From contig NZ_RSCL01000014.1 of assembly GCF_003991905.1 (NCBI RefSeq), positions 62,001 to 126,000 of the forward strand: 64,000 nucleotides of DNA, given 5' to 3'. Source of the stretch: Dulcicalothrix desertica PCC 7102 (lineage in GTDB: Bacteria; Cyanobacteriota; Cyanobacteriia; Cyanobacteriales; Nostocaceae). The notes beneath the pieces were generated by a model. It searched no databases. It was not told the origin of the DNA and was given only the letters and a program-made list of their open reading frames with translations. Position 1 is the stretch's first letter; each line of letters opens with the position of its first letter. Of the stretch, positions 1-64,000 are shown piece after piece. The position numbers and the translations under genes were made by a program.

Positions 1-108
1 TTGGCGCCAGCGCGAAGAGAAGTTCTGGTAACATTCGGCACTTATAGAAGCATTACGCCGTATAAACCAGGCGGTGGTTATGGATGCGAAAATGATAATT
101 AGATGCAT
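1..108 (-). CDS. M56-family membrane peptidase, N-terminal fragment
   Basis: Only the first 36 codons are inside the window; the gene runs off the left edge. The visible peptide starts MHLIIIFASITTAWFIRR and continues to a serine/arginine/tryptophan stretch, which resembles the first membrane helix of BlaR1/MecR1-like M56 peptidases. The ATG lies two bases after the stop codon of the BlaI-type repressor, so the two are almost certainly co-transcribed. The BlaI-M56 pair is a well-known sensor-protease and repressor arrangement. The zinc motif is outside the window, so the family call rests on context and the first helix. Confidence 0.6.
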   Translation of the reverse strand, partial: MHLIIIFASITTAWFIRRNASISAECYQNFSSRWRQ

Positions 109-110
109 TA

Positions 111-530
111 TTACTGTTCCTCTCTTGCTTGACGTGCATCTTGTATACGTTTTGCGATTGCTTGAATTTGTGTGCTAGCCGCTTCATCAAGACTATCAGC
201 AAAAGCGGCAATTATGTCAGGATTTCCAATCGCAAGAAATCGCTGTAGCTGTTCGTGGGCTTTAATGACTTCAGCTTGTTGTTTTGTTAGTAATGGGCGC
301 CAAAAAAATGCACGTCCACACTTATCACACTTTAACCAACCTTTATCAGTCAGACGACGTAGCACTGTAGTAACAGAAGTATACGCTAATTCGCGGTTGG
401 GATCAGCTAAGATACGGTCGTGTACATCTTTAACTGTAACGCTACCGAGTTCCCACACGATATTTAATATTTCTGCTTCCAGTGGACCTACTGAAAGTTG
501 TTTCGGACGGTAATCAGGTAAAGGCGCCAT
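111..530 (-). CDS. BlaI/MecI/CopY-family transcriptional repressor
   Basis: A 139-residue protein with the winged-helix pattern of penicillinase repressors: LEAEILNIVWELGSVTVKDV near residue 17, then AYTSVTTVLRRLTDKGWL as the recognition region, and a helical C-terminal dimerisation part. Family members bind short TACA/TGTA dyads and are inactivated by cleavage by a partner M56 protease; the next gene downstream looks like that partner. A Cys-x-x-Cys (CDKC, about residue 69) could bind metal or respond to redox, but this is inference. I found no convincing TACA/TGTA operator upstream. The ATG at 530 is the only good start. Confidence 0.85.
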   Translation of the reverse strand: MAPLPDYRPKQLSVGPLEAEILNIVWELGSVTVKDVHDRILADPNRELAYTSVTTVLRRLTDKGWLKCDKCGRAFFWRPLLTKQQAEVIKAHEQLQRFLAIGNPDIIAAFADSLDEAASTQIQAIAKRIQDARQAREEQ

Positions 531-570
531 ATTTTAGATTTTCCCTTTGGGAGATAAATGAATTATTATA

Positions 571-728
571 CGGGCAGGTTCAGGAAAATTGTAATTGTAA
601 ACCCGATGCTTGTACGGGCGGGTTTTAGAAATTGTAAGTTTAAACCCGATGCTTGTACGGGCGGGTTTCGGAAATTGTAATTTTAAACCCGATGCTTGTA
701 CGGGCGGGTTTCGGAAATTGTAAGTTTA
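571..728. repeat. Tandem array of a 43-bp repeat, about 3.7 copies
   Basis: The core ACCCGATGCTTGTACGGGCG starts at 601, 644 and 687, giving an exact 43-bp period, with a degenerate partial unit before the first copy. Each unit contains AAACCCG and CGGGTTT arms that can form a hairpin, and a reverse-oriented remnant (GAACCCGCCCC) follows near 744. There are no unique spacers, so this is not a CRISPR array. It fills much of the gap between the BlaI-type gene and comB. From 729 to 1014 I see no other gene. Confidence 0.85.
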
Positions 729-1014
729 CTTCTAGGATATTTGTGAACCCGCCCCTACTATACATACTATTTGAAATTACTATTATCACAGGCAAATTCA
801 CTTCAAACGTATACGTTGTATATTTCTGCTTTTTTTAGGTTACATGTCAAGACGCTCAAAAGTAGTTGCACAAAGCACAACCAAAGATAAGGTAGATACA
901 TGAGTAATATCCTACATCACAAAATTGTTTGGGTATTGCGCTTCTAGTTGGTTACATTAACTAGCTTAGAATGTAATTTCGGTAGTAAATATAAAATTCA
1001 GGTGTATATAGAGC

Positions 1015-1752
1015 GTGAAGCTATTTGTTTATCACACTCCAGAGCAGGCTCCTAACAGCGAAGTACCCGAATGTGCTATCGCGGTTGACGTATTGAGGGC
1101 TACAAGCACTATAGCCACAGTTTTAGCCGCTGGAGGCGAAGCCGTGCAAGTCTTTAGTGACTTAGATAAATTAATGCAGGAAAGCGAAAACTGGCAGCCC
1201 GAAAAACGGCTACGTGCTGGAGAAAGGGGTGGCGGCAAAGTTCCTGGTTTTGAGCTAGGTAATTCTCCTCTCGATTGTACTCCAGAGCTAGTACAAGGAA
1301 GGCGTTTATTTATTAGCACTACTAATGGCACTCGAACTTTACAAAGAATTCAGGATGCAGGTGCAGTCATTGCAGCAGCACTAATTAATCGTGCTGCTGT
1401 AGTAAAGTATGTTGTGGACAAGGAACCTCTTAATGTTTGGATAGTTGGTTCAGGTTGGGAAGGTAGTTACTCTCTTGAAGATACGGTCTGTGCAGGCGCC
1501 ATTGCCCACAGTGTTTGTCAGCACACGAACTTACCTATTGAAAAACTAGCTGGTAACGATGAAATGATTAGTGCAATTTCGTTGTATTCGCAGTGGGAGA
1601 AAAACCTATTAGGGTTGTTGCATCATGCTAGTCATGGACAGCGTTTACTGCGTCTTGATTGTCATGAAGATTTAAAATACTGTTCTCAAACAGATATTTT
1701 AGATGTTTTACCGATGCAGCAAGAGCCAGGAGTTTTGAAAAAATACGGATAA
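1015..1752 (+). CDS. comB: ComB-family 2-phosphosulfolactate phosphatase-like protein
   Basis: A 245-residue protein starting at a GTG codon and reading [13 protein letters not shown], the usual N-terminus of cyanobacterial ComB proteins. Family landmarks include [33 protein letters not shown] and [10 protein letters not shown]. ComB hydrolyses 2-phosphosulfolactate to sulfolactate in coenzyme M synthesis in methanogens. Cyanobacteria do not make coenzyme M, so the physiological substrate here is unknown. It appears to be a single gene, ended by a hairpin it shares with the convergent neighbour. No internal disruption is visible and the length is normal. Confidence 0.85.
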
Positions 1753-1774
1753 TTCTTTATAAATAAGTAACATA

Positions 1775-1806
1775 AGATTCCCAACTTACAATTAAATTGG
1801 GAATCT
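1775..1806. terminator. Bidirectional terminator hairpin between convergent genes
   Basis: A perfect 10-bp inverted repeat, AGATTCCCAA and TTGGGAATCT with a 12-base loop, lies between the comB stop codon and the stop codon of the convergent downstream gene. A/T-rich flanks make it suitable in both directions. Confidence 0.7.
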
Positions 1807-1808
1807 AA

Positions 1809-2255
1809 TTACTTAGAATTAAGCAAGTTTTTTTTGAACAAATAAGGATACAAACCAATAGTTAGACTTATTAGCCCCACAGCAACCCACCATCTATCAT
1901 CAAGACTTACATCTAAAGACGTTTTATTTCTAGAACGTGCAAAATTATCAATTCGGGATGCTGCTTCCTGCTGTTCTTTTTTGTCGCTAAAATTACTATT
2001 CGGAGAAAAAGGAATATCTCCACTATTTGTTACCAAAACAACTTGGTAAGTATACGAATCAATATCACGTCCACCAACTATCATGCGGGCGCCTTTTAAC
2101 TCGTCAACAGGAATATTCTTTTCTTCAGACCACAAAAACCCGTGCTTAACAATCTGACATTTATCATCTTTAACGAATGCACGCTCACAAGTCAACGTAC
2201 TAACTTTTGCAAAAGTTAATAAACAAATTCCCAGCGCAATAAAATAAACTCTCAC
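1809..2255 (-). CDS. Hypothetical protein with two membrane segments
   Basis: A 148-residue protein from a GTG start. The first 20 residues (MRVYFIALGICLLTFAKVST) form a hydrophobic signal or anchor. A helix near residues 123-140 (WWVAVGLISLTIGLYPYLF) is followed by a short basic tail, so the middle part is probably periplasmic or lumenal. The middle holds two cysteines (C23, C33) that could form a disulfide, then a polar stretch rich in E, Q and K. I do not recognise a family. The composition resembles small lineage-restricted cyanobacterial membrane proteins. It is convergent with comB. Confidence 0.6.
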   Translation of the reverse strand: MRVYFIALGICLLTFAKVSTLTCERAFVKDDKCQIVKHGFLWSEEKNIPVDELKGARMIVGGRDIDSYTYQVVLVTNSGDIPFSPNSNFSDKKEQQEAASRIDNFARSRNKTSLDVSLDDRWWVAVGLISLTIGLYPYLFKKNLLNSK

Positions 2256-2391
2256 CGAACCCCCGTATCAAGAAGATGGAACAAGATATGATTAGACCAT
2301 CTGCTTTATAAAGAGGAAACGATAATTAGATACTTATACAAAAAGAAAATAAAAATTTTAAACTTAATTAACCATCTTGTAGAATTGGCAT

Positions 2392-2457
2392 CTTGTGGAG
2401 CGGGCATCCCTGCCCGCCTATTATATTTAGAACGGGCAAGGATGCCCATTCCACAAG
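2392..2457. repeat. Dispersed palindromic repeat, GGGCAAGGATGCCC family
   Basis: A 66-bp imperfect palindrome running from CTTGTGGAGCGGGCATCC to its near reverse complement GGATGCCCATTCCACAAG. The same core recurs near 7581 and 15825. It lies just downstream of the Lin0512 gene, so it may also act as a terminator hairpin. The rest of the 2256-2488 gap shows nothing else. Confidence 0.75.
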
Positions 2458-2488
2458 AGGAATTTGAATATTTTTTATTAAGAAGTTG

Positions 2489-2851
2489 CTAATTATCTAT
2501 ATAAACTGTAACAGCAGCTACAGCAATTAACATCTCATCATTTTTATCGTTCAGCACAGGAATCGCGCGACCCTGAACAACCATACCACCATTTTCAACA
2601 CGAAGTGATTTCTGACCAAATGGCAGCACAGCTAGAACTTCCTCTTCACGAACTTGTTCAGGATAAGGGACAGCAACTTGTACTTCGACTATCATTTGAT
2701 TTGGGTCAGTTAAACCAGCCACATCCCAAACACCAAGTAAAGCATTATTAGCTATTGCGTTCCGTACTGCTCTAGCTGCTGCAACCGTTGGTTCCTGACC
2801 ATGCTGGTCAATTCCCATTCCCATTTCAATAATAAAACACTTACGAGCCAA
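2489..2851 (-). CDS. Lin0512-family protein
   Basis: A 120-residue protein that matches the Lin0512 family along its whole length. Visible landmarks are FIIEMGMGIDQHGQ at the N-terminus, PTVAAARAVRNAI, VEVQVAVPYPEQV and the C-terminal block ENGGMVVQGRAIP. The function of the family is unknown. It is a compact alpha/beta protein without membrane segments and is common in cyanobacteria and Firmicutes. The start is a TTG codon, chosen because GGAG lies five bases upstream and the homologous N-terminus reads MARK. It stands alone. Confidence 0.85.
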   Translation of the reverse strand: MARKCFIIEMGMGIDQHGQEPTVAAARAVRNAIANNALLGVWDVAGLTDPNQMIVEVQVAVPYPEQVREEEVLAVLPFGQKSLRVENGGMVVQGRAIPVLNDKNDEMLIAVAAVTVYIDN

Positions 2852-2955
2852 AATTTCTCCTTATGTAATTTTATTTATTTATTCAAAATCGCGCTTGAAA
2901 GCTGATTTGATTTCAGGCGCCTGTAATTGTAACAATATCGTAAGTTTTGCAACAA

Positions 2956-3528
2956 ATGAAAATTAAGATAAAATACATTTCCCCAAAAAAGTTACTAATT
3001 CTGGCAGCAATGTTAGGTGGAGGATTTGTACTTATTGTATACATATGTCTTTTCACCAGTATAGTACGAGCGCGCATAATTAAAGTAGAAAATTTAGTCC
3101 AACAATTTGAATCCCAGTTTCAAAACGACCCATTAAAAGCATTGCAGCAGAGTTCAACACAAAAAGTTGTAATCCAACAAGGTTTCAATAATGACAAAGG
3201 ACTAGATGCAAACTGTTTAACATGGGATTCTGAACCAGTTGTAAGCGGTTGGACACAAGACTCAAAAGACTCAGATTTTTTTGTTGATTACTACGTACCA
3301 CCCTCTTCCAAAGCAATAATTTGTACAACACCTATATTTGCAGGCGCCTTAACTGCTGACGCTGATAAACCTTTTTCATACGAAGTGTATCGAACTGAAT
3401 ACGGTTTAAGAGTTCGCGTTATTATTGGTGTTTCTGAGGTTCGAGAACTTTGCCAAATGCTAGCTCTTGACGGTAATTGTCTCAATTCATTCCTACAACA
3501 ACAAGCAATTGTACGCTATAAACATTAA
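2956..3528 (+). CDS. Hypothetical membrane-anchored protein
   Basis: About 190 residues. The ATG at 2956 is preferred over an in-frame TTG three codons upstream, because neither has a clear ribosome site and ATG is the stronger codon. A basic N-terminus (KIKIKYISPKK) is followed by one transmembrane helix near residues 13-35 and a soluble extracytoplasmic domain. That domain has four cysteines spaced as two pairs (near residues 104 and 123, then 165 and 174), which suggests disulfides. I recognise no family. Its stop codon overlaps the stop of the convergent coaT gene by four bases. Confidence 0.55.
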   Translation: MKIKIKYISPKKLLILAAMLGGGFVLIVYICLFTSIVRARIIKVENLVQQFESQFQNDPLKALQQSSTQKVVIQQGFNNDKGLDANCLTWDSEPVVSGWTQDSKDSDFFVDYYVPPSSKAIICTTPIFAGALTADADKPFSYEVYRTEYGLRVRVIIGVSEVRELCQMLALDGNCLNSFLQQQAIVRYKH

Positions 3529-5459
3529 TACCTATTCTTTAGTAATCTTAAACCGCTCAAAGTTACAAGCACCGTAGAACCTTCATGTCCAACCACACCC
3601 AAAGGTAAAGTAATACCAACAGTAAAATTAATCACTAACAGTATTAAAACAGACGTAAGTGCAAACGCAATATTTTGTTTAACTACCCGTATTGCGCGTT
3701 TACCCAACTCAATAGCTACAACCAATTTTTCTAACTTATCAGCCATTAAAACAATATCAGCAGTTTCTAGAGCAACATCACTACCTGCCACACCCATTGC
3801 AATACCAACTGATGCGGTAGCAAGTGCAGGAGCATCATTAATTCCATCACCCACCATTGCGACTGTTTTATATTCTCGTTGTAAACGTTTAATCACGGTT
3901 ACTTTATCTTCTGGTAACAGTGAGGCATATACTTCTTTTATACCTAGTTGTTGGGCTACATATAAAGCAGTACGTTGATTATCGCCTGTTAACATAATAA
4001 TTTCGGCGCCTAATTTTCTCAAACGTTTTACCATCATTGCTGCTTCTGTACGAACAGTATCAGCAACTGCAATAATTCCTAGTATTTTATTATTCTCTGC
4101 TACCCAAACAGTTGTTTTACCTTCTGTTTCAAGACGTGTACTATGCTTTATCAAGTCTTGGTTTATAAGTATGTTCGTTTGTGCTTGTATAAAACTTACT
4201 GTTCCTACTAAAACCTGTTTCGAGTTAACTTCACCACTAATTCCAAAACCTGTATGTGCCACCACATTTGTTGCAGATGGAATATCTAATTGATTATCAT
4301 TCCCATAGGCAACAATCGCTTGTCCAATTGGATGTTCTGAAAAACTTTCAACCGCAGCAGTTGATATCAATAAACTATTTACATCACATCCATCTGAGGG
4401 TATAATTTGCTCAACACATGGTTGCCCGGTAGTAAGAGTACCTGTTTTATCGAAAGCTACTGCTCTGACCTTGCCAACCATTTCTAAATCGGCGCCACTT
4501 TTAAACAAGATACCGTTGCGGGCGCCTGTGGCAATACCAGATAATAAAGCAGGCATAATCGCTGCCATCAAAGCACACGGAGAAGCAACCACTAAAAAAA
4601 TCAGCGCGCGATAAATAGTAGTTTCCCAATCTTGATTTAAAAATATTGACGGTACAGTCATCAATACTATTCCACATAGAATAATTACTTTCGCATAAGC
4701 GCGCTCGAACCGTTCGATAAATAACTGTGAAGCAGGCGCCTCATTTTGTGCCTGTTCAACCAAACGAATTACTCTTTGAATTAAACTACTTTCAGGTGGT
4801 TGGTGTACTTCAACGACTAATGCACCAGTCCCATTAATTGTGCCAGCATAAACATAATCTCCAATAGTTTTTTCTACTGGCAAAGATTCACCCGTAATTG
4901 AAGCCTCATTTAAATTACTAGCACCCTCAGTTATTACACTGTCAGTAGGAATTAATTCACCTGGTTTAACTAATAACTTATCGCCAATTTGTAACTGATT
5001 TATAGCAATCTGTTTTTCTTGACCACGCGAAATAACTCTTGCGGTATCAGGGGTCAAACGCATCAAACTAGTGATAGCGCGGTTAGTTCGCTGTATTGCG
5101 TAACCTTCCAAGGCGCCACTAATAGCAAAAATTAAAATTAGCACAGCACCATCAACAATTAAATGATACTCACGCTTCCATAAACCTAAAGCAGCGGCGC
5201 CGAGTGCAGCAACAATCATTAATAAATCGACATCAAACTCTTTCTCTTCAACAAGCGTCGTCAAACCTTCCTTCGCACTCGCATATCCACCCACCACATA
5301 AGCAACAGGCAACAGTAACAAAGCTAACCCAACCCAACCAAAGTAAAGCCCAAGCCAACCGAAGAGTAAAAATAAAGCACAACAACCCGCAGCTATAGCA
5401 TCTGGGTGTTCGGTAGTAAGGCGCCTAATATCAAGTTTTGTAAAAGAATAGCTAGTCAT
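3525..5459 (-). CDS. coaT: P1B-4-type heavy-metal ATPase, cobalt exporter CoaT
   Basis: A 644-residue P1B ATPase that exports a transition metal across the plasma membrane. Key motifs are TGES (189-192), the membrane metal site SPC (293-295), phosphorylation site DKTGT (337-341), HP (376-377), GDGIND (537-542) and HEGST in the last membrane region (625-629). The SPC plus HEG[GS]T combination is the P1B-4 signature, associated with cobalt and sometimes zinc or iron. There is no N-terminal CxxC metal-binding domain, as expected for this subgroup. The MerR-type promoter directly upstream and a CoaR-like regulator about 1 kb away match the cobalt-resistance pair of Synechocystis. I favour cobalt, but specificity is inferred. 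Confidence 0.88.
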   Translation of the reverse strand: MTSYSFTKLDIRRLTTEHPDAIAAGCCALFLLFGWLGLYFGWVGLALLLLPVAYVVGGYASAKEGLTTLVEEKEFDVDLLMIVAALGAAALGLWKREYHLIVDGAVLILIFAISGALEGYAIQRTNRAITSLMRLTPDTARVISRGQEKQIAINQLQIGDKLLVKPGELIPTDSVITEGASNLNEASITGESLPVEKTIGDYVYAGTINGTGALVVEVHQPPESSLIQRVIRLVEQAQNEAPASQLFIERFERAYAKVIILCGIVLMTVPSIFLNQDWETTIYRALIFLVVASPCALMAAIMPALLSGIATGARNGILFKSGADLEMVGKVRAVAFDKTGTLTTGQPCVEQIIPSDGCDVNSLLISTAAVESFSEHPIGQAIVAYGNDNQLDIPSATNVVAHTGFGISGEVNSKQVLVGTVSFIQAQTNILINQDLIKHSTRLETEGKTTVWVAENNKILGIIAVADTVRTEAAMMVKRLRKLGAEIIMLTGDNQRTALYVAQQLGIKEVYASLLPEDKVTVIKRLQREYKTVAMVGDGINDAPALATASVGIAMGVAGSDVALETADIVLMADKLEKLVVAIELGKRAIRVVKQNIAFALTSVLILLVINFTVGITLPLGVVGHEGSTVLVTLSGLRLLKNRY

Positions 5460-5488
5460 AGTGGTAGAGCAATATATTTCCTCTACTC

Positions 5489-5520
5489 ACCCTAAACCTT
5501 GACATTAATGTCAATGTCAA
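5489..5520 (-). promoter_or_regulatory. MerR-type promoter/operator of coaT
   Basis: On the minus strand a -35 element TTGACA (5515-5520) and a -10-like TAGGGT (5489-5494) are separated by 20 bp, and that spacer contains the perfect 16-bp palindrome TTGACATTAATGTCAA (5499-5514). An over-long spacer holding a dyad is the hallmark of promoters activated by MerR-family proteins through DNA untwisting. It lies about 30 bp upstream of the coaT start. CoaR is the obvious ligand. Confidence 0.8.
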
Positions 5521-5573
5521 GCTATAAGACTAAAAATATTTTTTTTCCTGTACGGAAAGAGGTAAAACCTGGA

Positions 5574-6077
5574 CTATTGTTGGTTAAGCATTTCCATAAT
5601 TGTTGACAAAGGCAAAAATAGTTCTAATGGAGTATTTTGTAAATTAATAAAGCCATAACGTTCGTAGTAAGTTCTGGCAAATTCATCTTTAGCATCAACA
5701 AACAATCCAATACCTCCAGCATTTTCCGCTACAACCAAAGCACGCTTCATCGCTTCAAACAAAAGAGCTTGCCCAATTCCTTGTCGCTGATTAGTTGTAT
5801 TAACAGCCAGTCTTGCAAGTTTTACACCAGGTATGATTCGAGGAAATTTTTTGTTAAACCGCAATGGAAGCTTTTCTACACGAATTTCACATAAGGTTAA
5901 AGTGAAGAAACCAATTATTTTTTCAGGCTGGTTTGTATCAACAAAGACAAAAGTACGAGAAATTCCTTTTTGAATATGCTGCCTTGCAGTCTGCTTAAGG
6001 AATCTATTGAGAGCTTCACTACCGCAATCAAAACCATCGCGGTCATGATGTTTATCTAGCAGTTCAAATAGTCTCAC
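5574..6077 (-). CDS. GNAT acetyltransferase toxin (TacT/AtaT-like)
   Basis: A 167-residue single-domain GNAT protein. It has the acetyl-CoA pyrophosphate loop RQGIGQALL (98-106), preceded by the family block KLARLAVN, and a C-terminal FARTYYERYGF (133-143) carrying the tyrosine expected to act as general acid. Proteins of this type acetylate the amino group of charged tRNAs and stop translation. The pairing with a DUF1778 ribbon-helix-helix antitoxin whose 3' end overlaps this gene by 14 bases is the standard type II arrangement. The start is GTG. Length and motifs look intact, so the toxin is probably functional; the tRNA target is not predictable. Confidence 0.85.
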   Translation of the reverse strand: MRLFELLDKHHDRDGFDCGSEALNRFLKQTARQHIQKGISRTFVFVDTNQPEKIIGFFTLTLCEIRVEKLPLRFNKKFPRIIPGVKLARLAVNTTNQRQGIGQALLFEAMKRALVVAENAGGIGLFVDAKDEFARTYYERYGFINLQNTPLELFLPLSTIMEMLNQQ

Positions 6078-6351
6078 CTAACAATTCCTGATGTTTTTTC
6101 ATCGCAGCTTTTAGATAGGCATTAGGTGGTGGGGGATTCTCAATTAAACTAAACACTTTATCAGCATCACTCTCAGATAAAACTATAACTCGTTCATCTT
6201 CAATGATTTTTTTTGCTTCTTTCAATGCTGCCTGAACAATAAACTGATTTAATGTTGCGCCAGATAATTCTGCTGCTTCTTGTAATGTTTCTTGAACGCT
6301 TGCAGGAATTCTAGCTGTCACCCGAACTGTATTTTCGTGACTGTTAAGCAT
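6064..6351 (-). CDS. DUF1778 ribbon-helix-helix antitoxin
   Basis: A 95-residue protein with an N-terminal ribbon-helix-helix: TVRVTARIPASVQETLQEAA gives the DNA-contacting strand and first helix, and ATLNQFIVQAALKEA the second. The C-terminal part, containing the ESDADKVFSLIENPPPPN segment typical of DUF1778 proteins, is the toxin-neutralising tail. It should bind the GNAT toxin and repress the operon. It is the first gene of the pair and precedes the toxin with a 14-base overlap. A dyad sits just upstream of its ATG. Confidence 0.85.
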   Translation of the reverse strand: MLNSHENTVRVTARIPASVQETLQEAAELSGATLNQFIVQAALKEAKKIIEDERVIVLSESDADKVFSLIENPPPPNAYLKAAMKKHQELLGETI

Positions 6352-6361
6352 ATCTAATTAA

Positions 6362-6390
6362 ACTTAATGTTATATTATTATAACTTAATG
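6362..6390 (-). promoter_or_regulatory. Candidate toxin-antitoxin operator
   Basis: Just upstream of the antitoxin ATG is the inverted repeat GTTATA-TTAT-TATAAC (6369-6384), flanked by two direct copies of ACTTAATG (6362-6369 and 6383-6390). Ribbon-helix-helix antitoxins usually bind such short repeated AT-rich sites over their own promoter. The assignment is by position and symmetry only. Confidence 0.5.
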
Positions 6391-6459
6391 GTGCCATTTT
6401 GTCACCGCATTGAGTAACCTAAAAGAAAGTCTTCTGTCGCACAATGGTAAATATCTTCA

Positions 6460-7569
6460 ATGCGCGCGCAAAACCTAACAATCAAAGAATTAACAGAACA
6501 AGTAGGTGGTGGTTTAACTCCAAGGATGGTGAGACACTATCATAAACTAGGACTACTACCAGAAGCATCAAGGTCTCAAAGCAACTACCGCTTATATACA
6601 GACAAAGACATTCAGCACTTGCGACGAATTGTAGCTCTCAAATCGCAAGGTTTCCAACTTGACCATATCCGTAAATTACTACAACCTGGCTCAAAGGCGC
6701 CGTTGAGTAACGATTTACTTGATAGTTTACAGCAACAATATCGGTCGGTGACTTCTCAATTAACTAGACTGCGGCAAACAGCAAGCGCACTCGAAGGTTT
6801 ATTGGGAAGAGACCATTCGTGTTTAAACGTGCAAGCTGAAGCGTTGTTACAATTACAACAGTTAGAAGTCGAAACCAGCGCTTCTTTGGAACAACTTGAA
6901 CAACTTTGGGATGGTTTGGATGCAGCAACCGATGCTCATCCTGAAGACTTTAATGAATCATTACAGCAGTTATTAACATTACCTAAACGTTCACAAATAG
7001 AAGTAGATTTATTATCAAAGTTAGTAATAGCTTCTGGTGATGTTAGTTTAGTAGATTTTGTGCGCTGGAGTCAAAACGCAATTGCATCAAGTCGCAGTGC
7101 TATTCAAAATAAATGTGACATTATTGTCGATGTTCCAGCGGTTTGTGCTGGTATTGACCAAGCTCGTGCTGCACATCTAGGCGCCAAAATTACCACTCTT
7201 ATCGATGACCCTCATATTACCAGTTTTACAGAAGTTGAACAAGAATACTGTTCTTCAATAAAATGGCAAGAAAAATTAGAGCAGGTAACTCCAGGATGCA
7301 TATTAGTAGTAGGTTATGCACCTTCGGTTTTAATATCTATTTGTAATTTAGTCGAGAAAAAGCAACTTCAACCAGCTTTAATTATTGGAATGCCAATTGG
7401 TTTTAGTCATGCACCTGCTGCAAAACGGCGCCTGATACGTTCTGGTGTTGAGTATATTACAACTGTAGGTATAAATGGTGGTGGATTACTCGCAGCAGTA
7501 GCATTAAATGCGCTAATTGAATCATTAATTGAGAAGCCTCATTGCCATTGTTATTTAAAAAATATGTAG
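6460..7569 (+). CDS. coaR: CoaR, MerR-type cobalt regulator with CbiC-like domain
   Basis: A 369-residue two-part regulator. Residues 5-75 form a MerR winged helix (LTPRMVRHYHKLGLLP, NYRLYTDKDIQHLRRI), followed by a coiled dimerisation helix. Residues about 190-350 resemble precorrin-8 methylmutase (CbiC/CobH), with DIIVDVPAVCAGI and ALIIGMPIGFSHAPAAKRRL. The protein ends with a Cys-His-Cys motif (362-364), as reported for Synechocystis CoaR, where it takes part in cobalt sensing. It should activate coaT when cobalt or a corrinoid-pathway intermediate is present. It diverges from coaT as in Synechocystis, but here a toxin-antitoxin pair lies between them. Confidence 0.9.
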   Translation: MRAQNLTIKELTEQVGGGLTPRMVRHYHKLGLLPEASRSQSNYRLYTDKDIQHLRRIVALKSQGFQLDHIRKLLQPGSKAPLSNDLLDSLQQQYRSVTSQLTRLRQTASALEGLLGRDHSCLNVQAEALLQLQQLEVETSASLEQLEQLWDGLDAATDAHPEDFNESLQQLLTLPKRSQIEVDLLSKLVIASGDVSLVDFVRWSQNAIASSRSAIQNKCDIIVDVPAVCAGIDQARAAHLGAKITTLIDDPHITSFTEVEQEYCSSIKWQEKLEQVTPGCILVVGYAPSVLISICNLVEKKQLQPALIIGMPIGFSHAPAAKRRLIRSGVEYITTVGINGGGLLAAVALNALIESLIEKPHCHCYLKNM

Positions 7570-7580
7570 GTTGGTTTTAG

Positions 7581-7608
7581 GGACGGGCAAGGATGCCCAT
7601 CCCACAAG
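7581..7608. repeat. Dispersed repeat, GGGCAAGGATGCCC family
   Basis: Half-element ACGGGCAAGGATGCCCATCC with a CACAAG end, matching the copies near 2440 and 15825. It lies 11 bases after the coaR stop codon and may act as its terminator. Confidence 0.7.
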
Positions 7609-7617
7609 AATAATTAA

Positions 7618-7787
7618 TTACAAGCTTTTAGCTGATAGATTAGTAGGGATATAATTTGCACCTTTTTTGTTAGCGCAAAACCCTACTTGGTCATATATTT
7701 GACCAGGTTGAAGGAGTTTAAGCCAATCAGGAGGGGTAACAATAATTTTTTACCTACTGCAACAAAGTTACCGTAACCTCCTGATAT
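7618..7787 (-). pseudogene. Possible decayed gene remnant
   Basis: On the minus strand, SGGYGNFVAVGKK (about 7787-7745) reads well and then runs into a stop. The reading can be continued in another frame as TPPDWLKLLQPGQIYDQVGF and further to a TAA at 7618. The composition (glycines, PPDW, aromatic residues) looks protein-like in both pieces, which suggests one frameshifted C-terminal fragment with no intact start. I do not recognise the family, and a chance reading cannot be excluded. Confidence 0.3.
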
Positions 7788-7828
7788 TAAAATTTAAGAG
7801 CGTGTTTGTCTCTTCTCTCTACTCTATG

Positions 7829-7907
7829 GAGACGCTCCGGAATCGCGTCTCTACGTGTATTTATGGTAAATATAAATACACTTATTGCACAGGCAGGATG
7901 CCTGTGC
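7829..7907. repeat. Two dispersed palindromes in the coaR-XRE gap
   Basis: GGAGACGCTCCGGAATCGCGTCTC (7828-7851) belongs to the GAGACGC palindrome family seen at 8621, 34996, 41081 and 45847. GCACAGGCAGGATGCCTGTGC (7887-7907) belongs to a second family also present at 43902. The remainder of the 7570-7938 gap holds the repeat and decayed reading listed separately and nothing else I can support. Confidence 0.7.
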
Positions 7908-7938
7908 CACATTTCATCAAGTTAATAACAATGGAGTA

Positions 7939-8247
7939 TTAATATAAAACAGGGGTATCAGTTAAAGCCATAGTTTGTGGTACCTGGCTGATTTGAGTAT
8001 CAGGAAAACGCCTTGGTCTTCCAGGTTTGCGCTTATGTCGTTGATTAATAGATTTTTCGCTTGCTTGTGCTAATTCTTCGGGGGTGCATTTAAATAGTCG
8101 CAGCGCGTCTAAATATTTCTTTGGTGTCATGGTCGGTTCAGTACGTCCAGCTTCCCAGTTACGAACACTGGTTTCGCTAATTGCAAGTCTGAAGGCTACT
8201 TCCGCGCGACTTAACCCTGCCCGTTCTCTCAGAACTTGCATATCCAT
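7939..8247 (-). CDS. XRE-family HTH regulator with C-terminal AT-hook
   Basis: A 102-residue protein. Residues 1-60 are a Cro/C1-type helix-turn-helix (LRERAGLSRAEVAFRLAISE, then SVRNWEAGRTEPTM as recognition helix and turn, and YLDALRLFKCTPEELAQA). It is followed by a basic segment KRKPGRPRRFP (72-82) that fits the AT-hook consensus around GRP. It would bind a dyad through the HTH domain and the minor groove of AT-rich DNA through the hook. The target is unknown and no operon partner is present. The start ATG at 8247 has no clear ribosome site; a second Met is two codons later. Confidence 0.8.
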   Translation of the reverse strand: MDMQVLRERAGLSRAEVAFRLAISETSVRNWEAGRTEPTMTPKKYLDALRLFKCTPEELAQASEKSINQRHKRKPGRPRRFPDTQISQVPQTMALTDTPVLY

Positions 8248-8657
8248 ATCTCAATGCTCCCTTTTACTAATATAGATTTACCTGATTCCACTTTCAATTC
8301 AAGGCTATTTGCTTCTAGCCATTTTAAGTATCTATCCAATTAGGATAGTTACATAGTTTATTTTTAAGCTTCGGATATTACCTAGCTTAAATTTCAAACT
8401 ATATATGTCGATATGTACCAGTAGATGCTCTATAAAAGACAACTACCTAGCAATATCGCAAATTGAAATATTGTATCTATCTATATTATTTCATATCCGA
8501 TTACACTGTCATCTGCAAACAGTGTAAGTAATTTCTTACTCATGGAATATATAAAAAGTAATGCACTTGTGTGAAGATGTAATTAAGGAATTAACTACAT
8601 CCCTACACAAGCGTAACAGCAGAGACGCAATTAATTGCGTCTCTACACTCAGCACTT
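8248..8657. other. Gene-free gap with hemB terminator palindrome
   Basis: AT-rich and without a plausible coding sequence. It ends with the perfect 24-bp palindrome AGAGACGC-AATTAATT-GCGTCTCT (8621-8644), 13 bases after the hemB stop codon, probably its terminator and one of the GAGACGC repeat family. The promoter of the XRE gene must lie at the other end, but no clear -35/-10 pair stands out. Confidence 0.6.
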
Positions 8658-9638
8658 TTAACTTAACCAGCGTGCTGCATCTTTGGCGTGATAAGTCAAT
8701 ATTAAGTCTGCACCTGCTCGTTTGAAGCTGGTTAGCGTTTCCATGACTACGCGCTGTTCGTCAATCCAACCGTTTAAGGCAGCAGCTTTTACCATCGCGT
8801 ACTCACCTGAGACGTTGTATGCTGCAACTGGTAAATTACTGGCTTCTTTTACACGCCAAATAATATCCATATATGCTAATGCTGGTTTTACCATTAGCAT
8901 ATCGGCGCCTTCGGCAACGTCGAGTTCAATTTCTTTTATCGCTTCACGTGCGTTACCTGGGTCCATTTGATATGTTCTACGGTCGCCAAATTGTGGCGCC
9001 GACTCAGCAGCATCACGGAATGGCCCATAATATGCTGATGCGTATTTTGCTGCGTAGGACAAAATTGGTATGTCTTGGAAACCAGCTTCGTCTAAACCAC
9101 TACGTATAGCTTGCACAAATCCATCCATCATTCCCGAAGGAGCTATAATGTCGGCGCCAGCTTTGGCTTGAGATACGGCTGTTTTCTTTAATAACTCTAA
9201 TGTAGGGTCATTAAGCACTCTTCCGCTTAAGTCACCAACTTGCAAGTAACCACAGTGACCATGATTTGTATACTCGCACAAACAAGTATCAGCAATGACT
9301 ATCAAATCGGGAACTGCTGATTTGACGGCTGTTGCAGCTTTTTGTATCATGCCACAATCATGCCATGCCCCTGTAGCATCAACATCTTTATCTGCTGGAA
9401 TACCAAACAATATAATTGCTGGAATTCCTAAATCATAAACTTCTTTAGCTTCCTCTACGATTTTATCAACCGATAGCTGATAGACTCCTGGCATCGATTT
9501 AACTTCTTTCGCTATTCCTTCACCCGGTACAGCAAATAATGGGTAAATTAAATCGTTTGTCGTTAAAACTGTTTCACGTACCATTCGGCGTAATTGAGAA
9601 TGAGTACGCAAACGACGAGGGCGATGGATGGGAAACAT
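8658..9638 (-). CDS. hemB: Porphobilinogen synthase (delta-aminolevulinate dehydratase)
   Basis: A 326-residue, full-length HemB. It condenses two 5-aminolevulinate molecules to porphobilinogen, the shared step to heme, chlorophyll and bilins, in the cytoplasm. The two Schiff-base lysines lie in the [17 protein letters not shown] and [11 protein letters not shown] blocks. The metal loop [16 protein letters not shown] retains all three cysteines of the zinc-binding form, unlike the aspartate-rich loop of the plant magnesium enzyme. The start ATG gives the normal [12 protein letters not shown]-terminus. It is monocistronic, with a hairpin just downstream. Confidence 0.97.
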
Positions 9639-10007
9639 AAATTTTTATTAATGCTCAAAGCGCGAATAATGGACAATCAACAAAGCGTCACAAACTGAGG
9701 GCTGAATTGTACGTCAGTAAAGCAAACTAGCATGTAGCGCTTAACTGTCTTCTGCCCTATTGCTGCTCCGGTAGTGTGGGGCAATTTTGTATTTTACATT
9801 GCTTACTCGATTCATCTAATTAAAGCAAGCAAAAGTTATTAAAAGTTCTCAAAACACGCCCCTGTCCTCAAAGCTAGAAACCTGGTTTCTTTGTCGATAG
9901 CATGTAATAAATATGACGATTTGGCGTAGAAACCAGGTTTCTTTTGGCAAGGAGCAATAATTATTGCTAGACGGATGTTACAATTGAGACATAGCAAAAC
10001 GTGAATT
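9639..10007. repeat. Gap with paired AGAAACC-GGTTTCT repeats
   Basis: AGAAACCTGGTTTCT (9876-9890) and AGAAACCAGGTTTCT (9928-9942) are two 15-bp palindromes 37 bp apart. They can each form a short hairpin or pair with one another as a long one. The family recurs at 18594 and 22713. They lie downstream of the DUF4870 gene. No coding sequence is visible in the gap, which must also hold the hemB promoter. Confidence 0.7.
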
Positions 10008-10349
10008 TTAGACTAAACGGAATATTAGAGGATAACGGAAAGGTTTGCGTGTGTCGCTCAAAACATAGAATAAAGCCAAGATTGTTAAACCCCAATGTAC
10101 TATAAAACCGATACCCGCTACAGGGACTAGTACACCCCAAGTCATAGATATCAATATTCCCAGAATAAATCCATAGACCCAGACATTGATATGAAAGTTG
10201 ATAGATTCTTTGGCATTTTCTCTAACAACTGGGTCATTGGTGACAAAAGTGATAAAAATAGGCACGGCAACAGAAACTAATGTCATGCTAAAGAAAATGG
10301 CGCCGTGACACAGTGCTGATAGTACCTTTCGTTTATCAGTGTCGTACAT
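10008..10349 (-). CDS. DUF4870-family small membrane protein
   Basis: About 113 residues. A short N-terminus (MYDTDKRKVLSALCH) is followed by three hydrophobic segments, with the typical DUF4870 central block RENAKESINFHINVWVYGF. These are integral membrane proteins related to TIC20-like folds; their role in bacteria is unknown. I place the start at the ATG ending at 10349, because GAGGGAG lies six bases upstream. An in-frame GTG five codons earlier has a Shine-Dalgarno sequence too close to it. It sits alone between hemB and prfC. Confidence 0.8.
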   Translation of the reverse strand: MYDTDKRKVLSALCHGAIFFSMTLVSVAVPIFITFVTNDPVVRENAKESINFHINVWVYGFILGILISMTWGVLVPVAGIGFIVHWGLTILALFYVLSDTRKPFRYPLIFRLV

Positions 10350-10534
10350 CCGAAACTCCCTCACATCTCCTTATAAAGGCCCATATAGCAACGCTCTTTT
10401 AATCGATGTTCGTCAATAATCGATTGAATTGCGCTATTAAGACCCTATCATGAGCGTTGTTGCTTTAAGATTAAAAGTTCAGCCTTAAATCAAAAAAGTT
10501 AAATTAAATTAGGTAAAGTCAAGCAAATACATTT

Positions 10535-12163
10535 ATGTCAACTGAACTTCAGACAGAAATTAGCCAAGCAGTTGAACGGCGCCGAAATTTTGCGATTATT
10601 TCTCACCCTGATGCGGGAAAAACAACGCTGACCGAAAAACTCTTGCTGTACGGGGGTGCTATTCACGAAGCAGGCGCCGTTAAAGCTCGACGTTCGCAAC
10701 GCAAAGCAACATCAGACTGGATGGCAATGGAACAACAACGAGGTATTTCGATTACCTCAACGGTGTTACAGTTCGAGTACAGCAATTGTCAAATCAATTT
10801 ATTGGATACACCAGGACACCAAGATTTCAGCGAAGATACTTATAGAACCTTAGCGGCTGCTGATAACGCAGTAATGTTAATAGATGTCGCCAAAGGTCTA
10901 GAGCCACAAACGCGGAAGTTATTCGAGGTTTGTAAACTGCGGGGAATTCCAATTTTTACATTTGTAAATAAACTCGACCGTCCAGGACGCGAACCTATAG
11001 ATTTACTCGATGAAATTGAACAAGAGCTAGGTCTACAAACTTATGCTGTAAACTGGCCTATTGGTATGGGGGATAGGTTTAAAGGAGTATACGACCGTTT
11101 TAAACAGCAAATACATTTGTTTGAACGTACCGCTCACGGTAGTCGCGAAGCCCAAGATACAGTTATTGACCTTGGTGACAACCGCATTGAAGAGTTACTC
11201 GAACAAGATTTGTACTACCAATTAAAAAGCGACTTAGAACTACTCGATGGGGTAGGACCTGAGTTAGATTTAGATTTAGTACACGCGGGTAAAATGACAC
11301 CTGTGTTTTTCGGTAGTGCAATGACCAACTTTGGTGTTGAGCTATTTCTAGAAAATTTTCTACAGTATGCTTTAAAACCAGGTTCGCACGATAGCAATAT
11401 TGGCTCTGTTGAACCAACTTATCCAGAATTCTCAGGATTTGTATTTAAATTACAAGCGAATATGGATCCGAAACATCGTGACCGTATCGCGTTCGTCCGA
11501 GTTTGTACGGGTAGGTTTGAAAAAGATATGACGGTAAACCATGCTCGTACAGGAAAAGCTGTGCGGTTGTCACGTCCACAAAAGTTGTTTGCTCAAGAAC
11601 GTGAGTCTATAGACGAAGCGTATGCAGGTGATGTAATTGGTTTAAATAATCCTGGAGTTTTTGCCATTGGCGATACAATTTATACTGGACAAAAAATAGA
11701 ATACGAAGGTATACCCTATTTTTCACCTGAGTTATTTGCAAATCTACGAAACCCTAACCCTTCTAAGTTTAAGCAATTTCAAAAAGGTGTTTCTGAATTG
11801 CGCGAAGAAGGAGCGGTGCAAATTATGTATTCCACCGATGAAGCCAAACGTGACCCCATTTTAGCTGCTGTTGGTCAGTTGCAATTTGAGGTCGTACAGT
11901 TCCGCTTACAAAACGAGTATGGTGTAGAAACTACTCTTGATGTACTACCTTACAGTGTGGCTCGTTGGGTTAGTAACGGTTGGGAAGCACTGGAAAAAGT
12001 TGGACGCTTGTTTAATACCACTACTGTAAAAGATAGTATGGGGCGCCCAGTTCTATTATTCCGTAACGAGTGGAACTGCCAGCAACTTATAGGCGACCAT
12101 CCAGAGTTAATATTGAGTGCAATTGCACCAGTAACTTCAATACAACCATTAGTTCAAGGGTGA
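10535..12163 (+). CDS. prfC: Peptide chain release factor 3
   Basis: A 542-residue translational GTPase that recycles RF1 and RF2 after termination. The G domain shows the P-loop [15 protein letters not shown], the RF3-specific insert [20 protein letters not shown] followed by [11 protein letters not shown]3 motif [16 protein letters not shown] and G4 NKLDR. The beta-barrel domain and the RF3 C-terminal domain ([24 protein letters not shown]) follow, and the length is typical. The ATG at 10535 is the family start. It is followed within about 60 bases by the M48-like gene on the same strand, possibly co-transcribed. Confidence 0.95.
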
Positions 12164-12220
12164 TGGATGTGGGGAATATTCTCCCCATATCCTTCAACTA
12201 CAAGCGATATTAAACTCGTT

Positions 12221-14386
12221 ATGTCAAGAGATTCAAAGACTTCTTTAGAAGCAGGGTTAGCAGCTGTTAAAAGTGAAGATTGGAAAACAGCTAAAACCAT
12301 CTTGGAAACTGTTGCAATGGACGATAACCCGCAACGCGCAGTCCAAGCCCAAATTGGTTTAGTTGTAGTATACGCAAAAACAGGTGATATTGCAGGCGCC
12401 ATGACTCTTTCTGAGATTCTTGCCCAAAGTAATAACCCTGAAATTCAAGAATGGGCTAACCGTTCATTAGAAGAGTTACTCAAACGTAATCGTACCGATA
12501 TTAATGCGCGTATCGAAGAAGACGGCACAGGTTTTGTCCCATTTGAAGATTTTAATGATTCCAAACCAAATATCAACGAAACGATTATTACACCAGATAA
12601 TACACCAAATCATGATAATCATGAACATAGTAGTAGTATAGTACCAGTTAAAATCAATAAGCTACCAACAATTCACTGGCGCCGCAGTGGACGTGCAAAA
12701 ACTTGGCAAGAGAAAAAACTCGATTTAATCCCATTACGATTATTAACGGCTGGAAGTTTTGTAGCTTTGTTTTGGGTAGTACGAATAATAATCGTTTTTA
12801 TAACGTCAACTATAAATAACACTTTAGTCTGGTTGCCATTTCTGGAACCAATACAGCTTTTATACCAAGACCCAACAACGTTTTTACTAGTACTATTTTT
12901 TTTACTAATAGCAACGTCACCGTGGTTACTAGATAAATTATTATCTTCGTTGTACGGCATACAATCGCTAGAAACTACAGTGCTGGAAATGCACAGTCAA
13001 GAAGCATTGAGGATTTTAAAAAGATTTAATACGCAACGTCGCGGTAATATAAAAATTAAACTTTTACCAATTGCGGCGCCAATAGCATTTACATACGGGC
13101 ATTTACCTTCAATGTCTCGTATTGTAATGAGTCAGGGACTGTTACAGCAACTAACAGATGATGAAATAGCGGCAATGTTAGCGCTGCAATTAGGACATGT
13201 TGCTCATTGGGATGCTAGCGTAATGTCGCTAGTTTTGTTAGTGACAATTCCAATTTATAAGTTATATCAGTTGGTTTCGACTTGGGGGGACAGGGTAAAT
13301 ATAACTTTTGTTAGCTATATATATATAGCCATATCAAGTTTGATTTACGGTGTTTGGTGTTTATGTACTGGATGCGTGATTGCACTATCTCAGGTCAGAC
13401 TTTATTATGCAGACCTGTTTGCTACTAACTTTACTGGCAACCCAAATGGTATAACCCGTGCTTTGCTCAAAATTTCAAATGGTATTGCCAACGACATTCA
13501 AAAGCAAGAACAAACAAACTGGCGCCTAGAAAGTTTGAATATAAGTTTGCCAGTAGGGTTCAAGCAAAGTATTACATTAGGGAGTCTGGCACCGCATGTA
13601 ACGTTTGAATCTCTTTTAATGTGGGATTATCTTAACCCCTATCGTTACTGGTTAACTGTAAATAATACTCATCCAATGCTTGGCGACCGTATTCAACGTT
13701 TATTGGCTATTGTGGGGAAATGGCGCCTAGATAGGGAACTAGACATTGACAACACAAACGCGATAAAAGTGAGAAAGCAAATATTTGGCTTACAAATAGC
13801 CCCTTTTCTGGGAATTCCAACAGGTTTAGCGTTTGCGTTGTTAATTGGGGTGGTTTGGCAAACGCTATACGCTTTGAAAATTCTTAATCTAAAATGGATA
13901 TATGATGATTGGGGCTTCGCTGCTGGTTGTATTGCCATTGGTTTTAGTATTGGTACTTTAATCCGAATCAATGCCTACTTCCCCGAACTAAAATCAACTT
14001 CGATACAAACTAACGAGCATTTACCTGCCTTGCTAACAAACCCTGCTGCAATTGGCATTGATAGTCATGGAGTAAAGCTACATGGCAAAATTCTAGGTCG
14101 TCGAGGTGTAAGTAATAGCTTGGGACAAGACTTGATACTTCAAACAACAAGTGCCTTAATTAAAATGCATCACGTTTCGTTTGGACAACCTGTTAACCCC
14201 CAAGATTTTATTGGCAGACAAGTCACTGTTACAGGTTGGTTACGACGAGATGCTACACCTTGGCTTGACATTCAATCGGTTAGAACACAAACTGGTAAAA
14301 CAATCAATAGTACACACCCAATTTGGGCTACTGTTGTTGCCGTTGCTTTCCAAGCATGGGGCGCCTACATCTTGCTTAAGGGATGA
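12221..14386 (+). CDS. M48-like membrane protein with degenerate zinc site
   Basis: About 721 residues from the ATG at 12221; an in-frame ATG 18 codons earlier gives an N-terminus unlike a protein start. Residues 1-90 look like helical repeats (EAGLAAVKSEDWKTAKTILE). Then come a polar linker, two membrane helices, an M48 peptidase-like domain, further membrane helices and a C-terminal OB-like domain (GRQVTVTGWLRRDATPWLDI). The position of the HExxH motif reads LQLGH (322-326), losing the first zinc histidine and the catalytic glutamate. The usual third ligand motif ExxAD reads LYYAD (394-398). So it is probably a pseudoprotease, although the fold is recognisable. Confidence 0.7.
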   Translation: MSRDSKTSLEAGLAAVKSEDWKTAKTILETVAMDDNPQRAVQAQIGLVVVYAKTGDIAGAMTLSEILAQSNNPEIQEWANRSLEELLKRNRTDINARIEEDGTGFVPFEDFNDSKPNINETIITPDNTPNHDNHEHSSSIVPVKINKLPTIHWRRSGRAKTWQEKKLDLIPLRLLTAGSFVALFWVVRIIIVFITSTINNTLVWLPFLEPIQLLYQDPTTFLLVLFFLLIATSPWLLDKLLSSLYGIQSLETTVLEMHSQEALRILKRFNTQRRGNIKIKLLPIAAPIAFTYGHLPSMSRIVMSQGLLQQLTDDEIAAMLALQLGHVAHWDASVMSLVLLVTIPIYKLYQLVSTWGDRVNITFVSYIYIAISSLIYGVWCLCTGCVIALSQVRLYYADLFATNFTGNPNGITRALLKISNGIANDIQKQEQTNWRLESLNISLPVGFKQSITLGSLAPHVTFESLLMWDYLNPYRYWLTVNNTHPMLGDRIQRLLAIVGKWRLDRELDIDNTNAIKVRKQIFGLQIAPFLGIPTGLAFALLIGVVWQTLYALKILNLKWIYDDWGFAAGCIAIGFSIGTLIRINAYFPELKSTSIQTNEHLPALLTNPAAIGIDSHGVKLHGKILGRRGVSNSLGQDLILQTTSALIKMHHVSFGQPVNPQDFIGRQVTVTGWLRRDATPWLDIQSVRTQTGKTINSTHPIWATVVAVAFQAWGAYILLKG

Positions 14387-14394
14387 TTATCAGT

Positions 14395-14697
14395 TTATTT
14401 ATTTGTAAATTTTTGTTGCGCTTTTAGGTAAATAATGTTAAATTTCATAAAGAGTTTTTCAAAGATGACGAATGCGGTTAGTATAACTGGGTGCATAAAC
14501 TTGGTTAGTAAAAAGTCTAAAGAAGTGTCAATTAGTATGCCCAAGCCACCTACATTATTCCCCCAACACAGCATAAAATTGACCAGCCATAGTCGGCTGG
14601 TTTTTGTTTCACGCTCTTCAATGGTAGGAAAAATGTAATTTATGTTACGATATTTATACAAAGTAATGAAAATGTAGGCATTGAGCAAGCTTTGCAC
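14395..14697 (-). CDS. Possible small membrane protein
   Basis: An open reading of 100 codons from a GTG; an internal ATG at 14574 would give 59 residues starting MLCWGNNVGGLGILIDTSLD. The second half (LDFLLTKFMHPVILTAFVIF) looks like a real membrane helix with basic flanks and ends KAQQKFTNK. No ribosome site is convincing for either start, and a plus-strand terminator hairpin lies inside the longer version. I do not recognise a family. It may be a real small protein or chance. Confidence 0.33.
   Translation of the reverse strand: MQSLLNAYIFITLYKYRNINYIFPTIEERETKTSRLWLVNFMLCWGNNVGGLGILIDTSLDFLLTKFMHPVILTAFVIFEKLFMKFNIIYLKAQQKFTNK
14582..14609 (+). terminator. Rho-independent terminator after the prfC/M48-like genes
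   Basis: A perfect 7-bp GC-rich stem ACCAGCC-ATAGTC-GGCTGGT is followed immediately by TTTTGTTT on the plus strand. It lies about 200 bases after the M48-like gene and before the RRM gene promoter. Confidence 0.75.
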
Positions 14698-14813
14698 AAC
14701 AAGGCATGATAATCTAAAAAATGGTGTTTGAATTGAAAAGCAAAAGCATTAAATGGAATTATAGTGGCACTAAGAAAGTTGTAAAATAAAAGGCTCTTAC
14801 AATTAAGAAATTT

Positions 14814-14842
14814 TTGGCGCTTTGTACACTCTTGTATTATAT
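14814..14842 (+). promoter_or_regulatory. Candidate promoter of the RRM gene
   Basis: TTGGCG (14814-14819) and TTATAT (14837-14842) are separated by 17 bp. A start near 14849 would give a leader of about 150 bases before the RRM gene ATG. Long leaders are known for cold-induced cyanobacterial rbp genes. The assignment is by consensus only. Confidence 0.4.
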
Positions 14843-15000
14843 AAGCTTCACTCGAAGGAAAGACTGTATTGTATAGGATGACATTTTTGGGTACAAAATT
14901 GGTTGCTGTCGTGATGGTTCATAGCATCTATCAATAACCGCTCGCCAAGATAAAGGTTTCTTCACACGTTTTATTAATTCTCTGATTGGAGGTATTGTTC

Positions 15001-15534
15001 ATGTCTGTTCGCCTATACATAGGCAATTTGCCAAAAGAAGAAATTGACCGTCAGGACTTACAAGCTGTATTTGCTGCTGAAGGCGATGCTGTAACAACGA
15101 AGTTGATAAAAGACCGAAAAACGGGTAAATGCCGTGGTTTCGGTTTTTTAACGGTTAACAATGATGACCAAGCTGACGCGATTATTGAGAAATATAATGG
15201 TCAGATGTTCAAAGATTCTCCCATCAAATTAGAAAAGGCTTTGCCTAGAACTAAGGGTGAAGAGGGTGACGAACAGCCACAACAAGCGGCGCCGGTCAAA
15301 GAAAGAAAAGAAAGTAGTGGTAGCCCAGCGGCGCCAGTAAGCAGTGGTGGTGGTAGCAATCGAGAATCTTCTAGCAGAAAAAGCTCGAAAAAATCACGTC
15401 GTGGTGGTGGCGGTCAAAAAGAAACCGTATCAACATCAAGTGGTGGAGACTCCGATGCAATTCGTCCAGACCCACGTTGGGCTGCTCAGTTGGAAACACT
15501 CAAACAACGTCTTGCAGCACAAACCACAAACTAA
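15001..15534 (+). CDS. RRM RNA-binding protein
   Basis: About 177 residues. Residues 1-80 form one RNA-recognition motif, with RNP2 VRLYIGNLP at the N-terminus and RNP1 KCRGFGFLTV near residue 45. The rest is a low-complexity tail of Q, S, G, K and R, including KKSRRGGGGQK, ending in a short conserved-looking segment (DPRWAAQLETLKQRLA). Cyanobacterial Rbp proteins bind AU-rich RNA and are often cold-induced. The ATG at 15001 is chosen because GGAGG lies nine bases upstream; an in-frame TTG upstream overlaps that site. The tail is longer than in typical 100-residue Rbp proteins. Confidence 0.9.
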   Translation: MSVRLYIGNLPKEEIDRQDLQAVFAAEGDAVTTKLIKDRKTGKCRGFGFLTVNNDDQADAIIEKYNGQMFKDSPIKLEKALPRTKGEEGDEQPQQAAPVKERKESSGSPAAPVSSGGGSNRESSSRKSSKKSRRGGGGQKETVSTSSGGDSDAIRPDPRWAAQLETLKQRLAAQTTN

Positions 15535-15553
15535 CTCGTTTCGGAGCAAGATT

Positions 15554-15590
15554 AAAAATTAAAAACCAAGTTTATTGATTTTTAATTTTT
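15554..15590. terminator. AT-rich bidirectional hairpin
   Basis: A perfect 12-bp inverted repeat AAAAATTAAAAA / TTTTTAATTTTT with a 13-base loop lies 20 bases after the RRM gene stop. It can terminate from either side. The 3' end of a small minus-strand reading frame overlaps it. Confidence 0.55.
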
Positions 15591-15703
15591 ATCTTCTCTA
15601 ACGGCAAAACAGTTTTATTGCACCAGAACAAAGTCTTGAGTATGTTCTTGGGAAAGCGCTCGTCATCGGGCGTCCAACCATGAATAATAGTCTTCAAAAA
15701 CAT
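15572..15703 (-). CDS. Possible 43-residue small protein
   Basis: An ATG-to-TAA frame of 43 codons beginning MFLKTIIHGWTPDDERFPKN. The composition (HGWTPDDERFP, LFWCNK, basic end) is unlike translated intergenic noise in this AT-rich genome, and I consider it a plausible small protein. No Shine-Dalgarno sequence is visible. It is convergent with the RRM gene and its last codons lie in the shared hairpin. The family is not recognised. Conservation of the frame in relatives would decide whether it is real. Confidence 0.4.
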   Translation of the reverse strand: MFLKTIIHGWTPDDERFPKNILKTLFWCNKTVLPLEKIKIKNQ

Positions 15704-15777
15704 CTAAATATCTATATATATAGTCGTATAGCTTAGTTGCTCGCTACATTCAACTTAGCTAAGTGACTCTTTTTTAT

Positions 15778-15845
15778 TGTGGAATAGTCTTGTGGAACAG
15801 TCTTATGGAACAGTCTTGTGGAATGGGCATCCTTGCCCGTTCCAT
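15778..15845. repeat. 13-bp tandem repeats joined to a dispersed GGGCATCC element
   Basis: Units TGTGGAATAGTCT, TGTGGAACAGTCT and TATGGAACAGTCT (15778-15816) are followed by TGTGGAATGGGCATCCTTGC, which is the dispersed element also found near 2440 and 7581. It looks as if the end of the dispersed element (TGTGGAA) has been amplified in tandem. Confidence 0.75.
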
Positions 15846-16615
15846 AAAAGCAAAAACAACATGTACTAACTGAACAATATTAAAATCTAACGTATTCACA
15901 CTCCGTGATTACGTTATTTTTTATACTAATTTCCTATATATACTATCAATTGATTGCTATATAAACACCAAGCCGTAAAAATGACAAGATGGGCTAACAC
16001 ATTTATTCCCAACGTCAGATTGAATTTTCTTTTACAAAGCGTAATATTAAATAGTTATTCGTTATTGAAATTGTCAACTTTTTTAACGAACTGTATTGAT
16101 TGTTACAAAACTGCACTGATTTGAAAGTTAGTATAATCCCTAACAAATTAGCAACAAAATGCTAGTGTTATACAAAATAGCAAGAATGCAAACTTCAAGA
16201 ATTTATTTATTGCGGAAAGAATATCTATGTTGTTGAATTCTTGACAGCTTGGATGTACATAAAATGGAATAGTCAAAAAGTTTTTAAGTTACAGCTTTAA
16301 TGTTAATTTTATTAGCAACTAAGCTGTAGCTGTTGTCATTTTTTAGAAACGGAAGTATTGTATAGTAAGAGTTAGAGCTAATATACATATTTAGATATAC
16401 CTCTACGAATCATAAGTAAAATATAAGATATGCATAAAATAATCAAATCTAAATAGATACGAAAAAATCCTATTTCCTTATGGAGATGTATAAAAAAAAT
16501 ACCTGATGTAAATTACAATGTTAATTACGAAACTTTCCACAGATTGAGGTATTAGGAATAAACTCCCAAGCGTGAGTTACTCATATACCTCTGTAGCATA
16601 AAAAACCAACAAACT
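15846..16615. other. Long AT-rich gap upstream of the glycosyltransferase
   Basis: No coding sequence or RNA gene recognised. A weak inverted pair (TTACAGCTTTAATG near 16290 and CTAAGCTGTAGCTGTT near 16320) could fold in a leader RNA. The promoter of the downstream gene should be here, but no unique -35/-10 pair stands out among the A/T runs. Confidence 0.4.
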
Positions 16616-17956
16616 ATGAACTTTAAAACAGAACGGCGCATCGCTTTAATTTCAGTCCACGGAGACCCAGCGATTGAATTTGGTAAAGAAGAAGCTGGAG
16701 GGCAAAATGTTTACGTGCGTAACGTAGGTGAAGCTCTCGCTCGACTAGGATGGCAAGTTGATATGTATACGCGCAGAGTTAGCGCAGCGCAAGACGAAAT
16801 TGTTCAACACATGCCAAACTGCCGAACCATTCGTTTTAGTGCTGGTCCATTGGAATTTGTTCCGCGAGATGAGTTGTTTGGTTACTTGCCAGAATTTGTT
16901 GAGAAGTTTTTAAAATTCCAGCAAGAAAACGGTCTGACTTACGAATTAGTGCATACAAACTACTGGCTTTCAAGTTGGGTAGGAATGCAATTGAAGAAGA
17001 AGATAGGCTGTAAACAAGTTCACACTTACCATTCGCTCGGCGCCGTTAAGTACGCAACAATAGATCAAAAAGACATTCCACCAATCGCAGCGAACCGATT
17101 AGACGTAGAATGTCAGCTATTGGAAACAGCAGAGCGAGTAGTAGCGACAAGTCCGCAAGAAAAAGCGCACATGCGTCAGTTGGTTTCCACAAAAGGAAAT
17201 ATAGATATTATTCCTTGTGGTACAGATATTCAACGTTTTGGGTCAGTAGGTAGAGACGAAGCGAGAGCAGCATTAAAAATAGACAGTGATGCAAAACTAG
17301 TATTATATGTAGGGCGATTTGACCCGCGTAAAGGTATCGAGACTTTAGTACGCGCGTTACGAGAGTCAAAGTTTTATAGCGATGAGAAACTACGAGTAAT
17401 AATTGGTGGTGGTAGCGTACCTGGACAAAGCGATGGAATTGAACGCGACCGTATTGAAGCAATAGTAGACGAATTAGGATTGCGCTCAATAACAACATTT
17501 GCAGGTCGTTTGAGTCAAGAGGTATTACCAACGTATTATGCAGCAGCAGATATATGTGTCGTACCTAGTCATTATGAACCATTTGGATTAGTTGCTATAG
17601 AAGCAATGGCTAGTGGTACACCAGTAATTGCGAGTGATGTCGGTGGACTTCAGTTTACAGTTGTTCCCGAACAAACAGGTTTATTGGCGCCACCTCAAGA
17701 TGTACCAGCATTTGCTTCATGTATAGACAGAATTTTAGAAAATCCTGAATGGCGTGCAAAACTAGGTGAAGCAGCAAAAATTCGTGTTCGTAAAAAATTC
17801 AGTTGGGATGGTGTAGCAGAGCAACTAAGCGAACTGTATATCAAACTAACCGAGCAACCAGTACCAGTACCAGTACCAGTACCAATACCAGTACCAGCAA
17901 CAGCAACAGCAACAGCATCAGTAACAGTAACAGAAAAAGAACTAGCGACTGCCTAG
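16616..17956 (+). CDS. GT4-family glycosyltransferase, sucrose-phosphate-synthase-like
   Basis: A 446-residue GT-B glycosyltransferase. The N-terminal half carries HGDPAIEFGKEEAGGQNVYV, a donor/acceptor loop of the sucrose synthase, SPS and MshA branch. The C-terminal half has LYVGRFDPRKGIETLVRAL and the nucleotide-sugar motif PSHYEPFGLVAIEAMASGTP with the E-x7-E glutamates. It probably uses a nucleotide-diphospho-hexose; the acceptor cannot be read from sequence. The last 35 residues are unusual: VP dipeptides, then AT and VT dipeptides, encoded by a hexanucleotide microsatellite. The gene is single and preceded by about 1 kb without genes. Confidence 0.82.
   Translation: MNFKTERRIALISVHGDPAIEFGKEEAGGQNVYVRNVGEALARLGWQVDMYTRRVSAAQDEIVQHMPNCRTIRFSAGPLEFVPRDELFGYLPEFVEKFLKFQQENGLTYELVHTNYWLSSWVGMQLKKKIGCKQVHTYHSLGAVKYATIDQKDIPPIAANRLDVECQLLETAERVVATSPQEKAHMRQLVSTKGNIDIIPCGTDIQRFGSVGRDEARAALKIDSDAKLVLYVGRFDPRKGIETLVRALRESKFYSDEKLRVIIGGGSVPGQSDGIERDRIEAIVDELGLRSITTFAGRLSQEVLPTYYAAADICVVPSHYEPFGLVAIEAMASGTPVIASDVGGLQFTVVPEQTGLLAPPQDVPAFASCIDRILENPEWRAKLGEAAKIRVRKKFSWDGVAEQLSELYIKLTEQPVPVPVPVPIPVPATATATASVTVTEKELATA
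17858..17933 (+). repeat. In-frame hexanucleotide microsatellite coding a VP/AT tail
   Basis: About five units of CCAGTA (one variant CCAATA) are followed by CAGCAA and CAGTAA units, ending about 20 bases before the stop codon. They encode alternating Val-Pro, then Ala-Thr and Val-Thr. Six-base units keep the frame, so slippage would change tail length without breaking the gene. Confidence 0.85.
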
Positions 17957-17987
17957 TCCTTTCTACATATACTAACAACAAGTAATA

Positions 17988-18125
17988 TGTCATGCTGAGG
18001 CACGAAGCATCTAAACAATGTCATGCTGAGGCACGTTAACGTAAGCGAAGCTTTCCCGCAGGGTAGTTTTCCCGTTATCCGTAAACGGAGTTTTCCCGCA
18101 GGGTAGGATATCCCAAAGGGTAGGG
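17988..18125. repeat. Mosaic of dispersed repeats after the glycosyltransferase
   Basis: Two direct copies of TGTCATGCTGAGGCACG (17988-18004 and 18019-18035) are followed by copies of TTTCCCGCAGGGTAG (from about 18051 and 18091) with the palindromic CCGTTATCCGTAAACGG between them. Related GC-rich fragments occur near 38880. Apart from this and the hairpin at 18214, the 17957-18632 gap holds nothing I can support. Confidence 0.65.
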
Positions 18126-18213
18126 TAACATCTCAAGATTTAACTTTGTTCAAAAGTAAAGTCATAACCCGTTCAAGGTGTAATTTAACAGTTGCTTAAT
18201 TGAATAAACGTAG

Positions 18214-18249
18214 TGGGTAATTAAAACTGTTAATTACCCATTATTTTTT
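18214..18249 (+). terminator. Rho-independent terminator
   Basis: A perfect 11-bp stem TGGGTAATTAA-AACTG-TTAATTACCCA is followed by TTATTTTTT on the plus strand. It is well formed but lies about 260 bases after the glycosyltransferase stop, beyond the repeat mosaic. Confidence 0.7.
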
Positions 18250-18593
18250 GCATGTAAGGCAAGGCGCCAAAAGCCAAAGTATTTTACACCATATTTCACG
18301 TTTCAGAGGTACACACGTAATAGTCGAAATCAATAAGAGACGAAACATATGAGCGCCTCTACATGTATGGAATAAACACGCAATCAACTGAAATTATTCT
18401 ATAAACTCGAGTTTTGTCTACGTAATATTACAGAAAAAATTTTTCTAACATTTTAAATATTAGTATAAAAATATTTTATAAAGTAAGTATTTATACAATA
18501 AAGAATTAATAGTTTCATATCAAAGCAAATATTGAGTAAACTAGATAATTTTTTATCGACAAAAATTCGTGTTTTCCTTAAGCTGTAGAAATA

Positions 18594-18608
18594 AGAAACC
18601 AGGTTTCT
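18594..18608. repeat. AGAAACCAGGTTTCT palindrome upstream of the PEP-CTERM gene
   Basis: Same 15-bp palindrome as at 9928. It ends 24 bases before the ATG of the PEP-CTERM gene, so it would lie in the leader RNA, unlike the other copies, which sit after genes. Confidence 0.7.
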
Positions 18609-18632
18609 ATCATTTGATGGTTAAGGAAAACA

Positions 18633-19412
18633 ATGATTCGTTTGAATAAGATTTTAAATCAGCATAAATTATTACTTTTAAGTTTGTCAGCAATTGGAAT
18701 AATAGCGGCGCCTAGTCAAGCAAGCGCTTTTACCCTCGTTAACAGAGATAGTTTGACTGATACGCAGTTTAACGATTTGCTCCTAACAAAAGAATATACA
18801 GAAACTTTTGTTGCAGAAAGTCGAATGGGTAATAACGGCTCTGGGGGCAATGGTGAACGGGAATTAGGAATTAATAGTCCTTGGCTTCCGAATGCGAATG
18901 GAAAACTTGTAGGTGGAGACCCAGTTGCTAGAGGAGACCGCACTTGGACAAGTGGAACACCTGTAGATTTCATGCTTGAATACAATGGTAGTGTAGTAGA
19001 TTATACTGTTGACGGAAAGTTACTTACCACCACAGCATTTACAGGCGCCGCAACCGATATTTTCTTACGAACCTTTGCACAAAAGAATAACGGCAGCACA
19101 TCAAATATCACATCAACACTGACTAACCTTGTTTTAAATGGTAAAGGAGTTGGTAAAAGTTTAAGTTCAGCAGGTACTGGTATTAGTAGCGATGTTGATT
19201 ATCTTCAAATTAGCAATATTACTTCACCCTTTAAGCTGACAGGTCAATCTATATTTTCTTGGACAGGTGCAGCACCTCAAAGGTCTAATTTAGCTTACCA
19301 AATCAAAGTTGCTAGTGGGGCAACAAGTGTACCTGAACCTAGTACAGTTGCTGCTTTGGTTGTAGCTTCCGGTATAATAGTAGGCGCCAAGCGTAAGAAA
19401 CCGAGTTTCTAA
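18633..19412 (+). CDS. PEP-CTERM sorting-domain protein
   Basis: A 259-residue secreted protein. Residues 1-32 are a signal peptide (basic start, LLLLSLSAIGIIAA, cleavage likely after SQASA). The middle is a beta-rich domain with GERELGINSP and VDFMLEYNGSVVDYTVDG. The C-terminus has VPEPST, a hydrophobic helix and the basic end GAKRKK, which is the PEP-CTERM sorting signal thought to be handled by an exosortase. The protein is probably exported and linked to the envelope or extracellular polysaccharide. No exosortase gene is in the window. The ATG follows AAGGAAAA. The middle-domain family is not certain. Confidence 0.85.
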   Translation: MIRLNKILNQHKLLLLSLSAIGIIAAPSQASAFTLVNRDSLTDTQFNDLLLTKEYTETFVAESRMGNNGSGGNGERELGINSPWLPNANGKLVGGDPVARGDRTWTSGTPVDFMLEYNGSVVDYTVDGKLLTTTAFTGAATDIFLRTFAQKNNGSTSNITSTLTNLVLNGKGVGKSLSSAGTGISSDVDYLQISNITSPFKLTGQSIFSWTGAAPQRSNLAYQIKVASGATSVPEPSTVAALVVASGIIVGAKRKKPSF

Positions 19413-19414
19413 AA

Positions 19415-20974
19415 TTAAAGACCAATATTTTCAAGCATAGCCAAATGCTTGTGTACAGGCGCCAAAGTATTTGCAGCAATCATAGCGCTAGCTGCAACCG
19501 CTGGTAAACCAATACCAGGAAAAGTAGAATCTCCACAGCAAAATAACCCAGTTAAAGGAGTACCGGCACTAGGGAATAATCCTTCGCTTGCTTTGATAGC
19601 TGGGCCATAAGAACCGTTATGTCGTCGCAAGTAACGTTCGTGGGTAAGCGGTGTACCTACTAATGTGACTTTACAGCGTTGTTTAATATCTGGAATAATA
19701 CGTTCAAGCGCTTGCCACATAATTTGGGCACGCGCTTGTTTTTGCTGTTTATATTCTTCGCTTTGCCTATCCATACCCTGCCATAATTTATATGGCTCAT
19801 TGCCTGGAGTGTAAACGTGAATTACATGTTTACCTGGTGGCGCCAGTGAAGGGTCTAACAATGATGGAATAGAAACAAGTACAACGTTTTGTTCTTCGGT
19901 GATGCCTAATTCCCAATCTTTGACATATATATAATGACAAGCCAAATCAGTGCGAATATTGTCAGCATCGATACCAAGATGCAAATGCATAAAACTATCA
20001 CATTCGGGTGTAGCTTGTTTCGATGAGCGATATTTTAATGGTATGGCGCCTTCGGGAATTAGTTTGAGCGTATCCCACACAGAGGCATTAGATATTACAG
20101 CTTTACGTGCCTTGATAATTTTACCATTACGCAGTTTCACACCAGATGCACGTTTGTTTTCTGTTAGTATACTTTCGACATGGGCATTAAGCATTAACGT
20201 ACCATTATGCTTTGTTAACCCTCTTACTAACGCATTAACTAACGCTTGACTACCACCAACAGGATAATCAAGCTTTACATTCGGTCTATACCAGTCAGCA
20301 AACATAAAAGCAACTTCTGCTGCATTTGTAGCATTAGCAGGTAATCCAGACAAAAGAAAACACAATAAATTTAGCCAGTTGCGAATAAATGGGTCATTAA
20401 CAGTTCCATTCATAATTTGCGAAAATGGCCCTGTTAGTTTATTAATACTAACAGCATGACGCAACATAGTTGGAGCATACCGTCTTAAAGTCCGAACGGC
20501 GCCAAAATCTAAACGTAGAGCAGCAGTAGGAAGTGCCACAGCTGCTTGTGCATATGGTTCCATAACTCGTTGAAGTTGGCGCCACTCAGTAACAGCTTGC
20601 TCACCACGAAGTTTTTGTAACACTTCACAAAATTGTTCGGCGCCTACAGATGTATCAAAATCACCTTCTGGTAAACAACAGCCCCAAGTATCATAAGTTA
20701 CACAAGGTAATTCTTCACCAATTGCAGCAAGTACCTGCGCTAGCGGATTGGGAGAAGGACTATATGAAAATCCTGAGTAAAGCGAAGGTCCTGAATCAAA
20801 CTTAAAGCCGTTGCGCTCGAAACCGTGAGCGGCGCCTCCTGGTATAGAATGGCTTTCGCAAACAATAACATTGAAGCCGTATGATGCTAAAAGAGCAGCG
20901 CAGCTTAAACCACCTATCCCGCTACCAATAACAACGATATCAGTATTTATATCAGCCAATGTTGTTTGGGTCAC
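19415..20974 (-). CDS. CRTISO-like FAD oxidoreductase (carotenoid isomerase/desaturase family)
   Basis: A 519-residue flavoprotein. The N-terminal dinucleotide fold is clear: DIVVIGSGIGGLSCAALLAS, then CESHSIPGGAAHGFER and GFKFDSGPSLYSG. The C-terminal FAD end reads GLFCCGDSTFPGIGLPAVA. This pattern is that of CrtISO/CrtI-like enzymes that isomerise or desaturate polyenes such as lycopene precursors; the exact substrate is not readable. The start is GTG. It is transcribed away from an ArsR regulator, and the shared intergenic region contains that regulator's likely operator, so co-regulation is possible. It is convergent with the PEP-CTERM gene. Confidence 0.8.
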   Translation of the reverse strand: MTQTTLADINTDIVVIGSGIGGLSCAALLASYGFNVIVCESHSIPGGAAHGFERNGFKFDSGPSLYSGFSYSPSPNPLAQVLAAIGEELPCVTYDTWGCCLPEGDFDTSVGAEQFCEVLQKLRGEQAVTEWRQLQRVMEPYAQAAVALPTAALRLDFGAVRTLRRYAPTMLRHAVSINKLTGPFSQIMNGTVNDPFIRNWLNLLCFLLSGLPANATNAAEVAFMFADWYRPNVKLDYPVGGSQALVNALVRGLTKHNGTLMLNAHVESILTENKRASGVKLRNGKIIKARKAVISNASVWDTLKLIPEGAIPLKYRSSKQATPECDSFMHLHLGIDADNIRTDLACHYIYVKDWELGITEEQNVVLVSIPSLLDPSLAPPGKHVIHVYTPGNEPYKLWQGMDRQSEEYKQQKQARAQIMWQALERIIPDIKQRCKVTLVGTPLTHERYLRRHNGSYGPAIKASEGLFPSAGTPLTGLFCCGDSTFPGIGLPAVAASAMIAANTLAPVHKHLAMLENIGL

Positions 20975-21094
20975 TTTAAATTAACTGAATGTAGTTCATC
21001 TATATTTTTAGCATTTCCCCAACTTCAAAAATTTCAATGTAATAAGCGAGAAAAAATTATTTTGATTTTTACAATTAATTCATATTTCGTTATT

Positions 21095-21109
21095 ATACTA
21101 ATTAGTTAT
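21095..21109 (+). promoter_or_regulatory. Candidate ArsR operator
   Basis: ATACTAATTAGTTAT contains the perfect palindrome ACTAATTAGT (21097-21106) just upstream of the ArsR gene. Its ATACTA and TAGT halves resemble those of the 20-bp operators of the second ArsR locus (ATACTA...TAGTAATAT), though the spacing is shorter. It lies between the divergent oxidoreductase gene and arsR. Confidence 0.45.
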
Positions 21110-21144
21110 TAAATTATGGTTTGTGTAGAAGACCCAATTTGCTT

Positions 21145-21507
21145 ATGCCAAAAACGAAGCCATTTAAGGCTAATCCAATTGTTATCGAAGCGGTTGCTGA
21201 CTATTTCAAGGTACTGTCAGAAGTAAGCCGACTAGAGATTTTGACTTGTCTCAAATCAGGTCGGATGAATGTAATGGAAATTGCCTCAGCAACGGGTTTG
21301 GGGCAAGCGAATCTATCTAAGCACTTGAAAGTATTGACTCAGGCAGGAGTTTTATCCCGTCAGTCTCAAGGTACTAGCGCTTTTTACGAGATTGCCGACC
21401 CAATTATTTTTGAGCTTTGTGAGTTAGCGTGTGAGCGCATTAGCGAAAGAGTACAACAGCAAGCTCAAAAACTCAAAGCTCTACGGAGCAAAACAGCAGT
21501 TTTTTAA
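21145..21507 (+). CDS. ArsR-family regulator, BigR/SqrR-like
   Basis: About 120 residues from the ATG at 21145; a TTG eight codons upstream is less likely. It is a winged helix: YFKVLSEVSRLEILTCLKSG, then ASATGLGQANLSKHLKVLTQ as the recognition region and the SRQSQGTSAFYEI wing. It lacks the ELCVC arsenic site. It has one cysteine in helix 2 (C35) and two in the last helix (C82, C86), the arrangement used by the sulfide- and persulfide-sensing regulators BigR and SqrR. It is clearly related to the second ArsR protein in this window. It probably controls the nitronate monooxygenase gene 74 bases downstream. Confidence 0.82.
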   Translation: MPKTKPFKANPIVIEAVADYFKVLSEVSRLEILTCLKSGRMNVMEIASATGLGQANLSKHLKVLTQAGVLSRQSQGTSAFYEIADPIIFELCELACERISERVQQQAQKLKALRSKTAVF

Positions 21508-21581
21508 CAAAAGTTATTTTAAAACACTCAGATGGTAAAATTGCTTGACAACTGTTTAGTTAATAAATCAAATATTCCGTA

Positions 21582-22709
21582 ATGACCCAAGTTCTTAATG
21601 CTCTCAAGATTGGCAAACACATTTCTCGCTATCCCATTATTCAAGCTGCAATGGCGGTGGGTGTATCTGGTGCAAAGCTAGCTTCTGCGGTTGCTTTGTC
21701 TGGAGGAATAGGTGTAATTGCCTCTTTGGGCTTGGGTTTAGATTCTCCGTATTTTGACCGTCGTAAACGAGGTAGCTTTTTTACTGCCAATCGACTTGCT
21801 TTAATTGATGAATTGGCAGAAGCTCGCAGCATTAGTCCAGATGGGGTAATTGGAGTTAATATTCTTGTTGCGACCAAAGATTATTCTGTGTTAGCTCAGA
21901 CAGCAGCTGCATCTGGCGCCAATTTAATTATTACCAGTGCGGGATTGCCTTTAACCTTACCAGAATATACCGCAGACTACCCCGATGTGGCGCTGGTGCC
22001 GACTGTATCTAATTTGCAGGCAGTTGAGTTAATTTGTCAAACCTGGCAAAGTCGGTATAATCGTCTACCAGATGCTTTCATTGTGGAAAATTGCCTTGAT
22101 GTGGGAGGACATTTTACCGAGTACGAACAAATAAACTCTATAGAATACTCGATTGAATCTGTAATTTTGCAAATTCGAGACTATTTGAAACAGAAAATGG
22201 GTGTGATGATTCCATTGATTGTGACAGGTGGAATTTGCGAGCGCAGCGATATTGAGCGTATGTTAGCGATTGGCGCTTCGGGTGTACAAATTGGTAGCCG
22301 TTTTATCGCCACAATCGAATGTGATGCCGACCAGCGTTATAAAGATTATCATCTTAAAACCCTTCCCGAAGATGTTATAACCATACCAAGTCCTATAGGA
22401 AAACCTTGTCGTGCTATAAGTAATTCTTTTACAGAACAGGTAATTAATAATTCATCAACCATCCAAGAACGGCGATGTATTGGCAACTGTTTAGAAGAGT
22501 GTTTGTGTCGAGACAGTAGAAAAACTTATTGCCTTCTGCAAGCACTTGCCAAAGCTGCACGTGGGGATATAGAACATGGTTTAATTTTTTCTGGAGCCAA
22601 CAGACAACCGATTGAGCGTATTATGTCTGTAGCTGAATTAATGAAAGAGCTTACACAACCAACAAATTCTAAAATAAATGCTGAAGTTACAAACTGCCTG
22701 TTTAAATAG
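21582..22709 (+). CDS. Nitronate monooxygenase family FMN enzyme
   Basis: A 375-residue TIM-barrel protein of the nitronate monooxygenase/FabK superfamily. Landmarks are YPIIQAAMAVGVSGAKLASA, AVALSGGIGVIASLG, VEN-x-x-x-VGGH for FMN binding, LIVTGGICERSDIERMLAIG and GASGVQIGSRF. It would oxidise alkyl nitronates or a related electrophile using FMN and oxygen. The C-terminus carries an unusual Cys-rich stretch, CIGNCLEECLCRDSRKTYC, with five cysteines, suggesting a metal or redox centre. It follows the ArsR regulator on the same strand and ends at a hairpin shared with the convergent operon. Confidence 0.83.
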   Translation: MTQVLNALKIGKHISRYPIIQAAMAVGVSGAKLASAVALSGGIGVIASLGLGLDSPYFDRRKRGSFFTANRLALIDELAEARSISPDGVIGVNILVATKDYSVLAQTAAASGANLIITSAGLPLTLPEYTADYPDVALVPTVSNLQAVELICQTWQSRYNRLPDAFIVENCLDVGGHFTEYEQINSIEYSIESVILQIRDYLKQKMGVMIPLIVTGGICERSDIERMLAIGASGVQIGSRFIATIECDADQRYKDYHLKTLPEDVITIPSPIGKPCRAISNSFTEQVINNSSTIQERRCIGNCLEECLCRDSRKTYCLLQALAKAARGDIEHGLIFSGANRQPIERIMSVAELMKELTQPTNSKINAEVTNCLFK

Positions 22710-22712
22710 CAC

Positions 22713-22744
22713 AGAAACCCGCTTTCTTCGGAAAGCAGGTTTCT
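22713..22744. terminator. Bidirectional hairpin between convergent transcripts
   Basis: AGAAACCCGCTTTC-TTCG-GAAAGCAGGTTTCT is a 14-bp stem with one mismatch and a stable TTCG loop. It lies between the nitronate monooxygenase stop and the end of the minus-strand operon. The outer arms belong to the AGAAACC-GGTTTCT repeat family, apparently adapted as a terminator. Confidence 0.75.
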
Positions 22745-22749
22745 ACAAT

Positions 22750-22962
22750 TTATCGAACTGTTCCCCGCAATGATTCGGTATCAATGGGTTTAATTAGGTA
22801 AAGCAGGAGCAAATTCCAAATAATGGCGCCAATTAAAGACAATTTGCGAACAAGTTTCACAACTTTGGGTTGAGAACTGCGTTCAATCTCGACCATTTTC
22901 AAATTGTAATAAACGCATTGGTGTAAACGTGAGAAAAACTTAGGATGGTCGGTGTTAAGCAT
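22750..22962 (-). CDS. Small single-pass membrane protein coupled to hpf
   Basis: 70 residues. The ATG shares its A with the TGA stop of the hibernation factor gene (TGATG), so translation is almost certainly coupled; a GTG one codon earlier is also possible. The first half is polar and basic, followed by one membrane helix (LSLIGAIIWNLLLLYLIKP). No family is recognised. It is the last gene of the pflB operon. It does not look like a frameshifted remnant of the missing HPF C-terminal domain. Confidence 0.6.
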   Translation of the reverse strand: MLNTDHPKFFSRLHQCVYYNLKMVEIERSSQPKVVKLVRKLSLIGAIIWNLLLLYLIKPIDTESLRGTVR

Positions 22963-23375
22963 CACAGGAAACGCACAACCTCTTCGGGTAGTTCGGGAGT
23001 ACGAGTACCAATCAAATCGTTAACCACTGTTGCAGTATCAACGATTCTTTCTTCAATTGGATTGGAAGTTTTCTTATTTTGAATCCTTTCTTTATATTTT
23101 CTTAATTGATTAGCAATTTTATCCGTGACTAAATCAATGCTTGTATATAGGTTTTCGCTACTTTCCTCGGCACGGATAACGTTTTTATTGGCATAAATTG
23201 TCACCTCAGCAGCTTGTCTAAGATTAATTCGAGGATTTTTTGCTACACTTAAATGCACATCTACTTCGTTGGTGATATTCTGAAAGTGGTTTACTGCCTT
23301 TTCAATCTTTTGATGCACATATTCACGAATAGAATCGGTGATTTCAATATTTTTACCGTGGATGACAAGTTTCAT
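22962..23375 (-). CDS. hpf: Ribosome hibernation promoting factor, short form
   Basis: A 137-residue protein with the full N-terminal HPF/YfiA domain: [20 protein letters not shown], then [20 protein letters not shown] and [20 protein letters not shown]. This domain blocks the decoding site of idle ribosomes. Cyanobacterial LrtA normally continues into a C-terminal dimerisation domain of about 55 residues. Here the protein stops right at the linker ([11 protein letters not shown]), so it is a C-terminally shortened long form. GGAG lies upstream of the ATG. Its place in a fermentation operon suggests a specialised paralogue for dark or anoxic conditions, with another LrtA elsewhere; that is inference. 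Confidence 0.85.
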
Positions 23376-23430
23376 ATGTAAACTCTCCTTCTCAAACTTT
23401 ATCTTGAGTTGAATTATGCTTTCAATTGTG

Positions 23431-26196
23431 TTAATCTCTTTCTGAAGTCAGGAGAATTTCGGCTTTTATAACAGAAGTCTCACTACTGGGAGTGATACGA
23501 AAACCTAATTTTTGACAAACTCGTTGCATTCCGACATTATCGGCGAGAATGTCCGCATGAATTCCAGTTAAATTTTCATTTTTACTAACTTGCAACAATT
23601 GCTTCAATAATTCAGTTCCTAGTCCCTGACATTGGCAATAATCGCTAACTAAAATTCCAAACTCGGCTTCTTTTTTACCGTGTAATTTACTTAATCGACC
23701 TACTCCTAATATTTCATGTTGTTCTGTTTCTGGATTTTTGTAGTCAGCAACTAAAGCTATTTCTCGGTCATAATCAATGAAACACAAGCGCGTCAGTCTT
23801 TCGTGGGCAATGCGTTGACTAAGTTTAATGAGATGAAAATAACGAAAATAGACGCTTTCTTCAGACAATGTTTGATGAAATTGAATCATCAATGGTTCGT
23901 CTTCGGGACGAATGGGACGTATGGTTACTTCCTTACCATTTCGCATTGTCCATGCTGAAATATATTGTACGGGATAAGGACGAATTGCTGGTAAAGGTAA
24001 TTGCTCTTGTTTGATGTCTAAATTGTGAAGTACAATTCTTCCATCAAGGGCAATTAGCGAATTTTTATTACCTGGTTTTGCTAGCAAAGGATTAATATCA
24101 ATTTCCTTAATCCAAGGTTGCTCGACCACTAATTGGCTGAAGCGTACTAAAAGCTGTTCCAAAGCTTCTAAGTCTACAGATGTTCTGCCTCTAACTCCCT
24201 GCAATGCTTTATAAATCCGTGTTTGCTCCATCATTCGCCGTGCCAGGGTAGTATTGAGTGGAGGTAGTGCTAATGCTCTATCTTCAAATACTTCTACCAA
24301 CTGCCCACCTGTACCAAAAAGCAATACCGGACCAAATTGTGAGTCAATGCTGCTACCAAGAATCAGTTCGTAGCTGTTTTTTAAATCAACCATTGGTTGA
24401 ATAGTTACTCCACCAAAGTGACTGGCGCCAACTTTAGATGTAACTGAAGTTTGAACGGTATTGTATGCTTCGCGTACTGCATCACCACAGCATAAATTTA
24501 AATGTACCCCACCAACATCTGTTTTATGGGTGATTGTATAGGAGTATAATTTGAGAACAACGGGATAACCAATTTCCGAAGCTTGTTGAATTGCCTCTTC
24601 TACAGTTGTTGCTAACCGCGTTTCTACTGTTGGAATACCGTAAGCTGCAAGTATTTGTTTTGACTCTACCTCTGTTAATAAAGTTCTTCCTGCTTGCCGT
24701 GCTTTTTGAATTATGGTTTCAACTAAAATGCGCTCGCAAACTTCAGCTCCTTGGTTGGCAAGTACAGGAGTTTCATACAAACCGCGCAAATTATAGCTGT
24801 AACGCCACATATAATTAAAAACACGCGCGGCAGTATCGGGGTATGAGAATGTGGGGATTGAGGCTTGATTAAGAATTTCTGCTCCCGCTTTGACATTTTG
24901 CTCTCCCATCCAACTAGCTAAGACGGGTTTGCCAGTTTTGGCATAAGAACTCAACAAGTTTGCGGTTTGGGTGGGGTTGGTCATTGCCTGTGGCGTTAAA
25001 ATGACTAACAAACCATCAGTATTTGGGTCTTTGGCAGTAATTTCTAAAGTTTTTACATAACGAGTTGAGTCAGCATCGCCTAACAAGTCGATAGGATTAC
25101 TGTGATTGCCACTAGGAGGTAACAGTTGATTGAGTGCATCATGGGTTTGGGGAGATAATTGGGCTAATTCACCTCCATCGCTAATGAGCGCGTCCGTCGC
25201 TAATACTCCTGGTCCTCCAGCGTTGGTAATAATGGTGAGTCGTTTGCCTTTAGGACGCGGTTGTTTTGCTAAAACCTCCGCCATATCAAATAGTTCAGAG
25301 ATACGGTTTACTCGTAATACACCGCAACGTCGCAATGCTGCATCAAAAACGGCGTCACTTCCAGCAAGCGCACCCGTATGCGATGCTGCTGCTTGTGCTG
25401 CTGCTTCTGTGCGTCCAGCTTTAATGACAATTATTGGTTTGCTCAGAGCAACCTCACGTGCTGCCGACAAGAATGAACGTGCGTCCCCAATAGATTCCAT
25501 GTAAATAACAATACTTTCTGTATTGGGGTCATCACCAAGGTAATAAATCAAATCACCCCAACCGACATCCAGCATCGAACCGATGGAAATAAACGAGCTA
25601 AATCCAACATTTTCTTGAAAACTCCAGTCTAAAATTGCCGTACATAAAGCTCCACTTTGACTAATAAACCCAACTTTACCAGGTCGTGCCATGCTGCTTG
25701 CGAATGTAGCATTTAATCCTGTGTAGGGATTCATTACACCCAAGCAATTGGGACCAATTAGCCGCATTTGGCTTTGATTTACTTGTTCCAGTATTTGTCG
25801 TTCTAGTTCTACACCAGAAGAACCTATTTCTTTAAACCCAGCTGAAAGAACTATTGCACCCTTGACTCCTGCATTTACACATTCGTTAATCACACTGCTG
25901 ACAGTTGCAGCAGGAGTGGCAATAACTGCTAAATCTATACTTTCAGGAACTGCGGCAATATTTGGATAAGCTTTTATTCCAAGGATGCTGTTTCGTTTCG
26001 GGTTAACAGGAAATACCGTTCCCCCAAATGGATTGCTAATTAAGTTCCATAGCAAGGTGCGTCCCACACTATCTTCTCTTTCACTGGCGCCGATAACAGC
26101 GATAGTTTTTGGAGAAAATATTGCATCTAGCGGTTGGTGTTCAGAATGAAAAATATTGTGAGTACGGACTGAAGTGAGTTGACTGCTACTTTGCAT
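23431..26196 (-). CDS. ADP-forming acetate-CoA ligase fused to GNAT acetyltransferase (Pat-like)
   Basis: A 921-residue fusion. In order: CoA-binding domain ([21 protein letters not shown]), succinyl-CoA ligase-like domain ([28 protein letters not shown]), the phospho-histidine loop [19 protein letters not shown], an ATP-grasp domain, and a C-terminal GNAT domain (about 760-915; [29 protein letters not shown]). The catalytic His of SHTGALAG is present, so ADP-forming acyl-CoA synthetase activity (acetyl-CoA to acetate plus ATP) is plausible; lysine-acetyltransferase relatives often have a dead synthetase part. It lies directly downstream of adhE. It could yield ATP from PFL-derived acetyl-CoA and also acetylate proteins. 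Confidence 0.85.
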
Positions 26197-26255
26197 AGTT
26201 ATATAGTATTAAATTGGATTGGGCATTGGGAATTAAAGAATTCCCAATTTCCTAT

Positions 26256-28979
26256 CTAGACAAGGTTTGTGAGAATTGCGAGCGCATCACTATTAAAAAA
26301 TTCAGGTTCGACGTGATAAAGTGCAGCGTCGATACGGCAACCTTGATAAGCCAAGACATACAATTCTTTCAAGTCGCTCATCAGCGGATAACGAGGATTT
26401 GCACCTGTACATTGGTCGTCAAAAGCTTGTTCTGCCATATCTTCAAGCTGGGCATAGAATTCTTTATCTTCGTTACCTAATGCTTCTTTAATAGTGCTGG
26501 GAATATCAAGTTGATGTTTGAGGTGTTCTATCGCTGACACTAGTCGTTCAACTTTTTCATCAGGTGTACTACCACCTAAATGTAAGTAATCAGCAATTTG
26601 TGCGTAACGTTCCTTTGCGTGAGGGTACTTATACTGAGGGAAAATCGCTTGTTTGAAGGGAATGTCGGTAGCATTGTAACGAATCACATGCGATATTATC
26701 AGCGCGTTTGCGAGTCCATGAGGCACGTGGAATGTGGCGCCAAGTTTGTGTGCCATTGAGTGACATATACCTAGAAAAGCGTTGGCAAATGCCATTCCAG
26801 CAATTGTAGCTGCATAGTGTACTTTTTCTCGTGCTTCGGGATCATTTGCTCCTTTTTTGTAGGCGTTGGGTAAATATTTAAACAATAAATCAATCGCCTG
26901 TAACGCTAAACCATCTGTAAAATCGCTTGCCATTACTGATACGTAGGATTCAAGCGCATGAGTTAATGCATCAATACCACCGTATGCTGTTAACTTCTTC
27001 GGCATGTTTTGCACTAGCTCTGGGTCTGCGATAGCAATATTTGGTGTCAAAGCATAATCTGCCAAGGGGTATTTTACTCCTACTCGGTCATCTGTCACCA
27101 CGGCAAAAGGTGTAACCTCTGAACCAGTTCCTGAAGTTGTGGGGATCGCGACCATCATCGCTTTTTGACCCAAAGGAGCTAATTCATATACCCGTTTGCG
27201 GATATCCATAAACCGCATCGCTAAACCTTCAAATTCTACGTCCGGATGTTCGTACATCAACCACATGACTTTAGCGGCATCCATTGGTGAACCTCCACCA
27301 ATTGCAATTATGACATCGGGTTGATAGCTTCGCAGTAGAGCTAATCCTTTATTCACATTTGAAAGTGTCGGGTCAGGTTCGACATCGTGGAATATATCAT
27401 ATTTAACCCCAATTTCCTCCAAAACTGCTGTGACTTTATCTACTATTCCTAAATCAAATAATGGTTTGTCTGTGACAATAAACGCGCGCTGTTTTCCTGC
27501 TAGTTCACGTAAAGCCACTGGTAATGAACCGTATTTGAAGTAAATTTTTGGTGGAACGCGGAACCACAGCATATTTTCTCGCCGTTCCGACACTGTTTTA
27601 ATATTTAATAGGTGGTGTGGTGTGACGTTATCGGAAATTGTATTACCACCCCAAGTTCCACAACCTAATGTTAGTGAAGGGTCTAGTTTAAAGTTATACA
27701 AATCACCAATGGCGCCTTGTGATGAAGGTGTGTTAATCAGAACCCGTGATGTTTTGACGAAATTCTCGAAATAGGCGATATCATCAAGATTCGCTGGATT
27801 GGTATATAGTACTGAAGTGTGCCCAAGACCACCAAATTCGATTAATTTTTCTGCTTTAGCTACCGCATCGTGGAAATTAGAAGCACGATACATTGCTAAA
27901 ATTGGCGACAGTTTCTCATAAGCAAAAGGTTCAGTGGTGCCGATATTTTCTACTTCGGCGATTAATACTTTATAGCTACTGGGTAAAGGACAATATGTAT
28001 CCGTTCCACAGCCATGTATTTCACCTTTTAGTTCGATTTGTGCGAGTTTAGCAAGGTTTTGCACCGACTGACCAACTATTGCTGGATTTAATCGCCCTTG
28101 TTTCAAAATCAAATTACCAAGTTGACGTTTTTGCTCATCGTCGAGAAAATAGGCGCCACGACAAATAAATTCTTGTTTGACTTGCTCGTAAACTTCGTCA
28201 ACAACAACAACCGATTGTTCGGAAGCGCAAATCATGCCGTTATCAAAGGTTTTGCTTAGTAAAATTGAACTAACAGCAGTTTGAATATCCGCGCTACTAT
28301 CAATAACTGCTGGTGTATTTCCGGCGCCAACACCTAACGATGGATGTCCAGAAGAATATGCAGCACGAACCATTCCTGGACCACCCGTTGCTAAAATTAA
28401 TTTAACTTCAGAATGCTGCATCAATGATGACGACAATTCTACCGTTGGTTCATCAATCCAACCAATGATATCAGAAGGGGCGCCTGCGGCAATAGCAGCG
28501 TTTAAAATAATTTGTGCTGCTTTAATAGTGCATTTTTTAGCTTTAGGGTGCGGTGAGAAAATAATGGCATTACGAGTTTTTAGGGCAATTAAAGCCTTAA
28601 AAATTGTTGTTGCAGTTGGATTAGTGACTGGTACAATTCCGGCGATAATACCTACAGGTTCGGCAATTTTTTGAATACCAAAAGATTTATCTACTTCAAT
28701 TACACCGCAGGTTTTCTCATGTTTATATTTATTGTAAATAAATTCTGAAGCAAAGTGGTTTTTAATCACTTTATCTTCGATAATACCCATGCCTGTTTCT
28801 AAAACAGCCATCTTTGCCAGAGATATTCGTTCTGCATTAGCTGCCAATGCGGCTTTTTGGAAAATTAAATCGATTTTATCTTGAGAGAAAGTTGAGAATT
28901 GTTCTTGTGCAGCTTTTACTCGTTGGACGAGAGCTTCTAATTCTTCGACATTAGTGACTTTGCAATTCATTACTTGCAT
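26256..28979 (-). CDS. adhE: Bifunctional acetaldehyde-CoA/alcohol dehydrogenase
   Basis: A 907-residue AdhE. The N-terminal aldehyde dehydrogenase half holds the catalytic cysteine in NGMICASEQS (C251) and the ATGGPGMVRAAYSSGHPSLG block. The C-terminal iron-dependent alcohol dehydrogenase has GGGSPMDAAKVMWLMYEHPD and the metal-binding histidines in GICHSMAHKLGATFHVPHGL. Together they reduce acetyl-CoA to acetaldehyde and then ethanol, regenerating two NAD. Such proteins form spirosome filaments. It lies between pflA and the acyl-CoA synthetase with gaps under 60 bases, all on the minus strand, so it is part of one fermentation operon. Length and motifs are intact. Confidence 0.96.
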   Translation of the reverse strand: MQVMNCKVTNVEELEALVQRVKAAQEQFSTFSQDKIDLIFQKAALAANAERISLAKMAVLETGMGIIEDKVIKNHFASEFIYNKYKHEKTCGVIEVDKSFGIQKIAEPVGIIAGIVPVTNPTATTIFKALIALKTRNAIIFSPHPKAKKCTIKAAQIILNAAIAAGAPSDIIGWIDEPTVELSSSLMQHSEVKLILATGGPGMVRAAYSSGHPSLGVGAGNTPAVIDSSADIQTAVSSILLSKTFDNGMICASEQSVVVVDEVYEQVKQEFICRGAYFLDDEQKRQLGNLILKQGRLNPAIVGQSVQNLAKLAQIELKGEIHGCGTDTYCPLPSSYKVLIAEVENIGTTEPFAYEKLSPILAMYRASNFHDAVAKAEKLIEFGGLGHTSVLYTNPANLDDIAYFENFVKTSRVLINTPSSQGAIGDLYNFKLDPSLTLGCGTWGGNTISDNVTPHHLLNIKTVSERRENMLWFRVPPKIYFKYGSLPVALRELAGKQRAFIVTDKPLFDLGIVDKVTAVLEEIGVKYDIFHDVEPDPTLSNVNKGLALLRSYQPDVIIAIGGGSPMDAAKVMWLMYEHPDVEFEGLAMRFMDIRKRVYELAPLGQKAMMVAIPTTSGTGSEVTPFAVVTDDRVGVKYPLADYALTPNIAIADPELVQNMPKKLTAYGGIDALTHALESYVSVMASDFTDGLALQAIDLLFKYLPNAYKKGANDPEAREKVHYAATIAGMAFANAFLGICHSMAHKLGATFHVPHGLANALIISHVIRYNATDIPFKQAIFPQYKYPHAKERYAQIADYLHLGGSTPDEKVERLVSAIEHLKHQLDIPSTIKEALGNEDKEFYAQLEDMAEQAFDDQCTGANPRYPLMSDLKELYVLAYQGCRIDAALYHVEPEFFNSDALAILTNLV

Positions 28980-29013
28980 AACTTTATCCTTTTGCAGAAT
29001 TTACAACAGAGAA

Positions 29014-29028
29014 GTGGGTACTGCCCAC
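29014..29028. repeat. GTGGG-CCCAC palindrome between pflA and adhE
   Basis: GTGGGTACTGCCCAC is a short hairpin in the 57-bp gap. The related palindrome GTGGGCAGTGCCCAC lies near 39236. It could attenuate or process the operon transcript. Confidence 0.5.
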
Positions 29029-29036
29029 CATACGAA

Positions 29037-29822
29037 TCAAATCGCAAATATTCCCTTACTCCGAAAAATATCTATTGCTACTTGTACTTGTTCTGGAGAT
29101 GGTGTGGGAGTTTCTTTCAACAAGTATTCAAAACCCAATTGTTCCCATTTGTATTCACCCATTTTATGAAATGGTAAAACTTCAACTCTTTCAACATTGT
29201 TAAGTGTTGCGATAAAATTGGCTAAACCTGCAATATTTTCTGGGTCATCGGTAAGACCAGGAACCAATACATATCGGATCCAAGTTGGCTTATTTATTTC
29301 ATTCAAGTATTTAGCTAAAGCCAACGTTGGTTCAATTCTAACACCTGTTACATATGTATAGGTTATTGGGTCAAATGATTTAATATCTAGTAACACTAAA
29401 TCAACAAATTCGAGTACATATTTTGCCGATTCTAAATCACAAAAACCAGAAGTATCCAATGCTGTGTGAATACCTAATGACCTACAGCGTTTGAAGATTT
29501 CTCGAACAAAGCTAGGTTGAAATAAAGGTTCTCCACCACTTATTGTAACACCACCACCAGAAGATTTCATATAAGATGTATACTTCTGAATTTCGGTGAC
29601 AATTTCATCAACACTGATTTGTTTACCATTTTCCAGTTTCCGACAATCAGGATTGCTGCAATAAAGACAACGAAGCGGACAGCCAGATGTGAAGATTAAA
29701 AAACGAATACCCGGACCATCAACAGTCCCACAACTTTCTACTGAGTGTATATAACCATAAGTAATTGCTGGAACTACTTTATTATTTTCGACTTTAGTTG
29801 TTGTAAATTCTGGATTTGGCAT
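29037..29822 (-). CDS. pflA: Pyruvate formate-lyase activating enzyme
   Basis: A 261-residue radical SAM enzyme. The cluster motif is in TSGCPLRCLYCSNPDCRK (C-x3-C-x2-C), followed by SGGGVTISGGEPLFQP for SAM binding and VLLDIKSFDPITY. It abstracts hydrogen from the glycine of PflB to create the glycyl radical and works only without oxygen. It ends with a helical tail typical of PflA. It sits 57 bases downstream of pflB and upstream of adhE. The ATG at 29822 gives an N-terminal extension of about 20 residues before the GYIHSVESCGTVDGPGIR block. Confidence 0.96.
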   Translation of the reverse strand: MPNPEFTTTKVENNKVVPAITYGYIHSVESCGTVDGPGIRFLIFTSGCPLRCLYCSNPDCRKLENGKQISVDEIVTEIQKYTSYMKSSGGGVTISGGEPLFQPSFVREIFKRCRSLGIHTALDTSGFCDLESAKYVLEFVDLVLLDIKSFDPITYTYVTGVRIEPTLALAKYLNEINKPTWIRYVLVPGLTDDPENIAGLANFIATLNNVERVEVLPFHKMGEYKWEQLGFEYLLKETPTPSPEQVQVAIDIFRSKGIFAI

Positions 29823-29879
29823 AACCTTTGCTTATAGTATATAAAGAAGGGTGAGCAACAATTCTCACCCTGCATATTC

Positions 29880-32108
29880 TTAGAATCTTTCGTGGAACGT
29901 TCGCTTAATTACATCAAGCTGCTGTTCGCGCGTCAATTTTATAAAGTTCACTGCATAACCCGAAACCCGAATAGTCAACTGCGGGTATAATTCTGGATGT
30001 TCCATCGCATCCATTAATGTGTCCCGGTTCAAGACGTTGATATTAATATGATGTCCAGAATCGTGGAAGTAACCATCAAGCATTCCAACCAGATTTGTAA
30101 TTTGGTCAACTTCTAATTTACCTAATGCCGATGGTACTACTGAGAAAGTATTGGAAATACCATCTTGTGCATATTCATAAGGGAGTTTTGCGACCGATGC
30201 CAGCGATGCTACTGCACCTTTAGTATCGCGTCCGTGCATCGGGTTGGCGCCAGGTGCAAAGGGTTCTCCAGCTTTTCTGCCATCGGGTGTATTTCCTGTT
30301 TTCTTGCCATACACCACGTTTGAGGTAATTGTTAGCACTGACTGTGTAGGTATTGCATTTCGATACGTCTTGTGCTTGCGAAGTTCGTTCATGAATCTGG
30401 TGACTAAATGCACCGCAATTTCATCAACTCGGTCGTCATTATTTCCGTATTTAGGAAAATCTCCTTCAATTTGATAATCAACAGCTAATCCTGTTTGATT
30501 GCGTAATACTTTTACTTTCGCGTATTTAATGGCAGACAAAGCATCTGCAACGACTGACAACCCAGCAATACCGCAAGCCATTGTTCGCAGAATATCACGG
30601 TCGTGTAATGCCATCTCGATGCGTTCGTAGCAGTATTTATCGTGCATGTAATGGATGACGTTGAGCGTATTAATATAAGCTTTCGCCAACCATGCCATCA
30701 TTTTTTCAAATTTACTCCAAACCTCTTGGTAATCTAGATATTCTGATGTAATAGGCGCAATTTCTGATGCAACTTGTTCGCCTGATTTTTCATCCTTACC
30801 GCCGTTAATAGCATACAGCAAGCACTTAGCAAGGTTTACTCTGGCGCCGAAGAATTGCATTTGTTTACCAATTCGCATTGCTGAAACACAACATGCAATT
30901 GCGTAATCATCTCCCCAATAAAGACGCATCAAATCGTCGTTTTCATACTGAATTGAGCTTGTCTTAATTGACACTTTGGTACAGAAATGCTTAAAGTTAT
31001 CTGGCAAACGTTCTGACCATAATACAGTTAAATTGGGTTCTGGTGCAGGTCCTAGGTTATACAAAGTATGCATGATGCGGAAACTATTTTTTGTCACCAA
31101 GGGTCTGCCATCTTCACCCATACCACCAACACATTCAGTAACCCAAGTGGGATCACCAGAGAATAGCTCATTATAGTCAGGTGTCCGCAAGAATCTTACC
31201 ATCCGCAACTTCATGACAAAATGGTCGATGAGTTCTTGCAGTTCAGATTCAGTTATTTTACCTTGTTGCAAGTCACGTTCAAAGTAAATATCGAGGAACG
31301 TAGAAACTCGTCCCAAGGACATTGCAGCGCCGTTTTGTTCTTTAACTGCTGCAAGATACCCAAAATATAGCCACTGCACGGCTTCTTTGGCATTTGCTGC
31401 TGGTTTGCTAATATCAAAACCATAGCTTACAGCCATTTCTTTGAGTTCAAACAGTGCTTTGACTTGTTCAGAAATTTCTTCACGCAGACGAATTGTGTCT
31501 TCGTCAATTACATCTAATTCTAAAGATTCAAGTTGCGCTTTTTTATCTTCAATCAGAGCATCTACACCATACAACGCGACTCGACGATAATCTCCGATAA
31601 TTCTGCCGCGTCCGTAAGCATCTGGCAATCCTGTAATAATGCCATAATGCCGACATAACCGCATTTCGCGAGTATAAGCATCAAATACCCCATCGTTATG
31701 GGTTTTGCGGTATTTGGTGAATGTCTCTGCTGTTTTAGGATTTATTTCGTAACCGTAAGCTTGTAATGAATCTTTAACAACGCGAATACCACCAAAGGGC
31801 ATTATCGCGCGTTTCAGGGGTTTTTCTGTTTGCAATCCGACTATTTGTTCGAGTTCGCGGTTAATATAACCTGGGCGATGAGAAGTAATCGTAGAAACAA
31901 CTTCAGTATCTGTATCTAAAATACCTTTTTCGCGTTCAATTGACATTAAATCTTGGACTTGATGCCAGAGTGCTTGAGTCCTTTGGGTTGCACCTGTTAA
32001 AAAAGATTCGTTGCCTGTGTAAGGAGTGTAATTTTTCTGGATGAAGTCGCGGACGTTGATTTCTTTCATCCATTTACCACTTTTGAAGCTATGCCATTGT
32101 TCCAGCAT
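29880..32108 (-). CDS. pflB: Pyruvate formate-lyase (formate C-acetyltransferase)
   Basis: A 742-residue glycyl-radical enzyme that splits pyruvate with CoA into acetyl-CoA and formate. The adjacent catalytic cysteines are in [16 protein letters not shown] (C406, C407), and the radical glycine is G717 in [11 protein letters not shown] near the C-terminus. Length and both motifs are normal, so the enzyme should be functional when activated by PflA. It is the first gene of the six-gene minus-strand run. The radical is destroyed by oxygen, so in an oxygenic phototroph the enzyme can act only in darkness or anoxic mats. The 276-bp upstream region precedes it. Confidence 0.97.
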
Positions 32109-32384
32109 ATTTGATTCCCCCAGTTGTTTATCTCTGGTTATTTGGGTTTTGGGTCGTGACTATATCTTGCTTATTTTCTTGGGGTGGATGTTTTGTGGGA
32201 TGTTTTGTGGGGTGTTTAACTTGTAACTAGTCTCCACACTTTCATTATATCTGAATAAGCTTAAAAAAATTATGAGAACAAGATTAACATTTTTTCCACT
32301 TGTAATTATTTGACAGTATAGTTTTACTACTTAAGCGGAATCATATATCGTATTTAGTGCAAACAAGCGTTCTAGCAATCTACA
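32109..32384 (-). promoter_or_regulatory. Upstream region of pflB with a -10-like TATAAT
   Basis: A perfect TATAAT reads on the minus strand at 32244-32249 without a good -35 at 16-18 bp, which suggests an activator-dependent promoter and a leader of about 130 bases. I looked for a TTGAT/C-N4-A/GTCAA Fnr-type box near -41 and did not find one. Short direct repeats (GGGATGTTTTGTGGG-like, 32190-32215) lie in the leader. Confidence 0.35.
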
Positions 32385-32741
32385 TTAATCCCGATGCGGT
32401 GAATCGCGAAGTATTTGCAGGTGTTCTAACTGCTGAGTTTGTTCTTGGAGACGAATTGCAAGACGGTCGCACACCAGTTCGCATATCTCAAAAATTAATG
32501 GGTCAACAATTTCATAAAAAACGCTCACTCCATGCGGTTGACGCTTTACAATTCCTGCTTGTGTCAATATCTTTAAATGCTTGGATACGTTTGCTTGTCC
32601 CAATCCAGTTTTTTCAATTATTTCCGAGACATTCTTACTACCTGACTTCAAGCAACAAAGAACCTGGAGTCGGCTAATTTCAGAAAGCACTTTAAAATAA
32701 TCAGCAATTTGTCCTAGAGCCGCAGGTAAAGTTTCTAACAT
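32385..32741 (-). CDS. ArsR-family regulator, BigR/SqrR-like, of the persulfide operon
   Basis: A 118-residue winged-helix protein: YFKVLSEISRLQVLCCLKSG, IEKTGLGQANVSKHLKILTQ as recognition region, and KRQPHGVSVFYEI as wing. Cysteines lie in helix 2 (C29, C30) and in the last helix (C87, C91), as in BigR and SqrR, where oxidation by persulfides links the pair and releases DNA. It is the last gene of an operon with an ETHE1-like dioxygenase, a rhodanese and a TauE exporter, exactly the kind of genes BigR controls. Its own start lies 29 bases after the exporter stop, next to a copy of the operator. It should be the repressor of this operon. Confidence 0.86.
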   Translation of the reverse strand: MLETLPAALGQIADYFKVLSEISRLQVLCCLKSGSKNVSEIIEKTGLGQANVSKHLKILTQAGIVKRQPHGVSVFYEIVDPLIFEICELVCDRLAIRLQEQTQQLEHLQILRDSPHRD

Positions 32742-32767
32742 AAGTAATCTAATTTGGTATATGTGTT

Positions 32768-32787
32768 ATATTACAATATAGTAGTAT
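32768..32787 (-). promoter_or_regulatory. Second copy of the ArsR operator, before arsR
   Basis: The minus strand reads ATACTACTATATTGTAATAT, 19 of 20 identical to the site at 34960-34979 upstream of the operon. It overlaps the last codons and stop of the tauE-like gene and lies about 27-46 bases before the arsR start, suggesting an internal autoregulated promoter for arsR. Confidence 0.7.
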
Positions 32788-33619
32788 TATTTATCATCGT
32801 TACATAGTTATGTTTCTCTACCTTTGAAGATTGAGGAGCATTGCGATTCTGTACTAAAACAACAGCTGCAACTCCTAGTAAAAAATAACCAAAGGTTTTC
32901 TGAAGTTTTTGAGCGGGAATAAACTGAGTAAGGTATGCACCAGGAATCGTGCCCGCACTTGCAGCCACAATAAAAGACAATATCAAGCTCCAATTGAGAG
33001 ACACATGTCCCACATATCCCAAAAAGCCTGCCACTGAATTAAGCACAATGATAAGCAGCGATGTCCCAATCGCTTGTTTCATTGGTACATTTCCTAGCAG
33101 TACCAAAGCTGGAACGATTGCAAATCCACCACCGACACCAACTAACCCAGTCAATATACCCACTCCTAAACCTTCACTCATTAACCACAACCAACAATAC
33201 TTACAAACAGGTTTGGGATAGAATGCCAACTTCTCATTTACTGCTACAGCTTTAGAACTACGCCTAATCATAAAAACCGCAGCAAACACCATCGCAATTG
33301 CAAATAGCATCATTTGCAAAGTTTCAGTAATTACTGGCAGCGTGGCAATCTTGGCGCCTACAAATGACCCTAGCATCGTTGCGGAACCGAAGATAAATGC
33401 TGTTTTCAAGTTGACATTTTTGGCTCGCCAGTGAGGAATTAAGCCCAATATGCTGACAGTACCGACAATCACCAAAGTCATGGCGATTGCAGATTTTGGC
33501 GATTCACCCATGACATAAACTAGAATCGGCAATGCCAGCACCGAACCACCACCACCAATTAAGCCCAAGCTGATCCCAATACAAGCAGCTAGTAGATGCC
33601 CGATAATCCAATGAATCAT
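32771..33619 (-). CDS. TauE/SafE-family sulfite exporter
   Basis: A 282-residue membrane protein with about eight helices in two related halves. Family blocks are GISLGLIGGGGSVLALPILVY in the first half and GLVGVGGGFAIVPALVLLGN in the second, followed by AIGTSLLIIVLNSVAGFLGY. It would export sulfite or a similar organosulfonate anion from the cytoplasm. Its ATG overlaps the TGA of the rhodanese gene by four bases, so they are translationally coupled. In persulfide operons this exporter removes the sulfite made by the dioxygenase. Confidence 0.88.
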   Translation of the reverse strand: MIHWIIGHLLAACIGISLGLIGGGGSVLALPILVYVMGESPKSAIAMTLVIVGTVSILGLIPHWRAKNVNLKTAFIFGSATMLGSFVGAKIATLPVITETLQMMLFAIAMVFAAVFMIRRSSKAVAVNEKLAFYPKPVCKYCWLWLMSEGLGVGILTGLVGVGGGFAIVPALVLLGNVPMKQAIGTSLLIIVLNSVAGFLGYVGHVSLNWSLILSFIVAASAGTIPGAYLTQFIPAQKLQKTFGYFLLGVAAVVLVQNRNAPQSSKVEKHNYVTMINNTTIL

Positions 33620-34155
33620 ACACTGCTCCGTTGGTTATAAGGTAGTTTTGCTAGTAGCATTCCTAACAGGCAGCTATCTGTAATACCCGCAAACATTAAT
33701 CCGGCGCCTACGAAGCCGCTAATAACTAAGAACCAGGGGGAAACAAATGCTCCCAGCACTGTGCCAGTTAATACTAAAGAACCTGCAACAATCTGCACTT
33801 GCCGCATCAAGCTAATCGGAGCATTCTGGTTAATCTCAGTAGGATAACCCGCTTGTTTCCAAGCACCCATACCTCCCTCAAGATGAGTTACTTTTGCAAA
33901 TCCTGCATCAAATAGCTTTTGGGCTGCCATTGTCGAGCGATTACCTGAACGACAGTAAAGCACCGTGCTACCGTCTTGGGGAACTTTGGGCGCCTCAAAG
34001 TTGGAAAGAGGAACTAGTATTGCTCCTGCGATATGCTCTTGAGCATACTCTCCAGGTTCGCAAACGTCGATGAGTGTCACCGCTTGCTGCTCTAATAATT
34101 GTTTGAGTGTATGGGTATCAACGGTTTGTAATTTTTTCAAGCGAGAAGTAGTCAT
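33616..34155 (-). CDS. Rhodanese with C-terminal DUF2892-like membrane domain
   Basis: A 179-residue protein. Residues about 12-105 are a single rhodanese domain with TLIDVCEPGEYAQEHIAGA and the catalytic loop LYCRSGNRST, whose cysteine carries the persulfide. Residues about 118-165 form two membrane helices (IVAGSLVLTGTVLGAFV and LVISGFVGAGLMFAGI), the YgaP-like DUF2892 arrangement. It should move sulfane sulfur at the inner face of the membrane. It is 58 bases downstream of the dioxygenase and overlaps the exporter gene by four bases. Confidence 0.88.
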   Translation of the reverse strand: MTTSRLKKLQTVDTHTLKQLLEQQAVTLIDVCEPGEYAQEHIAGAILVPLSNFEAPKVPQDGSTVLYCRSGNRSTMAAQKLFDAGFAKVTHLEGGMGAWKQAGYPTEINQNAPISLMRQVQIVAGSLVLTGTVLGAFVSPWFLVISGFVGAGLMFAGITDSCLLGMLLAKLPYNQRSSV

Positions 34156-34213
34156 AAATATTTATCCTTTTATTCAAGAAAAAGTGTACTATTATGCGAT
34201 TTTGGACTGAAGT

Positions 34214-34909
34214 TTAAGCAGCGACATTACCACACTTCTCGTTAGCAGGCACTGCCTCCATAATCTTTTTGGGATCGGGTAGGTTAAGATTTGCCATCAA
34301 TTCAATAAACTCACTTTGGGTGAGTCCTACAAACCGAGGATTCCACAGCTTCTCTTCACCAATAGTAGAAACTGTATTTCCTCGATAATCATGACCAGGA
34401 TAAACCAATGTTTCATCAGGCAGTGTCAACAGCCTTTGTGTTATCGATTCATACATACGAAGGGCACTCCCACCTTGGAAGTCAGTTCGCCCACAACCAC
34501 GAATTAACAGTGAATCTCCAGTTAACAGGTTAGTACCATTAACTAGATATGCCATGTGGCTATCAGTATGACCAGGAGTCGTAATTGCTTCTATTTTTAA
34601 ACTTCCTAGCTCCAAGACTTCTCCATCTTTAATAAATTTGTCCGCACAGACTGCTTGAGCATTTTCTGGCACTATTCCAAGACAATCCGTCATTTTTCGT
34701 AGTTTTGCTGTCCCTGTAATATGGTCAGCATGGATGTGGGTTTCTAAGCAATATTTCAAAGTTAGTCCTAGTTCCTTGAGTAATTGGCAATCACGTTCTA
34801 CCCGCTCCAACACTGGGTCAACTAAGATAGCCTCTTTGCTAACTGTGTCGGCAATCAAATAAGTATATGTACTAGTTTCTGCGTCAAAAAGCTGGCGAAA
34901 TAACATCAT
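34214..34909 (-). CDS. ETHE1-like persulfide dioxygenase (MBL fold)
   Basis: A 231-residue metallo-beta-lactamase-fold protein. The iron site is in ETHIHADHITGTAKLR, with further ligands in TPGHTDSHMAYL and YPGHDYRGNT, and the ETHE1-type block GRTDFQGGSALRMYESI. These enzymes oxidise glutathione persulfide with oxygen to sulfite. It is the first gene of the operon with rhodanese, sulfite exporter and ArsR. AGGAG lies six bases before the ATG. Relatives called Blh in BigR operons match this context. An alternative call would be a glyoxalase II-like hydrolase, but the RTDFQGG block argues for a dioxygenase. Confidence 0.9.
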   Translation of the reverse strand: MMLFRQLFDAETSTYTYLIADTVSKEAILVDPVLERVERDCQLLKELGLTLKYCLETHIHADHITGTAKLRKMTDCLGIVPENAQAVCADKFIKDGEVLELGSLKIEAITTPGHTDSHMAYLVNGTNLLTGDSLLIRGCGRTDFQGGSALRMYESITQRLLTLPDETLVYPGHDYRGNTVSTIGEEKLWNPRFVGLTQSEFIELMANLNLPDPKKIMEAVPANEKCGNVAA

Positions 34910-34959
34910 GGCTAACTCCTGGTTAGGTTCTATCTTTCCTTTTTACCTATTTTATCATG

Positions 34960-34979
34960 ATACTACTATATAGTAATAT
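34960..34979 (-). promoter_or_regulatory. ArsR operator at the persulfide operon promoter
   Basis: ATACTACTATATAGTAATAT, an imperfect dyad, lies about 50 bases upstream of the dioxygenase ATG. On the minus strand a TTGACA (34982-34987) sits immediately upstream of it, so binding would cover the -35 to -10 spacer. The near-identical copy at 32768-32787 supports a real regulator site. Confidence 0.72.
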
Positions 34980-34995
34980 AATGTCAAGCAAGGAA

Positions 34996-35015
34996 AGACC
35001 GAGTATATTCGGTCT
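34996..35015. terminator. Palindrome after phosphoketolase, GAGACC family
   Basis: AGACCGAGTATATTCGGTCT, 25 bases after the phosphoketolase stop, is a member of the dispersed GAGACGC/GAGACCG palindrome family (compare 45847). It probably ends the phosphoketolase transcript before the persulfide operon promoter. Confidence 0.6.
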
Positions 35016-35040
35016 CTACATCTAACCTAAAAAGAACTAA

Positions 35041-37422
35041 CTAATACATCCACTTCCAATCGCGAATTTCTGGCATATCTTCACCATGTTCGCGAATGTA
35101 CTGTTTGTGTTCAATTAACTTGTCTTGCAGCATTTGCTTGACATAAGCTACCGAGGCGCCTAATTCAGACACACGGTCAATTACGTCTATTACCAAGTGG
35201 AAGCGGTCTAAATCGTTTAGCACAACCATATCAAATGGTGTGGTGGTGGTTCCCTCTTCCTTGTAACCGCGTACATGTAGGTTTTTATGGTTTGTACGAC
35301 GGTAAGTTAGACGGTTAATTAACCAAGGATAACCGTGGAAGGCAAAAATAATTGGTTTATCTGTTGTAAATAAGGCATCAAAGTCCTTATCTTCTAAACC
35401 GTGAGGATGTTCGCTTTTCGGTAGCAAAGTCATTAAATCCACAACATTGACCACTCGCACTTTTAATTCTGGTAAATTCTGCCGCAAAATATCTACAGCT
35501 GCCAAAGTTTCTAAGGTCGGAACATCACCTGCACAAGCCATGACTACATCCGGTTCACCACCTTTGTCATTGCTTGCCCATTCCCAAATCCCAATTCCTT
35601 TGGTGCAGTGTTTAATTGCTGCGTCCATATTTAGGAATTGTAATGCGGGTTGTTTGCCTGCAATTACCACATTTATGTAGTGACGACTTCGTAGGCAATG
35701 GTCAGTTACTGATAATAAGGTATTGGCATCGGGTGGTAGATAAACGCGAATAATTTCCGATTTCTTGTTTACCACATGGTCGATAAAACCAGGGTCTTGG
35801 TGCGAAAAACCATTGTGGTCTTGGCGCCAAACATGGGAAGTCAATAAATAATTGAGCGATGCTACAGGTCTACGCCAAGGGATATGTCGGGTAGTTTTTA
35901 ACCACTTGGCGTGTTGATTAAACATTGAGTCAATCAGGTGAATAAATGCCTCGTAGCAAGAGAAGAATCCGTGGCGCCCTGTAAGTAAGTATCCTTCTAA
36001 CCAACCTTGGCAAGTATGTTCACTTAAAATTTCCATGACGCGACCATCAGTAGAAAGGTGGTCATCGTAATCATAAGTTTCGGCGACCCAAGTTCTGTTT
36101 GTCACTTCAAATACATCGCCCCACCGATTAGATGCGGTTTCATCGGGACCAAAAATACGGAAGTTTCCAGCTTGTGTGTTGAGTTTCATTACATCCCGCA
36201 GGAATTTACCCATAACGCGAGTTGCTTCAACTTCAACGGTTCCTGGTTTCGTTACTTCCACTGCATAATTAAAGAAGTCAGGCATTTTTAGGTCGCGCAG
36301 CAAAATACCACCGTTGGTATGAGGGTTATCACCCATGCGGCGTTGACCTAGTGGAGCTAGTTCCGCTAATTCTGGAATTAACTTGCCATTTTCATCGAAG
36401 AGTTCCTCTGGCTTATAACTCTTCATCCAATTTTCTAGAAGTGTTACATGTTCTGGCTTGGTCGCCATTTCAGAAAATGGTACTTGGTGTGACCGCCAAT
36501 AATCTTCAGTCTTTTTACCATCAACTTCCTTTGGTCCAGTCCAACCCTTGGGAGTCCGCAAAATAATCATTGGCCATCGCGGACGCTCTTTAACACCATT
36601 TTGACGAGCATCTTCTTGAATTTCTTTAATTTCTCGAATTGCAGTATCGAGAGTTGCAGCCATTAACTGGTGTATTATTTCCGGGTCGGAACCTTCAACA
36701 AAATAAGGATGATAGCCATAACCAACAAACAAGCTATTTAATTCTGCATGGCTAAGGCGTGCCAAAATAGTCGGGTTTGCAATTTTATAACCATTGAGAT
36801 GCAGAACCGGAAGAACGGCACCATCATTCACCGGATTTAAAAATTTATTGGAATGCCAGCTAGTTGCTAAAGGTCCTGTTTCTGCTTCACCATCGCCCAC
36901 AACACAAGCAACTATTAAGTCAGGGTTATCCAAAGCTGCACCGTAAGCGTGCGACAGTGCATATCCTAATTCACCACCTTCGTGAATTGAACCAGGAGTT
37001 TCTGGCGCCACATGGCTGGGAATTCCGCCAGGAAAAGAAAACTGTTTAAAAAGTTTGCCCATTCCCTCTGCATCTTGGGAAACATTAGGGTAATATTCGC
37101 TATAAGTTCCTTCAAGATAAGTGTTAGCAACAAGCCCAGGACCACCATGACCAGGACCTGCAATATAAATCATATTCAAGTCATTCTTTTTGATAACTCT
37201 GTTGAGGTGAACGTAAATAAAGTTCAAACCAGGAGTGGTGCCCCAGTGACCAAGAAGTCTAGGTTTAACGTGTTCTAACTTCAGAGGTTCTTTTAATAGT
37301 GGGTTATCAAGGAGATATATTTGCCCAACAGAAAGATAGTTTGCAGCGCGCCAGTAGGCGTTTATCTTACTAATTTCTTCAATTGACAGAGGTTTGGGTT
37401 GTGTTACATTTACTACTGTCAT
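35041..37422 (-). CDS. xfp: Xylulose-5-phosphate/fructose-6-phosphate phosphoketolase
   Basis: A 793-residue thiamine-diphosphate enzyme splitting xylulose-5-phosphate (or fructose-6-phosphate) with phosphate into acetyl phosphate and a triose (or tetrose) phosphate. The N-terminus has [20 protein letters not shown] and [20 protein letters not shown]; the thiamine motif is [20 protein letters not shown]. The central [17 protein letters not shown] and [10 protein letters not shown] blocks and the C-terminal [17 protein letters not shown] are typical. Full length. It is a single gene on the same strand as the persulfide and pfl operons. It gives acetyl phosphate and thus acetate without carbon loss, complementing fermentation in the dark. 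Confidence 0.96.
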
Positions 37423-37854
37423 ATTAAAACCTCAAAGCTATAATTATTTATTTCGGTATTCGTTTGAGACTCGCTACAGGATAATGGCCTTAACAACAGA
37501 TGACCAATTGCAGACAAGTTGCAATTCAGTTCTTTGTAGTCTGAACTAAAAAAGACTAATAAAATTCATTAATGTTTGCCTTTACATTTTCCAGGTATCA
37601 AACCATCTAATTAGCGATTGAGTACCAATTGTAAATTCATACCAAAATTAAGTGTTGGCTTGGTACTTTTCTATGCCGATTACATGCTATTCGATAAGCC
37701 AAGGTTTGTCAATTGAAAATTCAAGCTGACCGAATTAAAATCAAATTTTTAAGCTTTGATTATGAGTTTTAACTATTACCTTAGTGAACTTTAGCTACGC
37801 TATTATACATTAAAGTTCACTATACTGTCTGTCCGGTAGCGGACATAAGGTAAA
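37423..37854. other. Gap between phosphoketolase and the Crp-family gene
   Basis: No coding sequence. ATTGCAGACAAGTTGCAAT near 37511 is an inverted pair (ATTGC / GCAAT) at a plausible regulator distance upstream of phosphoketolase. Otherwise nothing stands out. Confidence 0.35.
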
Positions 37855-38571
37855 TCATTTGATAGCATTAAGTAAACGATTAGATTCAAGTTTAATGATT
37901 TTGTAACATTCACAAGCTGTGTCTTCTAGTTTTTCCAAACTTAAAATTGTGATTATGCCTCGGCGGTAGCGAATAATACCTGCTTTTTGTAGTATTCCTG
38001 CTGCTTCAGTAATACCTGAGCGACGAGAACCTAACATTTGAGCAATGTACTCATGTGTCATTGAAAACTCGTCAACTTGCAAACAATCGCGTACCATTAG
38101 CAGCAATCGAGCAAGACGTTCTTCTGTATGATGCAAACGATTACAAGCAGATGTTTGGGAGACTTGAGTCAATCGCGCCTGAATATAACAAAGTAACAAG
38201 AATTGAAAATACCCTCCTTTATTAAACTCTGCTTTTAATAGTTTTGCTTCTATACGCATTGCACTACCAGCAATTTGAACCATCGCGAGGCTAATACTAG
38301 AATTGCCACCTAATATAATAGGAAGACCAATCATCCCTTCTTTGCCAATTAAACCAATTTCTACTGATGCATTCTCTTTCGTTATCGCTACCAAAGAAAT
38401 CATGCCTTGATTAGGAAAATATGCATACTTCATAAATTCCCCTGGTTGATAAATAACTTGGTGAAGCGGTAAATCTACAAGCTGAAATTGTTGAATTATA
38501 AATTGGTATTCTTCTGTAGGTAAAGTTGCAAGTAATATATTTTGTGGAGTTTGCTTAGATAAGTTGTTCAT
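37855..38571 (-). CDS. Crp/Fnr-family transcriptional regulator
   Basis: A 238-residue protein. Residues about 15-140 form a cyclic-nucleotide-binding-like beta roll (HQVIYQPGEFMKYAYFPNQG, VEIGLIGKEGMIGLP), lacking the RSA phosphate cassette needed for cAMP. The C-terminal winged helix is FSMTHEYIAQMLGSRRSGIT and ILQKAGIIRYRRGIITI. It belongs to the subgroup with a MIGLP block rather than the oxygen-sensing Fnr group, since no N-terminal cysteine cluster exists. The signal is unknown. A 7-3-7 dyad just upstream may be its own operator. Its place between phosphoketolase and the membrane protein suggests local control, without direct proof. Confidence 0.85.
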   Translation of the reverse strand: MNNLSKQTPQNILLATLPTEEYQFIIQQFQLVDLPLHQVIYQPGEFMKYAYFPNQGMISLVAITKENASVEIGLIGKEGMIGLPIILGGNSSISLAMVQIAGSAMRIEAKLLKAEFNKGGYFQFLLLCYIQARLTQVSQTSACNRLHHTEERLARLLLMVRDCLQVDEFSMTHEYIAQMLGSRRSGITEAAGILQKAGIIRYRRGIITILSLEKLEDTACECYKIIKLESNRLLNAIK

Positions 38572-38592
38572 ATATTCCTCACATTCATAAAT

Positions 38593-38609
38593 AGAATCAC
38601 GCTGATTCT
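38593..38609 (-). promoter_or_regulatory. Candidate operator upstream of the Crp-family gene
   Basis: AGAATCA-CGC-TGATTCT is a perfect 7-bp dyad with a 3-bp centre, 21 bases before the start codon of the Crp-family gene. Position and symmetry suggest autoregulation. Confidence 0.45.
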
Positions 38610-39410
38610 TATCATCTGTAAGCGATGAAGTGGATTGAAATTAATATTTATCTTTAATAATGACAGGATACTACTAGCTACCTAAGTAAATTTAAGTAAG
38701 CTTGCTCTGCTTTATTTGTATAGTAATGTAGATAAATAAATACTCAGGCCTTTAAGTTGTAATCAGCAGTAACTTTGCGTTGAAATATACGTCAAAAACA
38801 CAGGAACAGGAAAAATAGCTAAGAAAAACAGTAATGTAATTAGTATATGAGTCCTAGTTTAAGATGCTATCCTACGGGAAAAGCTGCGCTTTAGGTTACG
38901 CTTACGCTACACGAGCGCATGACCACATTGGATCGATTATTCTGTGAGCTTCTCTAAAGTCTTGTGGTACATAACCAGCCAAACTTGATGATTACCATCG
39001 ATATTTGACAAAGGTTTATATTGTGCCCTTTAATCCTCCCATCTATCTTCCTATATATATATATGAAGAAGTTGAGGAAATTGTGAGGATGCTAACTTTA
39101 ATTGTACTTTATAATGCAAAATTACTATTATTTAATGAAGATTATAAGAAATGTTATGCACTAAGCACTACCTCAGATCTTGCACCTTAACTTTATTGAG
39201 AAGAAAAAAGCTTGTAATACCTATTCTTACGTAGGGTGGGCAGTGCCCACCTTACTTTGCTCTCGAAGGTGCATTCCGGTAAGCTACCCGTCCGGCGCCT
39301 CAAACCTATTTAACGCCTAGCCAATAATTATGTGACAAATGATACATGACTTTGATAAGTTCTGTTATGTTGTAATGGAATAAAAATTTAAAGTATGAGG
39401 GAGTTAGACA
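38610..39410. other. Long gap with dispersed repeats
   Basis: GC-rich repeat mosaic (CTACGGGAAAAGCTGCGC..., about 38873-38925), related to the one at 17988-18125. Palindrome GTAGGGTGGGCAGTGCCCAC followed by CTTAC (39231-39255). A short plus-strand open frame near 39005 contains an IYIYEE low-complexity run and is not convincing. Nothing else is recognised. Confidence 0.5.
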
Positions 39411-40100
39411 GTGATTAGCAGCAGTTTTTTTCGATTAGGGGTTTGGGGAAAATGGATGCTTTTTACAGTTATAGGCTTTATTATTGGTGGGCTTGTTGGT
39501 ACTGCGGTTGCATTTGTAAGTGTTCCTGTAGTGAGTTCATTAATAGCTTTCATACCAGGAGCAAACAATCAAGGAGCAATTGGTTATATACTTATTGGCT
39601 GTGGGATTATTGGTGCGGCAGTTGCTGGTGCGGTAATTGGTGGATTGCAATGGTTAGTTTTGCAACAGTGGTTTGAGCAAGCTCGTTGGTGGATACTTAC
39701 TAGTGCTGTCGGTTGGATTGGAATTATAGTTGCCGTAATTGCTTTAGCTTATACCCATGTGGGTGGGCCAGTTGGTCAACCGGATGGAAGTTTTGTGGAA
39801 ACAACTCTTTGGGATAATAGAGAAGCAATAGCAAGGTCAGTAGCTGGTGTGCTAATAGCTGCTTTGATAATAGGGGTTCTCCAATCGTTAGCGCTTAGAT
39901 TTACATTCCAGAAAGCAGGATTATGGATAGTTATGAATATGGTGGTGTTTTTAATTGCATCAGCAATTATGGTTTTGTGGGTACGGGGTGCTGGTGGAAT
40001 GTTTGGTATTCCAGTTTTTTTTGCTGCTTATTCACCATTCTATGCAGCTATTAGTGGTATAACAATTCTTCTACTACAAGCTCAAACAAATAACCACTGA
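39411..40100 (+). CDS. Polytopic membrane protein of unknown function
   Basis: A 229-residue protein from a GTG start preceded by GAGGGAG. It has about six hydrophobic segments with glycine-zipper patterns (FIIGGLVGTAVAFVSV, GYILIGCGIIGAAVAGAVIG) and two aromatic segments (LQWLVLQQWFEQARWWI). A polar loop HVGGPVGQPDGSFVETTLWD lies between helices. The pattern resembles cyanobacterial glycine-rich membrane proteins, but I cannot assign a family. It stands alone between the two Crp-family genes and is convergent with the DNR-like regulator. Confidence 0.7.
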   Translation: MISSSFFRLGVWGKWMLFTVIGFIIGGLVGTAVAFVSVPVVSSLIAFIPGANNQGAIGYILIGCGIIGAAVAGAVIGGLQWLVLQQWFEQARWWILTSAVGWIGIIVAVIALAYTHVGGPVGQPDGSFVETTLWDNREAIARSVAGVLIAALIIGVLQSLALRFTFQKAGLWIVMNMVVFLIASAIMVLWVRGAGGMFGIPVFFAAYSPFYAAISGITILLLQAQTNNH

Positions 40101-40129
40101 ACAATGAATTATGGCGATGGTGAGTTAGA

Positions 40130-40828
40130 TTAAATACCATCAAGTAATTTGCTCAAACGCTCACGATTAAGCAGGCTAATTTTAGAACCATCTATTTCAA
40201 TTAAACCGTCGCGACTCAGTTTGTAAAAAACGCGCGATAGGGTTTCGGGAATTGTGCCCAACATCGCTGCTAATTGTCCTTTCGTTAAATCAAGTTCTAC
40301 AGTTTCAGCGTTGCCTGTCCGTTCGCTTAAACTCAATAAATAAGTTGCGAGTCGAGCTGGAACTTCTCGCAATGAGAGATTATCAACTAAATGAGAAAAT
40401 CGTCGTAGATGACGAGCAAAGCTTTTGAGCATATTAATTGTCAAAGTTGGTTGCTGTTCTAACAATTGCACAAAGGAATTACGGGGAAAAAATAACAACT
40501 CTGCTTTCTCAATCGTTGCTGCTGAAGCGGGATAACATTTACCATCGAAAGCAGGTACTTCTGCAAAATGATCCCCCAACCCAAAAACGTGCAGAATTTG
40601 TTCTTTACCCTCTGCTGACTGCTTAAAAACCTTTACCCTACCTGATTTAATAACGAAGAAACCCCTTGCTTCATCTCCCTGGTGAAAGATAATATCTCCC
40701 TTACCATAAAATTGGTCGATTGCAATTTGCTTAATAATAGCGAGTTCCTCTTTTGATAACCCTTGGAACATCTGACTTTGACTTAGAAAATTCACAATTT
40801 CTGACGGTTCGTTAATAAAGCTTTTCAT
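40130..40828 (-). CDS. Crp/Fnr-family regulator, DNR/HcpR-like
   Basis: About 232 residues from the ATG at 40828; an ATG 19 codons earlier would add a tail unlike relatives. The sensor domain has FQGLSKEELAIIKQIA, GDIIFHQGDEARGFFVIKSG and the ILHVFGLGDHFAEVPAFDG block typical of DNR-type nitric-oxide regulators. There is no N-terminal Cys cluster, so it is not an oxygen-sensing Fnr. The winged helix has LTKGQLAAMLGTIPETLSRV, whose E-x2-SR contacts suit TTGA half-sites. It diverges from hcp, which has a perfect TTGAC-N4-GTCAA box. NO sensing through heme is inference from family and context. Confidence 0.85.
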   Translation of the reverse strand: MKSFINEPSEIVNFLSQSQMFQGLSKEELAIIKQIAIDQFYGKGDIIFHQGDEARGFFVIKSGRVKVFKQSAEGKEQILHVFGLGDHFAEVPAFDGKCYPASAATIEKAELLFFPRNSFVQLLEQQPTLTINMLKSFARHLRRFSHLVDNLSLREVPARLATYLLSLSERTGNAETVELDLTKGQLAAMLGTIPETLSRVFYKLSRDGLIEIDGSKISLLNRERLSKLLDGI

Positions 40829-40895
40829 ATCGTAATATTTTTTAATTATTTGAAAACATACTCTTACTACTTTAGCCGAAATCATGAATTTCTAT

Positions 40896-41025
40896 CTAGT
40901 GGTTCATGTCAATAGTTTTGGGGTGGTATATTTTTTACCACAGAGACGCAGAGGACACAGAGAAAATAATCGGAGAAATTTAAAATCGGCGCCTACACCC
41001 CAAAATTAATGACACGAACCATTAG
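40896..41025. mobile_element. Palindromic MITE-like element, 130 bp
   Basis: 30-bp terminal inverted repeats (left 40896-40925, starting CTAGTGGTTCATGTC; right 40996-41025) match at 26 of 30 positions. No coding capacity. The interior holds ACCACAGAGACGCAGAGGAC. It lies between the DNR-like gene and hcp, upstream of the hcp control region. Confidence 0.65.
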
Positions 41026-41080
41026 TTTTCTAATGGGCGCCGCCTATCACATATTATAGTAATTGTCAAAAATTATACAT

Positions 41081-41108
41081 GTAGAGACGCGATTAATCGC
41101 GTCTCTAC
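41081..41108. repeat. Perfect 28-bp palindrome, GAGACGC family
   Basis: GTAGAGACGCGATT followed by AATCGCGTCTCTAC is a perfect inverted repeat. It is the longest member of the family found at 7829, 8621, 34996 and 45847. Here it lies upstream of hcp, not after a gene, about 50 bp before the regulator box. Confidence 0.8.
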
Positions 41109-41155
41109 AACGGGAATACAAAGAAAATATAAAGAATTACATTTACCTATCAATT

Positions 41156-41171
41156 TTTGACTTAAGTCAAA
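41156..41171 (+). promoter_or_regulatory. Fnr/DNR-type box of the hcp promoter
   Basis: TTTGACTTAAGTCAAA is a perfect 16-bp palindrome of the form TTGAC-N4-GTCAA. A -10-like TATAGG lies at 41192-41197, so the start would fall near 41204 and the box centre (41163.5) would be about 41 bases upstream, the class II activator position. The ribosome site AGGAG follows before the hcp ATG. Confidence 0.8.
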
Positions 41172-41229
41172 GAAAGCTACGAGCCAGATTTTATAGGATA
41201 CACGCAGACAAGGAAGAGGAGAGAACAAT

Positions 41230-42909
41230 ATGTTTTGCGAACAATGCGAACAAACCGCCAGCGGACAAGGATGCCACCAGTGGGGTGCGTGTGGTAAAAG
41301 CCCAGAGGTTAACGGCGTTCACGATTTATTGATTTATTGTCTGCGAGGTCTTGCACCTGTAGCATTAGGCGCCCACAAGTTAGGCATCTCGACTCATAAT
41401 ATAGATGTGTTTACCTGCGAAGCAATGTTTGCCACAATGACAAATGTGAACTTCGACCAAAAACGCCTTAACGATTATGTTCGGCGTGCAATAGCCTATC
41501 GCGAACAGCTAAAACTCCAAATACAGCAAGCTACAGGTGTAGCACAAACATGGTCAGATATATCCTGTTATCAACCCAATTTTGATGATAGCTTGGCAGA
41601 ACAAGGTCAAGACATTACTCTTAAATTTATTAGTCAATCGGGAACAAATGTTGACATTTTCTCTCTTAAACTAACAGTACTGTATGGTCTCAAAGGGGTA
41701 GCTTCTTACGCATTCCATGCCCAAGAATTGGGACAAGAAGACGAACGAGTTTATAAATTCTGTTATGAAGCTTTAGCAAACCTCGATAATCAAGACTTAA
41801 GTTTAGATCATTGGGTAAACTTAGCGTTGAAAGTTGGTGAAATTAACCTGCTAACAATGGAACTTCTAGATGCTGGACACACTAGCACTTACGGTCATCC
41901 CGTTCCTACTTTAGTTGACCTTCATGCAAAAGCTGGTAAAGCAATTTTAGTTTCCGGTCACGATATCCCCCAACTAGAAGCAATACTAAAACAAACGGTT
42001 GGTACTAGTATTACAGTTTACACTCATGGCGAATTGTTACCTGCTCATGGTTATCCCCGTCTCAAACAAACCTATCCCCATCTCTACGGGCACTATGGTA
42101 CAGCTTGGCAGAACCAGACTAAGGAATTTGCAAAATTCCCAGGTGCGATTATTATTACTACCAATTGCTTGATGCCACCCCATGCTAACTATGAAGATAA
42201 GTTATTTAGTATTGGTCCAGTTGGCTATCCAGGATTGAATTATTTGAATGCTGGGGTTGATGGTAGCATTGATTTTGCTCCTGCAATTCGTAAAGCTCTA
42301 GAACTGCCAGAATTTAGAGAAGATGAAGTTACAAATGTACCCCGTCAAGTAACAACAGGCTTTGCACGAAATGCGATTTTGAGCGTTGCAGATCAAATAA
42401 TAACAGCCGTTAAAGCAGGACAAATTCGCCATTTCTTCTTGATTGGAGGTTGCGACGGCGCCAAACCCGACCGCAATTATTATACCGAATTAGTAGAAAA
42501 AGTTCCCAATGATTGTATCATTTTAACTCTTGCCTGTGGTAAATTCCGCTTCTTTGACAAGGATTTGGGTGATATTGGTGGAATTCCGCGCTTACTCGAT
42601 GTTGGTCAATGTAACGATGCTTACTCAGCAATTCAAATTGCATTAGCGCTAGCAAATGCCTTTGAGGTGGATGTAAACGAGTTACCGCTATCAATGATTT
42701 TATCTTGGTACGAGCAGAAAGCCGTTGCGATTTTACTCACCTTGCTCTACTTAGGAATTAAAGATATTCGCCTTGGCCCAACTCTACCAGCATTTATCTC
42801 ACCAAACGTATTTAAGCTGCTGTCACAGAAATATAACTTACAGCCCATTACCAAACCAGATGCTGACTTAGCGGCTTGTCTCGCTCCAGAAAGCTATGCC
42901 TTACAATAA
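41230..42909 (+). CDS. hcp: Hydroxylamine reductase / hybrid-cluster protein
   Basis: A 559-residue Hcp. The N-terminal cluster cysteines are C3, C6, C15 and C21 in MFCEQCEQTASGQGCHQWGA and the following residues. Hybrid-cluster ligands are in ILVSGHDIPQLE, TITVYTHGELLPAHGYP-like text, TNCLMPP, LIGGCDGAKPDRNYY and LACGKFRF. Hcp reduces nitric oxide to nitrous oxide and hydroxylamine to ammonia in low oxygen, protecting against nitrosative stress. The ATG has GAAGAGGAG upstream. It is the first gene of a unit with a methyltransferase and faces the DNR-like regulator. No hcr reductase gene is adjacent, so the electron donor is unknown. Confidence 0.95.
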   Translation: MFCEQCEQTASGQGCHQWGACGKSPEVNGVHDLLIYCLRGLAPVALGAHKLGISTHNIDVFTCEAMFATMTNVNFDQKRLNDYVRRAIAYREQLKLQIQQATGVAQTWSDISCYQPNFDDSLAEQGQDITLKFISQSGTNVDIFSLKLTVLYGLKGVASYAFHAQELGQEDERVYKFCYEALANLDNQDLSLDHWVNLALKVGEINLLTMELLDAGHTSTYGHPVPTLVDLHAKAGKAILVSGHDIPQLEAILKQTVGTSITVYTHGELLPAHGYPRLKQTYPHLYGHYGTAWQNQTKEFAKFPGAIIITTNCLMPPHANYEDKLFSIGPVGYPGLNYLNAGVDGSIDFAPAIRKALELPEFREDEVTNVPRQVTTGFARNAILSVADQIITAVKAGQIRHFFLIGGCDGAKPDRNYYTELVEKVPNDCIILTLACGKFRFFDKDLGDIGGIPRLLDVGQCNDAYSAIQIALALANAFEVDVNELPLSMILSWYEQKAVAILLTLLYLGIKDIRLGPTLPAFISPNVFKLLSQKYNLQPITKPDADLAACLAPESYALQ

Positions 42910-42938
42910 ATAGTGCAGCGTCGCTTCAAAGTAGACTG

Positions 42939-43889
42939 ATGAATAAAAAGCTTAAGCCAGACTGGGCTGGCGAAGATTTGCTATCCCAGTTTGTTAATTT
43001 GTTAATCCAAACTGAGCCTATTTACAAAGTGATGAAACACCAGGCTCGGCGAGTACTTATCAAAACTGCTGAAAAAAATGGTGTTCCCTGGCGCCAAAAT
43101 TACGAGCAGCTAGAAAAATCACGAATACAACAAAATTTAGCGGCAGTAACTAACCCACAAATTACTTACCCAAAATATTATCAGGTACCTTTTCATGCTT
43201 ATAGTGAGGGTAATTTATGTTGGCAAGCAGCATTTGAGGCGCCAAGCGCGACTTACTCAATGGCACTGCGCGTTTGGAAAAATGAACCATTATCGTGGGA
43301 AGTTGCTCACAACCGTTTGAGAGGTAGCTTTCACGATGTTTTAGGAATTTATGGGCCAAAACAAGTTAAAGATATTTTAGATATTGGCTGTTCGGTAGGT
43401 ATTTCAACTTTGGCATTGCATCGTTACTACCAGAAAAAACAAAACCATCCGGTTCGCACGGTTGGTCTTGATTTATCACCTTATATGCTTGCTGTTGCTA
43501 AAACACTAGATACAAAGAATGAAATATCCCAATGGTTACATGCATTAGCTGAAAATACAAAATTACCAGATAATTCTTTTGACTTGATAACGTTACAATT
43601 TGTTACTCACGAACTACCACATGAACCATCTAGAGCAATTTTTAAAGAAGCTTTTAGATTGGTTCGACCTGGTGGCGTCATTGCGATTGTAGATAATAAT
43701 CCTAAATCTAAAGTCATTCAAAATTTGCCACCAGTTTTATTCACGCTCATGAAAAGTACTGAACCTTGGAGTGATGAATATTATACATTTAATATTGAAG
43801 AAGAATTGCAAGAAGTTGGTTTTGAGGCGCCGTTAACATTAGAAAGCGACCCACGTCATCGAACTATTGTGACTAATAAGGGTGGCTAA
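42939..43889 (+). CDS. Class I SAM-dependent methyltransferase linked to hcp
   Basis: About 316 residues from the ATG at 42939, 29 bases after the hcp stop; an upstream in-frame start overlaps hcp and is unlikely. Residues 1-130 form a family-specific N-terminal part. The methyltransferase fold follows: motif I DILDIGCSVGISTLALHRYY, then VGLDLSPYMLAVAK, the FDLITLQFVTHELPHEP block and LVRPGGVIAIVD. It resembles UbiE/ubiquinone-type methyltransferases, but the substrate is not readable. Tight linkage implies co-expression with hcp under the DNR-like regulator. A hairpin follows the stop. Confidence 0.82.
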   Translation: MNKKLKPDWAGEDLLSQFVNLLIQTEPIYKVMKHQARRVLIKTAEKNGVPWRQNYEQLEKSRIQQNLAAVTNPQITYPKYYQVPFHAYSEGNLCWQAAFEAPSATYSMALRVWKNEPLSWEVAHNRLRGSFHDVLGIYGPKQVKDILDIGCSVGISTLALHRYYQKKQNHPVRTVGLDLSPYMLAVAKTLDTKNEISQWLHALAENTKLPDNSFDLITLQFVTHELPHEPSRAIFKEAFRLVRPGGVIAIVDNNPKSKVIQNLPPVLFTLMKSTEPWSDEYYTFNIEEELQEVGFEAPLTLESDPRHRTIVTNKGG

Positions 43890-43901
43890 TATATATTGAA
43901 T

Positions 43902-43922
43902 GCACAGGCAGGTTGCCTGTGC
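43902..43922. repeat. GCACAGGC palindrome after the methyltransferase
   Basis: GCACAGGCAGGTTGCCTGTGC lies 13 bases after the stop codon and matches the 7887-7907 copy at 20 of 21 positions. Probably a terminator hairpin. Confidence 0.65.
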
Positions 43923-43993
43923 TACATATTGGGAGAGGTTGTTTGTGTAATTGTGTTTGATGGTGTGACAGTGTATAAACAAGTCACATTTGA

Positions 43994-45442
43994 TTAATTA
44001 ACACTTAAATTTGTGAGGAAGGAGTTATAACCTGTAGATGGCTCCCATACATCCTGGTTTGCCAACCTAATCGAGTACTCAGGACGTTCGTACAACTGTG
44101 GAGTAGGGTCAGGCAAGTTTAATAAGACCTCGTAAGTGCCTTTAGGCATATCTACTGAAATACTTCCGCTAAAATTGACTTGATGCTGTTGTTGGGAAAA
44201 CCAACGACGAGCGTCAGTATAAACGGGAAAGCGATAGACTTGTTTGTTTTCCTGGTTACGTAAGATAATTTCTGTACTACGTGGATTGTATGGGCTAGCA
44301 AAACCATCATTGGCGATAGTAAAACTCATTTTGAATTCGCCGCCAGAGTTTACAATCTCAGGAATCTGGGCTTCAACAAGACGGAATCGATATCCTAATT
44401 TGTTGGCAATGGTGTTATAAATACCTTCTTTCTTCCAACGGTCAATTGTTGGAGCATAAAAACTTACATTTATATAACTCCAGTTAAAATGCTGCATTTC
44501 TGCTAAAGTAGTCTCGCTGTCTGTGCGCGCGCTTTCTGGAGTCACTTGACAGGTTTCTCCACCTACAATAACATAAGGAGAAATTGCTTTCAAATAACTC
44601 TGCAAATCCTTTTTTATATCGGGGCTATAAATGTTGTTACTATCATTATCGTGAATTGAGTAAGTACCCGCATCATCAGCATTAGCTAAGAAGCATAGAT
44701 TTTCATGACCGATACGTGCTTGATGTATACCAGTAAAAGCTTCAGCATCGTTAAGTGGGTTTGGGTAGGCAGATTTAATATCAGATGGGTAGCGAAGCTG
44801 AACCATCCTTGTTGATGGTAAAGCATCCAAAAGAGCCGTCAAAACCTGTTGTTTGGATTCAAAGTTGTGAAGTCCATTGGTAGATGAGTGCCACTCACCC
44901 CACGCACCAATAAAGCCGGCAGGTAAAGCAGCTATTACATCTTGGTATTCTTGAAAAATAGGTTTTAGTTGTTCAATATGGTTTAGTACTATAGGTAATG
45001 GAGCATCAGGTTGTTTCTCAGTTTCTCCAGGCATTGGGAAGTTGTAGGAAATTCTTGGAATTACCTTGATACCTGCTCTGCGTACTTCTGTCAAAGCGTC
45101 TCTAAATTCCTGTAAAAACTCTTCAGAAATATTCTTGTCGCGAAACTGGTCTAAATGAACGTTGCTACGAGCAAGAGTGAAGCCTTGCTCGCGAATCTTA
45201 CTCAAATCTTTATCTTTGCCAATTTCAATACTCGTATAAAAGCCACGTTCAGGATTGAGTATATACTCATCACTCATTTGATAGTCTACAATCATGAGTT
45301 TTTGATTGTTTGCAGTAAAAGCAAATAATTTTTTGTTAGATAAACTAACAAGCAGCAAACCACATAAAAACAGGATAATTAATAAGGAAATGTGCTTTTT
45401 ACTCACAAACATCATAACTTGCATAAATAGTTTTTTAAGCAT
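43994..45442 (-). CDS. DUF4874/DUF4832 secreted protein
   Basis: A 482-residue protein. A hydrophobic helix near residues 18-36 (ISLLIILFLCGLLLVSLS) acts as signal or anchor. The N-terminal domain has the DUF4874 landmark ILNPERGFYTS and FTLARSNVHLDQF, with a TIM-barrel-like pattern (IKVIPRISYNFP, GFIGAWGEWHSS). The C-terminal DUF4832 domain is beta-rich (FKMSFTIANDGFASPYNPR, TYEVLLNLPDPTPQL). The GEWH segment suggests a glycoside hydrolase-like active site. Such proteins are often found with extracellular polysaccharide genes, which fits the cluster that begins 470 bases further on. Function unproven. Confidence 0.8.
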   Translation of the reverse strand: MLKKLFMQVMMFVSKKHISLLIILFLCGLLLVSLSNKKLFAFTANNQKLMIVDYQMSDEYILNPERGFYTSIEIGKDKDLSKIREQGFTLARSNVHLDQFRDKNISEEFLQEFRDALTEVRRAGIKVIPRISYNFPMPGETEKQPDAPLPIVLNHIEQLKPIFQEYQDVIAALPAGFIGAWGEWHSSTNGLHNFESKQQVLTALLDALPSTRMVQLRYPSDIKSAYPNPLNDAEAFTGIHQARIGHENLCFLANADDAGTYSIHDNDSNNIYSPDIKKDLQSYLKAISPYVIVGGETCQVTPESARTDSETTLAEMQHFNWSYINVSFYAPTIDRWKKEGIYNTIANKLGYRFRLVEAQIPEIVNSGGEFKMSFTIANDGFASPYNPRSTEIILRNQENKQVYRFPVYTDARRWFSQQQHQVNFSGSISVDMPKGTYEVLLNLPDPTPQLYERPEYSIRLANQDVWEPSTGYNSFLTNLSVN

Positions 45443-45804
45443 CGATTGGATTATTTTCTTTTTAATTTACATAGAAGTTGACTTAGCTAATTGAGATTTT
45501 TAACTTTTGTTGACTCATAAATCTGAACTTTCAAGTTTTCTCTTAATAAATAATTATATAGCAATTTTAATTTAAGCGTCAAAAAATATATAGACATACA
45601 TCGATAAAAATGACGCGGTTATACATGTTTGAACCTGTCTTCTTTCTTCCGGACGATTTAAAATTGCTATATAGCAATCCTAAATCATCCCTAAGAAACA
45701 ATATCGTAAACACTTGACTTTGGAGAATATTTTCTGTCGGGTAATCTAAAATTTAAAATACTACAAACAAACTGATACAAACTATAAACTCAAATTATAT
45801 ATTT
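45443..45804. other. AT-rich gap with TTGCTATATAGCAA palindrome
   Basis: No coding sequence. The perfect 14-bp palindrome TTGCTATATAGCAA lies at 45664-45677, with a half copy TATATAGCAATTTTA near 45555; this may be part of another dispersed family. The DUF4874 gene promoter should be near 45450-45550. Confidence 0.4.
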
Positions 45805-45910
45805 CTATAGCAGTCATAGATGATTTGTAAAAAATTACACACGCATAGAGACCGAATTAATTCGGTCTCTACAATGCACGATTTTACGACTGATGCGCGG
45901 ACTGCTATAG
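45805..45910. mobile_element. 106-bp nested palindrome, MITE-like
   Basis: The ends are CTATAGCAGTC (45805-45815) and its reverse complement GACTGCTATAG (45900-45910). The centre is the perfect palindrome AGAGACCGAATT/AATTCGGTCTCT (45847-45870), of the GAGACGC/GAGACCG family. It abuts the stop codon of the tyrosine kinase gene, so it may now serve as a terminator. Confidence 0.65.
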
Positions 45911-45911
45911 G

Positions 45912-48104
45912 TCATTTGACTATTTTGGCAAGTGTTTCATTTTGATAAGAATTTTCTAGTGGCTGGTATTCCTGTTCAAAATAGTAGTAACTGTAAGGTT
46001 CATTATTAGGATTAACTCCATTTACTACTTGTCCAATGAGATTTTGACCCGATTTCTCTAAAAGTTCGCGAGCAACAGTAGCATTAACAGAATCAACGAC
46101 CCCAGGACGTACTACTAACAACACGCCGTCAGCCATTTGACCGAGAATTGCAGCATCAGCAGCTACATTTAATGAAGGAGCGTCAATAATAACAAAATCG
46201 TAGTAAGAAGCAAAACTTTGAATTAGGCTGGCCATGCGTTTAGAATCGAGAAGTGAAGCTGGAGAAGGGGGAACAACTCCAGAAGGCAAAATGTCTAAAT
46301 TATCCATAACTTTCTCAACCGCAGCCATAATTTCAGTTTGTCCAACTATAACATTACTAAGACCGTATTTATTAGGTAACTCCCAAATTTGATGTTGAAC
46401 TGGACGGTGTAAGTCTCCATCTACTAGCAAGACTTTACGCTCCATTTGAGCCATTGCTAAAGCGAGATTAGCTGCAACTGTAGATTTACCTTCTTGAGGA
46501 ACAGAACTAGTAACAAGAATAACTTTCAATTCTTTATCGGCACTTACAAAATTAAGATTAGCACGCAGCATTCGGTAAGCTTCGCTAATCGATGCACGAG
46601 GGTTATCTCTAACAACAAGTTTAGGGATGGATGATTCTGCCTCTTGATTGTTGCGAAGAGATATTTTCGGCTTGCTTAAGGAGGGAATAACTCCTAGTAA
46701 TGTTAATCCTAGTAATTCTTTAGCTTCATCTACAGTCTTAATTGATTTATCTCTTGCTTCTAAAAGATACATACTCGCGAAAGAAGCAATTAGAGCGACT
46801 AAACCTGCGGCATAATAGGAATTACTACTAGAAACAGCAGGTGCTTCAGGTTCTTGAGCTTTGGATATAATCCTAACATTACCTATACTTTGATTTTCTG
46901 CAATTTTGCTTTCTTGCAGTCTTTGTAATAGAAGGGAGTAAGTAGATTGAGCAGCTTGTAATTTACGTTCTAATTCACGTTGTCGTTGCTCTAATTTGGG
47001 CAAATTTTTTATTCTTTCTCTATAACTATTTTCTGAGTTTATTAAAGTAAATAATTCGCTTGCTAATCCCAAACGCTGTGACTCTAATCTCACTAGCTCT
47101 GTCGAAAGGTCTTGTTGCAACTGGCCCATCTGCAATTTGCTATCTAACTTGACTTGAATATTCCCAGAAACCTCTTGGACTCTCTGTTGTAATATAGCTT
47201 GCAAAGATTGTAACTTACTCGAAAGTTTTATAATTTCTGGATGGGTGTCCATTAGTATAGTACTTCTGTCTGCAAGTAGAGACTCTACCTGCTGAATTTC
47301 CTTAATAATATCTTGTACTCCTGCCGACTGACCGAGAGATGTCATTAATACCGCTTGTTCGGATGACATACCTAATCGCTGCCGGATAGCTTTTGACAGA
47401 GCAGTGATATTAGCTAAATTAGATTTTTTATCATTAATTTGTTTCTGCAAATCAGCAATTACTTCTACTGCTTTACTGGCTTCGTCTTTGAGTTCAACTA
47501 CTTTATTCTTTTCTTTAAACTCGCGCATTTCTACTTCTAATTTGCGAACTAGCTGTTCAGCTTTGGGTAATTGTTTTTCTAGAAATTTGCTAGCTGCTGA
47601 AGCCGCTGCTTTGTGAGCAGATACATTGTTTTCTAAATAAACTGCTAATAGTGTATTTACAACCTGTGAGGCAATTTTAGGATTAATATCCTTATAAGAA
47701 ATTTTTAATATGTCAGTTTTTTGAATTTCATTAACAGTTAAATTTGCTATAAATTCTTTTGGTTTTAAAAGATTGCCTTCATCGTTTTTAAGCTGAAGTC
47801 TATTTATGGCTGTTTCTACAACCTCGTGAGAGCGGACAACTTCTGCCTCTGTACTTAAAGGATTTGTTTTTTCTGCTAGAGGTGTTAAATCTCCTATTTC
47901 TTTACCTAGACCTGTTAAAGAGGAAGTAGTATTAATTTTTTGAAATCTTAGCGACCCCTCGGCTACATAAATAGGTTTTTTTGACATAAGGGCTAAGAAT
48001 ACGAGCATAAAAATTGGTGGATATACAGCGACACCAGGAAGCCAACGTCGTTTTAGTATTAGCCAATACTTGGTCAAGTCAAAAGATGATGATTTCTCTT
48101 CCAT
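45912..48104 (-). CDS. Wzc-like polysaccharide co-polymerase with tyrosine autokinase
   Basis: About 730 residues from the ATG at 48104; a TTG five codons earlier is less likely. The N-terminal Wzz domain is bounded by two membrane helices (near residues 22-42 and 445-460), with a long coiled-coil periplasmic part between them. The C-terminal BY-kinase domain has Walker A TSSVPQEGKSTVAANLALA (about 540), Walker A' VLLVDGDLHRPVQ and Walker B DFVIIDAPSLN. The end is tyrosine-rich (PYSYYYFEQEY), the autophosphorylation cluster. It should control chain length and export of the polysaccharide made by the genes upstream. A hairpin element ends the transcript. Confidence 0.92.
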   Translation of the reverse strand: MEEKSSSFDLTKYWLILKRRWLPGVAVYPPIFMLVFLALMSKKPIYVAEGSLRFQKINTTSSLTGLGKEIGDLTPLAEKTNPLSTEAEVVRSHEVVETAINRLQLKNDEGNLLKPKEFIANLTVNEIQKTDILKISYKDINPKIASQVVNTLLAVYLENNVSAHKAAASAASKFLEKQLPKAEQLVRKLEVEMREFKEKNKVVELKDEASKAVEVIADLQKQINDKKSNLANITALSKAIRQRLGMSSEQAVLMTSLGQSAGVQDIIKEIQQVESLLADRSTILMDTHPEIIKLSSKLQSLQAILQQRVQEVSGNIQVKLDSKLQMGQLQQDLSTELVRLESQRLGLASELFTLINSENSYRERIKNLPKLEQRQRELERKLQAAQSTYSLLLQRLQESKIAENQSIGNVRIISKAQEPEAPAVSSSNSYYAAGLVALIASFASMYLLEARDKSIKTVDEAKELLGLTLLGVIPSLSKPKISLRNNQEAESSIPKLVVRDNPRASISEAYRMLRANLNFVSADKELKVILVTSSVPQEGKSTVAANLALAMAQMERKVLLVDGDLHRPVQHQIWELPNKYGLSNVIVGQTEIMAAVEKVMDNLDILPSGVVPPSPASLLDSKRMASLIQSFASYYDFVIIDAPSLNVAADAAILGQMADGVLLVVRPGVVDSVNATVARELLEKSGQNLIGQVVNGVNPNNEPYSYYYFEQEYQPLENSYQNETLAKIVK

Positions 48105-48214
48105 AACACTATTACCCAACTTTTATACAAAACTGTTTAAATCTAAGTAAATTATTCTTGGAAACTAAAGTTATATTGATAAAGTGAATTATTCATGAAT
48201 TCCATATAAGCAAT

Positions 48215-49351
48215 TCAACTAACTAACGAGTAAACGCTCAATATAGCGTCAATAACTCGTTTTAAGTCTGTATCTGTAAGGTTAGAACCGGAAGGTAAGC
48301 AAAGACCCCGCGCAAATAAGTCTTCAGCAACTTCACCACCAATACATTCACACTCAGCAAATACAGGTTGTAGATGTAATGGTTTCCACACAGGACGAGT
48401 TTCTATTTGCTGCTTGGCTAATGCAATTCTAATTTGCTCAGTATTTGCACCAAAGGTTTCAGGGTCTATTGTGAGGCAGGTTAACCAGCGACTGGAGTTC
48501 CCAAAACTTGCTTCTGGCATGAATTCTATCCCTGGTAGGTTGCCTAAAGCAGACGAGTAAACTTCATAGTTACGTCTTCTAGCTGCTACTCGGTCATTTA
48601 ACACCTGCAATTGACCCCGACCAATACCTGCTAAAACATTACTGAGACGATAATTATATCCAATTTCAGAGTGTTGGTAATGAGGCGCCGGGTCACGCGC
48701 TTGGGTTGCTAAAAATCTGGCTTTTGCTACCAAGTCTCGGTCATCAGAAACTAACATTCCGCCCCCGGATGTAGTTATAATTTTATTACCATTAAATGAA
48801 TAGATACCAATGTTTCCGAAAGTTCCAGGTGTACGTCCTTTATAAGTTGCACCCAAAGCTTCAGCTGCGTCTTCAATTAAAGGAATACCATATTGATTGC
48901 AAACTTTCAAGATAGGTTCAATGTCAGCACTTTGACCATATAAATGCACTAGTACTACTGCTTTAGGTAATTTGCCGATACGATCACGCTGTTCTAATGC
49001 TTCCTGTAGCAAGTCTGGATTCATGTTCCAAGAGATGCGATCACTATCGATGAATACTGGTTTTGCCCCAAGATAAGTAATAGGGTTGGCGCTAGCAGCA
49101 AATGTGAGAGTCGAGCAAATAACCTCCGAGCCGTAGCCAACGCCTATTAATTGTAATGCTAGATGTAAAGCTGCCGTACCAGAACTGACAGCAGCAGCAT
49201 GAGCGGCGCCTGTTACTTGACAAAATTCTTGCTCAAATGCATCTACATGGGGACCAACAGGAGCAATCCAGTTTGTATCAAAAGCTTCTTTAACAAACTC
49301 TTGCTCACGATCTCCCATGTGAGGAGTAGATAGAAGAATCGGTTTGCTCAT
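48215..49351 (-). CDS. DegT/DnrJ/EryC1/StrS aminotransferase
   Basis: About 378 residues. The start is set at the ATG at 49351 (MSKPILLSTPHMGDREQEFV), because an upstream TTG overlaps the preceding gene. It has the PLP fold, with AVSSGTAALHLALQLIGVG, LIEDAAEALGATYKGR and the lysine in GIYSFNGNKIITTSGGGML. Such enzymes transfer an amino group to a keto-sugar nucleotide, for example making 4-amino-4,6-dideoxy sugars. Together with the nearby FemAB-like acyltransferases and methyltransferase it suggests an acylated amino sugar in the polymer. A dehydratase to make the keto-sugar is not visible in the window. Confidence 0.92.
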   Translation of the reverse strand: MSKPILLSTPHMGDREQEFVKEAFDTNWIAPVGPHVDAFEQEFCQVTGAAHAAAVSSGTAALHLALQLIGVGYGSEVICSTLTFAASANPITYLGAKPVFIDSDRISWNMNPDLLQEALEQRDRIGKLPKAVVLVHLYGQSADIEPILKVCNQYGIPLIEDAAEALGATYKGRTPGTFGNIGIYSFNGNKIITTSGGGMLVSDDRDLVAKARFLATQARDPAPHYQHSEIGYNYRLSNVLAGIGRGQLQVLNDRVAARRRNYEVYSSALGNLPGIEFMPEASFGNSSRWLTCLTIDPETFGANTEQIRIALAKQQIETRPVWKPLHLQPVFAECECIGGEVAEDLFARGLCLPSGSNLTDTDLKRVIDAILSVYSLVS

Positions 49352-49374
49352 TTTTTTCAAATAAATTATTTTTC

Positions 49375-50145
49375 TTATTTTGTACAAACGACATATAGCA
49401 TCTCAGAAAGTGGCTGATTTTGTAGTGACTCAAAATCATCGTATATTATTCCTTGCTGAAGTTGAGTGTTGCCACCAACAGCAATTATTTTAAACCCAAC
49501 TTTCTTTAGCAGCTGCTCGACCTCTGACACTCTATACCAGTACACATTCGGGCCTTTATCTAACAGTGCTGTTAAAAATTGAATTTTTTCATTATTCTTT
49601 ACCCAAGGTATCGATTGAATGGAAATTTTTTTGGCTAAGATTTTCCTTAAAATCTGCAAATAAGCTACATAAATAGCGTATAGTTTTGTAGTTTGAATTT
49701 TGCCCTCAAAGCAGAGGAAAGAAAAGAGCGCTGTTCCACCTTTATCGAGTATTCGGTAAGCCTGTTTAAAAGCCTTTAATCTACTATTGTCATCTTCCAT
49801 CATGCTCAGAATTTGTTGCAAATATATTATCTGTTCAAAAGCATTATCTTCATAAGCATTTAAATCAGTTGCATCATGAACTTCAAACGAAATACTACCA
49901 CTAGTATCTTTGTTTTTAGCCTCTTGAATAAACTCCGGTAAGTAGTCATAGCCAAACAAATTATTAAAGCCCATCTTCTTAATTTCTAACAAAATTCTAC
50001 CCCCACCAGTACCAGCCTCAAGTGTTTTTTTGTGATGCTGAAGATAATGCTCTAACAAAAACTTTTCTTCTAATATTAAACCTTGTCCATATGCCCAAGG
50101 TTCATACTCGCGAGTTCTGTAAACTTCTTTATTGGTGATTAACAT
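49375..50145 (-). CDS. Class I SAM methyltransferase
   Basis: A 256-residue protein. Motif I reads KTLEAGTGGGRILLEIKKMG, then NLFGYDYLPEFIQEAK, DNAFEQIIYLQQILSMMEDD and RILDKGGTALFSFLC. This is a Rossmann-like methyltransferase fold. Its N-terminus EYEPWAYGQGLILEEKFLLE is typical of polysaccharide-cluster methyltransferases. It probably methylates a sugar or amino sugar. It lies between the aminotransferase and the FemAB-like pair on the same strand, 29 bases downstream of the latter. Confidence 0.85.
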   Translation of the reverse strand: MLITNKEVYRTREYEPWAYGQGLILEEKFLLEHYLQHHKKTLEAGTGGGRILLEIKKMGFNNLFGYDYLPEFIQEAKNKDTSGSISFEVHDATDLNAYEDNAFEQIIYLQQILSMMEDDNSRLKAFKQAYRILDKGGTALFSFLCFEGKIQTTKLYAIYVAYLQILRKILAKKISIQSIPWVKNNEKIQFLTALLDKGPNVYWYRVSEVEQLLKKVGFKIIAVGGNTQLQQGIIYDDFESLQNQPLSEMLYVVCTK

Positions 50146-50174
50146 AATGGATCCTTAAAATCATGAAATTTGAA

Positions 50175-51245
50175 CTAAATATTGCTACGATACGCTGGAA
50201 AAAAATTAGAGTTGAAAAGCTGACTTGGGTCTAAATTTAAAAATTTAGCTCTCAACTTAACCAAATCATCATACTTCTCTTCATTTGTAATCAGTGAGAA
50301 AGTCATGAAGTTATGGGTTATTTTAGAAAAACCTGCTTTGAATTCGTAGAGACTATCTTTGGCACTTCCAACACCACCTCCTAAATGATATACTTTATTA
50401 CCACGCTCTTTTGCCCAGTATCTAACATAGTCATGCATCAGCTTACTCGGCGCCTGCTTCAAGAACTTATTTCTAGTTCCTGATAAATGAAACTGAACAA
50501 TACCGCAGCATTCAATAAATAAACCCGCGCAGGTGATTTGCCCTTCCCACTCGACGATACATAAGTGCAGCTTATCTCCTAATGAGGCAAGTTTTAAGAA
50601 GTAATTGTAGTCAAAGTAGTATGAACTACTTGCAGCAACACGGTTCATTGTTTCTTCATAAATTTCAATGAATTCATCAATATGAGCTTGGAAGGGAACC
50701 ATTTTGGCTACCATCCCTGCACGCTTGCACCAGTTAATTTTTCTTCGGTGGTTATCTCGTGTTTGTTGCCATATTTCTGCATTCGTTATCTCCAAATTTA
50801 CAGAAACAGTTTCCCCATGTACTTTACAGGTATTGGAAACTAAGAGTTTATCAAAATCATGATTTAATATTGGATGCAAACGGAAAAAAGCAGAACATAC
50901 ATTTTTATGCCTAAACACAGTCTTCATGCTGGCAATTGCAGAGTTAATAAACTCTGATGAATTGCTTGCTGCTTGGTTTAACAATATACCTGGGTAGCCA
51001 TAAGGTGATGTCACATCAAATATTTCTGGTTCAAATTGAGTATCAAATAATTCATCACATCTTCGCAGTAAGTAGGGTAGAAAAAATATTTTCTCTCCTT
51101 CAATTATCAGAATTGCCTCTGGAATGCTATTAGTTCTTTGGGATTCTAAAATGGCATATTCAGGCAAATGATAAATATCGTGACGTATGAGTTGTAGAAT
51201 TTCTATCCAAGTTGAATTTTGAGCTTCAAGTATCTGAGTATTCAT
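50175..51245 (-). CDS. FemAB/GNAT-type aminoacyl- or acyltransferase, copy 1
   Basis: A 356-residue protein with two GNAT-like halves. Blocks include HDIYHLPEYAILESQR near the N-terminus, SPYGYPGILLN, NHRRKINWCKRAGM, IYEETMNRVAASSSYYFD and WAKERGNKVYHLGGGVG. It resembles the FemX/BioF2-like family that transfers amino acids or acyl groups to amino groups of glycans. The next gene is a paralogue about half identical by eye, so this is a tandem duplication. In an exopolysaccharide cluster it would decorate an amino sugar made by the DegT enzyme. The substrate is unknown. Confidence 0.8.
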   Translation of the reverse strand: MNTQILEAQNSTWIEILQLIRHDIYHLPEYAILESQRTNSIPEAILIIEGEKIFFLPYLLRRCDELFDTQFEPEIFDVTSPYGYPGILLNQAASNSSEFINSAIASMKTVFRHKNVCSAFFRLHPILNHDFDKLLVSNTCKVHGETVSVNLEITNAEIWQQTRDNHRRKINWCKRAGMVAKMVPFQAHIDEFIEIYEETMNRVAASSSYYFDYNYFLKLASLGDKLHLCIVEWEGQITCAGLFIECCGIVQFHLSGTRNKFLKQAPSKLMHDYVRYWAKERGNKVYHLGGGVGSAKDSLYEFKAGFSKITHNFMTFSLITNEEKYDDLVKLRAKFLNLDPSQLFNSNFFPAYRSNI

Positions 51246-51284
51246 TTTTAACTAGTTGATAGAAAAACTATTTTTGCTATCGAG

Positions 51285-52358
51285 TTAATTTCCTGTATAA
51301 CGATAAGCAGGGAAAAACCCCGATTTAAGTAAGGTTTCTGGTTGATTTTCTAAAGCCTTTGCTCGCAATTCAACAAGATGAATAAATTTTTCTTCATCTG
51401 TGACTAATCTCAATGTAGAAAATTGATGTCTCTGTCTTGAGAAACCAGATTTGAAAGTATGTAAACTATCTGTGGTAGACCCTCCAATTCCACCTCCTAT
51501 ATGTAAATATTCGTTACCGCGTTCTTTTGCCCACAATCGAGCATGATGTAATAATAAATTAAAAGGAGATTGGCTTAAAAAGTCATTTTTTGTTCCCCCT
51601 AGATGAGCTTGAACTACACCACAGGATTCAAAAAATAGGCTGGTACAGATAACTTCTCCCTCAAATTCGACAATACATAAGTGGAGTTTATCTTGTAAAC
51701 TTAATAATTGATTAAAGTAATCATCGTCAAAATAATATGATTGATTTGCCTTGACACGATTCATTGTTTCTTCATAAATTGCGGTAAATTCTGTATAATA
51801 TTCGGAAAAAGAAACAGTTCTTGCTGTAAAGCCAAGTCTTTTACATTTATTGATTGTACTCTGGTGTCCTTTTCGTGTGTGCGCCCAAATTTCTGGTTCA
51901 GAAAGTGTTAAATTTATTGATACTGTTTCACCATTCAAAGTAAAGTTGCTCGACAAAGAAGTCTCTAATAACTGTTCGTTCAAGATAGGATGCATTCTGA
52001 GAAAAACAGAGCAAATGCCTCTAGACTTTAAAACATCTTGGAAATTTTTGAAGGCAGTATTTAAAAAATCTGATGTTATTGCTTCTTGATTAACCAAAAT
52101 GCCTGGATAACCATATGGAGAGTAAATATCAAAAATATCACTGAGTGTAAATTCTTCTTCGACATCATTACAATTACGTAACAAGTATGGTACGAAGAAT
52201 ATTTTATCTCCCTCAGTTATCAAGAGTGCTTCTGGTATCGTTTTAGTTCTTTTTGCTTCTAATGCTAAATATTCAGGTAATTGATAAATATCATGACGTA
52301 CTTGCTGTAATACATCCTGCCATAAAATATTTGAGATATCAATAATTTCAGCTTTCAT
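51285..52358 (-). CDS. FemAB/GNAT-type aminoacyl- or acyltransferase, copy 2
   Basis: About 357 residues from the ATG at 52358 (GGAG nine bases upstream); a TTG six codons earlier is less likely. It shares with copy 1 the blocks VRHDIYQLPEYLALEAKRT, SPYGYPGILVNQ, IYEETMNRVKANQSYYFD and WAKERGNEYLHIGGGIGG. The order, length and spacing are the same, and the two differ throughout, so the duplication is not recent. Two copies suggest two different acyl donors or two acceptor positions. Confidence 0.8.
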   Translation of the reverse strand: MKAEIIDISNILWQDVLQQVRHDIYQLPEYLALEAKRTKTIPEALLITEGDKIFFVPYLLRNCNDVEEEFTLSDIFDIYSPYGYPGILVNQEAITSDFLNTAFKNFQDVLKSRGICSVFLRMHPILNEQLLETSLSSNFTLNGETVSINLTLSEPEIWAHTRKGHQSTINKCKRLGFTARTVSFSEYYTEFTAIYEETMNRVKANQSYYFDDDYFNQLLSLQDKLHLCIVEFEGEVICTSLFFESCGVVQAHLGGTKNDFLSQSPFNLLLHHARLWAKERGNEYLHIGGGIGGSTTDSLHTFKSGFSRQRHQFSTLRLVTDEEKFIHLVELRAKALENQPETLLKSGFFPAYRYTGN

Positions 52359-52425
52359 AATTTTAGCTCCGTTCAAAGGATAGGGGTAAATTATTTTATT
52401 TTTAATTTTGAATTGCTAAAACTTT

Positions 52426-53307
52426 TTATTCAGACCATAAAACTGGAAATGCTGCTGGGTCGCTAAAATCGGGATTGCCGTTGGGTAATTTCCGACATAA
52501 GGATTCATCAATAATGTGAATCTCTTTCCCTTCTTTATTCCAAAAAGGTTGATAATGGTTGTCAGCGTCTTGCAGGTGTACAGCTAATGCCAAGCGGAAT
52601 GACTTGCTGTAGTTGGGTAAGCTGCCATGAATTGTCCAGCAGTGATGAAAGCTAACTTGACCCTTCTTTAAAGACATGGGTATTTTGACAACTTGGCGCC
52701 CACCCTGTTGAAATGTTTTTTCCATCTCCTCTAAGTTATAGTTATTAAAAAAGCGAGTGTCTTGGGTACCTGACCACTTATGACTTTTATCTAGCACAAC
52801 TAAAGGACCACGAGTTTCGTCGCAGTCGTGGAAAGGAATCCAAGCGGTGAGTAATTTGTGCGAACTGCAAGTTGCCCAGTAAGCTCGATCTGCGTGCCAA
52901 CCAACAGCACTTTTACCAGTTTGATCTTGAGGTGGTTTGTAAACTAGTTGGTCGTCTAATAAACGAATTCGATTGGTTCTAGCTAATCGGGCCGCAATGG
53001 CGCCAATAATTGGTTGTAAAGCCAAAGTACGTAGTTTGTTACTTTGTAAAGAAACAAACTCATTATTACGAATAATATCATACCCATCTTCTTTTTTCCA
53101 GTTGCTGTAACCGATGGTAATAGGAAGTTCTGCATCTCGCTCTCCCTGATAAAACTTTTCGCTAGCAAGAATTGCTTCGTCGATAATTTCATCGGGAATA
53201 ACCTTCTTAGAGATATACCAACCGTGTTCTTCGTAAAAAGCAATATCTTCTTGAGTTGGTAGTAGTTCTAATAGTTCCTCTGCCAGAACTTCGGTAAGTA
53301 GTTTCAT
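52426..53307 (-). CDS. PhyH-family iron/2-oxoglutarate dioxygenase
   Basis: A 293-residue phytanoyl-CoA dioxygenase-like protein. The iron facial triad is visible: H and D in VGWHADRAYWATC, and the distal histidine in HHCWTIHGSLPNYSKS. The arginine of KSFRLALAVHLQ would bind 2-oxoglutarate. ETRGPLVVLDKSHKWSG is the usual substrate-side block. It hydroxylates an unknown substrate, by context a sugar, lipid carrier or acyl group of the polymer. It is unusual in a polysaccharide cluster and lies between PIG-L deacetylase and the FemAB-like pair. Confidence 0.87.
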   Translation of the reverse strand: MKLLTEVLAEELLELLPTQEDIAFYEEHGWYISKKVIPDEIIDEAILASEKFYQGERDAELPITIGYSNWKKEDGYDIIRNNEFVSLQSNKLRTLALQPIIGAIAARLARTNRIRLLDDQLVYKPPQDQTGKSAVGWHADRAYWATCSSHKLLTAWIPFHDCDETRGPLVVLDKSHKWSGTQDTRFFNNYNLEEMEKTFQQGGRQVVKIPMSLKKGQVSFHHCWTIHGSLPNYSKSFRLALAVHLQDADNHYQPFWNKEGKEIHIIDESLCRKLPNGNPDFSDPAAFPVLWSE

Positions 53308-53384
53308 TTTTTACCTCCATTTGCATAATTACTTATTAAGTTTATGAACATAAATTGCTGTATAAATGTAATATTTAAGTTACA

Positions 53385-54047
53385 CTAAAGGATCTGCCTA
53401 ATCGAATAAAAAGCTTCAGCAGCATATCGATTGACAGTACTACCGCGTAAAGTTGCTAGTGCCTTAATAGTTTCCTCAGAACGCTCATCGGGAAAGCGTT
53501 TAATTTGTGATAAATATGCTTGCATAGCTTCAAGTTTTGTTTCCAAATAAGCAGAAATATCTATAAACACATTAGGAACAAAATTTGGTGCTAAATAAGG
53601 AGCATTCCAGTTTGTTTCAGAGAGAGTTTCGTAAGCGTATATAGTTTTTGGAGCAAAAGGACTATTAGGTCTTGCCGCTACCAATGATGATAAAAATACT
53701 CTTTGATGGTCAAGGTGAATATCTCCCACAAAAGGAACAAAGAGTATATCTGGTTGAAATTTTTTAAGTGTATCAAATATTTGTTTATTAACATCACGGT
53801 GAGGTACAGTATCTAACCTTGCCGCTGTGAATGAAAGAAATATTGTCTCTTTAACACCCAAAATTTTATGAGCAGCGAGAGCTTCTTTTTGGTCTTGAAT
53901 TCGCTGCTCTTCTGTAAAGTCAGGTGGGAAACCTTGAGCAACTATTACCACATAAACTTCTGCTCCCTCCAAAGCATATCTTGCTATTGTACCTCCCACT
54001 CCTAAAACTTCATCATCTCCGTGTGGTGCTACTACTAAAATCTTCAT
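53385..54047 (-). CDS. PIG-L/LmbE-family deacetylase
   Basis: A 220-residue zinc hydrolase. The metal motif is APHGDDEVLGVGGTIARYAL, with a further histidine in DIHLDHQRVFLSSLVAA. The family removes N-acetyl groups from GlcNAc-type sugars. It starts at the ATG ending at 54047 and belongs to the minus-strand cluster. It may deacetylate an N-acetyl sugar, exposing the amine used by the FemAB-like enzymes. The HGDDE form in place of HPDDE is a common variant. Confidence 0.9.
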   Translation of the reverse strand: MKILVVAPHGDDEVLGVGGTIARYALEGAEVYVVIVAQGFPPDFTEEQRIQDQKEALAAHKILGVKETIFLSFTAARLDTVPHRDVNKQIFDTLKKFQPDILFVPFVGDIHLDHQRVFLSSLVAARPNSPFAPKTIYAYETLSETNWNAPYLAPNFVPNVFIDISAYLETKLEAMQAYLSQIKRFPDERSEETIKALATLRGSTVNRYAAEAFYSIRQIL

Positions 54048-54148
54048 TTTGCAAAACTCCTTTAATATTTAAAAAAATTATATTTAAGTCAGCTGATACT
54101 ATCTAATTGATTTTGCCGTAAATTTTTACGTGTTACGGCAAAACTATT

Positions 54149-54844
54149 CTATTTTAAAGTCTCAATGAGAGCGCGATTGTTGACGATATCGTAACTCTTA
54201 GGACGAATTGTAGCTTCTAGTTTTCTTGCTTCAAGTAGGGATTTTTCATTTCTGAATTCTCCCCAAGTAATTACCGCGAAAGTTTTGATTAAGATAACAA
54301 AATCTAGCCACAGCGACCAATTTTTTAAATACCAGATATCTAAACAAATGCGTTCTTCCCAAGTTAATTCGTTATTTCCATTGACTTGGTGCCAACCAGT
54401 CATACCTGGAGTATCGAGGAGCCTATACTTTTGGAAATCATCGTAATCCTCTACTTGTTCGGGAATAGTCGGACGTGGACCCACGAAGCTCATTTCCCCT
54501 TTAAGAATATTCCAAAATTGTAAGATTTCGTCTAATCTACTTTTTCGTAAAAATTCACCTAAAGCAGTTACTCTGTCTTCGTCTGGTAACAGATAACCTT
54601 CGCTATCACGGTCATTAGTCATGGTGCGAAACTTATAGATAGTAAAAAGGTCTCCATTTTTGCCAGCACGAACTTGGGTGAAAATTACAGGACTACCCAT
54701 TTTGAAATAGATAGCAATTGCCATCACAAAACTTACAGGTACAAATACTGCTAAAGCAACAGTAGCAGCTATTTTATCAAATATGGTTTTGAGAAATTTA
54801 CTAAAGGGCTTATTTTCGATTGCAAACAAAGTGCTATTTGCCAT
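54149..54844 (-). CDS. Undecaprenyl-phosphate sugar phosphotransferase (WcaJ/WbaP-type core)
   Basis: A 231-residue monotopic sugar transferase. One membrane helix near residues 25-48 (IAATVALAVFVPVSFVMAIA) is followed by the catalytic core: VIFTQVRAGKNGDLFTIYKF, RTMTNDRDSEG, LRKSRLDEILQFWNILKGEM and SFVGPRPTIPEQVEDY. It lacks the large N-terminal domain of WcaJ. It transfers a sugar-1-phosphate to the lipid carrier to start each repeat unit. It is the first step of the pathway encoded here. Confidence 0.92.
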   Translation of the reverse strand: MANSTLFAIENKPFSKFLKTIFDKIAATVALAVFVPVSFVMAIAIYFKMGSPVIFTQVRAGKNGDLFTIYKFRTMTNDRDSEGYLLPDEDRVTALGEFLRKSRLDEILQFWNILKGEMSFVGPRPTIPEQVEDYDDFQKYRLLDTPGMTGWHQVNGNNELTWEERICLDIWYLKNWSLWLDFVILIKTFAVITWGEFRNEKSLLEARKLEATIRPKSYDIVNNRALIETLK

Positions 54845-54937
54845 AATTCAAAACCTAGTCTTAATACAAAAAGTAACTAAATCAAAAATCGATAAAGCAA
54901 AAAAAGGATTTTTCAGAATTATTTGTTTCCGAAAAAT

Positions 54938-56092
54938 TTAACAGTGTACAGGTTGCTTTTCCATAACATCGGCATACAAATTTTCGTGAAGCTTAATAAT
55001 GTGGCGCACATCATAGTTATTCATGCGCTCTTTTCCACGTTTAGCCGTTTGCCTAGCTGCTTCTGGATTATTCACTACCCAAGTCATAGCAGCAGCAAAT
55101 CCCTCTATATCTCCTACCGGAACTATTAACCCGCATCCATCCGCGAGCAAATCCCGAATTCCACGAGTATCGGCGCCGATGACAGGTGTTTCCAAGCACA
55201 ATGATTCCATCACACTTCTCGGTAATCCTTCTCGCTCGGAAGCCATCAAAGTCGCAATCGAGGCACGCATTAAAGTTGGCATATCTCGACGATGCCCTAA
55301 GAAGTGTACCTGTTTTTTAATGCCTAAATCTGCTGCAAGACCCTGCATCTCTTCAAAAAGTGGTCCTGTACCAGCAAATGCCAAATGTACGTTTGGTCTG
55401 CCTAGTTTTGCAAATGCTCTAAGCATATCTCTATGGCGTTTTCCTGGGTTAAATTCAGCGCTGGCTAAAATCATTACATCTTCTGATTCCAGCCCAATTT
55501 CCTTACGCACTGCTTGGATATCAGCCTGAGAAACTTGATCGGGGTTGTAATAATTCAAGTCCACTCCGATTCCAGGCATATAATAAAGGCGTTCTGGAGA
55601 AATTAAACGATGACGCTTGGCTGCCTCTTCATCCTCTCCATTAATCACTACCATATAATCAGTCCAAGGAGCAGCAATTTTTTCAAAAGTCAGGAAAATC
55701 GCATTTTTGGTGAATTTATTCCCACGGAAGAAGTGAAAACCGTGGACTGTATAAATAAGTTTCGGTTTGGGTTGCTTTTTGAGACGACTAAAGGCTAATC
55801 GGGTAACAAAAGCAGCTACGGCAGTATGTACATGTACTATGTCATATTCTTGTTTTTCTAGTACTTGCTGAATCTGTCGGGGGGCAACTATTAAATTTTG
55901 TGGGTCTAAAGGATTACGAGAAAAATCTACATCCCAAACATTGTCAAAATTTTCCACACATTCAGACATGGCAGAAGTTTGTAGGGACATTGCGTCTACC
56001 TGCCAACCTTGATTGCGGAAGTACCGAGCAAATGGCAATAAAAAGCCGTTCAAAGTTATGGGAACCGTTGTTACCATTAAAAGCTTTGTCAT
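54938..56092 (-). CDS. GT4-family glycosyltransferase
   Basis: A 384-residue GT-B enzyme. It starts MTKLLMVTTVPITLNGFLLP, with HVHTAVAAFVTRLAFSRLKK in the N-terminal domain. The C-terminal nucleotide-sugar site is ASEREGLPRSVMESLCLETP, followed by VIGADTRGIRDLLADGCGLI. The pattern is like CapM/Pgl-type transferases (FNPGKRHRDMLRAFAKLG). It likely adds the second sugar after the initiating transferase encoded next to it. Nothing unusual is seen. Confidence 0.9.
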   Translation of the reverse strand: MTKLLMVTTVPITLNGFLLPFARYFRNQGWQVDAMSLQTSAMSECVENFDNVWDVDFSRNPLDPQNLIVAPRQIQQVLEKQEYDIVHVHTAVAAFVTRLAFSRLKKQPKPKLIYTVHGFHFFRGNKFTKNAIFLTFEKIAAPWTDYMVVINGEDEEAAKRHRLISPERLYYMPGIGVDLNYYNPDQVSQADIQAVRKEIGLESEDVMILASAEFNPGKRHRDMLRAFAKLGRPNVHLAFAGTGPLFEEMQGLAADLGIKKQVHFLGHRRDMPTLMRASIATLMASEREGLPRSVMESLCLETPVIGADTRGIRDLLADGCGLIVPVGDIEGFAAAMTWVVNNPEAARQTAKRGKERMNNYDVRHIIKLHENLYADVMEKQPVHC

Positions 56093-56102
56093 TTTTTTCT
56101 CC

Positions 56103-57050
56103 TCATGCTGCTATCTGCGTAGCTTTTATTAATTCCGCTAACCCTTCACGAATAGTAACTTTCGGCAGCCATCCCAATGCTGTCAGTGCTGTGTTATCAG
56201 CGAGACTGTGGCGAATATCTCCAGGTCGAGGTTCTTTGTGAATGGGTTGCAAGTTTTGACCAGTTAAGTCATTGAGTAAATGGGCAATGTCAAGTAAAGA
56301 GGTTGCTTTACCTCTACCAACATTGAAAGTTCTGCCTGCTGCATCGGGGTGTTCCATCACTAAAATATTTGCTGCTACCACATCCGAAACGTGAACAAAA
56401 TCCCGACTTTGTTGACCATCACCGAATATAACGGGAGCAATTCCTTGAAAAATGCGATCGCAAAATATAGATATCACTCCTGAATAAGGGCTAGACGGGT
56501 CTTGGCGCCGACCGAATACATTAAAATAGCGTAAGCATACAAATTCCACTCCAAAAGTCCTGTTATAACAGTGACCCATAAGTTCAGATGCTAGCTTATC
56601 TACTCCATAAGGAGTAATCGGGTTAGTTGGCATCGACTCCTTCTTAGGAAGAGTTGGTTCATCGCCATAAACCGCAGCACTTCCTGCAAAGACAACACGA
56701 CGAACACTGTGCTTGCGTGCTGCTTCTAAAACATTGAGAGTGGCGGCATAGTTGATTTTATCTGTTCCTATGGGGTCTTTAACAGACTTTGGAACACTAG
56801 CTATAGCTGCTTCGTGAAAAACATATTCGCATCCCTTCATCGCAATCTCAACAGTTGCTATGTCAGTAATATCACCAAGTAATACCTCTATTTTTTGAGA
56901 AGGTATAGCAGCAATATTTTCTAATTTTCCCGTGGAAAGATTATCTAAAATTCGGACTTTATAATCTTTTTTGACTAAAGTTTCTGCAATGTGTGAGCCA
57001 ATAAAGCCACATCCACCAGTCACTAGGATTGTTTTTTTATCTTTAGCCAT
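56103..57050 (-). CDS. NAD-dependent sugar-nucleotide epimerase/dehydratase
   Basis: A 315-residue extended short-chain dehydrogenase. GGCGFIGSHIAETLVKKDY binds NAD, and the catalytic YxxxK is ITPYGVDKLASELMGHCYNR, with serine in FAGSAAVYGDEPTLPK. It is of the GalE/WbpP type (UDP-glucose or UDP-GlcNAc 4-epimerase). It supplies a sugar nucleotide for the polymer. The only HIP1 octamer seen in the window, GCGATCGC (56454-56461), is inside it. Confidence 0.92.
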   Translation of the reverse strand: MAKDKKTILVTGGCGFIGSHIAETLVKKDYKVRILDNLSTGKLENIAAIPSQKIEVLLGDITDIATVEIAMKGCEYVFHEAAIASVPKSVKDPIGTDKINYAATLNVLEAARKHSVRRVVFAGSAAVYGDEPTLPKKESMPTNPITPYGVDKLASELMGHCYNRTFGVEFVCLRYFNVFGRRQDPSSPYSGVISIFCDRIFQGIAPVIFGDGQQSRDFVHVSDVVAANILVMEHPDAAGRTFNVGRGKATSLLDIAHLLNDLTGQNLQPIHKEPRPGDIRHSLADNTALTALGWLPKVTIREGLAELIKATQIAA

Positions 57051-57171
57051 TGTTATGATTTCTCCTTAGTGGCAATTTAATTGAATTAGCCTACGGGTTA
57101 ATTAAACATTGTGCTTTGTAACAGTGTGTTTGATTAAAATGAGGGAATTTTAAAAGCAATAATTATTAAGT

Positions 57172-58281
57172 TTACGCAAGTAATACCTGCAAAACTTGGT
57201 CAGAAATTTTATTCCAATTTAGTTGGCTACGTACCTTATTTTGAGCAGCTTTAGAAATAGATTTTAAGACATTGCAATTTTTGAAAAGATTAATAATATG
57301 GTGAGCTAAATCTTCAGGATTTGGTTGATTAATAATAATACTATCTACACCATCAGCTAAAAAATCTGTTATGCCATTCGCATCATTAGAAGAAACGATG
57401 CAAGGAACTCCATAATTCATCGCTTCTACTAGGAAAACCCCAAACGGTTCACATCTTGCTGGAGCAACAACTAAATCACTTTGAAGAAATAGATTTTGTA
57501 AAGTATATTCAGACCTTATATCTCCTGGATTTTCTACTCCGTCAATGGTCTGGGTAAGCTTTTTTCCAATTACAACTAACTTGGCTTTAGGAAAAACTTT
57601 TTTAACCATCTTAAATGCATCTAAAACTACATCTCCACCTTTTCGGTCAAAATCAGAGCCATTAAATAAAATTTGCTGAGAACCAATTGCTTTCTCCCCC
57701 ATATAAGGTTCAGCAAAATTTCCAGATGCACCAATCACTGTCACTTTATCTGTTGAAATATTATAATCGGTTACTAATGAATTTTTGACTAAGTTACTCA
57801 TAGTAAAAATATGTTGAGCTTGCTCATAAGACTTATTTTCACATTCCAACCATGATTTAAATTCTTTGTCTGTCTGAAAAGGTGCAAAAGGAGGATAATT
57901 TCTTTGAGCTAAAGCCATTGTATAGTCTAAATACATTGTATAAGGAATTTCATAATTATTCCAGAATGGGCAACATAGACTGAAAAGATGAAAAACTAAA
58001 TCAGGTTTATAGTCAAGGTTTTGAATTTCTTTTTCAAGCTTTTGAGAACGTTTTATAAAAGCTTGAGAATTTTTAAAAAACCCATCAGAATTACTCAAAG
58101 ATACTCCATGATTAAGACAATATAGTAATCTTCTAAATCTACGATAGTTTTTCGGTTCATATAAGTAACCTATAGGCAAGTAATCTATACGTTTAAAAGA
58201 ATTAGATAATTGAGTAAACAAATACTTATGACGTTTTAAAAATAATTCTTCGCCAGTTACTAATACATTTTGATAGCTCAT
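57172..58281 (-). CDS. GT4-family glycosyltransferase
   Basis: A 369-residue protein. The C-terminal donor domain is clear: ILFNGSDFDRKGGDVVLDAF, KAKLVVIGKKL, VVAPARCEPFGVFLVEAMNYG and PCIVSSNDANGITDFLADGV. The N-terminal acceptor domain is unusual, with many aromatic residues (DYLPIGYLYEPKNYRRFRR), and is probably specific for its acceptor. It is separated from its neighbours by 120-135 bases each side. The donor is unknown. Confidence 0.88.
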   Translation of the reverse strand: MSYQNVLVTGEELFLKRHKYLFTQLSNSFKRIDYLPIGYLYEPKNYRRFRRLLYCLNHGVSLSNSDGFFKNSQAFIKRSQKLEKEIQNLDYKPDLVFHLFSLCCPFWNNYEIPYTMYLDYTMALAQRNYPPFAPFQTDKEFKSWLECENKSYEQAQHIFTMSNLVKNSLVTDYNISTDKVTVIGASGNFAEPYMGEKAIGSQQILFNGSDFDRKGGDVVLDAFKMVKKVFPKAKLVVIGKKLTQTIDGVENPGDIRSEYTLQNLFLQSDLVVAPARCEPFGVFLVEAMNYGVPCIVSSNDANGITDFLADGVDSIIINQPNPEDLAHHIINLFKNCNVLKSISKAAQNKVRSQLNWNKISDQVLQVLLA

Positions 58282-58415
58282 AATTATTGACCTCTGTAAT
58301 TGATTATTTAAATCTTAAATGTACAACGTAGCTTCAATACAAACTAATTAGTAACATTTAGTTGACTAGTCCTTAATTAACAAATTGCAAAATAACTTTT
58401 ATTTTCTGATTTTAT

Positions 58416-59609
58416 CTATTCATGAGGAGATGATAATTCTAGTTTATTTTTTAAATACTCTATTTTTATTAGTGATTTTTTGTCAATAATTTCAGTATAC
58501 AACTTTTCATATTGCCAGACAATATTTTCTAAAGAAAAATAATTAATTATTCGTTCTCTAGCTGCTTTTCCTAAAGCTTCCCTACCCGCTAAACCCATAG
58601 CAATCAAATCTTGCCAAGCATTAGCCAAAGCTTCTGGATTCCGTGGTTGTACAACTCGACCTGTATTACCAACAATCCATCCAGAATCACCAACATTTGT
58701 TACTACACAAGGAATACCACAAGACATAGCTTCTCCTATGACTAAGGGAAAAGCTTCTCCATAAGCAGAAGAAACACTTAACACATCTAGTGCAGAAAAA
58801 ATATTAGATGTATCACGACGTTCTCCAAGTAAATAGACTTTATTGCTAATGTCTAAATCCTGAATTAACTCTAACAAACTCTGATTGCTATAATCAACAT
58901 CTCTACCAGCTAGAACAAAGCGAGCATGAGGAAATTTTTCAGATAGTAGTGCTGCCGCTTTAAGAAAATTAGCATGGTCTTTCATTGGATGATAACGACA
59001 AATCAATCCAATTAAAAATGTATTTGGTTCTAAACCAAGTTCAGTGCGAAATTGGCATTTATTTTCCAGCGATGCTTGAAAGTGTAACGTATCAAAACCA
59101 TTAGGAATAACACAAGTATTATCTGGATAATATCCCAATACTTCATGTTGTTTTTTACTGTTATGAGATACAAAAACGACTTTGTAATTAAGCTTGGAAA
59201 CCAAAATACCTAATTTAATCAGAATTTGCGTAAGTATTTTTTCAGACTTTAAAGAATTAATAGAATGGTGAATACACCAAATGACAGGTATTTTTTTGAA
59301 GTTAAAAAGATTTGCAAACTGTGCAGCCATATTACCTTGATACATCCAACCCTGGATAATATCAGGCTTAATCTCATTGACTGTACGTATTAACTTCCAA
59401 GCAGCTACTAATGTAGGTTTTCCCGGTTCCATATCAATCGTATGGACTGGTATATTTAAAGATTGTATACGTTCACCAATTGTACCATTATCCATTAAAG
59501 AAAGAACAACGGGGCTAAATTTTTCTCGATTAATTCGTGTTAACAATTGATACAGCATTACTTCGGCGCCACCAGTGTAAAGACCAGTTGTGATATATAA
59601 AATTTTCAT
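58416..59609 (-). CDS. GT4-family glycosyltransferase
   Basis: About 397 residues from the ATG at 59609 (MKILYITTGLYTGGAEVMLY); a TTG two codons earlier is unnecessary. The GGAE motif and HTIDMEPGKPTLVAAWKLIR lie in the acceptor half, and IGLICRYHPMKDHANFLKAA plus VSSAYGEAFPLVIGEAMSCG in the donor half. Typical of exopolysaccharide clusters (EpsD/PssF-like). It begins 11 bases downstream of the O-antigen-ligase-like gene. Confidence 0.9.
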   Translation of the reverse strand: MKILYITTGLYTGGAEVMLYQLLTRINREKFSPVVLSLMDNGTIGERIQSLNIPVHTIDMEPGKPTLVAAWKLIRTVNEIKPDIIQGWMYQGNMAAQFANLFNFKKIPVIWCIHHSINSLKSEKILTQILIKLGILVSKLNYKVVFVSHNSKKQHEVLGYYPDNTCVIPNGFDTLHFQASLENKCQFRTELGLEPNTFLIGLICRYHPMKDHANFLKAAALLSEKFPHARFVLAGRDVDYSNQSLLELIQDLDISNKVYLLGERRDTSNIFSALDVLSVSSAYGEAFPLVIGEAMSCGIPCVVTNVGDSGWIVGNTGRVVQPRNPEALANAWQDLIAMGLAGREALGKAARERIINYFSLENIVWQYEKLYTEIIDKKSLIKIEYLKNKLELSSPHE

Positions 59610-59619
59610 AGACAATATC

Positions 59620-60867
59620 CTAATTTTGATAATTCAAACTTGTGCTACTTAATTGTTTTGTTTGGCTTTTTTTGGACATGACACCCATTAAAGAAAAAAT
59701 AGTAAGGGTTTCGCGATCATAGACAACTGTGTTGCTAAATATTGACCAAATTAAAGTAAAAACTACTAAGAACAAACCCAAATTCTTTGCTTCACCATTA
59801 GCTCTATTTTGAACAGCAAAAACTAACCAAGGTAAAATAATAATTCCCACTATTCCATGTTCGAGCATATATGACAAATACATGTTATGCGGTAGAATCT
59901 CACCCCAAGTTTTGACAAAGCCAAAACCATGACCTGAAAGTGGGCTTTCTAAAATTTTTTGCCAAGAATATGTAACTACATCTAAGCGAGATGTATCATC
60001 AGAAGCCTGACGCGAGGTAGGATTAGTAAAAGTTGAAATTCGAGTTTGTAAATCGTGATTAATAATTCCTAAATTTGAAGCTTCAGATTCAAGAAATTCT
60101 CCTAAAATTGAAAAGTTTAAAATTAAAGCTAAAACACCTGCAAAAATAAAAATTAACTGTTGCTTTGGTAATATTTTTTTAATAAAAAATAACGTCATTA
60201 AAATTATCATACAAATCATACCACCTCGAGAGAAAGTGGTAAACACACTCAAAAATACGATTAAGCAAAAAGGTAAGCGGTATTTCGGAGGTAACAAACC
60301 AACAGTCAAGATTAAACCGTTAATTAGTACGCAAGCAGCTTTATTTGGATCTGTATAAAAGCCTGCTGGACGTCCGGTTGGATTAAATGTAGTTAAGGTA
60401 TGCCATATTTCTGGTTGAAACAACTCAGCTATGAAGGTATAAATGTTCCAGAAAATAACACAAAATATACTTATTCTAGTAACTCTAATAATAATATCTT
60501 TACCACAAAAAACAAACGAACTTACACACAAAAAAATTACTACTAAAATTCGATCATCTAATTCTTGGTTAACTAAATCGTTTTTGATAGTGAGCAAGTA
60601 AGAAAGGAAAGAAAAAACAATATAAAAAATACACCATCCTAAAAGTGCATTAGGAAAGTATTTATAGTTAAAAGAGAGAAACGAAGGTACTAAAGGTATA
60701 GCAGCTAAACCGACAGCTAGGACTAATACGTAAGGAGGAGGAGTGTAACCAGAATCAAACCAATAAATATCTGCCGCTGTGAAGAAAACCCCAACAACTA
60801 CCACTGCTAAAAAACACTGATAATACACAAGAAAATTATTAGTTTTCTTAGAAGATGAAATAGTCAT
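59620..60867 (-). CDS. O-antigen ligase family/Wzy-like polymerase
   Basis: A 415-residue polytopic membrane protein with about ten to twelve helices. The family block is the periplasmic loop followed by SPLSGHGFGFVKTWGEILPH and NMYLSYMLEHGIVGIIILPW, with the conserved histidine and arginines expected for polymerase/ligase activity. It probably polymerises lipid-linked repeat units in the periplasm (Wzy role). FLSVFTTFSRGGMICMIILM is another typical element. It sits in the middle of the glycosyltransferase genes. Confidence 0.87.
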   Translation of the reverse strand: MTISSSKKTNNFLVYYQCFLAVVVVGVFFTAADIYWFDSGYTPPPYVLVLAVGLAAIPLVPSFLSFNYKYFPNALLGWCIFYIVFSFLSYLLTIKNDLVNQELDDRILVVIFLCVSSFVFCGKDIIIRVTRISIFCVIFWNIYTFIAELFQPEIWHTLTTFNPTGRPAGFYTDPNKAACVLINGLILTVGLLPPKYRLPFCLIVFLSVFTTFSRGGMICMIILMTLFFIKKILPKQQLIFIFAGVLALILNFSILGEFLESEASNLGIINHDLQTRISTFTNPTSRQASDDTSRLDVVTYSWQKILESPLSGHGFGFVKTWGEILPHNMYLSYMLEHGIVGIIILPWLVFAVQNRANGEAKNLGLFLVVFTLIWSIFSNTVVYDRETLTIFSLMGVMSKKSQTKQLSSTSLNYQN

Positions 60868-60940
60868 AAGTAGAATACCGTAATGATTATCTGAAGGAGT
60901 ATCTCAATCAATATTTTAAAAAAAGTTAGTTCAGAAAAAA

Positions 60941-62044
60941 TTACGCCGCAAACAATAAACTCAAATACTCGGAAACTGAACGTTCGACAGAAAAATCCTG
61001 TGCCCTCTTCATCAATGTTTCTCTACTTACAGTATCATCAAGTACAGCGAGCATCGCCTCAGAAAGTGCGACAGCATCTTGAACTGGCACTAAATAACCG
61101 TATTTACCTTCGTCTAAAATTTCGTCTGGTCCGCTAGGGCAATTAGTAGAAACCACAGAACAACCACAAGCCATTGCTTCAATAATTACAGTTGGTAATC
61201 CTTCCCAGCGAGATGAAAGTACAAATGCTTTGGCATTGTACATATACGCATAAGGGTTGTCAACAAACCCAGGTAAGGAAATATCTTCTGCAATACCTAG
61301 TGCATTAATACTTAATTCTAACTCTGCTCTTAATTCACCTTCACCTAAAATAATCAGTTTAGCTTGTCTTTGTTTTCTTAACAGTGCAAAGGCATGAATT
61401 AGATTTTGAAAATCTTTCTGTTCAGATAAACGCCCTACAGCTACAAATACTGGTGGTTCTTCTTGCCTAAACCAAGGATGTTCTACATGCATTTGTGCTT
61501 TCTTTAAGATTTCATCATCAACTATTGGATTGTGGATAACATGAACTTTTCCTTTTGGAAAAGCAAGTACAGACTCCAAATCTTCAGCTACACCTTTAGA
61601 AACTCCGACAATGGCGCCTGCACGAGGATAAAGAGTATGCACAAGCAGCGAAAATACTCTATTTAACAGTGATTTTGAATTTTTGATAGAGGCAGATAAA
61701 TTGTTTTGTTCTACCAATACCAATTTAGTGTTTGTACCAGAAATCTCTTTTGCTAAGGCAGCTGCCACATTTGCATATTCTATATGTGAAATTAGAACGT
61801 CTGGTTTGTGATGTTTTAAATACTGAGCTAAAGGTAAGATAGCTTTTAATACTCTGCCTGCACCTAAATCTACAATACGTACTTCCTTCGGTACTTGGTT
61901 TAAATAGGGACCCATTGCATTAGCTAAAACTAAATCTAAAGTAAAATCTCTTCCTGACATACCTTTGAAAAGCTTAATTGCAGCTTTTTCAGCACCACCA
62001 CCAAATAAACTGGGAAGAAAACAGGCAATTTTTTTTGTCTTCAT
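60941..62044 (-). CDS. GT4-family glycosyltransferase
   Basis: About 367 residues from the ATG at 62044 (MKTKKIACFLPSLFGGGAEK); a GTG four codons earlier is possible. It has GGGAEKAAIKLFKGM in the acceptor half, and VFVAVGRLSEQKDFQNLIHA and SSRWEGLPTVIIEAMACGCS in the donor half, followed by VVSTNCPSGPDEILDEGKYG. This is the common GlcNAc/galactose transferase type of capsule clusters. No anomalies. Confidence 0.9.
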   Translation of the reverse strand: MKTKKIACFLPSLFGGGAEKAAIKLFKGMSGRDFTLDLVLANAMGPYLNQVPKEVRIVDLGAGRVLKAILPLAQYLKHHKPDVLISHIEYANVAAALAKEISGTNTKLVLVEQNNLSASIKNSKSLLNRVFSLLVHTLYPRAGAIVGVSKGVAEDLESVLAFPKGKVHVIHNPIVDDEILKKAQMHVEHPWFRQEEPPVFVAVGRLSEQKDFQNLIHAFALLRKQRQAKLIILGEGELRAELELSINALGIAEDISLPGFVDNPYAYMYNAKAFVLSSRWEGLPTVIIEAMACGCSVVSTNCPSGPDEILDEGKYGYLVPVQDAVALSEAMLAVLDDTVSRETLMKRAQDFSVERSVSEYLSLLFAA

Positions 62045-62089
62045 AGCTTTACTCACAAGATATTACTAAACTTTTATTTATTGAAAATA

Positions 62090-63241
62090 TTATGAAATTA
62101 TGTCTTTGAGGTTATATTTATATTTTTCAAGCAAAACTAATTTAAATAAATTTTCCCATTCACTTAATATTTTTTCTATACTAAAGCGTTCCGTTACCTC
62201 TGGTGCGTAAGTGCTTAAACGTTGTCTAATTGTTTCATCAGACATTAAATGATCCATAGTTTTTGCCAACGATAAGACATCTTCGCTCGGTACTAAAATT
62301 CCATCTATACCATCACGAATAATTTCTCTGGGTCCGCTGTGACAATCAGTTGAAATTACAGGTAATCCACAAGCCATTGCTTCACCAAGAGCCATTGGAA
62401 AAGCCTCATGTCGGGAAGACATGACAAATAATTTTGCTCTCTTTAAAATTGCAAATGGATTGTTTATAACCCCTACAAAAACTACTTTACCAGATAAACC
62501 TAGATTTTCTTTCATTTCTTCCAACTCGTCATATAGTTCTCCTTTTCCTAATATCAATAGCTGCCAGTCCGGATGAAGATGAGCAATTTTAGCAAAAGCA
62601 GATAATAGGATATCAAATCCTTTTTGAGGTAGTAATCTTCCCATTGCTACAACCCATTTTTTTCCTGGGTCAACGTCTCTATTCAGAAAATTAATAATTT
62701 CTTTGTTGTCTTGTTTGTTTGGCAATATAAAAGGATTATAAATGACTGCCCTTTTACTTTTTGCTAGCCAATCGAAAGCACAATCTACTCCCTTACTTAC
62801 GCTCACAACTCGATCTGCATAAGGATAAGAAAGACGTCGTAGCAATTCCCATATTCTTCCGTAAGAAAACATTTTTGGGTCTGAGTGTTCCGTTACAAAC
62901 ACAGGTAATTTACTATGGAACAAAGAAACTATTGTGAGGATATTTGTTGATGTTAAGTGTGAAAGAACTATATCTGGTTTAGTAGAAATTATAGCTTGTC
63001 TTAACTTGATTAAACGGTGCAAATTGTTGTAAAGAGCTTGAAAGATATTTATAGAATCACTCATAATCCCTAAAGCGACCCTAATTACACCCTCTGGCAA
63101 GCTGTAAAAATCTGTCTCTCTCCCGTAAAGCGTGATTACTGTGACTTTATGTCCCCTGTCAATTAATCCTTTTGCAATTAATACTACAACTCTTTCTGCT
63201 CCACCACTATATAGCGCTGATACTACTAATGTAATATTCAT
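62090..63241 (-). CDS. GT4-family glycosyltransferase
   Basis: A 383-residue protein starting MNITLVVSALYSGGAERVVV. The donor half has VVAMGRLLPQKGFDILLSAF, SSRHEAFPMALGEAMACGLP and VISTDCHSGPREIIRDGIDG. It resembles the preceding glycosyltransferase (STDCHSGPREI against STNCPSGPDEI), suggesting common descent. It overlaps the flippase gene by four bases (ATGA), so they are translationally coupled. Confidence 0.9.
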   Translation of the reverse strand: MNITLVVSALYSGGAERVVVLIAKGLIDRGHKVTVITLYGRETDFYSLPEGVIRVALGIMSDSINIFQALYNNLHRLIKLRQAIISTKPDIVLSHLTSTNILTIVSLFHSKLPVFVTEHSDPKMFSYGRIWELLRRLSYPYADRVVSVSKGVDCAFDWLAKSKRAVIYNPFILPNKQDNKEIINFLNRDVDPGKKWVVAMGRLLPQKGFDILLSAFAKIAHLHPDWQLLILGKGELYDELEEMKENLGLSGKVVFVGVINNPFAILKRAKLFVMSSRHEAFPMALGEAMACGLPVISTDCHSGPREIIRDGIDGILVPSEDVLSLAKTMDHLMSDETIRQRLSTYAPEVTERFSIEKILSEWENLFKLVLLEKYKYNLKDIIS

Positions 63242-64000
63242 AAATTTACCTCACTTTTACTATTACTAGTGATTTCTTTCAAATACTTAAAAGAGAATAA
63301 GAGTAAAAAAATAAATGACACTAAATAAACAATACTAGTTGATAGAGCAATACCTTGAATACCGAAGAAATGCATTAATGTATAATTACCTATCACATTA
63401 ACTATTAAGTTTAAAGCAGAACCCCACATTAAAATACGATTTTTTTTGATAGAAATTATTAATTGAACTAGAAAAACTGCTCCAACATAGAAAGGAATTT
63501 GCAAGGCATAACAATTCTGAATTTGGGATACTAATTGAGTATCTTCCGGTGTAAATGAACCTCTCTGTAAAAGTAATTTTACTATTGTCTCAGAAGCCAA
63601 TAATAATAATGCCGTAAATGGCAAAGTCACAAGAAATATTAACCTTAGATAATGCTTTAGTGTGTGTAAAACACCTTGCCAATCATGGTGAGCAACCATT
63701 TTAGAAAAATAGGGAGTTACTGCGGTATTTAGCGCTGTGGTAGTTAAGAATATTGGCAATACAACCACCTTATCCGCATAATTCAGTGCTGCTACACTTC
63801 CTGGAGCTAGCATTGCTGCCATTGACTGGTCTACTATACCAGTACTACACATTAAAAAAGCAGCAGTAACAGATGGTAAATATTGAGCAACTACTTGACG
63901 CAAGTTTTTACTAAAACCATGCCATTTTGGTAGTACCGAAATCCCCTGCCTTTTAAGTTCTAGCCCCAAAATTATGATCTCTAATGTCGTACCGCCAAGT
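63238..64000 (-). CDS. MurJ/MviN-type lipid-linked glycan flippase, C-terminal part
   Basis: The frame is open to the window edge, so only the last 254 codons are present. Seven or so membrane helices are visible. MurJ-like blocks are LGGTTLEIIILGLELKRQG at the edge, YLPSVTAAFLMCSTGIVDQS with the MurJ central helix, VAALNYADKVVVLPIFLTTT and LLQRGSFTPEDTQLVSQIQN. The last is characteristic of MviN proteins. In a polysaccharide cluster it probably acts as Wzx, moving lipid-linked repeat units, rather than lipid II. It begins outside the window. Confidence 0.87.
   Translation of the reverse strand, partial: LGGTTLEIIILGLELKRQGISVLPKWHGFSKNLRQVVAQYLPSVTAAFLMCSTGIVDQSMAAMLAPGSVAALNYADKVVVLPIFLTTTALNTAVTPYFSKMVAHHDWQGVLHTLKHYLRLIFLVTLPFTALLLLASETIVKLLLQRGSFTPEDTQLVSQIQNCYALQIPFYVGAVFLVQLIISIKKNRILMWGSALNLIVNVIGNYTLMHFFGIQGIALSTSIVYLVSFIFLLLFSFKYLKEITSNSKSEVNL

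Follow-up and report, generated by a model that had tools for sequence, protein, structure and literature searches.

GGCGCC as a highly iterated palindrome in a Calothrix clade, and its probable link to an orphan GRCGYC-type methyltransferase

Known palindromes and GRCGYC systems

The purpose of HIP1 (GCGATCGC), the highly iterated palindrome (HIP) of cyanobacteria, is an old open question. It occurs 300-2,700 times per Mb in most cyanobacteria outside group C1 (Elhai's table, PMC4390886). For Calothrix PCC 7103, a congener of the strain analyzed here, the use of GGCGCC as an alternative HIP, the replacement of HIP1 and a cognate methyltransferase (MTase) have already been published (Elhai 2015, PMC4390886), on the basis of one genome (PCC 7103) and 19,301 nt of D253. 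That study stressed a second GRCGYC MTase, regarded exceptional HIPs as sporadic and non-persisting, and found the GRCGYC-type site depleted in most carriers of such MTases. Among the papers listed in our search for later work on GGCGCC in cyanobacteria, Elhai (2015) alone was relevant. M.BsaHI, the archetype of GRCGYC enzymes, methylates the central C, and enzymes of this group have R and G/A eleven and nine residues upstream of the TL motif (PMC2413257).

The system described below shares its palindrome, low HIP1 and low GACGTC with PCC 7103/D253. Unlike in Elhai's account, the trait is present in all seven genus genomes analyzed, one MTase suffices, and that enzyme resembles what is left of a HindVP-type system. 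GGCGCC resembles HIP1 as a GC-rich palindrome of comparable density tied to orphan MTases, but is a different sequence that contains neither GATC nor CGATCG. With BsaHI/HindVP (GRCGYC) systems the likeness lies in the MTase family, the recognition-segment pattern and the adjacent nuclease in most relatives looked at, whereas the genus lacks the nuclease and GGCGCC is hugely enriched rather than depleted.

Enrichment and distribution of GGCGCC

We analyzed a 64,000-nt stretch (the window) of the 11.4-Mb genome of Dulcicalothrix desertica PCC 7102 (G000). The initial annotation had put GGCGCC at about 80 copies against about 4 expected by chance; an exact scan gave 80, where base composition (38.3% GC) predicts 3.1 (Table 1). 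Five of the seven positions it cited were exact (523, 4491, 8904, 13722 and 42457), two were 1 nt off (20499 for 20498 and 28322 for 28323), and its single HIP1 at 56454 was recovered. The over-representation noticed in the window is confirmed as real. In the whole of G000, GGCGCC occurs 19,393 times (1,698 per Mb) and its reversed control CCGCGG once, and HIP1 is not enriched but at control level (58 copies vs 62 of its reversed control).

Table 1. Palindromes located in the window
Feature	Position(s)	Strand	Basis
GGCGCC, 80 palindromic copies (1..64000; first base given)	3, 296, 523, 1495, 2088, 2916, 3343, 4005, 4491, 4521, 4735, 5112, 5196, 5420, 6696, 7180, 7427, 8904, 8995, 9153, 10299, 10578, 10673, 12042, 12395, 12678, 13075, 13521, 13722, 14360, 15288, 15330, 17039, 17686, 18263, 18707, 19044, 19383, 19458, 19839, 20045, 20498, 20578, 20639, 20831, 21915, 22825, 24424, 26086, 26736, 27711, 28152, 28323, 28479, 30246, 30843, 33353, 33703, 33989, 35155, 35823, 35973, 37004, 39294, 40988, 41036, 41368, 42457, 43090, 43238, 43826, 48684, 49205, 50449, 52695, 52999, 55172, 56504, 59565, 61613	.	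exact scan
HIP1 (GCGATCGC), sole copy	56454..56461	.	exact scan

In a 484-kb sample of G000, GGCGCC (807 copies) reached 20.9 times the first-order Markov expectation and ranked first of 4,096 hexamers; with its sites masked before model building, the observed/expected ratio (O/E) was 25.7. A count near Markov expectation, named in the initial annotation as a refuting outcome, arose in one setting only, a maximal-order model of the window (40.9 expected, O/E 1.96), which absorbs the motif because GGCGC and GCGCC are themselves inflated by GGCGCC sites; first-order models gave no such result. The second refuting outcome, that all GC-rich palindromes are enriched alike, did not appear in the 484-kb sample: GGGCCC, CCCGGG and GCCGGC were depleted (O/E 0.08-0.10), as were most one-off hexamers of GGCGCC. 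The flanks were only weakly biased (G at -1 avoided, 0.095 vs 0.192), so the longer consensus that it had proposed to look for did not emerge.

These results bear on the idea of a compositional accident, in which GGCGCC is common owing to preferred amino acids or codons (Gly-Ala, Ala-Pro) or to a general abundance of GC-rich palindromes. Mild enrichment of CGCGCG (3.9) and GCGCGC (2.5) in the same sample would agree with it, and so would the coding context. In 284 kb of contiguous G000 sequence, 435 of 490 sites lay within ORFs of at least 100 aa and 55 outside, density outside ORFs being about half of that inside (951 vs 1,924 per Mb), and 230 of the 435 were in the Gly-Ala phase. However, 126 were in the Ala-Pro and 79 in the xGG-CGC-Cxx phase, which bears out the earlier statement that the palindrome occurs in genes, gaps and every frame, and GGC, GCC and GCG codons were less conserved outside GGCGCC than inside it (G000 vs G002). 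Already disfavored by hexamer ranking and codon conservation, such an accident is hardly credible.

The members of GRCGYC were ordered by their G-methylC content (O/E 25.7 for GGCGCC, 0.38 for GGCGTC/GACGCC and 0.13 for GACGTC), and one-off neighbors of GGCGCC were rarer than expected (O/E 0.46-0.60 when averaged over seven types), except GGTGCC, which reached 1.95 and 1.6 times expectation in PCC 7103 and HK-06. Both observations are in line with Elhai's published model, in which a repair system guided by methylC following G converts near-misses to GGCGCC until a set density is reached, in a strain that by chance acquired a second GRCGYC MTase; the central-C methylation that it predicts is also the target of M.BsaHI.

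All seven genomes of the genus set (Calothrix clade; G004 is Calothrix PCC 7103) contained 7,475-20,380 GGCGCC sites. Samples of each gave O/E values of 14-26 and densities of 1,080-1,762 per Mb (a further small G004 sample gave 31.6 and 2,137 per Mb), and density was alike when contigs other than the largest were taken from G002, G003 and G004, where 53 kb contained 103 sites (~1,935 per Mb). Among five sampled genomes outside the genus, O/E was 0.1-3.7 (0.95 in G043, 1.6 in G201, 0.5 in G169, 0.1 in G027 and 3.7 in G094, a 54% GC genome in which AGCGCC was yet higher at 6.4); this sampling left out G072, G095, G224, G380 and G150. Counts relative to CCGCGG had suggested independent GGCGCC-rich lineages (G043, G201, G072, G095, G224, G169, G027 and G380); sampling, which covered G043, G201, G169 and G027 of these eight, traced this signal to the avoidance of CCGCGG and to GC content. 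Because several genomes are short of CCGCGG, O/E is a fairer measure than the ratio to it. HIP1 was reduced to 31-163 sites per genome in the genus vs 134-10,167 in the 53 others of 60 sampled relatives, in agreement with the initial proposal that GGCGCC replaces HIP1. The finding of the trait in all seven genus genomes examined is new, and the suggestion that it marks the lineage, which held, goes beyond Elhai (2015), who saw exceptional HIPs as sporadic. GGCGCC has three of the features that Elhai associated with HIPs: a density of the order of at least 1,000 per Mb, far above expectation, low HIP1 where the alternative occurs, and a predicted cognate MTase in all seven genomes, whose specificity is assigned by homology and is not strict for GGCGCC.

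A GRCGYC-type methyltransferase and its missing nuclease

Searching the C5 family (PF00145), we found a GRCGYC-type (BsaHI/HindVP) MTase in all seven genus genomes (pairwise identity 80-99%; the PCC 7103 copy matched at E 5.9e-66). Every copy had the PCQ and ENV motifs. The enzyme is under purifying selection (dN/dS 0.05-0.17 over 21 pairs), and in six of the seven genomes it occupies the same chromosomal place, with a RuBisCO-like gene and an SLH gene as neighbors. Counted from the TL threonine, 12 of 13 fetched genus family members had R at position -12 and G or A at position -10; the thirteenth, L095, is truncated and has not retained the segment. We take the eleven and nine residues of the GRCGYC pattern to be residues in between (-12/-10), following M.HaeIII numbering; counted literally, -9 is I or V. 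On our reading of the spacing, the genus segment appears to fit that pattern. The cognate methylase suggested by the initial annotation has a candidate: a GRCGYC-type C5-MTase without nuclease is present in all seven genus genomes, and none strictly specific for GGCGCC was identified within PF00145. No related MTases were found in viral contigs.

In the C5-family search, G000 and G001 had one intact GRCGYC-type MTase each, with GGCGCC O/E values of 25.7 and 14.2. A second copy is therefore not required, which is a new result and counts against Elhai's model, as does the presence of the palindrome in the entire genus set when exceptional HIPs were said not to persist.

BsaHI-type nuclease motifs were present beside the MTase in 21 of 27 fetched non-genus loci, and one adjacent nuclease that we scanned was RE_HindVP by Pfam (E 1e-156). 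In strains named Calothrix outside the genus set, the MTase had a nuclease match next to it, and the locus contained several HIP1 but no GGCGCC. A whole-genome search (E <= 1e-5) detected a HindVP-like nuclease in none of the seven genus genomes. In G001 alone, a 20-codon stretch directly preceding the MTase, where the nuclease would be expected, is 80% identical to the nuclease C-terminus and would be a nuclease relic, as judged from these 20 codons. The retention of the MTase in 7/7 genomes with no HindVP-like nuclease, and with this short putative relic beside it in one, is new. The lone MTase, which resembles a remainder of a lost restriction system, probably marks the GGCGCC sites; another enzyme, for example an m4C MTase, could do so instead.

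A lone GRCGYC-type MTase is not enough for GGCGCC accumulation. The nuclease was undetected in 32 of 103 non-genus genomes carrying the MTase, and the three of them that were sampled (G169, G027 and G094) had the O/E values of 0.5, 0.1 and 3.7 given above. Median GGCGCC among these 103 carriers was 2.3 per Mb with a nuclease signal (71) vs 28.3 without (32; p 6e-7; collapsed by genus, 43 vs 13, p 0.0014), a comparison on which we do not lean, with GC content uncontrolled, many nuclease matches being fragments or containing stops, and nuclease detection genome-wide for 73 genomes but reaching no more than about 1.5-2 kb from the MTase in the other 30. Its log-ratio version relied on the flawed CCGCGG control. 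The 39 same-family genomes without the MTase were also low (median 4.4 per Mb).

Other enzymes were also considered. The widespread L030-type C5-MTase, presumed to be the CGATCG enzyme behind HIP1, was present in 0/7 genus genomes and 51/53 relatives outside; its link to HIP1 is loose, since G026 lacks it and has 5,328 HIP1 and G053 has it and only 206. The L085-type C5-MTase occurs in all seven genus genomes, but was rejected as the cognate enzyme: it is found across the order, in 119 of 388 genomes, and its 53 same-family carriers outside the genus have 0-283 GGCGCC each. It may be of DmtD (RCCGGY) type, a guess from the text of Elhai (2015). The remaining C5-MTases were rejected as not genus-wide (L086 type 6/7; L038, L044 and L060 types 5/7 each; the rest likewise). 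Vsr-type repair was set aside as the maker of GGCGCC, since none of the 60 relatives, the genus members among them, had PF03852; a Vsr-like enzyme from a different family may still exist.

Conservation and loss of sites

Between G000 and G002, GGCGCC was identical at 219 of 236 sites, compared with 377 of 502 for other all-GC hexamers (p 2e-9). In coding phase, GCC was kept at 118 of 119 fourfold sites inside GGCGCC and at 258 of 306 elsewhere (p 1e-6). The palindrome is thus kept at the nucleotide level beyond protein need. Such conservation, together with the similar density on contigs other than the largest, would suit a GGCGCC that is functional itself (for instance as a signal for recombination, repair, replication or uptake), with each site selected and methylation secondary. 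On the other hand, selection on each of ~19,000 sites would be a heavy load, the sites are spaced almost randomly (CV 0.99; gaps >2,000 nt 3.5% vs 3.2% expected), density is halved outside ORFs, and losses occur in every lineage examined, mostly by central C-to-T. We consider a function of this kind unlikely.

When four genomes were aligned, 25 of 34 single-lineage losses were central C-to-T changes. The main loss route is therefore C-to-T at the base methylated by M.BsaHI, and its coexistence with conservation beyond protein need is new; as an indication of GGCGCC methylation it is an indirect sign only. Relative to other CpG cytosines, central C-to-T was no faster in G000 (9/416, p 0.86) and G002 (6/416, p 0.38), and G004 alone had an excess (40/416, p 8e-7); this strain, PCC 7103, loses GGCGCC faster than the two relatives compared. 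The three-genome alignment gave 3 clear gains (6 ambiguous) vs 63 losses, and the four-genome alignment 0 clear gains vs 34 losses (7 two-of-four and 2 single cases ambiguous), so that no running ratchet of gains was visible in either. The near absence of recent gains argues against Elhai's model, and so does the spacing in the 484-kb sample, where the shortage of long gaps predicted by a repair-range set point was not found. Despite the hexamer order that it predicts, we regard this model as rather improbable for the genus.

On balance, we lean towards the view that GGCGCC is the HIP of one Calothrix clade, linked to an orphan GRCGYC MTase after nuclease loss and decaying by deamination. The ancestor would have carried a GRCGYC restriction-modification system of BsaHI/HindVP type; the nuclease would have been lost, and the MTase would have stayed alone at its fixed chromosomal place under purifying selection, methylating the central C of GGCGCC. 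The same lineage lacks the L030-type MTase. GGCGCC, in which each strand would have a methylated C following G, may then have accumulated to the density of about 1,080-1,762 per Mb seen in the genus samples, may still be held at the nucleotide level by methyl-biased repair or weak selection, and would decay through deamination of methylated C to T. We infer that the enzyme methylates these sites in the cell, that methylation caused their accumulation, and that their upkeep after nuclease loss is linked to it. A bolder and more doubtful proposal is that the genus rewrote its methylation landmark: nuclease loss may have left the orphan MTase in the role of HIP1 and its CGATCG MTase, with HIP1 giving way to ~19,000 GGCGCC per genome, protected at the DNA level and leaking mainly by methylC deamination. 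Lineages with another palindrome in the place of HIP1 are natural experiments on the purpose of HIP1, and this genus offers seven genomes and a single candidate enzyme, whose target base is predicted, for the link between methylation and palindrome build-up.

Distribution of GGCGCC in the genome, genus and order

The initial annotation had counted about 80 copies of GGCGCC and a single HIP1, the usual cyanobacterial highly iterated palindrome (HIP), in the window. Exact counting gave 80 (3.1 predicted by base composition) and 1, respectively. In the whole D. desertica draft genome (11.42 Mb, 109 contigs), GGCGCC occurred 19,393 times (one per 589 bases), and HIP1 58 times versus 62 for a reversed-HIP1 control. 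In 484 kb of this genome GGCGCC ranked first among all 4,096 hexamers, with an observed/expected ratio (O/E) of 25.7 when its own sites were masked from the Markov model. As previously noted for genes, gaps and every reading frame, sites fell in each of the three codon phases as well as between ORFs, with ORFs of 100 aa or longer taken from a greedy list. The suggested check for a longer consensus revealed no strong consensus flanking GGCGCC in the sample, and spacing was nearly random, with a mild deficit below 100 nt.

The proposal that GGCGCC replaces HIP1 and marks the lineage was borne out by genome counts: all seven genus genomes contained 7,475-20,380 GGCGCC versus 2-2,493 in 53 other relatives, and 31-163 HIP1 versus 134-10,167. 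The seven are D. desertica, Calothrix PCC 7103, Calothrix PCC 7716, NIES-4105, HK-06 and the MAGs C42_A2020_038 and FI2-JRJ7. Among 388 genomes drawn from the order, GGCGCC density was ∼1,545-1,711 per Mb in the three genus members included, and at least 1,000 per Mb was reached outside the genus only in G094 (∼2,497) and G150 (∼1,075). G094 is GC-rich (54%) and its sampled GGCGCC O/E was just 3.7. The core claim is already published: Elhai (2015; PMC4390886) reported GGCGCC as an alternative HIP in Calothrix PCC 7103 and D253, with low HIP1.

In G094 (L248-L251), which has a methyltransferase (MTase) of the L052 family described below and no nuclease match, AGCGCC (O/E 6.4) exceeded GGCGCC and is perhaps another iterated motif. 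In G169 (L260-L263), the top palindrome was GCCGGC (79 in 80 kb, O/E 4.4), possibly an RCCGGY-type alternative HIP, and HIP1 was missing from the sample. In samples of D. desertica, MAG C42_A2020_038, PCC 7716 and PCC 7103, the palindromes that followed GGCGCC in enrichment were CGCGCG (O/E 4.4-7.3) and GCGCGC (2.7-3.4). In D. desertica (C14:22001-306000, including the window, plus ten 20-kb stretches), GCATGC (1 versus 108 expected), AGATCT (4 versus 100), ACGCGT (4 versus 67), ACCGGT (3 versus 54) and AGGCCT (6 versus 75) were strongly avoided, which suggests that these sequences are, or once were, targets of restriction.

A candidate methyltransferase and its missing nuclease

Genus proteins of the C5-MTase family (PF00145) were fetched and clustered, and two clusters were present in all seven genomes. 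One (L085 type) is widespread in the order (119 of 388 genomes). The other (L052 type) belongs to a family matched in 106 of the 388 at E <= 1e-60, three of them genus members. The cognate methylase implied by the initial annotation would be this L052-type enzyme, a predicted GRCGYC-type C5-MTase without nuclease: given our reading of the spacing, its recognition segment fits the GRCGYC group of M.BsaHI, which methylates the central C (PMC2413257). Its dN/dS of 0.05-0.17 indicates purifying selection, and in six of the seven genomes it is flanked by a RuBisCO-like and an SLH-domain gene, neighbors not seen at the HK-06 locus.

BsaHI-type nuclease motifs adjoined the MTase at 21 of 27 fetched non-genus loci. 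The one nuclease scanned was assigned to RE_HindVP in Pfam; HindVP, itself putative in PMC2413257, is placed there in one group with the GRCGYC cutter BsaHI. A BsaHI/HindVP-type nuclease was found in none of the seven genus genomes at E <= 1e-5, although the gene may sit in a gap because several of them are drafts. In MAG C42_A2020_038, a 20-codon match to the nuclease C-terminus lies immediately before the MTase; identity is 80%, and two small searches gave E values of 6e-5 and 6e-4. Six named genus loci (6.9 kb each) contained 7-15 GGCGCC, no HIP1 and no nuclease except the relic. A nuclease match adjoined the MTase in C. elsteri (partial), C. rhizosoleniae and CSU_2_0, whose loci had no GGCGCC and 3-6 HIP1 per 6.9 kb. 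Although named Calothrix, we take these three to lie outside the genus because of MTase identities of 65-70% and the lack of GGCGCC.

Extra GRCGYC-type MTases, which share 58-62% identity with the enzyme common to all seven genomes and lie partly on smaller contigs, occurred in PCC 7103 (L058, G004:C10), PCC 7716 (L055), NIES-4105 (L066 and L054) and FI2-JRJ7 (L034). The second enzyme of PCC 7103 fits the two that Elhai (2015) gave for this strain.

Upkeep and loss of GGCGCC sites

At synonymous positions compared between D. desertica and PCC 7716, GCC was kept in 118/119 cases inside GGCGCC and 258/306 elsewhere, GCG in 53/54 and 309/377, and GGC in 113/120 and 226/273. Thus, upkeep acts at the DNA level, beyond protein alone. 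In PCC 7103, the outer C was still kept (172/177 in the site versus 349/441 elsewhere), whereas the central C was kept less well (GGC 156/185 versus 260/341, p 0.03; GCG, which reads this change from the opposite strand, 71/88 versus 410/538, p 0.41).

Other GRCGYC members were rare in D. desertica (GGCGTC/GACGCC O/E 0.38, GACGTC 0.13). Across samples (∼0.48 Mb of D. desertica, 0.06-0.36 Mb of each remaining member), seven types of near-miss were depleted (mean O/E 0.46-0.60 per sample), the exception being GGTGCC/GGCACC, the central C-to-T product (0.8-2.1). The latter reached 1.95 in PCC 7103 and 1.6 in HK-06 versus 0.82-1.04 in the other five samples, as if sites decayed faster in these two.

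Changes at GGCGCC sites in the alignment of three genomes (98 kb, 208 ancestral sites) and of four genomes
Genome	Central C-to-T, three genomes	Other changes, three genomes	Single-lineage losses, four genomes	Central C-to-T among losses
D. desertica	9	6	3	2
PCC 7716	6	3	1	1
PCC 7103	40	17	18	13
FI2-JRJ7			12	9

In the three-genome alignment, the central C of PCC 7103 changed to T at 9.6% versus 3.9% for other CpG cytosines, a 2.5-fold higher rate (p 8e-7), and no such increase was observed in D. desertica or PCC 7716. FI2-JRJ7 served as a check: of the 16 cases of the PCC 7103 pattern that could be tested, 13 were losses in PCC 7103, and FI2-JRJ7 shared GGTGCC in none. The four-genome alignment had 45 sites common to all, 34 single-lineage losses (25 central C-to-T), nine unresolved cases and no clear gain. 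FI2-JRJ7 therefore also loses sites, and GGTGCC was not raised in its sample (1.03).

A proposed account: a lone methyltransferase and a further factor

Three statements in PMC4390886 can be revisited with more genomes. First, exceptional HIPs were termed sporadic and non-persistent, whereas GGCGCC is present here in all seven genomes, whose GRCGYC-type MTases diverge by up to 20% in protein sequence. Second, a second GRCGYC MTase was termed possibly critical, whereas the C5-family search found a single copy in D. desertica and MAG C42_A2020_038; HK-06 had one plus fragments. Finally, the paper suggested that density settles at a set point of about one site per 1,000 nt, whereas samples reached 1,762 GGCGCC per Mb (2,137 in a small second sample of PCC 7103), with long gaps at random frequency.

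For PCC 7103 and D253, Elhai (2015) also described loss of the CGATCG MTase and gain of two GRCGYC MTases, and put forward a model in which methylC following G drives repair. The simplest account that fits our data is that a lone GRCGYC-type MTase would mark the central C of GGCGCC, that the sites would have built up long ago in the genus ancestor and would be kept up at present, and that they would leak by deamination, fast in PCC 7103. A lone MTase does not account for the build-up: sampled non-genus genomes with an L052-family MTase and no nuclease had no such GGCGCC excess, so some further factor in the genus matters. A candidate is the absence of a C5-MTase that was present in 51 of the 53 relatives and in none of the seven genus genomes, although gaps in the drafts among them may hide a gene. 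The match between HIP1 content and its presence was broken in both directions, by G026 (5,328 HIP1 without it) and G053 (206 with it). From its spread and Elhai's account, we infer that the enzyme missing from the genus is the CGATCG one.
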